Source: an uncultured Desulfovibrio sp.
GTDB taxonomy: Bacteria > Desulfobacterota > Desulfovibrionia > Desulfovibrionales > Desulfovibrionaceae
Direction of reading: 5' to 3'
Length of the DNA stretch: 36,679 nt
Assembly: GCA_949291675.1 (NCBI GenBank)
Contig: CASEWR010000154.1
Coordinates: 1-36,679 of the forward strand
A model generated the notes under the pieces. It was not told the origin of the DNA, made no database searches, and was given only the letters and a program-made list of their open reading frames with translations. A program made the position numbers and the translations under genes. Positions 1 through 36,679 of the stretch are shown piece by piece (position 1 is the stretch's first letter; each line of letters begins with the position of its first letter).

Positions 1-19
1 TTCCGATTTTCTCAGCCAT
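1..19 (-). CDS. rplC: 50S ribosomal protein L3, first codons only (cut by window edge)
   Basis: Reading leftwards from an ATG at 19, the first residues are MAEKIG, the usual beginning of bacterial L3. A GAGG Shine-Dalgarno sequence lies 5-6 bases before the ATG, and the gene starts 12 bases after the rpsJ stop. The S10 operon order rpsJ-rplC supports the call, although only six codons are visible. Confidence 0.8.
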
Positions 20-31
20 GATTGCCTCACA

Positions 32-349
32 CTAGAGCTTGATTTCTACGTCAACGCCTGCAGGCAAAGAAAGCTTGCCAAGAGCGTCCACGGTTTGCTG
101 CGTGGGCTCAAGGATGTCCATGAGCCTTTTATGAACGCGCAATTCGAACTGCTCGCGGGACTTCTTGTCCACGTGCACAGAACGCTGGACTGTATACTTG
201 TGGAATCTGGTGGGCAGCGGAATGGGTCCGGCCACACCAGCGCCAGTGTTGCGTGCAGTGTCCACGATTTCCGCCACTGCCTTGTCCAGGATACGGAAGT
301 CGTAGGCCTTGAGCTTGATGCGAATGCATTCGCTGCTAACTGTCGTCAT
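32..349 (-). CDS. rpsJ: 30S ribosomal protein S10
   Basis: This is a component of the 30S head; in many bacteria S10 (NusE) also pairs with NusB in antitermination. The protein is 105 aa, the normal family length. It contains the typical segments [29 protein letters not shown] and LDVLE-like [12 protein letters not shown]. An upstream in-frame ATG at 364 exists, but GGAG lies 9 bases before the ATG at 349, and the residues from there match the usual N-terminus, so 349 is preferred. It is the first gene of the S10 operon here and rplC follows at once. A consensus promoter is found at 834-862, leaving an unusually long untranslated leader. Confidence 0.97.
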
Positions 350-826
350 TGTTTGTAGCTCCATGAAAATTCGCCCGGTCAGTGGGGAGACACGGGATAC
401 GGACAGGGCCGTACAAAAGGCCCTTCTGGCCTGGCCTGCGGGTGAGGTGGCGAAGGGGAGCTGCAGACGAACAGTCTGTGGTCACGTATTGTTGATGGGG
501 ATCAGAGAGAGAGGTGGGCGTGAGTAACGCGCCTTGCTGTCCACGATCTACGTGACGCTCCCGGCGTTCTCCACGCCCGACGGTACAGGACGTACCGCGG
601 AAGGATGGACCCGCAGGGTTACCAAATGGGGGTAGTTCCCCCGAAAACCTTTACAGCCCCGGGTGTACACATGGGTACGGGATCCGTGGGTGGGCTGGTA
701 CGGCTCGATCAAGTCGGCATTTGGCAACGCCTGCACTTGTCAAACCGGCCGTGAGCGACCGGTACTGCAGGACGAAAAGGCTTTCGTCCTTCCCTGCCGT
801 ACAGGGAGTCCCCTGAAATCAGAGGC
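350..826 (-). promoter_or_regulatory. long structured 5' leader of the rpsJ operon
   Basis: About 480 nt lie between the predicted transcription start (near 826) and rpsJ, with no convincing reading frame. The stretch is rich in perfect short hairpins: GACGAAA/TTTCGTC near 772-789, CGGTAC/GTACCG near 580-597, GGGGG/CCCCC near 627-642, and AGGGCC/GGCCCT near 408-427. Leaders of S10 operons in other bacteria can bind a ribosomal protein for feedback control, but no known leader motif was recognised here. A separate small RNA is possible. Confidence 0.45.
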
Positions 827-833
827 GAACGGC

Positions 834-862
834 TTAATATCCTTCCTCCCCCCGGCTGTCAA
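834..862 (-). promoter_or_regulatory. sigma-70 type promoter for the rpsJ operon
   Basis: On the minus strand a perfect -35 box TTGACA (862-857) is followed after exactly 17 bases by TATTAA (839-834). The spacer is purine-rich. It points towards rpsJ and sits at the border of the structured leader. Confidence 0.75.
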
Positions 863-1422
863 GAAATTTTTACGAAAAGTTCTTTTTCGCCACATTGGGA
901 GGGCAGGGAACGGGGTGAGGAAGCCGCAACCTCACCAGGGGAGAGCTCACTACTGCCTTTTGGCCAAAACTGCAAGCCCTGTTCTGCACGCCTGACCGGC
1001 ACACAGGGGCTGCAAGCCGTGTCCGCACGTCTGACCCGTGCGCCCGGCCCCGTTCGTCTGACCCCGTTCGACAGACACGTTTGTCTGACCCGAGCGTCAG
1101 CCCCGCAGGCCCCCGCGAAGGAGAGGTCCTGGGGAAGGCTTGGGGAAATCCTGGGGAAGGCCTGGGAAAGGTCTGGGAAAGGTCTCCGGGAAGGCCCGGG
1201 AAGCTTTGGGAAAGCCGGGAAAGCTCTGGGAAGCCCGGCAGGCCCAGGAGAGAGGCCTGGTCAGTGCCCCCCTGCCCTGCTTACCCCATGGAGGCTGGCC
1301 GGCACCACTGGCAGGGCCGGTGCAGCCAGACACAGCCCGGGTGCTGCGGCTTCTCAGCGTCCTGTGGGCCCTGTGGCCCCTGTGGCATTGACGGGGGCAC
1401 AGGGGCCGGTCAGGCCCCTTCC
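863..1422. repeat. gene-free stretch with degenerate short repeats
   Basis: No credible gene was found in these 560 bases. At 967-1030 a segment of the form CTGCAAGCC...GCACG.CTGACC occurs twice. Between 1021 and 1090 GTCTGACCC or a close variant recurs three times. From about 1130 to 1245 a purine-rich GGGAAGG/CTGGGAAA unit repeats about ten times with drift. Long open frames across it are by-products of the repeat composition. Confidence 0.6.
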
Positions 1423-1878
1423 TCAGTCAAATTCTATCTCGTAGCCGAGATCATAGCACAGTTCGCGAAGAGCAATCTTCAGGAGATCCCGCACTGTGAC
1501 AAGATAGTCCTGTCTGGCAGGCCCGATGCCCTCTTCTGCCAGCGCCGCCTCAATGGCCGGCTTCAGCTCCCTGATCTGGCCGTAGTACTCTTCCTTGAGT
1601 CGCTGATACTTCTTCCTGTGCAGGAAATTGTCGATGCCCTGGCACGCCAGGACGAGGCCCAGAAGCCCCTTGCTGCATCAGGAAAGGCCGCTGAAGCCGC
1701 CCATCTCCCACTTGCCGCTGATGAGCTCATAGCCCAGGTCCTGGGAGATATGGCTTGTGCCGGTATCCCGCGCCTTGTCCTCCAGGGCCTGACGGGCCTC
1801 CTCCACAATGATGCGGATGAGCTCAAGCTTGCGCCCGCGGATGAAGTGGTGCTGCTTGTTGAGTGCGCACGCTGTCAT
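1423..1878 (-). CDS. unknown small protein with one in-frame UGA: selenoprotein candidate or single-stop pseudogene
   Basis: I do not recognise the family. An ATG at 1878 has GAGG six bases upstream and opens a frame of 66 codons to a TGA at 1680-1678. The same frame then continues for another 84 codons to a TGA at 1425-1423, giving 151 residues with the UGA at codon 67. The surroundings read GLS-(UGA)-CSKG, which would put selenocysteine next to cysteine if decoded. Codon use on both sides is alike, and both halves look like ordinary soluble helical protein (for example RGRKLELIRIIVEEARQAL before, and KKYQRLKEEYYGQIRELK after). After the UGA two hairpins are possible: a 5-bp stem with loop UUCUGG starting 14 nt downstream, and GUCCUGG-CGUG-CCAGGGC with its loop 32 nt downstream. 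Neither is proven to be a SECIS. The alternative is a recent Trp (TGG) or Gly (GGA) to stop mutation. It stands alone downstream of the ftsY terminator. Confidence 0.5.
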
Positions 1879-2016
1879 ATATATGTCCTCGCTGTCCTTC
1901 ACTACTGTCTGTCCGGCCCGGGTTTCGGGCGCTGATGGTCCTGAGCACCTGCTGCTGCAGGCCTGGCAGAGACATCCGGGAAGCCCCGGGAAGTCACTGG
2001 CCTGGTTTGGTGTCAG

Positions 2017-2045
2017 CTATTATCAGGAATGATAACCAATAATAG
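2017..2045. promoter_or_regulatory. AT-rich nested inverted repeat
   Basis: CTATTAT and ATAATAG form 7-bp arms 15 bases apart, and a second pair TTATCA/TGATAA lies within the same segment on the complementary strand. It is strikingly AT-rich compared with its surroundings and lies about 140 bases upstream of the small UGA-containing gene. It may be an operator; no regulator is identified. Confidence 0.3.
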
Positions 2046-2054
2046 AAAATTGTA

Positions 2055-2086
2055 CAGCCCCTGACCTGCAAAAAAGTCAGGGGCTG
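2055..2086 (-). terminator. hairpin terminator after ftsY
   Basis: A perfect 11-bp stem CAGCCCCTGAC/GTCAGGGGCTG with a 10-base A-rich loop starts 34 bases past the ftsY stop. On the minus strand it is followed by TACAATTTTC, a weak U-tract. Confidence 0.65.
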
Positions 2087-2119
2087 AAAACGTTCGTGGC
2101 TGCGAATGTCTTGTGAGGC

Positions 2120-4831
2120 CTACATCTTCAGCAGGGCTTCAGCGTAGTCATCACCATTGAAGGGACGCAAATCCTCCACCTTTTCACCAAGGCCCACATA
2201 GGTGATGGGCAGCTGATGCTGCATGGCCACGGCAATGGCCACACCGCCCTTGGCAGTGCCGTCAAGCTTGGTGAGGATGAGTTCATCCACACCCGCACTC
2301 TCCTTGAAGAGCCTGGCCTGGGAGAGCGCGTTCTGGCCTGTGGTGGCATCCAGGACCAGCACTGTCCTGTGCGGGGCACCGGGATGCTTGCGGGCGATGA
2401 CATTGCGAATCTTGGCGAGCTCGTCCATGAGGTTGACCTTGGTCTGCAGACGGCCTGCCGTATCCACATAGAGCACATCCACCTTCTCTGCGATGGCCCT
2501 GTCCATGGCCTCAAAGGCAACCGAGGCAGGATCCGAGCCGGCCTGTTTGGCATGGAAGAGGGCACCCACGCGGCCTGCCCATACCTGCAGCTGCTCAATG
2601 GCTGCGGCTCTGAAGGTGTCTGCTGCGGCAATCATGACCTTCTTGCCCTGCATGCGGTCACGGTAGGCCAGCTTGGCAATGGTGGTGGTCTTGCCTGCGC
2701 CATTGACGCCAATCATGAGCACAACCTCAGGCGGTGTGATGCCCACAATATGTCTGGGTCTGGCAAAGATGGCGCGGATTTCTTCCTGCAGCAGGGCTCT
2801 GGCGCCGTCAGAGGTGGTGACGCCCTGCTCTCTGGCTCTGGTGCGCAGGCGCCTGGTGAGTTCCATGGAGGCATCCACACCAAGGTCTGCCATAATGAAG
2901 ATCTCTTCCAGCTCTTCCCAGAAGTCGTCATCCAGCTCGCCATGGCTGGAGATCAGGCCTTCAAAGTGTCTGGCAAACTGGGCTCTGGTCCTGGCAAGGC
3001 TGTTGGAGAGCTTGAGGAAGAGGCGGTTGCGTTCGTCCTCTTCGTCCTCGAGGTCCAGGGCAAGGGCCAGGCGGTACTGCAGCTCTGACCTGAAGTCCTC
3101 GATATGGGTATAGTCCATGCGCTCAAGCCAGCCGGCAAAGTCATCCACAAAGGCCTTTGCCTCGTCTGCCGGGGCTTCCAGGGTGCGCAGGAGGAAGAGC
3201 ACGCGGTTATTGAGCTCCTCACCGGACTGGGTCACACCGTCAAGCACAATGTCCAGCCAGACCGAGAGCTTTGCCTCTGCCGCGCGCAGACGGACAGTGA
3301 GCTCAGGGTAGTCCACCATGGCTGCGGCAGGCGCTTCTTCCTGCCGGGGCTTGCGGTTCTCCTCCCAGTCCTCGGGCATGAGCGGGGCACCAAGATCAAT
3401 GACAAGCTCGTCTTCTGCGTCTTCGGGCGCGGCCTCAGCCTGAGCTTTGGCAGGTGCAGCCTGGGCTTCCCCGGCTGCTGCGGGCGTGCCGGCCGCTTCT
3501 GTCTGCACAGCCTCAGCTGCTGGTTCTGCGAGCTCGACAACAGACTCTGCACCAGGCTTTGCTTCTTCGGCCGCAGGTTCTTCCTGCGCAGGCTTTGCAG
3601 GCGCAACAGGCTTGAAGTTGGCCCAGGGATCATATGCCGGCGCTGCCTTGTCGGCAGGCGCAGCAGCTTCCACAGGTTCGGGCGCGGGTTCGGCCACAGG
3701 CTCAGTCACAGGCTCAGCCTGGGCCTCTGCCCCTGCTGCCTGTACTGCAGGCCCGGCTGTCCCGGCTTCCTCTGCGGGTTCTGCGGGCACAGGTGCTGGC
3801 TCTGCGAGCTCGACAACAGGCTTAGCTTCTTCGGCTGCAGGTTCTTCCTGCGCAGGCTCTGCAGGCGCTGCAGGCCTGAAATTGGCCCAGGGATCACATG
3901 CTGGCGCTGCCCTGTCGGCAGGCGCAGCAGCTTCATCTGCTGCAGGTTCTGCCACAGCGGCTGCAGGCCCGGCTTCGACTGTCTCGTCAGCTTTCCCGTC
4001 AGCCGCCTCGCCAGCCATGTCTTCCGGCTTTTCCTCCGGCTTCTCGGCTGGCTTCTCAGCTGGCTTCTCTTCCGGCGTCTCGTCTGGCTTCCCGGCTGTT
4101 TCGGGCGCTGTGTCTGCGACGGGTTCAGCAGGCTGCTCGCCGGCTGCAGGCAGGGGCTCTGTCTCAGGCCCGGCAGGTTTTGCCGCAGCGTCCTCTGCAG
4201 GCCCGGCAGCAGGCTCCACAGGTTCAGCGACAGGCGCAGCTGCGGGCTCGGCCACCACGGTGAGCTCGACCACCTCTGTCTCTGCAGCCTCCTGCGCCTT
4301 ATCTTCAGCGCTCTCCACAGTCTCGAACACTGCAGCGGCTTCCACCTCTGCCACAGGCCCGGGCTGTGCAGGTTCCGCGCCCTGGGCGGCAGGCTCTGCT
4401 GCAGCCGGCTCTGTGAGCAGCACTTCGAGAGGCTCGCCTGTCTCCACAAAAACCGGGGCACCGTCCTCAGTTGTCACCCTGGCTCTGGCTGCATCAGGCA
4501 GGGCTGCGCCCTCTGCTGCAGGAGCATCAGCCTCGGCAGATGCTGCCTGCACTGCAGGCTCTGCAGCCTCACTCTGCTCCGGCTGGGCCGGCTGGGCCGG
4601 CTGCTTGACTGTCCCCTGCGCGTCTTTTGCCTCTTCCTGAGCTTCCGGCTGCGCCTGCTCTGGTTGAGCCGGCTCCGGTTGCGCGTGCTCCGGACTGGCG
4701 ACCTGCTCTGCTGCTGCCTGTGTCCCGGGGGCAGATGTGGTTTCTTGTGTGGTCTCTGGCGTGGTTTCAGGTGCCGTTTCTGGTGTCGCGGCTGTTCCGA
4801 AAATCTTCTTTATCCTGGAAAAAAAGCCCAT
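2120..4831 (-). CDS. ftsY: signal recognition particle receptor FtsY with a very long acidic N-terminal region
   Basis: This GTPase receives SRP-ribosome complexes at the inner membrane. From the ATG at 4831 (GGGAG six bases upstream) the protein is 903 aa, far longer than the usual 300-500. It starts [11 protein letters not shown], a membrane-binding amphipathic start. Residues about 15-530 are almost entirely Ala, Glu, Pro and Val, including [10 protein letters not shown] runs and a duplicated block with DPWANF. The NG domain fills about the last 300 residues: P-loop [10 protein letters not shown] near 708, DTFRAAA near 738, DTAGRL near 790, [10 protein letters not shown] near 854, and [12 protein letters not shown] near the end. 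All GTPase motifs are intact. An in-frame ATG eight codons earlier (4855) is less likely because it lacks a good ribosome site. It is the last gene of a minus-strand group with queF and the small membrane protein. Confidence 0.95.
3519..3934 (-). repeat. duplicated block inside the ftsY acidic region
   Basis: Two copies of about 140-150 bp (3519-3670 and 3795-3934) encode nearly the same block: PAD(K/R)AAPA(Y/C)DPWANF, then (R/K)P..PA(E/K)[13 protein letters not shown], then VVELAEPA. Copy 3519-3670 carries an extra 12 bases (GAES). The high DNA identity suggests a fairly recent duplication. Confidence 0.8.
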
Positions 4832-4928
4832 GCTGTTCTCCCCTGCTGTCAACAAATACTGTCTGCCCTGTCCGAGCGGCTCCTGCGGTCTTCAGCCTGC
4901 CCCTGTACCTGTCCCTGTCCTCTTGCCA

Positions 4929-5579
4929 TCAGTCTGTGCCCCTGGATTTGCTGCGCCAGGGCGCAAGCAGGCACAGGCCAAGGAGAAAGAAGGCTGCTGC
5001 GCCGGCCTGGGCAAGGGCAACGCTCTTCCACAGACTCTTGTCCGCAAGCTGCTGCACCTGTGTCTGCCACAGGGCATCATCGAGCACCACTGTCACCTGC
5101 ACACCCTGTGTCCCGTCCCCTGCGGCAATCTGTGCATGCCCTGCTGCCCTGGTCCGGGGAAGGTCTGTGTCCGGGGCCAGGGAGCCATCTGCCTGGCGCA
5201 CCTGAGACTCCAGGAGTCTGTCCCGGCCCGTGACAGCACAGGCCAGAACGTCTGTCTTCTCCATGAGCTCAAAGACCAGGGGGCGCACCAGGAATTCGTC
5301 AATGAGTGCAGACGCTGCAGCACGCTCAGCGCCGCTACTGCCATCAGGCTCGTCCCTGCCTGTCCCGGTTTCCGGCGCTGTCCCTGACGCAGTGCTGATC
5401 TCGTCTGCTGCCTGCACAATCTCTGCTGCCAGCTGCCTGGCAAGCTGCTGTGCCTGTGCCTGAGCAGTTGCCTGCATATCGTCGCAGAACGCCTCCAGCA
5501 GCATCTGCCGCTGGACAAAGAGGGCTGCAGCCAGAAGCAGGGAAGCGGCAAGCCAGACAAGGACGCAGCGAAGCTTCAT
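4929..5579 (-). CDS. two-helix membrane protein with extracytoplasmic domain, unknown function
   Basis: The 216-aa protein starts at an ATG with AAGGAG six bases upstream. An N-terminal helix (about residues 7-24, LVWLAASLLLAAALFV) is followed by an Ala/Gln-rich coiled-coil-like stretch, a domain of about 150 residues predicted to lie outside the cytoplasm, and a second helix (about 184-206) with a short basic tail. This layout resembles the sensor module of a chemoreceptor or histidine kinase, but no signalling domain follows. It may be a stand-alone sensor-like protein. It starts 48 bases after queF and ends about 100 bases before ftsY, so the three are probably co-transcribed. No catalytic motif was recognised. 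Confidence 0.7.
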   Translation of the reverse strand: MKLRCVLVWLAASLLLAAALFVQRQMLLEAFCDDMQATAQAQAQQLARQLAAEIVQAADEISTASGTAPETGTGRDEPDGSSGAERAAASALIDEFLVRPLVFELMEKTDVLACAVTGRDRLLESQVRQADGSLAPDTDLPRTRAAGHAQIAAGDGTQGVQVTVVLDDALWQTQVQQLADKSLWKSVALAQAGAAAFFLLGLCLLAPWRSKSRGTD

Positions 5580-5627
5580 ATTCTGCTCCTTCTCTCCAAC
5601 TTCAGATCCCGGGCACGCACGTCCTGC

Positions 5628-6131
5628 TCAGCTCCTGTGCGGGTCAGGCTCGCTCTTCCACTCGCGCACAGCCTCGCGAATCTGTCCCAGGCGCTCGGGG
5701 CTGAGATCCTTGTTGTACTCTTCAGCAAAGACATGGATGCGCGTCCCGCCTCTGGGCACAAACAGCCCCTTGACTCTGGCCCAGGACGGGTGGAGCAGTG
5801 CGGTAATGTCCTCAAGCACCTTGTTGGTAATGGTCTCCATGAAGGAGTGATGGTTTCTGAAGGCAAACATATAGAGCTTGAAGCTCTTGGACTCCACACA
5901 GAGCTCGCCGGGAATGTATTCCAGCACAATGGTCCCGAAGTCCGGCTGTCCTGTGACAGGACAAAGCGAGGTGAACTCCGGAAAGGCAATGCTGATCACA
6001 TAGTCCCTGGCAGGAAAACGGTTGGGAAAGGCTTCCAGAATGTCGATGCCAGGCTCCTGTGCCGGAACTGCCGAGCCTCCATGGCCAAGTGCGGACAGGC
6101 CGCCGGTGATGTCGTTACTGCGTGTTCCCAT
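5628..6131 (-). CDS. queF: NADPH-dependent 7-cyano-7-deazaguanine reductase
   Basis: QueF reduces preQ0 to preQ1 in queuosine tRNA modification, using NADPH in the cytoplasm. The 167-aa protein is of the short type I (single-domain) class. Visible motifs are FTSLCPVTGQPDFG with the catalytic Cys that forms the thioimide, ESKSFKLYMFAFRNHHSFME (the QueF signature E-S-K-S-x-K-L-Y and the following His), and a C-terminal GGT(R)IHVF segment. The frame is open for another 102 codons upstream, but AGGAG four bases before the ATG at 6131 and the family length fix the start. No other queuosine gene is near. Confidence 0.93.
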   Translation of the reverse strand: MGTRSNDITGGLSALGHGGSAVPAQEPGIDILEAFPNRFPARDYVISIAFPEFTSLCPVTGQPDFGTIVLEYIPGELCVESKSFKLYMFAFRNHHSFMETITNKVLEDITALLHPSWARVKGLFVPRGGTRIHVFAEEYNKDLSPERLGQIREAVREWKSEPDPHRS

Positions 6132-6448
6132 GCAACTCCTCAACGCTTCTTCGGGCCTGACAGGCCCGTGACAGGTCAGTAGTTTGTCCGGGGGAAAGGC
6201 TGACGGCTGTTCCTGAAAGGCTCCTGAAAAGCCTCTCACCCCTGTGACTGAAGTTGCGAGAATACCCGCAAAGACGACAAGAGACAATGCCGCGCCCAAA
6301 GACCCTGCCGGCCCGGTGCCGGATGCGGCAAGGAGATCGCCGGGAGCAGCGGCTGGGGCAGCATCGGGGGCAGCGTCGGGGACAGGCAAAGACGGGGAGC
6401 GGCGATGCCGTCGCAGGCACGGAGCGCAGGGCTGCACAGACTCTTGTG
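6132..6448. other. gap between queF and the phosphodiesterase gene
   Basis: These 317 bases have no gene I can support. The queF frame stays open through part of it, but without a start site or recognisable protein. No clear terminator or promoter was seen. Confidence 0.5.
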
Positions 6449-8941
6449 TCAGGATCGGTTGCAGGCGGGGTCTTCGGCTCCCGGCCGGTCATATCCCTTT
6501 TGTCCCGGTCCCTGCTGTCCCGGGCTCTGCTGTCCCGGACCCTGCCGGCCTGGGGTCATACTGTCCTGGTTCTGGCCGGAAAGGTGTGCCAGGACAGCTG
6601 CGGCAGCAGCAGGGCTCCCGCTTTTGCGCTGTTCACTGAAGCCAGGCCCCAGGGCCGTGCGCTCCCTGAAGGTCACCCGTTCAAATTCTGCCACTGGCAG
6701 GGGTTTGGCAAAGAGGAAGCCCTGGGCCACTGCGCAGGCGTGCTGGAAGACAAAATCCCTGTGGGCAACGGTCTCAATGCCCTCGGCCACCACGCGTATG
6801 CCCAGCTCTCTGGCCAGATCCAGGATCACCTTGATGACTGTTCTGTCCCTGGTGCTGACAAGATCCGGCGAACTGAAGAAGCTGCGGTCTATCTTCAGGG
6901 TGTCAATGCGCATGGCAGAAAGCAGGTTCAGGGAGGAGTAGCCTGAGCCGAAGTCATCCAGGGAGCAGCGAAAGCCCGCATCACGGATGGCGTCTATGAC
7001 GCTCTGAATGAAGGCAGGCTCCTTGCTGTACAGGGTCTCTGTGATCTCAAACTCCAGGTACTGATGGGGCACGCCATATCTGTCGGCTGTCTCTGTCAGC
7101 CTGGCGGCAATGGTCCCTTCGGCAGTGAGCTCGATGCGGGAGAGGTTCACTGAGACAGGCAGCCAGGAATAGCCCCTGGCATGCCACGAGCTCATGAGTT
7201 TGCAGACTGTTTCCACCACCCAGGCGTCCACGTTGCGGATAAAGCCGTTGCGCTCGAAGATGGGGATGAATTCATCCGGGGAGAGGTAGCCCAGGATGGG
7301 GTGCTGCCAGCGCACCAGGGCCTCGGCTCCGCAGACCTGGCCTGTGAGCAGCAGCACCTTGGGTTGCAGCACAATGAAGAAGTCACCGGCAGCCAGGCTG
7401 GTCTGCATGAAGTTCTCAATGCTCTTCTCCCGCACAGCCTGTTCCATGTTCTGCTCATCATAGAGCGCATAGGTGATGCTGCTGCCATAGGCGATGTTTG
7501 CCCGCTCCATGGCAATGCCGGCCCTGCTCTTGATCATGATGTAGTCAGCTCTGGCATCCTCAATGATGCGCACACCGGCGCGAATGGTGAAGGAATAGCT
7601 GAGCCGGGAATCATCTGCTGCCTTCATGGAGGTGACTGTCACAGCCCTGTCCAGGCAGGTCAGCAGGGACTGGACAGTCATGCCCTCACAGAGCAGATCG
7701 AACTCGTCAATGCCGGATCGACACAGCCAGTGTGTCCCTGCCGGCAGCAGACTATCCAGGTTCTGGTAAAATCTGCGCAGCAGGCGATCGCCCTGGGAGC
7801 GGCCGAAGAACTCGTTGAAGAGCTTGAATTTATTGATGTTGATGCAGACGAAGACGTACTGTACCGGGATGCTCGCCCTCAGCTGCCTGGTGAGCTCGAT
7901 CTCAAAGCGGGCTCTGGTCATGCCGCCGGTGATGGGGTCTTCAAAGGCCAGAAAGCGGCAGTAGCGGTAGACAAGCAGCAGGAAGATGCAGATGGCAATG
8001 AGCAGCAGGATCACGCAGATGGCCGAGATGTTGACAATGCGGCTCACTGCCAGGAACTCCTCAGTGCCAAACTCTCCGAGGCTCATGACATAGATGTAGA
8101 GGTCATGCCCCTGCACGCGCTGCATCATGCAGTCGCGCAGCGTGCCGCCCACATTATAGCGGAAGTTCAGAGGGGTGCGCAGAGGGACGGTCTTCAGCTC
8201 GTCCACCTTGGCAGCGATCTTGTTGAGCTTCAGTTCCCTGAGCAGATCCTGCACCTGCGTATGCCTCTGATGCGCAACACCTAACTTGAGAAAGTCATCC
8301 GTGCGGACAAGGATGTGGCCTGCGCTGTCAAAGAGGACAAAGGCCACTGCCCCGTCCAGGATGGAGGTTGTGAGGATGTTGTTCCCCCAGGTGTCACTGA
8401 GCTCTGCCACCAGGGCCCCCCGGCTTTCTCCATGGACAACAATGGGCACTGCCAGGGCCAGATGATTGTTCTTTGCTGCAACGCGGCTGGCAGCGCGGGG
8501 GATGCAGAGGCTGTCAAAGATCGCTTCCCTGCCGTGCAGGGCCTTTTGCACTGCGGCATTGTCCGCAAGCTCGTACTGCTGCTCATCGTGATCCCTGCCC
8601 ATGCCCTGCGTATCCACGAGGATGAGGTTTTCCACGCCCAGATGCTCGGCGATGACCTGTACCCTGTTCTTGTGGCTGTCTTCACACTCCCCGTGCTCTC
8701 TGCTCAGTCGCACCAGGGAGTTCGAGGTGGCCTGAAGGCTCATGGAAACGGCATTGGAGAGACTGCTGGCTATTTCCTCAAAGTACTTGTGGCTTCCGCT
8801 GACAATGCTGTCATTGGCCTTCCAGGTAATGATGCAGAGCAAAAACAGCAGAAGAAACAGCGCAACGCCAACAGACAGCCAGATGCGCCGTACCGGAACC
8901 AGAAGAAACTTCGGGATGAAGGTGTCAAGAAATGCCAGCAT
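6449..8941 (-). CDS. membrane cyclic-di-GMP phosphodiesterase, degenerate GGDEF plus intact EAL
   Basis: The 830-aa protein starts at an ATG with GGAG six bases before it. Helix 1 (about 18-40) and helix 2 (about 304-326) flank a large extracytoplasmic sensor domain of Cache-like size. A GGDEF-type domain follows (about 332-505), whose signature reads SGIDEF at 409-414. The second Gly is replaced by Ile, so cyclase activity is doubtful and the domain may bind GTP only as a regulator. The EAL domain (about 510-755) has the usual metal and catalytic residues: EAL at 540-542, VNLS with N599, EITE near 632, DDFGSGYSS with D662/D663, LKID with K683, and VAEGIET near 720. It should therefore hydrolyse c-di-GMP to pGpG. 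The last 75 residues are a Gly/Pro/Gln-rich tail with a repeated (R/Q)QGPGQ motif. It is monocistronic or leads into queF. Confidence 0.9.
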   Translation of the reverse strand: MLAFLDTFIPKFLLVPVRRIWLSVGVALFLLLFLLCIITWKANDSIVSGSHKYFEEIASSLSNAVSMSLQATSNSLVRLSREHGECEDSHKNRVQVIAEHLGVENLILVDTQGMGRDHDEQQYELADNAAVQKALHGREAIFDSLCIPRAASRVAAKNNHLALAVPIVVHGESRGALVAELSDTWGNNILTTSILDGAVAFVLFDSAGHILVRTDDFLKLGVAHQRHTQVQDLLRELKLNKIAAKVDELKTVPLRTPLNFRYNVGGTLRDCMMQRVQGHDLYIYVMSLGEFGTEEFLAVSRIVNISAICVILLLIAICIFLLLVYRYCRFLAFEDPITGGMTRARFEIELTRQLRASIPVQYVFVCININKFKLFNEFFGRSQGDRLLRRFYQNLDSLLPAGTHWLCRSGIDEFDLLCEGMTVQSLLTCLDRAVTVTSMKAADDSRLSYSFTIRAGVRIIEDARADYIMIKSRAGIAMERANIAYGSSITYALYDEQNMEQAVREKSIENFMQTSLAAGDFFIVLQPKVLLLTGQVCGAEALVRWQHPILGYLSPDEFIPIFERNGFIRNVDAWVVETVCKLMSSWHARGYSWLPVSVNLSRIELTAEGTIAARLTETADRYGVPHQYLEFEITETLYSKEPAFIQSVIDAIRDAGFRCSLDDFGSGYSSLNLLSAMRIDTLKIDRSFFSSPDLVSTRDRTVIKVILDLARELGIRVVAEGIETVAHRDFVFQHACAVAQGFLFAKPLPVAEFERVTFRERTALGPGFSEQRKSGSPAAAAAVLAHLSGQNQDSMTPGRQGPGQQSPGQQGPGQKGYDRPGAEDPACNRS

Positions 8942-9362
8942 GTATCTCTCCGAACTGACTGCCGGCTGACACAATGCGTTTCGGGCCGCATGCAGACTGC
9001 ATGCAGTCCACATGCAGTCCACAGACAGCGCACTCAGCGCAGGGCCAGATCAAAATCAGACGCAACTTCAGATCAAGCTCTGATCCGGACCAGAAACAGG
9101 ATGCAGACCAACGCAGTTTCGGATGACAGGGGTAGTGTCACAAAGGGTTCAGAATCACAGGAAGCGTACGTTAACAGAACAACACAGGGAAACCGGCGCC
9201 GTTGTACAGGAGTATCAGACCACTGGCCAGGTACTGCCGGGGAGTTCTGTAGGCGCGAACCTGCGTGCGCGAACTCCTGGTGCTGCGCCCCTGCAGATGC
9301 AACAGGATGCAACAGGATGCATCAGGCTGCATCCGGGCACCTCTGGGTGCCCCCGGAACTCT

Positions 9363-9392
9363 GGGAGCCTCCGGGAGCCTCCGGGAGCCTCC
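9363..9392 (+). repeat. three tandem copies of a 10-bp unit
   Basis: GGGAGCCTCC occurs three times without a gap. Confidence 0.85.
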
Positions 9393-9422
9393 GGACGCAG
9401 GGAATGATGCCCGCAGGCAGGT

Positions 9423-9561
9423 ACAATCGTGTCCCGTGGCTTTGGACAGGACTGCAGGGCTTTGTCCCTGAACGCAGAGGGAAACAACAGCCGTAAGCCA
9501 GGCACAGTCGTGTCCGTGGCACTGGACAGGACTGCAGGGCCTGGTCCCTGAAGCAACAGAG
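9423..9561 (+). repeat. imperfect direct repeat of about 57 bp
   Basis: Two copies (about 9423-9479 and 9506-9561) share the string TGGACAGGACTGCAGGGC preceded by TCGTGTCC and followed by TGGTCCCTGAA or TTTGTCCCTGAA. They are separated by about 26 bases. No terminal inverted repeats or transposase were found, so this is not an insertion sequence. Confidence 0.75.
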
Positions 9562-9646
9562 AGCTGTGCGGGGGCATGTGTGGGATCTGCCACAACCAGT
9601 CATTATGTGGTAGCCAGATTTGAGGGGATGTCAAGACCTTTCCTGA

Positions 9647-9667
9647 TGTGACAAACAAAGTGTCACA
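9647..9667. promoter_or_regulatory. inverted repeat TGTGACA-N7-TGTCACA
   Basis: Perfect 7-bp arms are separated by 7 bases. The arms resemble CRP/FNR-family half sites, but the spacing is too wide for that family's usual site. It lies about 440 bases upstream of the tcu promoter. Confidence 0.35.
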
Positions 9668-9834
9668 CAAATGCCGCCAGGACAAACGCTCTGCTGCAGG
9701 GCTTTTGCAGACATCTGCCAATGCCCCGGCCAGCGCGAACATCCAGTCACCCAATCCTCTGCTGCTGCCGGGGATGTCCTGTGCACCGGCAGGCAAACCC
9801 CGTTTCAACTGCCAGGTTCACTGTTTCTGATTTT

Positions 9835-9883
9835 GTTTCACTTGTGTTTCAGTGAAACATGACGAAACATCTTGAAACGTTTC
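9835..9883. promoter_or_regulatory. cluster of GTTTCA/TGAAAC inverted repeats, candidate activator site
   Basis: GTTTCACT (9835-9842) pairs with AGTGAAAC (9851-9858). Overlapping it is TGTTTCA-G-TGAAACA (9845-9859). Further copies are GAAACA at 9864 and the perfect palindrome GAAACGTTTC (9874-9883). Another GTTTCA is at 9802. The cluster lies 200-290 bases upstream of the sigma-54 promoter, where an enhancer-binding activator would bind. The PrpR-type regulator encoded at 23583 is the natural candidate (inference). Confidence 0.5.
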
Positions 9884-10046
9884 TGTTTCTGTGCTCTTTT
9901 GCACAAGCACCCCGCAGGCTCCTTGTGCTTTGTGTCACTTGTGAATTTGCAGTTTTCTACACTTTCGTTCTTTTTTGCACAAAAGCACACAAGGCCCTGC
10001 ATCCTTGAGAATTTGTGTGCACAACATGCTCTTTTTTCCTCGTTTG

Positions 10047-10063
10047 CGTCACAAAAAGTGACG
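10047..10063. promoter_or_regulatory. inverted repeat CGTCAC-A5-GTGACG
   Basis: Perfect 6-bp arms around AAAAA lie 27 bases upstream of the sigma-54 promoter. The position suits a DNA-bending or regulator site. No protein can be assigned. Confidence 0.35.
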
Positions 10064-10089
10064 AAAACGCGCCCGTTTTTCCTTCCTTT

Positions 10090-10105
10090 TGGTCACGGAT
10101 TTGCA
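10090..10105 (+). promoter_or_regulatory. sigma-54 (RpoN) promoter of the tcu-TCA operon
   Basis: The sequence TGGTCACGGATTTGCA has the invariant GG (10091-10092) and GC (10103-10104) exactly ten bases apart, with TGG at -24 and TTGCA at -12. Transcription would start near 10116, about 80 bases before tcuA. A sigma-54 activator gene lies at the end of the cluster, which supports the assignment. Confidence 0.7.
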
Positions 10106-10197
10106 CAACACACAGTATTCCACCGGTCCGCCGCCCAGACTGTCTGTCACTCGCAAGGGTGGCATTAAGGATCATCAAAACGTGAGAAGGAGGAAGC

Positions 10198-11610
10198 ATG
10201 AGCAGTTCATGTGCACCCCGCGATCAAAAAATGCTGGACGTTCTCGTGATAGGCGGAGGCAATGCAGCTCTGTGTGCAGCAATCACAGCCCGCAGAGCCG
10301 GCGCCACCGTCAGAATTCTCGAGGCATCGCCCAAGGATGTACGGGGCGGCAACAGCCGGCATACGCGCAACATCCGTTACATTCACCCCACTGCAAACGC
10401 CTTTCTGACCGGCCCCTACGGGGAAGAGGAGTGCTACAAGGACCTCCTTGGTGTAACCAAGGGCAATACCATTGAAGCCATGGCCCGTCTGGTCATCCGC
10501 AATTCCAACAATGTGGGCGACTGGATGATGGAACAGGGGGTTCACTTCCAGCCTGCCATGCGCGGCACCCTGCATCTGTCGCGCACCAACGGCTTCTTCC
10601 TCGGTGGCGGCAAGGCCCTGATCAATGCCTATTACGCCACAGCTGAAAAGCTGGGTGTGGAAATCTCCTACGAAAGTGAAGCCGTGGACCTGTGCATTGA
10701 AGACGATACCTTCAAGTACGCCGTTGTCCGCCGCGGCGAGGAAGAAGAGCACATTGCGGCTAAGACCGTCATTCTTGCCTCCGGCGGCTATCAGGCCAAT
10801 ATCGAGTGGCTGAAGCGCTCCTGGGGGCCGCAGGCAGCCAACTTCCTCATCCGCGGCACCCCCTATGACCGCGGTCAGATGCTCAAGGTCATGATGGACC
10901 ACGGCGCCAAGACCCTCGGCGATCCCACCCAGGGACACTGCGTTGCCATTGACGGCCGCGCTCCCAAGTTCGACGGCGGCATCTGTACCCGCCTTGACTG
11001 TGTGCCCTTCGGCATTGCCGTCAACAAGAACTGTGAACGCTTCTACGATGAAGGCGAGGAGATCTGGCCCAAGCGCTACGCCATCTGGGGCCGCCTTGTG
11101 GCAGCACAGCCCGACCAGGTCGCCTACGTCATCATTGACTCCAAGTCCATCAACCTCTTCATGCCTTCCGTCTTCCCACCCATTGAAGCCAAGACCATTG
11201 CGGAAATGGCCGCCAAGATGGAACTCGACCCCGAAGCTCTGGAAAAGACCGTGGCTGAGTACAATGCCCACACCGTTCCCGGCGGTACCTTCAACTCCGG
11301 CGACAAGGACGGCATTGCCACAGAAGGTCTGGAACCGAAGAAGAGCAACTGGGCCCGTCCCATCGACACCCCGCCCTATTACGGCTACTGCCTGCGTCCC
11401 GGCATCACCTTCTCCTATCTGAGTCTTGCCATCAACGAAAAGGCCCAGGTGCTCAAGGAAGATGACACTCCCTTCACCAACATCTTTGCCGCAGGGGAAA
11501 TCACCTCCGGAAACGTGCTCGGACAGGGCTACATGGCCGGGTTTGGCATGACCATCGGAACCGTTTTTGGCCGCATTGCCGGTAAGGAGGCCGTATGTCT
11601 GAAGTCATGA
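10198..11610 (+). CDS. tcuA: FAD-dependent tricarballylate dehydrogenase-like flavoprotein
   Basis: TcuA-type enzymes oxidise tricarballylate to cis-aconitate and pass two electrons to TcuB. The 470-aa protein belongs to the fumarate reductase/succinate dehydrogenase flavoprotein superfamily. It has the FAD-binding VIGGGNAALCAA at about 17-28, GGNSRHTRN near 51, an ASGGY segment near 200, and the C-terminal FAD segment AAGEITSGNVLGQGYMAGFG near 430-450. There is no Tat or Sec signal, so it should be cytoplasmic. A strong AGGAGG lies just before the ATG. It is the first gene after the sigma-54 promoter and overlaps tcuB by 16 bases. The substrate is inferred from family and partner; reduction of aconitate in the reverse direction is a real alternative. 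Confidence 0.85.
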   Translation: MSSSCAPRDQKMLDVLVIGGGNAALCAAITARRAGATVRILEASPKDVRGGNSRHTRNIRYIHPTANAFLTGPYGEEECYKDLLGVTKGNTIEAMARLVIRNSNNVGDWMMEQGVHFQPAMRGTLHLSRTNGFFLGGGKALINAYYATAEKLGVEISYESEAVDLCIEDDTFKYAVVRRGEEEEHIAAKTVILASGGYQANIEWLKRSWGPQAANFLIRGTPYDRGQMLKVMMDHGAKTLGDPTQGHCVAIDGRAPKFDGGICTRLDCVPFGIAVNKNCERFYDEGEEIWPKRYAIWGRLVAAQPDQVAYVIIDSKSINLFMPSVFPPIEAKTIAEMAAKMELDPEALEKTVAEYNAHTVPGGTFNSGDKDGIATEGLEPKKSNWARPIDTPPYYGYCLRPGITFSYLSLAINEKAQVLKEDDTPFTNIFAAGEITSGNVLGQGYMAGFGMTIGTVFGRIAGKEAVCLKS

Positions 11611-12701
11611 AGGAAATCTTGAAGGAAGCCCACCGCACGACCACCATCTGCAATGCCTGCAGATACTGCGAAGGGTTCTGTGCAGTGTTCCCGGTCATGG
11701 AACTGCGTCGCACCTTCACCGATCAGGAACTGAAATACTTTGCCAACCTCTGTCATAACTGCCGCGGCTGCTACTATGCCTGTCAGTATGCCCCGCCCCA
11801 TGAATTCGATCTGAACTACCCCGAAGTCATGGCAAAGCTGCGCAGGCAGACCTACGAAGAATTTGCCTGGCCGAAGTTCCTGGCCCCCGCCCTGCGCAAT
11901 AACGGCCTCTATGTCTTCGGCGTCTCCCTCATCTTTGTCCTGCTCTTCATCCTGGGCTCCCTGGCAGCCAATGGCTCGGAAGCCTTCTTCACAGCCTACA
12001 CCTCTGCAGGCTCCTTCTACGAAATCATTCCCTACGGCATGATGCTCGTGCTCTTCAGCGCAGCCTTCCTCTTCGGTCTGGTCTCCCTCTTCATGGGCGT
12101 GAAGACCTTCTGGAAGGAAACCGACGCCAAGCCCGGGGAAATGTGGCGCCTTGCCAACCACATCCAGGCCATCAGGGACGCAGCCACCCTGCGCTACCTC
12201 GACGGCAACGGCGAAGGCTGCAACTACCCGGATGACCGCTTCAGCACCATCCGCCGTACCTACCATCACCTGACCTTCTACGGCTTTCTGGCCTGCCTTG
12301 TCTCCACCTCCATTGCCTTCATCTACGACCACATCTTCGGCTGGCCTGCTCCCTACGAGTTCTTCAGTCTCCCTGTGCTCTTCGGTACAGGCGGCGGTCT
12401 GGCCATGTGCGCAGGCACTGCAGGTCTCATGTATCTCAAGTGCAGGATGGACAGGCGTCCCTATGATGAAATGAGCGTTGGCATGGATCTCTCCTTCTCC
12501 ATGCTGCTCTTCCTCATCTGCCTGAGCGGCCTCCTGCTCATGCTCTGCCACACCACAGCTCTCATGGGACTGCTTTTGTGCGTGCACCTGGGCCTTGTGC
12601 TCGGCTTGTTCGTGACCTTTGCCACCAGCAAGTTCGCACACATTGCCTACCGCTACTTCGCACTTGTGCGCAACGCCTACGAGATGCGCGACAGCAACTG
12701 A
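11595..12701 (+). CDS. tcuB: tricarballylate utilisation iron-sulfur membrane protein
   Basis: TcuB reoxidises the flavin of TcuA and hands electrons to the membrane quinone pool. The 368-aa protein has two N-terminal cysteine clusters of the form CxxCxxCxxxC (C19/22/25/29 and C53/56/59/63), expected to hold iron-sulfur centres. Several hydrophobic helices follow (near 105-125, 145-168, 230-260, 270-290, 312-332 and 335-355) with conserved-looking His residues that could ligate haem. The start lies inside the end of tcuA with AGGAGG 4 bases upstream, so the two are translationally coupled. The pair TcuA-TcuB is what makes the tricarballylate assignment firmer than flavoprotein similarity alone. 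Confidence 0.88.
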   Translation: MSEVMKEILKEAHRTTTICNACRYCEGFCAVFPVMELRRTFTDQELKYFANLCHNCRGCYYACQYAPPHEFDLNYPEVMAKLRRQTYEEFAWPKFLAPALRNNGLYVFGVSLIFVLLFILGSLAANGSEAFFTAYTSAGSFYEIIPYGMMLVLFSAAFLFGLVSLFMGVKTFWKETDAKPGEMWRLANHIQAIRDAATLRYLDGNGEGCNYPDDRFSTIRRTYHHLTFYGFLACLVSTSIAFIYDHIFGWPAPYEFFSLPVLFGTGGGLAMCAGTAGLMYLKCRMDRRPYDEMSVGMDLSFSMLLFLICLSGLLLMLCHTTALMGLLLCVHLGLVLGLFVTFATSKFAHIAYRYFALVRNAYEMRDSN

Positions 12702-12724
12702 TACCATACCTCCACCCAGTCATG

Positions 12725-12755
12725 TGTCCGGCATGCAGGCCCTGCATGCCGGACA
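12725..12755 (+). other. 14-bp perfect intercistronic hairpin
   Basis: TGTCCGGCATGCAG and its exact complement flank the loop GCC between tcuB and the transporter gene. No U-tract follows, so it is more likely an RNA-stability or processing element, or a weak attenuator, than a full terminator. Confidence 0.75.
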
Positions 12756-12786
12756 AGACGAACAGAGCTGCCAAGGGGACAACGCC

Positions 12787-14067
12787 ATGCTGACCTATTT
12801 CGGACTCCTGATCATTATCCTCACCATTGTCGCCATGATACGGAAGATCGAATCGCGTCTGGTTCTGATCGTCACCGGCTTCATCATGGCCCTGGCAGCC
12901 CTTGATCCCATGGCGGCCTTCAACGGACTGACCAAGGGCATGACCGAATCGAACCTGATCTGCAACATCTGCTCGGTCATGGCCTTTGCCTTTGTCATGA
13001 AATACACAGGCTGTGACCTGCATCTCTCCAATGCCGTGTCAAAGCCCCTGCACAAGGTTCGCATCATCCTGGTCCCCGGTGCCACCTTCGTCACCTTCTT
13101 CGTCAATATTTCCCTCCCCAGCGCTGCCGGTGTTGCCGCGGCAGTGGGCTCGGTCATCATCCCCCTGCTCATGCGCATGGGCGTGCGCCCCGCCATGGCC
13201 GGCGCTGCCGTGCTCATGGGCACCTACGGCAGCATCCTCTCCCCAGGCCTTCCGCACAACCCCTTTGTGGCTGACATTGCCACGAAGGTGCTTGGTCGCG
13301 AAGTGGCCGTCATGGAAGTCATCACCCGCCATTCCTTTGCCAGCATTGTCACAGTCATCTGCGCAGCACTCATCCTCTGGGTCATCTCCATCGTTCTCAA
13401 GGAAGGCAAGGGTTACACCAGCGACACCCCGGAAGAGAAGAACTTTGTGGTCAACCCTGTCTACGCAGTCATCCCCATTGTGCCTGTGGCCATGCTCATC
13501 ACAGGCGCCCTCTTCCCCGAACAGGTCCCGGCTCTTGCAGCCCTGCGCGTTGAGCACACCATGCTCTTCGGAGCAGCCCTGGGCCTTGTTGCCACCAGAA
13601 AGAACCCCATGGATGGCTCCAGGCAGTTCTTTGCAGGCCTTGGCAAGGGCTATGCCGACATCATGGGCATTGTCATTGCCGCAGCAGTCTTTGTGGCCGG
13701 CATGAAGGCCACAGGCGTTGTGGACGCAGGCATTGAGCTCATGAAGACCTCTGAGAGCGCTGCCACCATCGCAGCCCTCATCGGCCCCTGGGCCATGGCT
13801 GTGGTCTGCGGCTCCGGCAATGCTGCCACCATCGCCTTCAATGAAGCTGTGACCATCTCTGCCCCCGCCTTTGGTGTGGACGTCATTGACATGGGCGCCC
13901 TGGCCACCCTGGCAGGCTGCATTGGCCGCTGCATGTCCCCCATCGCCGGCGTGACCTTTGTGTGCGCAGGCCTGTGCGGCGCCAACCCCATGGAACTTGT
14001 GAAGCGCACCTTCATTCCCTGCCTTGTGGGCCTGGTTGTGGGCTACGCCCTGCTCATCGGCTTCTAG
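12787..14067 (+). CDS. DcuC-family dicarboxylate/tricarboxylate carrier
   Basis: The 426-aa protein is almost wholly hydrophobic, with about 11-12 membrane helices. It begins MLTYFGLLIIILTIVAMIRK, like the anaerobic C4-dicarboxylate carrier DcuC. A conserved-looking GTYGSILSPGLPHNP loop and GSGNAATIAFNEA near 340 fit the wider ion-transporter superfamily, in which such loops bind substrate. The ATG at 12787 is preceded by AAGGGG. The classical tricarballylate importer TcuC is of another family (major facilitator type), so this is a replacement. In context it may import tricarballylate or citrate, export succinate, or exchange the two. The substrate is inference. Confidence 0.78.
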   Translation: MLTYFGLLIIILTIVAMIRKIESRLVLIVTGFIMALAALDPMAAFNGLTKGMTESNLICNICSVMAFAFVMKYTGCDLHLSNAVSKPLHKVRIILVPGATFVTFFVNISLPSAAGVAAAVGSVIIPLLMRMGVRPAMAGAAVLMGTYGSILSPGLPHNPFVADIATKVLGREVAVMEVITRHSFASIVTVICAALILWVISIVLKEGKGYTSDTPEEKNFVVNPVYAVIPIVPVAMLITGALFPEQVPALAALRVEHTMLFGAALGLVATRKNPMDGSRQFFAGLGKGYADIMGIVIAAAVFVAGMKATGVVDAGIELMKTSESAATIAALIGPWAMAVVCGSGNAATIAFNEAVTISAPAFGVDVIDMGALATLAGCIGRCMSPIAGVTFVCAGLCGANPMELVKRTFIPCLVGLVVGYALLIGF

Positions 14068-14148
14068 CTTCTCTCTCCCCGCCTGAAAAAAAACCTGACA
14101 AGCTGTGACAGACGGCCCGCCCGGGTCTGCCTGCGAGGACACACGCCC

Positions 14149-16410
14149 ATGATACGCATTTTCAACGACAAAGCCTGCTACATAAATGGTCGCCTTGTTC
14201 CCCTGTCGGACGCTCCCCAGCATGCCCCGAAGACTGGGGAAAAGCCCCTTGGCATGGCTCAGCGCATCCTGAAAAAGCATACAATTTCCACCACAGAGGG
14301 GCGCTATGCCATCCGTTTTGACGAGCTGCTCTCCCACGACATCACCTATGTGAGCATCGTGCAGACAGCCAGGGCCAGCGGTCTTGACCGCTTCCCCATG
14401 CCCTACAGTTTCACCAACTGTCACAACTCCCTGTGCGCCATCGGCGGTACCATCAATGCTGATGACCACCGCTTCGGCCTCTCGGCAGCCATGAAGTACG
14501 GCGGCAGCTTTGTGCCCCCCAATATGGCAGTCATCCATCAGTACGCCAGAGAAATGGTGGCAGCCCCCGGCAAAATGGTCATGGCCTCTGACAGCCACAC
14601 CCGCTACGGCGCCCTGGGGTGTCTAGGTGTAGGCGAAGGCGGCGGTGAGCTGGTCAAGCAGATCTTAGGCAAGACCTGGGACGTGGATGAACCCGCCATC
14701 ATTGGCATCTACGTGCACGGTGAGCCTCAGCCCGGCGTCGGCCCCCATGACGTGGCCATTGCCATGGTGACTGCCCTCTTCCCGGACGGCTGGGCCAAAA
14801 ACTGCATCCTCGAATTTGTGGGTCCCGGCATTGCCAGCCTGCCCATGGACTTCCGTCTGGGCATTGACGTCATGACCACCGAGACTGCCTGTCTCTCCTC
14901 TGTCTGGCAGACAGACGAGACCGTGCGCGCCTACCTGGACACCCATGGCAGGGGAGAGAGCTACAAGGCCATCTCTCCGGATGAAGGCGCAGTCTACGAC
15001 AAGTGGGTGGACATGGACCTTTCTGCCATCAGACCCATGATTGCCCTGCCCTTCCATCCCAGCCTCGGCATTGCCATCGATGATTTCAACCACGATGTGT
15101 ACGACCATGTGGACGAGATGGAAAAGCGCGCAGTCAAGCTCATGCGCGATCAGTACAAATCCGTTCCCAATCTGAAGAGCAAGATTCAGGACGGCGGCTT
15201 CTACGTGGATCAGGGTGTGGTCTCAGGCTGCTGCGGCGGTCTCTACGGCAACCTTGCCACTGTGGCCGAAATGCTCAGGGGCAAAAGCATTGGCTGCACA
15301 GGCCGCAACTACTCGCTCTATCCTGCCAGTCAGCCCGTACTGCAGAATCTCCTGGCTTCAGGAGCCATTGCCGACATGGTTGCCGCAGGTGCCACCATAC
15401 GCACCGCCTTCTGCGGCCCCTGTTTCGGTGCAGGCGACGTGCCCGGACAGAACTGCTTCTCCATCCGCCACGTGACCCGCAACTTTGCCAACCGCGAAGG
15501 CTCCAAGGCTGCCCAGGGACAGATTTCCTACGTGGCCCTCATGGACGCCCGCTCCATCACAGCCACCATGCTCAATGGCGGCCGCCTCACTGCTGCAGGT
15601 GCGGACACCCCTGCCATGCCGAAGAGCTACAGCTTTGATCCGACCATCTACGCAAAGAACGTCTACCATGGCTTCGGCAGGGAACAGCCCGACATCGAGC
15701 TGACCAGAGGCCCCAACATTGCCGACTGGCCGGACATGATCGCCCTGCCCGAGAACCTGCTGCTCACTGTGGGCACAGCCCTCTTCGACAAGGTCACCAC
15801 CACAGATGACTTCATTGCCTCAGGCGAGCCCTCGGCCTTCCGCTCCAATCCGGGCAAGATGGCCGAATACACCCTGCGCAGCAAGGATGCAGGCTATGTG
15901 GCCAGAGTCCAGGCCATTCGCGAGCTGGAGCTGGCCAGAGAAAAGGCCCTGGCAGACGGAAGCGACGTTCCCCAGGCTGTGGCCGACTACCTTGCAAAGG
16001 CAGGCCTTGGCGCAGAGGCTGCAAAGGATACCGGCATTGGCTCTCTGGTCTTTGCCATCTATCCTGGCGACGGCTCTGCCAGAGAACAGGCTGCCTCCTG
16101 CCAGAAGGTGCTGGGCGGCTGGGCCAATATCGCAGGCTCCTATGCCACCAAGCGCTATCGCAGCAACTGCATCAACTGGGGCATACTGCCCCTGGTGACC
16201 TGCGATGCGGTGGAGAGCTGGGATATTGCCACCGGCGACATGGTCTATCTGCCGGGCATACGCAGTCTTCTTGCAGGCAGTGGCGAAGAAATCACCGCAA
16301 CCGTCATCCACGACGGCAAGGCTGTCCAGCGCAAACTTTCCCTGCCTGGCATCTCCCCCGAAGAGCGGGCCATCCTCCTTTCGGGCTGCCTCATTAACTA
16401 CTACAAGTAG
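14149..16410 (+). CDS. aconitase-family hydratase (YbhJ-like)
   Basis: The 753-aa protein belongs to the aconitase superfamily and has the length of the YbhJ-type hydratases. Its catalytic-type segment MASDSHTRYGALG lies at 145-157. Candidate cluster ligands are C361 or C362 in SGCCGG, where standard aconitases have SCTN, and C422 and C425 in FCGPCFGAGD. The C-terminal swivel domain with SYATKRYRSNCINWG carries the substrate-binding Arg and Ser region. In this operon it would hydrate cis-aconitate from TcuA to isocitrate, feeding the isocitrate dehydrogenase encoded next. The biochemical function of YbhJ itself is not settled as far as I know. GAGG lies ten bases before the ATG. Confidence 0.85.
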   Translation: MIRIFNDKACYINGRLVPLSDAPQHAPKTGEKPLGMAQRILKKHTISTTEGRYAIRFDELLSHDITYVSIVQTARASGLDRFPMPYSFTNCHNSLCAIGGTINADDHRFGLSAAMKYGGSFVPPNMAVIHQYAREMVAAPGKMVMASDSHTRYGALGCLGVGEGGGELVKQILGKTWDVDEPAIIGIYVHGEPQPGVGPHDVAIAMVTALFPDGWAKNCILEFVGPGIASLPMDFRLGIDVMTTETACLSSVWQTDETVRAYLDTHGRGESYKAISPDEGAVYDKWVDMDLSAIRPMIALPFHPSLGIAIDDFNHDVYDHVDEMEKRAVKLMRDQYKSVPNLKSKIQDGGFYVDQGVVSGCCGGLYGNLATVAEMLRGKSIGCTGRNYSLYPASQPVLQNLLASGAIADMVAAGATIRTAFCGPCFGAGDVPGQNCFSIRHVTRNFANREGSKAAQGQISYVALMDARSITATMLNGGRLTAAGADTPAMPKSYSFDPTIYAKNVYHGFGREQPDIELTRGPNIADWPDMIALPENLLLTVGTALFDKVTTTDDFIASGEPSAFRSNPGKMAEYTLRSKDAGYVARVQAIRELELAREKALADGSDVPQAVADYLAKAGLGAEAAKDTGIGSLVFAIYPGDGSAREQAASCQKVLGGWANIAGSYATKRYRSNCINWGILPLVTCDAVESWDIATGDMVYLPGIRSLLAGSGEEITATVIHDGKAVQRKLSLPGISPEERAILLSGCLINYYK

Positions 16411-16440
16411 GCAGGACATCAGACAAGTGTACAGGGGAGT

Positions 16441-16495
16441 GGCAGGAGTGCCCCCGGGCATTCCTGCCCAGGCTCCCCGCCGGGGGGCGGGGAGC
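16441..16495 (+). other. two tandem hairpins between hydratase gene and icd
   Basis: The first (16441-16468) pairs GGCAGG/CCTGCC with an inner TGCCC/GGGCA. The second (16472-16495) is a perfect 10-bp GC-only stem GCTCCCCGCC/GGCGGGGAGC with loop GGGG. It is followed by ACAATTTC, so partial termination or an RNA-processing role is possible. Confidence 0.7.
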
Positions 16496-16545
16496 ACAAT
16501 TTCACAAGACACGACCGGCCTGTCAAGGCATACAGGAGCTACCCT

Positions 16546-17757
16546 ATGGCGTCTACCATCACCATGGCCGAAAACGGCAAACTGATCATCCCTGATGACC
16601 CCATTATCCCCATCATTCCCGGCGATGGTGTCGGCCCTGACATCTGGAAGGCCTCCCAGCCTGTGTTCGATGCCGCAGTGGCAAAGGCCTACGGCGGCAC
16701 AAAGAAGATTGAATGGCTACCCATTGATGCCGGCGAGACCTGCTGGAAAAACACAGGTGAATTCGTGCCCGAAGCCAGCATGGAAGCAATCACCAAATAC
16801 CGCGTCGCCCTGAAGGGTCCCCTGAGCACCCCTGTGGGCAAGGGCTTCCGCTCCGTGAACGTGCTCCTTCGCAGACTCTTTGACCTCTATGCCTGCATCC
16901 GTCCCGTGAGCCACGTACCCGGCGTCCCCAGCCCTGTAAAGGATCCCGATGCCGTAAACATGGTCATCTTCCGTGAAAACACCGAAGACCTCTATGCAGG
17001 CATTGAATGGGATGCCGGTACCCCCGAGGCCGCAAAAGTGATTGCGCTCATCAAGGAGCTCACAGGTCGCGAACTCGGTCCCGACACCTCCATCGGCATC
17101 AAGCCCATCTCCGAGAAGGGCACCAAACGCCTGGTGCGCATGGCCATTCAGTACGCCATTGACCACAAGCTGCCCAGCGTGACTCTGGTGCACAAGGGCA
17201 ATATCATGAAGTTCACCGAAGGTGGCTTCCGCCGCTGGGGCTATGAGTGCGCAGCCGAGGAATTCGGCGATGTCACCATCACCGAGGAAGAAGTGGGCAA
17301 GCTGGGCGGAAAGGTTCCGGATGGCAAAATCGTCATCAAGGACCGCATCACAGACTCCATGTTCCAGCAAATCCTGCTGCGTCCGCGCGAGTACAGCGTG
17401 CTGGCCATGCCCAATCTGAACGGCGACTACATGTCCGATGCCCTGGCAGCCCAGGTGGGCGGCCTTGGCATGGCTCCGGGTTCCAATGTGGGCGACGGCT
17501 ACGCCATCTTTGAAGCCACCCACGGCACAGCCCCCAAGTACACCAACCTCGACAAGATCAACCCAGGCTCCCTGCTCCTCTCCGGTGCCCTCATGTTCGA
17601 GTACATGGGCTGGAACGAAGCAGCGAATCTGGTGCGCAAGGGCATTGCCGGCGCTGTGGCAGCAAAGACCGTGACCTATGACCTGGCCCGCCAGATGGAC
17701 GGCGCCACAGAGGTTGCCTGCTCGGCATTCGGCAGAGCCATCTGCGAACACATGTAA
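16546..17757 (+). CDS. icd: NADP-dependent isocitrate dehydrogenase
   Basis: This enzyme oxidatively decarboxylates isocitrate to 2-oxoglutarate. The 403-aa protein resembles the Escherichia coli type throughout. Substrate-site segments are RSVNVLLRR (S103 corresponds to the regulatory phosphorylation serine), IFRENTEDLYAG, LVHKGNIMKFTEG and NLNGDYMSDALAAQVGG. In HGTAPKY, K331 and Y332 are the residues that select NADP over NAD in the E. coli enzyme, and an Arg in DLARQMDGA agrees with that. AGGAG lies seven bases before the ATG. No kinase/phosphatase gene aceK is seen in the window. Confidence 0.96.
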   Translation: MASTITMAENGKLIIPDDPIIPIIPGDGVGPDIWKASQPVFDAAVAKAYGGTKKIEWLPIDAGETCWKNTGEFVPEASMEAITKYRVALKGPLSTPVGKGFRSVNVLLRRLFDLYACIRPVSHVPGVPSPVKDPDAVNMVIFRENTEDLYAGIEWDAGTPEAAKVIALIKELTGRELGPDTSIGIKPISEKGTKRLVRMAIQYAIDHKLPSVTLVHKGNIMKFTEGGFRRWGYECAAEEFGDVTITEEEVGKLGGKVPDGKIVIKDRITDSMFQQILLRPREYSVLAMPNLNGDYMSDALAAQVGGLGMAPGSNVGDGYAIFEATHGTAPKYTNLDKINPGSLLLSGALMFEYMGWNEAANLVRKGIAGAVAAKTVTYDLARQMDGATEVACSAFGRAICEHM

Positions 17758-17767
17758 CTACCAGGTC

Positions 17768-17814
17768 CGGGTCCGCACCCTGCCTGTTCCCCTTCTCAGA
17801 AAGGGGCGGACCCG
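17768..17814 (+). other. nested hairpin between icd and korD
   Basis: Outer arms CGGGTCCG/CGGACCCG enclose an inner CCCCTT/AAGGGG hairpin. No U-tract follows. It sits directly before the korD ribosome site. Confidence 0.6.
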
Positions 17815-17830
17815 TTATCAGGGGCGATAT

Positions 17831-18067
17831 ATGAAGTCACATAGCATTGAACTTGCCTGGTGCAAGGGCTGCGGTATCTGCGTGGCCTTCTGTCCCAAAA
17901 AGGCTCTGAGTCTGGACCTTATCAGCCAGAAGGCGAGATGGGCCGAAGACAAGTGCATTTTCTGCGGTCTGTGCGAACACTACTGTCCGGATCTGGCCAT
18001 CACCGTGATCAATGACAAGACTCCGGGCGCTGGCACTTCTCACGTACAGGAGGCGGCAAATGGGTGA
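17831..18067 (+). CDS. korD: 2-oxoglutarate:ferredoxin oxidoreductase, ferredoxin-like delta subunit
   Basis: The 78-aa protein carries two 4Fe-4S motifs, CKGCGICVAFCP and CIFCGLCEHYCP, as in the small subunit that relays electrons to external ferredoxin. The ATG at 17831 follows AGGGG at six bases. It overlaps korA by eight bases, as expected for subunits made in equal amounts. The subunit order D-A-B-C matches known KOR clusters. Confidence 0.93.
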   Translation: MKSHSIELAWCKGCGICVAFCPKKALSLDLISQKARWAEDKCIFCGLCEHYCPDLAITVINDKTPGAGTSHVQEAANG

Positions 18068-19205
18068 AAGCATGTTTGTTCAGGGCAATGAGGCCTGTGC
18101 ACGCGGAGCGATCTACGCCAATCTGCGTTTCTTTGCAGGCTACCCCATTACCCCTTCCACGGAAATCGCCGAAAGCCTTGCCGAGCTGCTCCCGAAAGTC
18201 GGCGGCAAGTTCGTGCAGATGGAAGATGAACTCTCTTCCATGTGTGCCATCTGCGGTGCCTCCCTGGCCGGCCTGAAGGTCATGACCGCAACCTCTGGTC
18301 CCGGCTTCTCCTTAAAGCAGGAAGCCATAGGCTATGCCGTCATGACGGAGATTCCCTGTGTCATCGTGGATGCACAGCGCGGCGGCCCCTCCACCGGTCT
18401 TCCCACGGAAGTCTCCCAGGGCGACGTCATGCAGGCGCGCTGGGGTGTCCACGGCGACCACTCCATCATTGCCCTCACTGCCTCAAGCGTGCAGGACGTC
18501 TTTGAAATCACTGTCGAAGCCTTCAATATGGCAGAGACCCTGCGCACGCCCGTCATCCTGCTGTTAGATGCCGAAATCTGTCACATGCGCGAGCGCCTCA
18601 CCATCCCTGATCCCGGTGAGCTGCATGTTGTCGAGCGCCTCTACACGGAAGTGAAGCCCGGCGTTGCCTACCATCCCTACCTGCCCAGAGAAGACGGCCG
18701 CCTGCCCATCTCCAACTTCGGCGATGGCCATCGCTTCAATGTCACCGGGCTGCACCATGACATCTGGGGCTTCCCGACCCAGAATCCCGACAGCATCGAG
18801 TACCTGAACCGTCATCTCTACGACAAGATCGAAAACCGCACCAATACGCTTGCCAGGTGGAAGGAATACGATCTTGATGACGCGGACATCGTGCTCATCT
18901 CCTACGGCTCGGCTGCCAGAAGCGCCCGTCAGCACGTGTTTGACAGACGCAAGCGCGGCGAGAAGCTCGGTCTGCTCGAACTGCAGACCCTCTGGCCTTT
19001 CCCGGCCGACCTTGTTCGTGAAAAGACAGCCCATGCCCGCCGCGTCATTGTGGCAGAAATGAACATGGGACAGATCTGCTCCCAGGTGAAGAGTGTTGTG
19101 GAACATCCTGAACGGGTCTTCCTGGCCAACAGGATCGACGGCCGACTCATCACACCGGAGAACATCGCCAGATGTATCCGTCTCATCGACGGGAGGGGGT
19201 TCTAA
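18060..19205 (+). CDS. korA: 2-oxoglutarate:ferredoxin oxidoreductase, alpha subunit
   Basis: The alpha subunit of the KorABCD complex helps bind thiamine diphosphate and CoA while 2-oxoglutarate is converted to succinyl-CoA, CO2 and reduced ferredoxin. The 381-aa protein has the family start FVQGNEACARGAI and GYPITPSTEI near 28-37, EDELSSM near 55, ATSGPGFSLKQEA near 80, and QRGGPSTGLPT near 105. These are hallmarks of the 2-oxoacid ferredoxin oxidoreductase alpha subunit. The start is the ATG at 18060 behind AGGAGG. Confidence 0.95.
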   Translation: MGESMFVQGNEACARGAIYANLRFFAGYPITPSTEIAESLAELLPKVGGKFVQMEDELSSMCAICGASLAGLKVMTATSGPGFSLKQEAIGYAVMTEIPCVIVDAQRGGPSTGLPTEVSQGDVMQARWGVHGDHSIIALTASSVQDVFEITVEAFNMAETLRTPVILLLDAEICHMRERLTIPDPGELHVVERLYTEVKPGVAYHPYLPREDGRLPISNFGDGHRFNVTGLHHDIWGFPTQNPDSIEYLNRHLYDKIENRTNTLARWKEYDLDDADIVLISYGSAARSARQHVFDRRKRGEKLGLLELQTLWPFPADLVREKTAHARRVIVAEMNMGQICSQVKSVVEHPERVFLANRIDGRLITPENIARCIRLIDGRGF

Positions 19206-20003
19206 ATGTCCATTCAACGTCTGATACGGCCCCGTTTCTTCCCCCACATCTGGTGCCCGGGCTGCGGCCACGGCATTATCCTGAACGGTCTGCTCCATGC
19301 TGTGGATGAGATGGGCCTGGAGCAGAACAAACTGTGCATGGTGTCCGGCATCGGCTGTTCCTCGCGCATCTCCGGCTATGTGGACTTCCACAGCATGCAC
19401 ACCCTGCACGGCAGAGCGCTGGCCTTTGCCACAGGCCTGAAACTTGCCCGCCCCGAAGTGCACGTCTTTGTGCCCATGGGCGACGGTGACGCCACAGCCA
19501 TCGGTGGCAACCACTTCATCCACGCCTGCAGGCGCAACATCGATCTTGTGGCCATTGTCATGAACAACCGCATCTACGGCATGACAGGCGGCCAGTTCTC
19601 CCCCGAATCCGGCCAGGGCATCATGGCCACCACAGCGCCCTACGGCAACATTGATCCCACCTTTGACGTGGTGAAGCTGGCCATGGGTGCAGGAGCCACC
19701 TTTGTGGCCAGGACAACGGCCTTCCATGTGAAGGAAATTGTCAGCATCATCAAGAAGGCCACCATGCACAAGGGCTTCTCGGTTGTGGAAATCCTCTCCC
19801 AGTGTCCCACCTACTTCGGCCGCAAGAACAAGTACGGCGGCGCTGTGGATATGCTGAACTGGTACAAGGAGAATACTGCTCCCATCGGCTCGCCCAAATT
19901 GCAGGACAATCCGAATCTCATCGAGCGCGGCATCTTTGTGGATACGCAGGCGCCTGAGTACTGTGAAGAGTATGACAAGCTTATTGCCAGGGTGAGGAGC
20001 TAG
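19206..20003 (+). CDS. korB: 2-oxoglutarate:ferredoxin oxidoreductase, beta subunit
   Basis: The beta subunit carries the thiamine diphosphate site. Of 265 aa, CPGCGHG is at 17-23, and the cofactor motif runs from GDGDATAIGGNH (92-103) to NNRIYGMTGGQ (120-130). FSVVEILSQCPTYFGRKN near 195 is typical of the 2-oxoglutarate-specific branch. The ATG follows the korA stop without a gap, with GGAGGGGG just upstream. Confidence 0.95.
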   Translation: MSIQRLIRPRFFPHIWCPGCGHGIILNGLLHAVDEMGLEQNKLCMVSGIGCSSRISGYVDFHSMHTLHGRALAFATGLKLARPEVHVFVPMGDGDATAIGGNHFIHACRRNIDLVAIVMNNRIYGMTGGQFSPESGQGIMATTAPYGNIDPTFDVVKLAMGAGATFVARTTAFHVKEIVSIIKKATMHKGFSVVEILSQCPTYFGRKNKYGGAVDMLNWYKENTAPIGSPKLQDNPNLIERGIFVDTQAPEYCEEYDKLIARVRS

Positions 20004-20006
20004 CTC

Positions 20007-20564
20007 ATGATCAATCGCATTCTTCTTTCCGGTTCCGGCGGTCAGGGCGTCATCACCATGGCAATCCTGCTGGCGCAGGCAGCCTGTCTCTATGAAGGCC
20101 ACAATGCCATTCAGTCACAGAGCTACGGTCCCGAGGCCAGAGGTGGCGCCACACGCTCGGACGTGATCATTTCCGACGAACCCATCTACTATCCCAAGGT
20201 CCAGCATCCCAACATTCTTGTTGCCCTGACCAATGAGGCCTCTGCCAAGTATCTGAAGTTCATCAGACCCAATGGCATCTTCCTCTTTGACAGCGAGATG
20301 GTGCAACCCTCCACCAAGATGGATGCGGACTACATTGGCTTTCCCATGTACAAGCCGGTTATGGAACGTTTCAAAAAGCCCCAGGCACTCAATATCTGTG
20401 TGCTCGGCGCTCTGCTTGAGCTGACCCATGTCACCAGCTTTGACTCCATCAGACAGTGCCTGAGAGACCGCTTCCGGCCGGCCTTCCATCAGGCCAACGA
20501 CGACGCCCTCTCCCTCGGTCAGGAGCTCGCCGCATCCTGGCGCGAAGCACACAAGATCGTGTAA
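20007..20564 (+). CDS. korC: 2-oxoglutarate:ferredoxin oxidoreductase, gamma subunit
   Basis: The 185-aa protein starts LLSGSGGQGVITMAILLAQAA, the gamma-subunit signature, and contains SQSYGPEARGGATRSDVIIS near 38-57. It starts three bases after the korB stop, with GGAG upstream. It completes the four-subunit enzyme. The reaction is reversible in principle, but the operon context favours oxidation. Confidence 0.94.
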   Translation: MINRILLSGSGGQGVITMAILLAQAACLYEGHNAIQSQSYGPEARGGATRSDVIISDEPIYYPKVQHPNILVALTNEASAKYLKFIRPNGIFLFDSEMVQPSTKMDADYIGFPMYKPVMERFKKPQALNICVLGALLELTHVTSFDSIRQCLRDRFRPAFHQANDDALSLGQELAASWREAHKIV

Positions 20565-20845
20565 GTGCCGGACAATACGTCTGTGATGCACCAGGGTGGC
20601 TGTGCAGAGCTCTGTGCAGAACTTTGCGCAGCCGCATGGATGCAACACAGGGGTGAGACCACAGACGTTTTTTCCGGCAGCCCCGGCACCCGGGATGGCG
20701 CAAGACTTCCCGGGGCCAGGGTCTCCATTCCCGCATACGTCAGGCAACGTACCGCGTACAGCATTCGCACGTACCATTCACACATATCAATCGCACATAC
20801 CAGCACCGCACATACCAGCACGTAACGTTTGAGACAGGGGAATCT
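20565..20845 (+). other. 281-bp gap before sucC with short repeats
   Basis: No gene was found. GCACATACCAGCAC occurs twice in tandem near 20794-20822, and related CGTAC/CACATA strings precede it. There is no clear terminator, so sucCD may be read from upstream. A separate promoter was not recognised. Confidence 0.45.
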
Positions 20846-22033
20846 ATGAATATCCATGAGTATCAGGCCAAGGAGCTCTTTGCCTCCTTCGGCATACCGG
20901 TTCCTGAAGGCGGCCTGGCACAGAGCAGCGAGGAAGCTCGCGCCATTGCCGGCAAACTTCCCGGACCGGTCATGGTGGTCAAGGCACAGGTGCATGCAGG
21001 CGGCCGCGGCAAGGCTGGCGGCGTCAGGGTCTGCCGCAGCATCGAGGAAGTGGAAGCTGCCGCACAGGCCATCCTCGGCATGACACTGGTCACCAGACAG
21101 ACAGGCGCCCAGGGCAAGAAAGTGCACAAGGTCTGGGTGGAACAGGGCACGGACATTGCCGCTGAGCTCTACCTGGCAGTGGTCCTGGACAGAAGTCAGG
21201 GCCTGCTCACAGTCATGGCCTCGCCCTGCGGCGGCATGGACATCGAGGCTGTGGCCGAAGAACATCCGGACAAGATTTTCACCACCCGCCTCGACGGCAG
21301 CCATCAGCTGTGGCCCTATCAGGCCCGCCAGCTGCTCTTTGGCTGCGGCCTCAACGCAAAGCAGGTCAGTCAGGGGGTGCAGATCATCCAGGCCCTGGTG
21401 AAGCTGGCAGTTGCAAAGGACGCCACCCAGGTGGAAGTCAATCCCCTGGCCATCACCGGTGACGGCAGCCTCATGGCTCTGGATGCCAAGGTGAACTTTG
21501 ATGAAAGCGGCCTGCCCCGTCATCCTGACATTGCAGCCCTGGATGACCCGGAAGAAAGCGATCCCTATGAGCGCAAGGCTAGGGAGGCAGGCGTCAACTA
21601 CGTGCGCCTGGACGGCTATGTGGGCACCATGGTCAATGGCGCAGGCCTGGCCATGGCCACCATGGATGCCATCAAGCAGGCAGGCGCGGAACCTGCCAAC
21701 TTCCTGGATGCAGGCGGCTCTGCCAATGAGGACATGGTTGCCAGGGGCTTTGAAATCATGCTCTCGGACTCCAGGGTGCGCGGCATTCTGATCAATATCT
21801 TCGGCGGCATCTTGCGCTGCGACATCGTGGCCCAGGGCATTGTCAATGCCGCCAGGAAGGTGAATCTGACGCTGCCGCTGGTGGTGCGCATGGAAGGCAC
21901 CAACGTGGAAGAAGGACGCCGCATTCTGGCTGAGAGCGGTCTTGCCATCACCAGGGCCTCGTCCATGCTTGAAGCTGCAGAGAAAATTGCCGCGCTCACC
22001 AGGCAGGACAATGGGGACAGGAGGGACGCATGA
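20846..22033 (+). CDS. sucC: succinate-CoA ligase (ADP/GDP-forming), beta subunit
   Basis: With SucD it converts succinyl-CoA to succinate while making ATP or GTP. The 395-aa protein has the ATP-grasp start [38 protein letters not shown] near 47-62, EVNPL near 197, and the C-terminal [16 protein letters not shown] near 325. Length and motifs are complete. AGGGG precedes the ATG, and the stop overlaps the sucD start by four bases. Confidence 0.96.
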
Positions 22034-22908
22034 GCATTCTTGTGAACAGCACATCCCGCGTGGTGGTGCACGGTCTGACAGGTCGCGAGGGCCGCTTCCA
22101 CGCTGAGCAGATGCTGGCATACGGCACCAATGTGGTGGCTGGCGTCACCCCCGGCAAGGGCGGCCAGGAAGTTCTTGGCGTGCCTGTCTTCAATACCTGC
22201 GCAGAGGCGGTGAAGGCCACAGGGGCCACTGTGAGCGTCATCTTTGTGCCGGCCATGGCTGCAGCAGACTCTGCCTGCGAGGCAGCGGACGCTGGGGTGG
22301 AACTGGTGGTGCTCATCACCGAGCACATCCCTGTGCTGGACATGGCCAGGGTCAAAAGCAGATTTGCCGCCACAGGCACAAAACTGGTGGGCCCCAACTG
22401 CCCCGGCCTCATCACACCCGGCCAGTGCAAGGTGGGCATCATGCCCGGCTACATCTTCAAACCCGGCCCCATCGGCCTTATCTCCCGCTCCGGTACCCTC
22501 ACCTATGAGGCCACCTGGCAGCTGACGCAAAAGGGCCTTGGCCAGAGCACCTGCGTGGGCATTGGCGGCGACCCCATTCCCGGCCTGTACTTCACGGAAC
22601 TTTTGCAGATGTTCCGCGATGACCCGCAGACCGAGGCTGTGTGCCTTATCGGCGAAATCGGTGGTGACGGCGAAGAGCGCGCTGCCGACTACATCAGAAC
22701 CACAAACTATCCCAAGCCCGTCTTCGGCTTCATTGCCGGCCTCACTGCCCCCAAGGGCAAGAGAATGGGCCATGCCGGCGCCATTATCAGCGGCAACAAG
22801 GGCCGCGGTGAGGACAAGATCGCTGCCTTTGAGGCTGCAGGTGTCACAGTCATTCATTCCCTGGGCCACTTCGGCGACGTGGTGGCAGACACCCTGAAGA
22901 AATCCTGA
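22030..22908 (+). CDS. sucD: succinate-CoA ligase, alpha subunit
   Basis: The 292-aa alpha subunit binds CoA and carries the phosphorylated histidine. Features are [17 protein letters not shown] near the start, [20 protein letters not shown] near 120, [15 protein letters not shown], and [18 protein letters not shown], whose His is the phosphohistidine. It starts inside the end of sucC (ATGA overlap) with AGGAGG upstream. It is the last enzyme gene of the cluster. Confidence 0.96.
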
Positions 22909-23582
22909 TTCCCCGCATACCTGGTATGCATGCAGCGGAGCTGACCGAGGTTTCCCCTCTGGCCGGGATTCCTGCCTGGCCAGGGTTTCCCCTCTGGCCG
23001 GGGTTTCCTGCAGGGTTCGGCCTGCCGGCAGATTCGCACACCTGAACCTGTTTCCATCCCCGTACCTGTTTTCATCGCTGTACCCCCGACTTCCTTCACC
23101 AGCATCCTTACCCATCCCGTCTCCTTTGCGTCCTCCTCCTGCTCGCAAGCCTGCAGCGCAGGCAGGGTCCGTCCCATGAGCTTCAGGCTCTTCCGGTCCT
23201 TCCTGCGCAGCAGGCAGCACGTGGCAGCGAACGGCAAAGGCCCCCGCCACACCCATTCCCCGCCTTTTGTCAGTGTGTCAGGCCTGTTCCCACCATATGG
23301 CCCCACCATATCCCCGCATACGGCCCGCAGCGGCCAGTCTGACAGCCGCAATCCGGGCCTGACACACGCCTGTCCCTGACCGGAACAGGCGTGAAGGACA
23401 GTCTGTCACGCATTGTTCTGAGCAAGCCCCTGTGCTACCCTGCTGAAACGTCTGTGTCTTTTCCGGCAATGCCTGACGGCATTTTTCCAGCTGCTGCGCA
23501 GCTGCCGGGAGCAGCAAGTACCTGCAGCACAAAAAACCAGGCACGCCCCCCATGGCATTCCCCCTGACCAAGGGAGTTTTGT
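22909..23582. other. 674-bp gap before the regulator gene, repeats and a hairpin
   Basis: No gene was found. CTGGCC(A/G)GG(G/A)TTTCC-like units repeat four times between about 22960 and 23015. At 23365-23393 a 9-bp stem CACGCCTGT/ACAGGCGTG is nested in outer TGACAG/CTGTCA arms (23340-23408). It has no U-tract and may be a terminator of modest strength or a regulator site. No convincing promoter for the regulator was found. Confidence 0.5.
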
Positions 23583-25532
23583 ATGGAATCCACAATCATT
23601 GCCTTTTTCGGGACAAGCAAGCGACTTACCCGCATCGTGGAAGAGATAGCGAAGGAAACAGGTCTTAAGATCCTGATCTACCGCTACGGGCTTGATGATG
23701 CCATACATCCCGCCATCAGGGCAGTGGAAGAGGACTGTGTGGAGGCCATTGTGGCCTACAGAGGCACTGCTGACCTCATCCGCAGGAACGTCAATGTGCC
23801 TGTGCTCTCCATACACAACTCGGAAGTCCTCAAGGTGGACGCCATCTGCCGTCTCAGGGGCCATGCAAAAAAGATCTTCATCCCCATGACCCGCGACGAA
23901 GATCTGGATGTACACTGCATCTCCGAGCTGCTTTCGGACATGGAGATCCATACAGCCCGCTATACAACACATACGGAACTGGAGAACATCATCCGCAAGG
24001 CAAAAGACGCCGGCTGCGATACCGTGGTCTCAGGCGGCAAGGCCTGTCAGATCTCACGCAAGTATCACCTGCGCCATCTGCTCATTGTGCCCCAGCGCGT
24101 GCACATTCGCGCTCTCATTGACGATGCGGCAGGCATTGCCAGGACCAACAGAGAAAATGAACTGTGGATTCGCCGCAGTGAAGCCATCATGAACTCTGTC
24201 ACAGATGGCATTCTCTCCGTAGATACAGACGGCTTCATCACCATGTGCAACAAGCAGGCCTACAGTCTGCTCAATCTGAAGACACCTGTTACAGGTCTCA
24301 ACATTACCAATGTTCTGCCGGAGCTCGGTTTCAGCAGGGAAAAAGCCGGCAAACTCAACTACTTTGTCAAACAGATAGGCGCTGCCAAACTGGTCATCAA
24401 CTGCTCGCCCATTGAAGTGCGCCGCGGCATCTCAGGCTGGCTCTACAGCTTCAACTCGCCCCGCAAGATCATCACCGGCGGCAAGCTCGTCAGTCGTGCC
24501 CTGCATCAGGCCAACAGAGCCAAGTACACCATCAGGGACTATATCCACAAAAGTGAACTGATCGACCAGATGCTGCGCAGGCTCTGCCTCTATGCCTCCA
24601 GCAATTCCACAGTGCTTATTACCGGCGAGTCCGGCACAGGCAAGGAAATCCTGGCCAGTGCCCTGCACAACAAGTCGCAGCGCCGCAACAAGCCCTTTGT
24701 GTCCATCAACTGCGCGGCCATTCCCGAACAGCTCATTGAAAGCGAGCTCTTCGGCTATGAAGGCGGCTCCTTTACAGGCAGTCTCAGGGAAGGCAAGGCA
24801 GGCATCTTCGAGATTGCCGACGAGGGCACCATCTTCATTGATGAGGTGAACTCCCTGCCCCCCAGTGTGCAGCTCCTGCTCCTGCGCACCCTGCAGGAGC
24901 GTGAGATTCGCCGCATAGGCAGCGAGACCGTCATCCCCCTGAACATCCGGGTCATTGCCGCCACCAACAAGTCCCTCATTGAGGAAGTGCGGGCAGGCAG
25001 AATGCGCGACGACCTCTTCTTCCGCCTCAATGTGCTGGTGCTGGATGTCCCGCCCTTACGCAGTCACAGTGAGGACATCCCCGAGCTTGCCAGACACTTT
25101 GTCAGCAAGTTCACCATGGGCAGCAGGTACCAGTATCAGGCCATAGACATTCCCGATGACTGTCTGGAGCGTCTGAAGCATCTGGCCTGGCCGGGCAATG
25201 TGCGTGAACTTGAGCACTTCATCGAGCGTCTGGTGCTCCTGTGCAACGGTGTCTTTGACCGTGCCATCTTCAACTCCCTCTATGTGTCCACCAGCCAGTC
25301 CCAGTGCTGTTTGCGCAGCCCCGGCGCAGAGCCTGCAGTACAGCCCGAAACACACAGCAAAAACACTGCGGGCAAGCCCAAGTCTGTCAGAGTGAGCAGC
25401 ACGCTCTCCAGGGATCGCATTGTGGAAGCGCTGGCCCTCTTCAATGGCAAAAAGAGCAGAGCCGCCAGCTTCCTCGGTATTTCCAGAATCACCCTCTGGC
25501 GCCTCATGCAAAAGCACAAGATCATCTCCTGA
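23583..25532 (+). CDS. PrpR-type sigma-54-dependent transcription activator
   Basis: The 649-aa regulator has a PrpR N-terminal sensor domain (about 5-180), a PAS domain (about 195-300), an AAA+ sigma-54 interaction domain (about 322-560) and a Fis-type helix-turn-helix at the end (about 605-648). Walker A is GESGTGKE (348-355), Walker B TIFIDE (416-421), the arginine-finger region RMRDDLFFRLNV (473-484), and WPGNVREL 536-543. The sigma-54 contact loop reads GSFTGS (395-400) rather than the usual GAFTGA. In enterobacteria PrpR responds to 2-methylcitrate, a tricarboxylate. Here a tricarboxylate such as tricarballylate, cis-aconitate or citrate is a reasonable ligand (inference). GGGAG precedes the ATG. 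Its target is probably the promoter at 10090. Confidence 0.9.
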   Translation: MESTIIAFFGTSKRLTRIVEEIAKETGLKILIYRYGLDDAIHPAIRAVEEDCVEAIVAYRGTADLIRRNVNVPVLSIHNSEVLKVDAICRLRGHAKKIFIPMTRDEDLDVHCISELLSDMEIHTARYTTHTELENIIRKAKDAGCDTVVSGGKACQISRKYHLRHLLIVPQRVHIRALIDDAAGIARTNRENELWIRRSEAIMNSVTDGILSVDTDGFITMCNKQAYSLLNLKTPVTGLNITNVLPELGFSREKAGKLNYFVKQIGAAKLVINCSPIEVRRGISGWLYSFNSPRKIITGGKLVSRALHQANRAKYTIRDYIHKSELIDQMLRRLCLYASSNSTVLITGESGTGKEILASALHNKSQRRNKPFVSINCAAIPEQLIESELFGYEGGSFTGSLREGKAGIFEIADEGTIFIDEVNSLPPSVQLLLLRTLQEREIRRIGSETVIPLNIRVIAATNKSLIEEVRAGRMRDDLFFRLNVLVLDVPPLRSHSEDIPELARHFVSKFTMGSRYQYQAIDIPDDCLERLKHLAWPGNVRELEHFIERLVLLCNGVFDRAIFNSLYVSTSQSQCCLRSPGAEPAVQPETHSKNTAGKPKSVRVSSTLSRDRIVEALALFNGKKSRAASFLGISRITLWRLMQKHKIIS

Positions 25533-25840
25533 GTGTTGCCTGGTGCAGGCAGCCGCACACCGGGCTTTGCCCAGTCCGGTCGCAGGCCAGGCCGGACTCT
25601 GGACAGACCGGACACTGCCAGGCCGGACGCAGGCCGGGTGCCGGGCAACGCTGACAGTGTCTCAGGCCGTGTCTCAGGCCGTGCTGGCGGACAGACGTCA
25701 CACCCTTCCTGCGCGGCAGGTCCGTGTGTCTTGGCAAGGGCAGCGCTTTGAGGCTATGGTGCCGGCCCTGTGCACTGCACCGGCACTGCTGGGTGCCCGG
25801 GTGCATGCACGAACACTTGACCTTGTGAGGAACAGCGCCC
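25533..25840. repeat. gene-free 308 bp with GC-rich repeats
   Basis: Variants of CAGGCCGGAC recur between about 25580 and 25640. GTCTCAGGCCGT occurs twice in tandem (25659-25682). No gene was found, and no terminator for the regulator was recognised. Confidence 0.6.
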
Positions 25841-26188
25841 ATGGCACGCAGGAAGACCTATCAGTACGATGCGGCAAACACAGATCAGCAGACAGAGCGC
25901 GTCAGCCGCTCCCAGAAGAAACGCGAAAGCTCTGCCCTGCAGGAACTTGGCACCGAGCTTGCGAAGCTCCCCTTGCGCGAACTTGAAAGGCTCGGCATCT
26001 CCCCCGCCCTGCTCGGCGCCTTTCGTGACCTTGGCCGCATCTCTTCCCATGAGGCAAAGCGCCGTCAGATGCAGTACATTGGCAGGCTCATGCGCGAGGA
26101 AGACAATATCGAGCGCCTGCAGGATGCCGTTGCGCTCTTCAAAGAAGGTCGCAGACCCTCTGATGTGCTTCTGACTGAAGAAGACTAA
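25841..26188 (+). CDS. short DarP/YjgA-family (DUF615) ribosome-associated protein
   Basis: The 115-aa protein resembles the first two thirds of YjgA/DarP, a factor that binds late 50S precursors in E. coli. The shared pattern is SRSQKKRES.ALQELG.ELAKLPL, then ISSHEAKRRQMQYIGRLMREED with ERLQDAV. E. coli DarP is 183 aa, so the C-terminal helical region is missing. The ending EGRRPSDVLLTEED followed by a stop looks natural rather than broken. GAGG lies upstream of the ATG. The role in ribosome assembly is inferred from the family. Confidence 0.75.
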   Translation: MARRKTYQYDAANTDQQTERVSRSQKKRESSALQELGTELAKLPLRELERLGISPALLGAFRDLGRISSHEAKRRQMQYIGRLMREEDNIERLQDAVALFKEGRRPSDVLLTEED

Positions 26189-26374
26189 GGGCGTTGGGCC
26201 CGGCTCAGACCCGAATCAGATCCGGATCAGACCTGTTCAGACCGGATCCTGTCCGGCTCAGGTACGTTCAACAATGTCTAACACAGTACAAATACTGCTA
26301 TATCACTGTTTTCGCATAGAGTGATACAGGCTTTGCCCGGATCTTAGGCAGCCCGTATGCTGTTCCATGAGCAC

Positions 26375-26436
26375 ATTGCGCGATACTCGTGCTGCACAGG
26401 CCATTGCGCGATATTCTCATCGCGCAATCGCGCAAC
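26375..26436. promoter_or_regulatory. array of four ATTGCGCGAT-type boxes
   Basis: ATTGCGCGAT occurs at 26375-26384 and 26403-26412. Its exact complement ATCGCGCAAT is at 26419-26428, forming a perfect 10-bp inverted repeat with a 6-base centre, and ATCGCGCAAC is at 26427-26436. No gene starts close by in either direction: the DarP gene ends at 26188 and the UPF0210 gene ends at 26627. It could be a binding array for a chromosome or transcription factor, or the control region of an unseen small RNA. Confidence 0.55.
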
Positions 26437-26524
26437 ACATAAGCTGTTTCTTCGCGCTGTTGCGGAAGTCCTGAACGTATCCTGCTGCAATCACAGCTAT
26501 ATCACAATATCCACATAGACAAAT

Positions 26525-26559
26525 GGGGTCTTTCCTGTGTCTGACACAGAAAAGACCCC
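26525..26559 (-). terminator. terminator after the UPF0210 gene
   Basis: A 9-bp stem GGGGTCTTT/AAAGACCCC continues after one mismatch into CTGTGT/ACACAG with loop CTG. On the minus strand ATTTGTC follows. It lies about 70 bases past the end of the minus-strand operon and may work in both directions. Confidence 0.7.
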
Positions 26560-26626
26560 AAAGTAGTGTTGCCTCGGCAACAAAAGCACGTTGCAGACAG
26601 TGTTCTGACCCGTCCCGCAGTCCGGT

Positions 26627-28009
26627 CTAGTTCTTCAGGCTGTGGATGGGAGCGGGAATGCGGCCGCCAAGGCCGATGAAGGCAGAGGAATCACCGCGCG
26701 GCACGGGAATAATGGTTGCTTCACCGAGCAGGCCGCCGAAGGAGACCTTGTCGCCCACGCTCTTGCCGGGCACAGGGATGAGACGCACGGCAGTGGTCTT
26801 GTGGTTGATCATGCCAATGGCCATTTCGTCAGCAATGATACCGGAGATGGAAGAGGCCGGGGTGTCGCCGGGGATGGCAATCATGTCCAGACCCACGGAG
26901 CAGACACTGGTCATGGCTTCAAGCTTTTCCATGCTCAGATAGCCGGAAGTGGCTGCAGCTTCGATGCTGGAGTCCTCGGAAACAGGAATGAAGGCACCGG
27001 AGAGGCCGCCCACGGACGACGAGGCAAAGGAGCCGCCCTTCTTCACTGCGTCATTGAGCATGGCCAGCACTGCCGTGCTGCCTGGAGCACCCATGACAGA
27101 GAGGCCGCAGCTCTGGAAGATTTCACCCACGCTGTCGCCCACTGCCGGGGTGGGAGCCAGGGAGAGGTCAGCCACGCCGAAGGGGATCTCCAGGCGGGCA
27201 GCCACTTCATTGCCAATCATCTCGCCAACGCGGGTCACCTTGTAGGCTGTCTTCTTGATGACTTCGGCAACGTCGAGCAGGTTCAAGGGGCGACCGGTCT
27301 GACGGCCCTTCTCAAGGGCTCTGTCAATGGCCTTCTTCACCACGCCGGGGCCGGAAACGCCCACGTTGATGACCACGTCAGGCTCACCAATGCCAAGATA
27401 GGCGCCGGCCATGAAGGGCACATCCTGGGGAATGTTGGCAAAGACCACCAGCTTGGTGCAGCCGAAGCCGCCCTTGTCAGCAGTCGCCGCGGCAGTGGCC
27501 AGAATCTGCCTGCCCATGAGGTCCACTGCGTCCATGTTGATGCCGGCCTTGGAGCTGGCCACGTTGATGGAGGAGCAGACGCGCCTTGTGCTGGCCAGGG
27601 CCTCGGGGATGGACTCGATGAGCGCTGTGTCGCCTTTGGCAAAGCCCTTTTCCACCAGTGCGGAGAAGCCGCCGATGAAGTCCACATTGGCTTCAAAGGC
27701 TGCCTCGTCCAGGGCCTGGCAGATGCGCACCATGTCCCTGGGACCGAAGGGAGCACCCACGGTGGCAATGGGGCTCACGCTGATGCGCTTGTTCACCACG
27801 GGAATGCCGTACTTGTCCCCGATTTCATTGCAGACTGCCACGAGATTGCGGGCATAGCGGTTAATCTTGGCACGCACATTGCCAAGAAAGAGCTCGAGGT
27901 CATGGCTCACACAGTCAAAGAGGGTAATGCCGAGGGTGACTGTGCGGACATCGAGATGCTCGTTGCGCACCATGTCCAGGGTGCTGATAACTTCACGTTC
28001 TGAAAGCAT
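26627..28009 (-). CDS. UPF0210 (DUF711/PFL-like) family protein
   Basis: The 460-aa protein is complete and matches the UPF0210 family: [14 protein letters not shown] at the start, RRISVSPIA-like [12 protein letters not shown] near 74, [17 protein letters not shown] near 147, [10 protein letters not shown] near 217, [21 protein letters not shown] near 326, and the end [14 protein letters not shown]. The family is related in fold to glycyl-radical (pyruvate formate-lyase-like) proteins but its function is unknown to me. GGAGG lies five bases before the ATG. It follows the ACT-domain gene by 37 bases, a pairing seen in many bacteria, which suggests an amino-acid-sensing link. Confidence 0.9.
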
Positions 28010-28046
28010 GAATACCTCCGTTTGAGCGGACAGGTGTCAACGCACC

Positions 28047-28610
28047 CTAGAAGTCGGTGATGCGGTGCATGGCCTCGAAAATGTCCCTGTGCTGCAGGGA
28101 GACATTGAGATTGAAGGAGCGGGCTGCACTCTGGATTTCCCTGTTGAGGCGGCCGACGTCCTCATCCTCCGGCACTTCCACCTCGAACACGAACAGGGCA
28201 TGGTTCTCGCCGCCATGGCCGAGAACAGCCTTCAGGTTCTCGATGTTCACATTATGGCGGGCAAAGACACGGGCCATGGTGCTGATGAGACCCGGGCCGT
28301 CTTCGCCGTCCGTGGTGATCACATAGGGCTCACACTTGCGTCTGGAGCTCCAGGCACCATGGGAAGCCTGGCGGATGAGCACGCTGATGTCATGGCCCTC
28401 AGTGCGCAGGGAGTCTTCCAGACGCTGCTGCAAAAACTCCATGCTCAGTTCGTCCGGCACGTCAACAATGAAAATAGCTGCGAATTCGGCACCCAGAATG
28501 GTCTGTGTGACCTGCAGGATATTGCAATTGTTGTCGCTCAGTCCCTGCGAGACCGTTGCCACAACACCCGGGCCGTCTTTTCCCAGAAAGGAAATGGAAA
28601 GTTTCTGCAT
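28047..28610 (-). CDS. tandem ACT-domain regulatory protein
   Basis: The 187-aa protein holds two ACT domains: about 3-80 (LSISFLGKDGPGVVATVSQGLSD) and about 94-170 (YVITTDGEDGPGLISTMARVFARHNVNIENL). The layout resembles GcvR and other amino-acid-binding regulators. The start at 28610 is preceded by AAGGTG. The frame is open for another 137 codons upstream, but that part is repeat-derived and has no family similarity, so it is excluded. It is co-transcribed with the UPF0210 gene. Confidence 0.85.
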   Translation of the reverse strand: MQKLSISFLGKDGPGVVATVSQGLSDNNCNILQVTQTILGAEFAAIFIVDVPDELSMEFLQQRLEDSLRTEGHDISVLIRQASHGAWSSRRKCEPYVITTDGEDGPGLISTMARVFARHNVNIENLKAVLGHGGENHALFVFEVEVPEDEDVGRLNREIQSAARSFNLNVSLQHRDIFEAMHRITDF

Positions 28611-28749
28611 GGCTGGCACCTTACGTAAGTCCCAGGCTCCCTGGCAGATCATTATGTCACCCTGCTGCAGTGAGCCTTGTGTGATGAAGCCGGACATCAT
28701 GCTGCCTGCCCTGCGCATGCAGGAGACGTCCGCAAGAGGTCTGTGCACA

Positions 28750-28880
28750 CTGCCTTCTTCAGGGCCTTCTTCAGGAAAGATCCGGAAAATCTTCAGGGAA
28801 ACCTTCAAGGGGCTCTTCAGGGAATCCTTCAAGGAATCCTTCAGGAAGTCCCTGGCAAAAGCCTTTCCGGCATCTTCAGG
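28750..28880. repeat. degenerate tandem repeat of a TTCAGGGAA(A/T)CC unit
   Basis: About eight drifting copies of CTTCAGGGAA(T/A)CCTTCAAGG-like units lie upstream of the ACT gene. The remaining 28611-29063 shows no gene. Confidence 0.65.
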
Positions 28881-29063
28881 AAAGCTGTCAGGCGGCAGTG
28901 ACACAGGCTGTTGAAACCAAGTCTTTTCCCACAAGATGCGTGCAAAGTCAAAACGTGACGTTCGCAAAATCAGCGCACAACGTCTGCCATTTTCAGGCTG
29001 AAAGGCGCTGTTTGACGGCACGAGAAAGCTTTCGTGACATTTTTTTCACGCTGTTGCAGCGCC

Positions 29064-29092
29064 TTGACGTCTCAGCATGATAGGCATATTTT
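29064..29092 (+). promoter_or_regulatory. sigma-70 type promoter for lysS
   Basis: TTGACG (29064-29069) is followed after 17 bases by TATTTT (29087-29092). It lies about 40 bases upstream of lysS and would give a short leader. Confidence 0.6.
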
Positions 29093-29130
29093 AGCCCCTC
29101 AATTTATCTATCCTTGAGGAGTCAGGTCCA

Positions 29131-30723
29131 ATGGAAGAGACCAGGGAACAGAATCAGAAGAAGGCCGGCCAGAAGATCAAGCTGGGGACAAAGTCCCCGC
29201 ACGCGGCCTATTTCATGCCCATGCTCGAGAGCTTTGCCGAGAAGGGAATGCTCAACGAAGTGACGAAGTCCAGGGTTGTCAAATCCTGCGATCTTCTTGA
29301 TCTCGGCATCCCCCTGTTCCCCAACGACTTCCGCAAGGAACACGACATCTCCTGGATCTGGGAGAAGTTTGACAGCCTTTCTGCAGAAGAGCTGGAACAG
29401 CAGGAGGATGTCGTTGCCATTGCAGGCCGCATTGTTTCCCTGCGCTCCTTTGGCAAGGTCATCTTCTTCCATCTGCAGGATCAGACCGGCCGCATTCAGT
29501 GCTATGCCCAGAAGGAAAACCTGGCTGACACGTTCGCCATTGTGAAAAAACTTGACGTCGGTGACATTGTCGGTCTTTCCGGGCATCTGTTCCGTACCAA
29601 GACAGATGAGCTCACAGTCTCCTGTACCAGCCTGAAGCTCATCACCCGCTCCATGCGTCCTCTGCCCGAGAAGTATCACGGCCTCAAGGACACGGAGACC
29701 CGCTACCGCCAGCGCTACGTTGACCTCATCGTCAACCCCAGGGCCAGGGAGATCTTCCTCAAGCGAAGCCAGATTGTCAGCGAGACACGCCGCTTCCTGG
29801 AGGAAAAGGGCTTCATGGAGGTGGAAACACCCATGATGCACCCCATCCCCGGTGGCGCAGCTGCCAAGCCCTTCATCACCAAGCACAATGCGCTGGACAT
29901 TGACCTCTACATGCGCATTGCCCCTGAGCTCTATCTGAAGCGCCTGCTTGTGGGCGGCTTTGAGAAGGTCTTCGAGCTCAACCGCTGCTTCCGCAACGAG
30001 GGCATTGACACACGCCATAACCCGGAATTCACCACCTGTGAGTTCTACTGGGCCTATGCCAACTTCCATGACCTCATGGATCTGACCGAAGAGCTCTTCG
30101 GCAGACTGGCCCAACAGGTCTGCGGCACAACCATTGTGCCCTACCAGGGCGTGGACATTGATCTCACCCCCGGCCACTGGCACAAGATTACCTTCTATGA
30201 ATCTCTGGAGAAGGTCGGCGGCCACTCTCCCGAGTTCTACAATGATTACAACAGAGTGAAAAGCTACCTCCTGGAAAGGGGCGTCAAGGTTCCCGACCAG
30301 GATCCCCTGCCCAAGCTGCATGCCCAGCTCTTTGACCTGGATGTGGAAGAAAAGCTCATCCAGCCCACCTTTATCTACGAGTACCCCATCGAGATCTCGC
30401 CCCTGTCCCGTCGCAACAACGACAATCCCCAGCTCGTGGACCGCTTCGAGCTCTTTGTGACCGGCAGGGAACTGGCCAATGCCTTCTCCGAGCTCAATGA
30501 CCCCATTGACCAGCGCTGCCGCTTCGAGGAGCAGGTGCGCGAACGCAAGGCCGGTGACGAGGAAGCACACTGCATGGACGAAGACTTTGTGCGCGCGCTG
30601 GAATACGGCATGCCTCCGGCAGCCGGCCAGGGCATTGGCATTGACCGCCTGGTCATGCTGCTCACAGACTCCCCCAGCATTCGTGAGGTTCTCCTCTTCC
30701 CCCTGCTGCGCCCCGAGATCTAA
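29131..30723 (+). CDS. lysS: lysyl-tRNA synthetase, class II
   Basis: It charges tRNA-Lys in the cytoplasm. The 530-aa protein has an OB-fold anticodon-binding domain (about 90-175), motif 1 around FMEVETPMMHPIPGGA, motif 2 CFRNEGIDTRHNPEFTTCEFY near 290-310, and motif 3 GMPPAAGQGIGIDRLVML near 490-507. About 45 extra residues precede the usual start region (PLFPNDFRKEHD). They contain a Lys-rich stretch and are not seen in the E. coli enzyme. GAGGAG lies upstream of the ATG. lolC follows after 37 bases. Confidence 0.96.
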   Translation: MEETREQNQKKAGQKIKLGTKSPHAAYFMPMLESFAEKGMLNEVTKSRVVKSCDLLDLGIPLFPNDFRKEHDISWIWEKFDSLSAEELEQQEDVVAIAGRIVSLRSFGKVIFFHLQDQTGRIQCYAQKENLADTFAIVKKLDVGDIVGLSGHLFRTKTDELTVSCTSLKLITRSMRPLPEKYHGLKDTETRYRQRYVDLIVNPRAREIFLKRSQIVSETRRFLEEKGFMEVETPMMHPIPGGAAAKPFITKHNALDIDLYMRIAPELYLKRLLVGGFEKVFELNRCFRNEGIDTRHNPEFTTCEFYWAYANFHDLMDLTEELFGRLAQQVCGTTIVPYQGVDIDLTPGHWHKITFYESLEKVGGHSPEFYNDYNRVKSYLLERGVKVPDQDPLPKLHAQLFDLDVEEKLIQPTFIYEYPIEISPLSRRNNDNPQLVDRFELFVTGRELANAFSELNDPIDQRCRFEEQVRERKAGDEEAHCMDEDFVRALEYGMPPAAGQGIGIDRLVMLLTDSPSIREVLLFPLLRPEI

Positions 30724-30760
30724 ATGGTTGCGCCTGGCGCGGCCAGGCAGAGGTAAGCCC

Positions 30761-31990
30761 TTGAGTTTTGAATTCTTTGTCGCCAGACGCTACCTCTTTT
30801 CCAAACGCAAGCAGGCATTTATCTATGTCATCTCCCTCATGTCCGTCCTGGGCGTGGCCCTGGGCGTGGCAGCACTTGTCATTGTGCTCGGGGTCTACAA
30901 CGGCCTGACCACGGACATGCGGGAAAAAATCCTCGGCGCCAACGCCCATGGCGTGGTGCTGAGCACCCTGCCGGACGGCTTTGCCCTGGATCCCGAAGTC
31001 ATGGACAGGGTTCTGGCCACTAAGGGTGTCACCGGTGCAACGCCCTTCATCTATTCCGAAGTCATGCTTTCTGCAGGCACGGGGGTGAAGGGTCTTATCT
31101 TGCGTGGCATAGATCCTGAACAGGCCCCGGAAGTGCTCAGCATGCTGCAGACCATCAAGCGCGGCAGCGTGCAGGATCTGGCAAAGGCAGACACGCCTCC
31201 GGGCATTATCCTGGGCGAAGAGCTGACCAAGCGTCTGGGCCTTGCCTTAGGCTCACGGGTGAACCTGCTCTCGCCCTCGGGTCAGCGCTCAAGCTCGGGC
31301 TTTCAGCCGCGCATCCGCCCCTTTGTGGTGGTGGGCATCTTCAAGACAGGCATGTATGAATACGATTCCTCCCTTGCCTTCCTCTCTCTAAAGGCAAGCA
31401 GGGATCTTCTGGGCCTGCCTCAAGACTACCTCTCAGGCATTGAAATCACAGTGGAAGACCTCTTCAGGGCCGACGAGGTGACTGCAGCTCTCAACGAAAG
31501 TATAGGCCACCGCTTCTATGCCCGCAGCTGGATGGATATGAATGCCAACCTTTTTGCAGCCCTCAAGCTTGAGAAGATCGGCATGTTCATCCTGCTGGCC
31601 ATGGTTGTGCTCATCGGCTCCTTCTCCATTGTTGCCACTCTGGTCATGCTGGTCATGGAGAAAACAAAGGACATTGCTGTGATGATGAGCATGGGTGCAA
31701 CCAGAAGCATGATTAGGCGCATCTTCATGTATCAGGGTGTCATCATCGGCTTTGTGGGCACCATGCTCGGCTATGCTCTGGGACTCACGGTAGGCTTTCT
31801 GCTCAAGAAGTACCAGTTCATCAAGCTGCCTGAGAATGTGTACACCCTGGATCACCTGCCCATCATCATCACAGCGTCGGACGTGATCATCATCGGCGTG
31901 GCAGCCATGACTCTCTGCTTCCTCTCCACCCTCTATCCTGCCAGGCAGGCCTCGCGCCTCAAGCCCGCAGAAGCACTGAGGTACGAATGA
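30761..31990 (+). CDS. lolC: lipoprotein-releasing ABC transporter, permease (LolC/LolE type)
   Basis: This inner-membrane subunit releases lipoproteins to the periplasmic carrier. A TTG at 30761 with AGAGGT six bases before it gives 409 aa starting (M)SFEFFVARRYLFSKRKQAF. No ATG in frame fits as well. There is a first helix at about 20-45 (VISLMSVLGVALGVAALVIVLGVYNGL), a large periplasmic domain, three C-terminal helices, and the ending LSTLYPARQASRLKPAEALRYE, nearly identical to LolC/E. Only one permease gene is present, as in lineages with a homodimeric LolF-like form. It overlaps lolD by four bases. Confidence 0.93.
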   Translation: MSFEFFVARRYLFSKRKQAFIYVISLMSVLGVALGVAALVIVLGVYNGLTTDMREKILGANAHGVVLSTLPDGFALDPEVMDRVLATKGVTGATPFIYSEVMLSAGTGVKGLILRGIDPEQAPEVLSMLQTIKRGSVQDLAKADTPPGIILGEELTKRLGLALGSRVNLLSPSGQRSSSGFQPRIRPFVVVGIFKTGMYEYDSSLAFLSLKASRDLLGLPQDYLSGIEITVEDLFRADEVTAALNESIGHRFYARSWMDMNANLFAALKLEKIGMFILLAMVVLIGSFSIVATLVMLVMEKTKDIAVMMSMGATRSMIRRIFMYQGVIIGFVGTMLGYALGLTVGFLLKKYQFIKLPENVYTLDHLPIIITASDVIIIGVAAMTLCFLSTLYPARQASRLKPAEALRYE

Positions 31991-32664
31991 GCGCGCTCTA
32001 CAGCTTTCATGACGTCTGCAAGACCTATGACGAGGGGGAAAAGACCCTGGAGATCCTCAAGGGCGTCACCATGGAGATCGCGGAAGGCGAGCAGCTTGCC
32101 ATTGTCGGTGCATCGGGCTCAGGCAAGAGCACACTGCTGCATCTCATGGGGGCGCTGGACTCCCCCACATCAGGCCAGGTGCTCTTCCAGGGCAGGGACA
32201 TGACCAGCCTTTCCCCTGACGAGCAGGCGCATTTCCGCAACAAGGTCTGCGGCTATGTCTTTCAGTTCCACCATCTGCTGGCCGAGTTCTCGGCCGTGGA
32301 GAACGTAGCCATGCCGGGCATCATTGCAGGCCTTGCAAAGGATACGGTCTTTGCCACAGCAGAGGAAATGCTTGCACGCGTGGGCCTTGGGGAAAAGGTG
32401 ACAGCCCAGGTCAACAAGCTCTCGGGCGGCGAGCGCCAGCGCGTGGCCATTGCCAGGGCCCTTGTCATGCGTCCGAGCGTGCTTTTAGCCGACGAACCCA
32501 CGGGCAATCTCGACGAGGGCACAGGCCAGCAGGTTGCTGATCTTCTTCGCGAACTCAACCGCGAGCTGGGCATGACCATGGTCATTGTCACCCACAATAA
32601 GGACCTTGCCGCAGGCATGGACAGATGTCTTGAGCTGAAGCAGGGCCTGCTTTTTCCGGGCTAG
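31987..32664 (+). CDS. lolD: lipoprotein-releasing ABC transporter, ATP-binding subunit
   Basis: This 225-aa ATPase powers lipoprotein release. Walker A is GASGSGKST near 41-49, the Q-loop is in YVFQFHHLLAEFSAVENV, the signature is LSGGERQRVAIARAL near 143-157, and Walker B is VLLADEPTGNLD, followed by the His of VIVTHNKDLA. The ATGA overlap with lolC shows coupling. Confidence 0.96.
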   Translation: MSALYSFHDVCKTYDEGEKTLEILKGVTMEIAEGEQLAIVGASGSGKSTLLHLMGALDSPTSGQVLFQGRDMTSLSPDEQAHFRNKVCGYVFQFHHLLAEFSAVENVAMPGIIAGLAKDTVFATAEEMLARVGLGEKVTAQVNKLSGGERQRVAIARALVMRPSVLLADEPTGNLDEGTGQQVADLLRELNRELGMTMVIVTHNKDLAAGMDRCLELKQGLLFPG

Positions 32665-32715
32665 CAGGCAAGACTCTGTACTTTCCTGAATTTTCTGGAA
32701 CAATTGCAGCAGTGT

Positions 32716-32756
32716 CCTGACCTTGCAAGGTCAGGGGCACTTCTGATAAGAAGTGC
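32716..32756. other. perfect palindrome and adjacent hairpin between lolD and bamA
   Basis: CCTGACCTTGCAAGGTCAGG (32716-32735) is a perfect 20-bp palindrome. GCACTTCT-GATA-AGAAGTGC (32737-32756) follows at once. Either may be a regulator site or RNA structure. Confidence 0.6.
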
Positions 32757-32779
32757 TGTCCCGGCCCTTCAGGCCCAAG

Positions 32780-32815
32780 CCCGAAAATCCGCAGCCCGGA
32801 TTTTCCGGGCATGCT
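32780..32815 (+). terminator. possible terminator/attenuator before bamA
   Basis: CCCGAAAATCCG pairs with CGGATTTTCCGGG (one bulge) around a short loop, followed by CATGCTTTT. It lies 115 bases past lolD. The 343 bases between lolD and bamA hold no other gene. Confidence 0.5.
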
Positions 32816-33037
32816 TTTGTCCGCACGCCATCACAAGGGAGAGTGAGCGTCCTGAACAGCATCAGTATGACGCGCACAGAGTGCAGGCACCGTGCTCCGG
32901 GGCTGCAGAAAGGGATGCCGGCAGTACCTGAAAAAAACGTCTGCCAGCGCAGCGGCGGCTGCTGATATCTGGCTCTCACAGACATCCTGATCTCATTCTT
33001 CCCATATTTGAAGGCAGAGTTTTCGATGAGGTTTTTG

Positions 33038-35836
33038 ATGACAAGTCCTATGCGACGCAAAAGTCTGACTCGTAGCGTCATCTGTGCAGTCTGCGCCATG
33101 CTGCTTTTTCTGGCAGGCGCACCTGCTGCCAGGGCCGCAGGCGAGACCGTCCTGGTTTTGCCCTTCGCCGTGCAGTCAGGTCCCGAACTGCCTGATGCAG
33201 TCCATGCAGTGCCAGGGGCCATCGTGGAAAAGCTGGCCGCACAGGGCATGCGTCCCCTGAGCATGGAACGCGCCACTGCAATCTACCGCGAGTCAGGCCT
33301 CAAGAGCATTGATCTCGCAGCTGCCCGTCAGCTTGGTGTGACAGCAGGAGCAGACCTCGTCGTCTACGGTGCCTTCAACCAGGATGGACGCGGCTTCATC
33401 ATGGACACCCGCCTCGTGCCCGTTTCCGGCGCACGTCCCGTGCCTGCCCGCTTCGCACGTCCCAATATGTCGGACCTTGCGGAAGCTGCCACCCAGCTTG
33501 CAGCCAGAGCCTCTGCCACCCTGAATCCTGTCCAGGTTCCCGAAGAAGAGCCTGCGCCGGCAGCTGCTCCGGCAACGCCTGCGCCGGCCCAGCTCGTGCC
33601 CATGAATCTGCCGACCTCGGGCAAGGGCCTTGCCGACGTGCAGGTGCGCGGTCTGCGCAACATGGACCCGGAAGTGGTGCTCATGCGCCTCACCATCCGC
33701 AAGGGTGACTCACCTGATGCCAACGCCATCAACGAGGAAGTGATCCGCATCTGGGAAATGGGCTACTTCACGGACGTGCAGGCCCATATGGAAGGCAATG
33801 TGCTTGTCTTTGACGTGGTGGAAAAGCCCCGCATCGACAACATCATTGTTGACGGCGCCAGCGCCATTGACGAGGAAGACATCATCGCTGCCATGACCAC
33901 CCGTACAGGCAACGTTCTCAACGAACAGACCCTGGCCGAGGATTTGCAGCGCATCACCGAGCTCTACCGCAAGGAAGGCTACTACCTTGCCAAGCCCTCC
34001 TACCGCTTCGAGGACCGCACCGGCCGCCGGGGCACAGTGCTTGTCATCGACATTGAGGAAGGCAAGAAGCTCTATATCACCGAAGTGCGTGTGGACGGCC
34101 TCAAAGAGCTCGACCAGGACGACATGACCAAGTACATGGCGCTGCGCGAGCGCGGGTTCTTCTCCTGGATCACCGGCTCCGGTGTGCTCAAGGAGGAGTA
34201 CCTTGAGCGTGATACCAATGCCATTGCCGCCTACGGCCTCAATGAAGGCTATGTGGACATGCAGGTGGGTGCTCCTGAAGTTGAATACAAGGAAGACGGC
34301 ATTCACATCATCTTCCCTGTGAGCGAAGGCCCCCGCTACAATATCAATGAAGTCGGCTTTGCAGGCGATGTTCTCGATACCCAGGAGAACATGGAACAGA
34401 TTGTAGAGATGGATGAGTGGAAGGAAGAGAATGAGTACTTCTCTCTGACCGTCATGCAGGAAGATGCCAAGCGTCTGCAAAATTACTACAATGACAAGGG
34501 CTATGCCTACGCGGAAGTAGATACCCGCGTCATCAAGCCTGACGACAAGCCCGGCACGGTCAACGTGGTCTACGTGATCAACAAAAGACAGAAGGTCTTC
34601 ATCCGCAGACTGATCGTGGAAGGCAACGAAAAGACACGTGACAACGTCATCCTGCGCGAAATGCGTCTTGGTGACGGTGATCCCTATGAAGGTGCCAAGC
34701 TGCGCAGGTCCACGGAACGTCTGAACCGTCTGCGCTACTTCTCCGGTCTGGACACGGAACTTGTGCCCACAGAGAGCGAGGATCAGGTTGACCTCAAGGT
34801 CAAGGTCAAGGAAGCCAACACCGGTGCCCTCATGGCCGGTATCGGCTACTCAACCTACTTTGACGTGGGCGTCAATGCCACCATCATGGAGCGCAACCTC
34901 TTTGGTCGCGGCTACCAGCTGGCTTTGAGCGGCTTCTTCTCCTGGCGCCGCACCTCCGGCACGCTGACCTTCAACAACCCCAGAGTCTACGATACAGACC
35001 TGTCCTTCGGTAACGATCTGTACTACATGCATGACTACTGGGACAGCTTCACCCGTGACACCCTTGGTGACACCATCCGCTTTGCCTACCCCATTGGTGA
35101 ATACACCTCCGTGGGCATCAGCTACCGTCTGGAACGCTACGAGATCTACGATGTGGACCACGATGCGTCTCCCTATATCACCGACTACAAGGGCATTAAC
35201 TGGACCAGCGCCTTCGGCGCCCGCATCACCCGTGACACCACGGATGACCGCGAACGTCCCACCCGCGGCACCATTGCCAGACTCTGGGGCGAATGGGGCG
35301 GTGGCGGCCTCGGCGGTACCGACAACTTCGTGAAGGTTGTTGCAGACTGGCAGGGCTTCTACTCCTTCAATCCCACCAATACCATTCACCTGCGTGCCCG
35401 CCTTGGTGCTGTCTTCCAGAACACAGACTCCAAGATTCCTGTCTTCGAACGCTTCTACGTGGGCGGTATGGACACAGTCCGCGGCTACTCCTACACAGAC
35501 GCCTCCCCGCGTTCCCAGGACCCGCGCTACCAGCGTGACGTTATCGGTGGTGACCGCATGGGTGTGGCCAACATCGAATACGTGTGGACCTTCCAGAAGG
35601 ATATGGGCCTGGCGCTCGTGCCCTTCTTTGATATCGGCTTTAACTACAGCCATGATGACGGCCAGAGGCTGAATTTCGACTTCGATGACTACTGGGTCTA
35701 CTCCGCAGGTCTGGAACTGCGCTGGCGTTCTCCCATGGGCGACCTGCGCATAGCCTACGGCATCCCGCTCAAGAAGGACTTCGACGGCGAACGTGAAACC
35801 GGACGCCTGGAGTTCAGCATGGGCCAGTTCTTCTAG
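33038..35836 (+). CDS. bamA: outer membrane protein assembly factor BamA with extra N-terminal domain
   Basis: BamA inserts beta-barrel proteins into the outer membrane. From the ATG at 33038 (GAGG six bases upstream; an ATG at 33026 is also possible) the protein is 932 aa, longer than the usual 800. A signal peptide (MRRKSLTRSVICAVCAMLLFLAG, cleavage near ARA-A) is followed by about 115 residues (ETVLVLPFAV...ADLVVYGAF...RLVPV) that look like a CsgG/FlgO-type periplasmic fold. A Pro/Ala linker near 160-190, five POTRA repeats (about 195-590) and the barrel come next. The barrel has the conserved loop VGGMDTVRGYSY and ends in aromatic FSMGQFF. The genes skp-lpxD-fabZ-lpxA, often found downstream, are absent here. 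Confidence 0.94.
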   Translation: MTSPMRRKSLTRSVICAVCAMLLFLAGAPAARAAGETVLVLPFAVQSGPELPDAVHAVPGAIVEKLAAQGMRPLSMERATAIYRESGLKSIDLAAARQLGVTAGADLVVYGAFNQDGRGFIMDTRLVPVSGARPVPARFARPNMSDLAEAATQLAARASATLNPVQVPEEEPAPAAAPATPAPAQLVPMNLPTSGKGLADVQVRGLRNMDPEVVLMRLTIRKGDSPDANAINEEVIRIWEMGYFTDVQAHMEGNVLVFDVVEKPRIDNIIVDGASAIDEEDIIAAMTTRTGNVLNEQTLAEDLQRITELYRKEGYYLAKPSYRFEDRTGRRGTVLVIDIEEGKKLYITEVRVDGLKELDQDDMTKYMALRERGFFSWITGSGVLKEEYLERDTNAIAAYGLNEGYVDMQVGAPEVEYKEDGIHIIFPVSEGPRYNINEVGFAGDVLDTQENMEQIVEMDEWKEENEYFSLTVMQEDAKRLQNYYNDKGYAYAEVDTRVIKPDDKPGTVNVVYVINKRQKVFIRRLIVEGNEKTRDNVILREMRLGDGDPYEGAKLRRSTERLNRLRYFSGLDTELVPTESEDQVDLKVKVKEANTGALMAGIGYSTYFDVGVNATIMERNLFGRGYQLALSGFFSWRRTSGTLTFNNPRVYDTDLSFGNDLYYMHDYWDSFTRDTLGDTIRFAYPIGEYTSVGISYRLERYEIYDVDHDASPYITDYKGINWTSAFGARITRDTTDDRERPTRGTIARLWGEWGGGGLGGTDNFVKVVADWQGFYSFNPTNTIHLRARLGAVFQNTDSKIPVFERFYVGGMDTVRGYSYTDASPRSQDPRYQRDVIGGDRMGVANIEYVWTFQKDMGLALVPFFDIGFNYSHDDGQRLNFDFDDYWVYSAGLELRWRSPMGDLRIAYGIPLKKDFDGERETGRLEFSMGQFF

Positions 35837-35869
35837 GCCGAACACAGCGCACCGCATTGTACTGATTCA

Positions 35870-35900
35870 GGGAGGAGCAGACACCTGCTCCTCCCTTTTT
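35870..35900 (+). terminator. strong intrinsic terminator after bamA
   Basis: A perfect 11-bp stem GGGAGGAGCAG/CTGCTCCTCCC with loop ACAC is followed by TTTTT. It starts 33 bases past the bamA stop. Confidence 0.93.
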
Positions 35901-35969
35901 CGTGGCAGTCCCCGCAGCCCGTGGAGGCTGATATGTTTGTACCCACAGGCAAATACCTGAAGACAGTGA

Positions 35970-35990
35970 GTAACTATTTGAAATAGTTAC
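35970..35990. promoter_or_regulatory. AT-rich inverted repeat GTAACTATT-TGA-AATAGTTAC
   Basis: Perfect 9-bp arms around three bases lie in a gene-free region (35901-36499). It may be an operator or a small hairpin. No promoter is attached with confidence. Confidence 0.4.
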
Positions 35991-36096
35991 CTTTCATCAT
36001 GCTTTTTCGCCAAAACTTTTCCAAACTCTGCTTTCAGAGCCTTGCTGAGGGCCTTTCTGGGGGCCTCACAGTAGCCTCACTGGCCTCTCAGGAGGT

Positions 36097-36156
36097 GTTT
36101 CATGATGTGTCTCATGACGCGTCTTACGATGCGTTTCATGATGCGTTTCACAGGCA
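36097..36156 (+). repeat. tandem repeat of a 12-bp unit, about five copies
   Basis: Copies read GTTTCATGATGT, GTCTCATGACGC, GTCTTACGATGC, GTTTCATGATGC and the decayed GTTTCACAGGCA. A short open frame runs over it but has no other support. Confidence 0.85.
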
Positions 36157-36390
36157 GGCAGCGGGGCCTGGCAATGCGAGCCGGAAAAGGCAGCATGTGC
36201 CTGAACAGGCCTGATTGTTCCAGACAAAGCTGAAGGCGGCATCAGGCCAGGCATATACCAGACATCCCAGGCGCTGCAGCATGCCAGACACCCAGGCACC
36301 CCGGCCCTGCATACGGCAAAAAACTGACAGCCAACAGGGCGAACAGGGCGAGTGCAGGCTGTGGTCCGCAAACTGCCGAAGCCTGGGCGC

Positions 36391-36423
36391 AAAAAAAGGA
36401 GAATGACCCGAAGGCCACTCTCC
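36391..36423 (-). terminator. intrinsic terminator of the right-edge transporter gene
   Basis: On the minus strand an 11-bp stem (two G-U pairs) with a TTCG tetraloop is followed by seven T. It lies about 75 bases past the stop at 36500. Confidence 0.92.
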
Positions 36424-36499
36424 CGAAATGTTCTGCCCGAAGCAAAGCGCGCTGGCAGTGTGTTTTCCTGACTCCTGCTGGAGCTTTCCGGCTAAAGCT

Positions 36500-36679
36500 T
36501 TAGTCGAAGAGGTAGGAGAACTTGTCTATATAGCCCTGTACAAAGAGGACAAAGACCACCACAGGCAGCACATAGGTGAGGAAGGGACGTATCCAGTGCG
36601 GGAACTTCAGACCGTCACCCTTGTCTGCTTCGGCAATGAAATTGCTCCAGCCCCAGCCGTATCTGCTGGTGCAGAAGAC
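36500..36679 (-). CDS. sodium:neurotransmitter symporter-family transporter, C-terminal 59 residues (cut by window edge)
   Basis: The fragment reads VFCTSRYGWGWSNF, then IAEADKGDGLKFPHWIRP, then the membrane helix FLTYVLPVVVFVLFVQGYI, and ends KFSYLFD. The pattern GWGW.NF.AEA..G.GLKFP.W.RP..TYVLP is typical of the end of bacterial SNF/NSS sodium-dependent amino-acid transporters. The rest lies outside the window, so the substrate cannot be judged. A strong terminator follows. Confidence 0.8.
   Translation of the reverse strand, partial: VFCTSRYGWGWSNFIAEADKGDGLKFPHWIRPFLTYVLPVVVFVLFVQGYIDKFSYLFD

Follow-up and report, generated by a model that had tools for sequence, protein, structure and literature searches.

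A putative sigma-54-controlled operon for conversion of a tricarboxylate to succinate in an uncultured Desulfovibrio

How might a sulfate reducer live on a tricarboxylate if its TCA cycle is not closed, and in which direction would a tricarballylate dehydrogenase work at the head of such a pathway? These questions are raised by a contig of an uncultured Desulfovibrio sp., of which 36,679 nucleotides (the window) were analysed. On one strand, profile searches place tcuA, tcuB, the genes for a DcuC-family carrier and a YbhJ-type aconitase, icd, korDABC, and sucCD between positions 10198 and 22908, and a gene for a PrpR_N-type sigma-54 activator lies downstream of sucD (Table 1). The earlier note on this DNA had described these genes in this order and on one strand, all of which was confirmed. 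On balance, we read the block as a catabolic operon under sigma-54/PrpR-type control in a sulfate-reducing Desulfovibrio, gut-type as judged from its relatives, that would take a tricarboxylate to succinate with TcuAB oxidising tricarballylate. Given the gaps between korC and sucC (281 bp) and between sucD and the activator gene (674 bp), a single transcript is predicted as likely. Rfam and tRNA scans of the window gave zero matches, and a scan for terminators and sigma-70 promoters gave no more matches than in shuffled sequence. The GC content is 57-63% along the window, with no clear island.

Table 1. Features of the putative operon and its flanks in the window
Feature	Position	Strand	Basis
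tcuA, FAD tricarballylate dehydrogenase	10198..11610	+	NF006130 and TIGR02485 over cut-off; tree
tcuB, membrane iron-sulfur protein, electrons to/from quinone	11595..12701	+	TIGR02484 over cut-off; conserved Cys/His
DcuC-family carrier, candidate tricarboxylate/succinate carrier	12787..14067	+	NF037994 over cut-off; start corrected from sequence
YbhJ-type aconitase/hydratase	14149..16410	+	PRK11413 over cut-off; cluster Cys and active-site residues kept
icd, NADP isocitrate dehydrogenase	16546..17757	+	TIGR00183 over cut-off
korD, 2x[4Fe-4S] ferredoxin-like subunit	17831..18067	+	Pfam Fer4; start corrected from sequence
korA, 2-oxoacid:ferredoxin oxidoreductase alpha	18060..19205	+	PRK08659 over cut-off; start corrected from sequence
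korB, TPP-binding beta subunit	19206..20003	+	PRK09628 below cut-off; Pfam PF02775 over cut-off
korC, gamma subunit	20007..20564	+	PRK08537 below cut-off; Pfam PF01558 over cut-off
sucC, succinate-CoA ligase beta	20846..22033	+	NF001913 over cut-off
sucD, succinate-CoA ligase alpha	22030..22908	+	NF004230 over cut-off
sigma-54-dependent activator: PrpR_N sensor, PAS, AAA+, Fis-type HTH	23583..25532	+	Pfam; PrpR equivalog below cut-off; An276 counterpart
putative sigma-54 -24/-12 element, GG-N10-GC, TGGTCACGGATTTGCA	10090..10105	+	8/12 by hand count; aligned An276 element 10/12
palindrome TGTTTCAGTGAAACA, candidate upstream activator site	9845..9859	.	unique pattern in genome; conserved block

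TcuA exceeded the cut-offs of both family models (660 bits vs 369 for NF006130; 580 vs 373 for TIGR02485), and TcuB that of TIGR02484 (375 vs 247); with the stricter subfamily model NF011607, TcuB scored 402, under the cut-off of 524. The Pfam search assigned no family to TcuB, and its resemblance to QmoC stayed below the cut-off of the QmoC model. Nonetheless, TcuB adjoins TcuA and has two [4Fe-4S] motifs and membrane histidines; nine Cys residues (eight within the two cluster-type motifs) and five His residues are conserved in at least 95% of 43 rows. The carrier belongs to the DcuC family (DcuC_1, 365 bits vs 100) and not to TcuC, and carriers of the DcuC type are often exchangers or succinate exporters. 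TcuA matches were found in 0 of the 15 same-genus genomes listed, and the operon is therefore a rare trait in the genus.

Downstream, the hydratase scored 1022 bits with PRK11413 (cut-off 641) and keeps C361, C422, and C425 for the Fe-S cluster as well as R444, R449, S643, and R645, which align with mitochondrial aconitase (1aco), the last two of the three aligned stretches being weak on their own. Icd (597 bits vs 567), SucC (540 vs 370), and SucD (431 vs 336) were also above their cut-offs. All four KOR subunits are present, and among the subunit-family models only that of KorA, a general 2-oxoacid model, was passed (529 bits vs 411); KorB (294 vs 364), KorC (162 vs 235), and KorD (48 vs 60, scored as the longer mechanical ORF) fell below theirs, and the specificity for 2-oxoglutarate hence rests on context.

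In its own draft genome, no Si-citrate synthase was matched, and no FrdA/SdhA and no second KOR or succinate-CoA ligase scored over cut-off. These results, with KOR and SucCD passing only in the operon, argue against a full TCA cycle, and the lack of an FrdA/SdhA match over cut-off makes succinate the likely end product. Within the limits of the draft genome, they support the proposal of a self-contained route from a tricarboxylate to succinate, with an activator of its own, in an anaerobe that lacks a full TCA cycle. Another sucCD pair (C233) was rejected as a second succinate-CoA ligase; it is below cut-off and adjoins a gene for a SauS-type sulfoacetaldehyde dehydrogenase, itself below cut-off. 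While no other complete set was found in the genome, there is a second copy each of icd and aconitase. The closest relative of the operonic icd is the second copy, on contig C104, whereas the operonic aconitase forms a lineage separate from the other copy and was rejected as its recent duplicate (rows with <40% identity were dropped from both trees; duplicate loci per genome and matches under length limits were dropped ahead of counts). The enzymes of the operon overlap with the glutamate/TCA pathway, and the block could be imagined as housekeeping synthesis of 2-oxoglutarate and glutamate or as a remnant of the oxidative TCA cycle. This is very improbable, because the other aconitase, next to a gene of the isopropylmalate/homocitrate synthase family, and the second icd are available, TcuA is rare in the genus, and glutamate synthesis needs neither KOR nor SucCD.

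In the catabolic reading that we prefer, the carrier would import a tricarboxylate (tricarballylate, cis-aconitate, or a relative), TcuA and TcuB would oxidise tricarballylate to cis-aconitate with electrons passing to menaquinone, and the aconitase would hydrate cis-aconitate to isocitrate. Icd would then yield 2-oxoglutarate, CO2, and NADPH; KorDABC would yield succinyl-CoA, CO2, and reduced ferredoxin; and SucCD would release succinate with one ATP or GTP. Sulfate would be the likely electron sink; dsrA is present in the genome, and in 7 of the 8 TcuA genomes tested. The use of trans-aconitate is uncertain here, since no PrpF-type isomerase was found in the genome.

The direction of TcuAB given in the earlier note was an assumption. 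By redox potentials, oxidation of tricarballylate by menaquinone should be uphill, while the transfer of electrons from menaquinol to a C=C acid runs downhill. Furthermore, gut floras are described as forming tricarballylate from aconitate and gut bacteria as converting trans-aconitate to it (excerpts of PMC7912123 and PMC3885560), and tricarballylate as a terminal product that the rat caecal flora failed to degrade (PMC3885560). Oxidation would still be the simplest reading by analogy with Salmonella, where TcuA is reported to convert tricarballylate to cis-aconitate (Lewis 2006, as cited in PMC10468695). A possible, less probable alternative is dismutation of aconitate (or citrate), with TcuAB reversed into a menaquinol:aconitate reductase: one aconitate would give succinate, 2 CO2, and ATP, its four electrons would reduce two more to tricarballylate, and DcuC would swap substrate and product. 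Besides the energetics and the gut observations above, this would be consistent with the DcuC-type carriers in the window, Desulfovibrio sp. An276, RUG514, and two termite-type loci, with citrate lyase and Na+ oxaloacetate decarboxylase genes adjoining acn-tcuAB in a chicken-type relative (L012), and with the one TcuA genome, 98% complete, that gave no dsrA match. The oxidative report on the characterised TcuA, the probable availability of sulfate in a dsrA-bearing genome, and the missing isomerase, without which trans-aconitate may not enter, speak against it. Tentatively, then, TcuAB might be an anaerobic aconitate reductase, with icd-KOR-SucCD as the source of electrons and ATP, and gut-type Desulfovibrionaceae of the TcuA clade might carry genes for the conversion of aconitate to tricarballylate that has long been known from the rumen and caecum. 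PrpF-type isomerases adjoin tcuAB in G121 and L051 (profile-tested) and in L022, L025, L031, and L049 (BLAST cluster mates), which fits either direction.

The block could also serve citrate or aconitate catabolism, with TcuAB merely a side entry that removes or scavenges tricarballylate. Indeed, kor genes adjoin all seven SucC genes over cut-off in 17 genomes of the genus. In G203, the 40 kb retrieved contain korDABC-sucCD together with citF, a fusion of CitX and CitG, and the gene of an activator resembling PrpR, and gave no match to tcuAB. We nonetheless regard such a role as rather unlikely, because the block starts with tcuA and tcuB in four cases (the window, An276, RUG514, and Tb.RUG.315), and in chicken-type and termite-type loci the two genes come immediately after acn.

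Returning to the preferred reading, an operon for tricarballylate oxidation, its gene set is not unique, and the earlier impression that no operon of this make-up had been described was overstated. The gene-order comparison proposed at that time shows identical order and place in An276, the same set rearranged in another genus (G121; here SucCD is fused, the carrier is of the CitMHS type, and a PrpF-type isomerase joins the set), and partial or swapped versions in further relatives. Recurrence of the full set in An276 and, rearranged, in G121 suggests that it is more than chance. In termite-type relatives, a eukaryotic-type NADP-IDH adjoins acn-tcuAB-dcuC, and in L019 an AcnB-type aconitase adjoins tcuAB; unrelated families thus replace operon enzymes in the same role, which speaks for the preferred reading. 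A conserved cluster (c7) adjoining tcuAB in several sulfate-reducer loci had no NCBIfam match.

As for control, the PrpR type assigned to the activator holds at the level of the sensor domain (Pfam PrpR_N, 69 vs 29) but not of the PrpR equivalog (TIGR02329, 351 bits vs 499). The An276 counterpart, in the same place, is 76% identical, and PrpR_N was found in 12 of the 12 tcu-linked activators run through Pfam (these two included; the activator-like genes of L013, L014, L016, L027, and L037 lie outside this count). Its ligand, like the substrate of the operon, is one that we infer. The GG-N10-GC promoter element claimed earlier does exist, but its match in the window is weak (below the 9/12 cut); of the 19 stretches tested, among them two pairs of near-identical species, 8 have an element of at least 10/12 no more than 160 bp from the matched first gene. 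Upstream, the pattern TGTTNCANTGAAACA, picked after the window and An276 sequences had been viewed, has its sole site in the 3.07-Mb genome at the palindrome and one site in An276 (G212), likewise upstream of the operon. The palindrome sits in a conserved block, with the rest of the intergenic region diverged between the two.

Tricarballylate, which occurs as a metabolite in the gut and rumen, has been implicated in the grass tetany of cattle (excerpts of PMC7912123 and PMC3885560). The operon offers a candidate, open to testing, for the way in which gut microbes use up this acid or possibly form it. Full-text searches of the open-access literature gave no hit whose title or opening of the abstract dealt with genes for conversion of aconitate to tricarballylate in strict anaerobes, which does not imply absence from print, and no paper that matched every term on aconitate reduction genes or gut respiratory reductases. 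With the operon also in a named strain, An276, both directions of TcuAB are directly testable. More generally, a sulfate reducer whose TCA cycle is not closed can apparently put together the complete oxidative branch in the form of a switchable module.

Among known systems, tcuRABC of Salmonella enterica shares the TcuA and TcuB families with this block, whereas its LysR-type TcuR is replaced here by a sigma-54/PrpR_N activator, and the block has aconitase, icd, KOR, and SucCD in addition. The Salmonella operon holds the transporter gene tcuC along with tcuA and tcuB (PMC10468695), and the place of TcuC, not found in this block, is taken by the DcuC-type carrier. Putative tcuRABC loci for tricarballylate are also described in gut-living Helicobacter and Campylobacter of reptiles, often incomplete and, in the excerpt of PMC5566214, with no mention of TCA-branch genes. 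The prp operon resembles the block in its PrpR_N sensor with a sigma-54 AAA+ activator and, in the G121 version, in the PrpF-family isomerase; a methylcitrate-cycle operon was rejected, as neither prpB nor prpC was identified in the block and the activator is under the PrpR cut-off. Citrate lyase with Na+ oxaloacetate decarboxylase is a known arrangement in citrate fermentation, and such genes occur in L012, whereas the window has the isocitrate/2-oxoglutarate arm and no citrate lyase gene in the block. The E. coli ybhHIJ region, as fetched, has a LysR-type regulator (YbhD) and no tcuAB, icd, KOR, or SucCD; ybhHI have been linked to L-malate use (PMC9068703). YbhH is nonetheless of the PrpF family, YbhI is annotated as a putative tricarboxylate transporter, and YbhJ is 51% identical to the operonic hydratase with 18 of 18 checked residues kept. 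The operon gives a context for these E. coli genes.

Profile searches confirmed the gene set and order that the earlier note had proposed, with the block from tcuA to sucD and, at its end, the gene for a sigma-54 activator all on one strand (10198-25532). The intergenic gaps within the block are 0-135 bp except for 281 bp between korC and sucC, and the activator gene follows sucD after 674 bp; a single transcript of the block is plausible from this sequence. The neighbours are ordinary, namely an FtsY-type SRP GTPase, a GGDEF/EAL protein, PRK05313, an ACT protein, lysS, an ABC permease-ATPase pair, and an Omp85 protein. The FtsY-type GTPase (2120-4855, minus strand) has a long Ala/Pro/Glu-rich N-terminal extension, with the SRP domains starting from about residue 630 of 911.

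Genes of the block and its downstream activator gene in the window
Feature	Position	Strand	Basis	Remark
tcuA	10198-11610	+	profile	
tcuB	11595-12701	+	profile	
DcuC-family carrier	12787-14067	+	profile	start shorter than mechanical ORF
YbhJ/PRK11413-type hydratase, aconitase family	14149-16410	+	profile	
icd	16546-17757	+	profile	
korD	17831-18067	+	profile	start shorter than mechanical ORF
korA	18060-19205	+	profile	start shorter than mechanical ORF
korB	19206-20003	+	profile	
korC	20007-20564	+	profile	
sucC	20846-22033	+	profile	
sucD	22030-22908	+	profile	
sigma-54 activator	23583-25532	+	profiles	PrpR_N, PAS, AAA+ and Fis-type HTH domains

A search of genome contigs with TcuA gave 43 loci, many on short contigs; the earlier note had called for a comparison of gene order across Desulfovibrionaceae. 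The order is the same in Desulfovibrio sp. An276 (L009; TcuA 93%), and partial or rearranged in RUG514 (L010), Tb.RUG.315 (L013) and G121 (another genus; 4.7 Mb on a single contig). Since the genome taken as An276 (G212) has sucCD, an activator 76% identical and, beside them, PRK05313-ACT-lysS as in the window, the operon is considered to occupy the same genomic place in both. RUG514 has tcuAB-dcuC-icd-korDABC-sucCD, the aconitase being absent from the contig, while Tb.RUG.315 has tcuAB-acn-icd-korD-korA, where its contig stops; its activator gene is divergent, and DcuC had no match there. In G121, a citMHS carrier, tcuB, tcuA, fused SucCD and icd lie on one strand, and an activator, a PrpF-type isomerase, korDABC, a gene with a thioesterase stretch resembling YciA (below the cut-off) and a YbhJ-type aconitase on the other. 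The fused SucCD is a single protein of 701 residues (14531-16636 of locus L060, minus strand).

Some families are exchanged altogether. In two termite-type loci (L015 and L050; such host labels rest in part on the names of the records), acn-tcuAB-dcuC is followed by an isocitrate dehydrogenase of an unrelated eukaryotic type (profile run on L015), and in locus L019 an AcnB-type aconitase, identified by profile, takes the aconitase role. This replacement of icd, aconitase and carrier by unrelated families at the same place is our best evidence that the tcu-linked genes act in one pathway. In a chicken-type Desulfovibrionaceae locus (L012, 2369-14839), acn-tcuAB precedes citE, citF, oadA and oadB, of which CitF and OadB score over and CitE and OadA below the cut-off; we read citrate lyase and Na+ oxaloacetate decarboxylase there as a putative alternative outlet for the acn-tcuAB entry module. 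Most of the 43 loci, from marine- and soil-type lineages, have tcuAB without TCA-branch genes on the available stretch. PrpR_N was found in all 12 tcu-linked regulators submitted to Pfam, a count that leaves out five candidates (L013, L014, L016, L027 and L037). Also, we noticed that a same-genus genome (G203; L072/L073, C1:240000-279800) has citF, korDABC-sucCD, a fused CitX-CitG and an activator of PrpR-like type, while tcuAB had no match within these two loci.

TcuA is rare: in a family sample of 199 genomes, 6 score over the cut-off, with none of the 15 same-genus genomes listed there among them, and in a phylum sample 12 of 395 do; An276 and the termite-type G199, both of the same genus, do have TcuA. 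In a TcuA tree of 46 rows, the window and An276 are paired within a fully supported set of nine Desulfovibrionaceae rows, while G121 and G011 fall outside it, though filed under that family. Among 12 aconitase rows, the operonic copies of the window, An276, Tb.RUG.315 and the two termite-type loci form one group, separate from the other aconitase of the window's own genome and from those of G212, G206 and G207, and across the midpoint root from those of L011/L012 and G121. Among eight icd rows, the closest relative of the operonic icd is the own genome's second copy (94% identical; L064 on contig C104, 9440-10651, minus strand), a locus with no matches to other operon genes.

The own genome, of which the window is contig C154, is a draft (3.07 Mb, 245 contigs, completeness 98.6%, contamination 2.64%), in which absences are provisional. 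The earlier note had also raised the question of another complete set for the same steps; none was found in this draft, and only icd and the aconitase are duplicated. The second aconitase (L063) lies near an isopropylmalate/homocitrate synthase family protein, a putative Re-citrate synthase; Si-citrate synthase had no match in any of the nine genus genomes searched, including this one. The icd type of G206/G207 (~54%) is, as far as compared, not among the own genome's three PF00180 matches. Only the operonic SucC passes the cut-off; the other long SucC-like gene scores below it and belongs to a row of DASS symporter, SauS-type acylating sulfoacetaldehyde dehydrogenase (492 bits versus a cut-off of 600) and SucCD-like CoA ligase (G000:C233:8000-27900, 6194-11358), which looks like a sulfoacetate-type pathway. 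POR_N also passes elsewhere in this genome, in two frames 1100 and 616 residues long; going by length, we read these as PFOR and IorA types and not as a second KorA. No FrdA/SdhA passed (best 189 bits versus 567; over the cut-off in 3/9 genus genomes), and a PrpF-type isomerase had no match here and matches in one of the nine.

As for control, the GG-N10-GC promoter proposed in front of tcuA is present as an element (10090-10105) but scores below 9/12 in our scan (8/12 by hand count); the aligned An276 stretch scores 10/12. Among 19 upstream stretches, 17 at tcu loci and two at korDABC-sucCD loci, eight (L009, L011-L015, L050 and L051, with L011/L012 and L013/L014 near-identical pairs) have a sense-strand element of at least 10/12 no more than 160 bp from the matched first gene. 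Such elements occur six times on the window's plus strand (36.7 kb), giving a rough expectation of ~0.6 per 19 x 200 bp. No sense-strand element of at least 9/12 was found in the window, L010, L016, L019, L031, L034, L037, L049 or the short L072 stretch, while L060 (in G121) has a single 9/12 element, which lies only on the side of the activator. In L076 there is a single 11/12 element, 541 bp distant. Further upstream, the palindrome TGTTTCAGTGAAACA (9845-9859) lies inside a block conserved between the window and An276. The pattern TGTTNCANTGAAACA, picked after viewing both sequences and informative only in its rarity, has one site in each genome, both preceding this operon.

With regard to catalysis, the operonic hydratase retains C361, C422, C425, R444, R449, S643 and R645 at positions where the aligned mitochondrial aconitase has its cluster cysteines and active-site residues. 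The PDB matches of TcuA are of low similarity (flavocytochrome c fumarate reductases, 3-ketosteroid dehydrogenase and urocanate reductase), and the fumarate-binding His and Arg near the C-terminus of the aligned fumarate reductases are replaced in TcuA, which would fit a substrate other than fumarate. We hold with modest confidence that TcuAB oxidises tricarballylate to cis-aconitate for the downstream enzymes, as supported by the Salmonella precedent, by an enzyme series beginning at the oxidation product and by dsrA, present in 7 of the 8 genomes with TcuA that were examined for it; dsrA was found in the own genome. A dismutation, in which TcuAB would act as an aconitate reductase making tricarballylate, is a possible but rather doubtful alternative. 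The reductive direction is favoured by redox potentials, by the DcuC-type carrier, by the lack of a dsrA match in one genome with TcuA (G011, 98% complete, TcuAB locus on contig C64), by the gut-type habitat that the nearest named relatives suggest for the window organism, and by reports (PMC3885560 and PMC7912123) that aconitate is turned into tricarballylate by gut bacteria and that the caecal flora of rats was unable to break tricarballylate down. Citrate lyase beside tcuAB in the chicken-type relative is compatible with either direction.

TcuAB, aconitase, Icd, KOR and SucCD are individually known enzymes. In the portions of open-access literature searched, which do not speak for print as a whole, we found no description of tcuAB with TCA-branch genes in one block. 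The make-up is not unique to the window, since the same order recurs in An276 and variants in relatives. Among known systems, E. coli K-12 ybhHIJ (L085, 3760-8765), encoding a PrpF-family isomerase, a putative tricarboxylate carrier and the YbhJ hydratase, matches pieces of the G121 cluster. YbhJ, called catalytically inactive in PMC4054840, retains 18 of 18 checked residues. While ybhHI has instead been linked to L-malate (PMC9068703), the comparison suggests that the substrate of ybhHIJ may be of the aconitate type.
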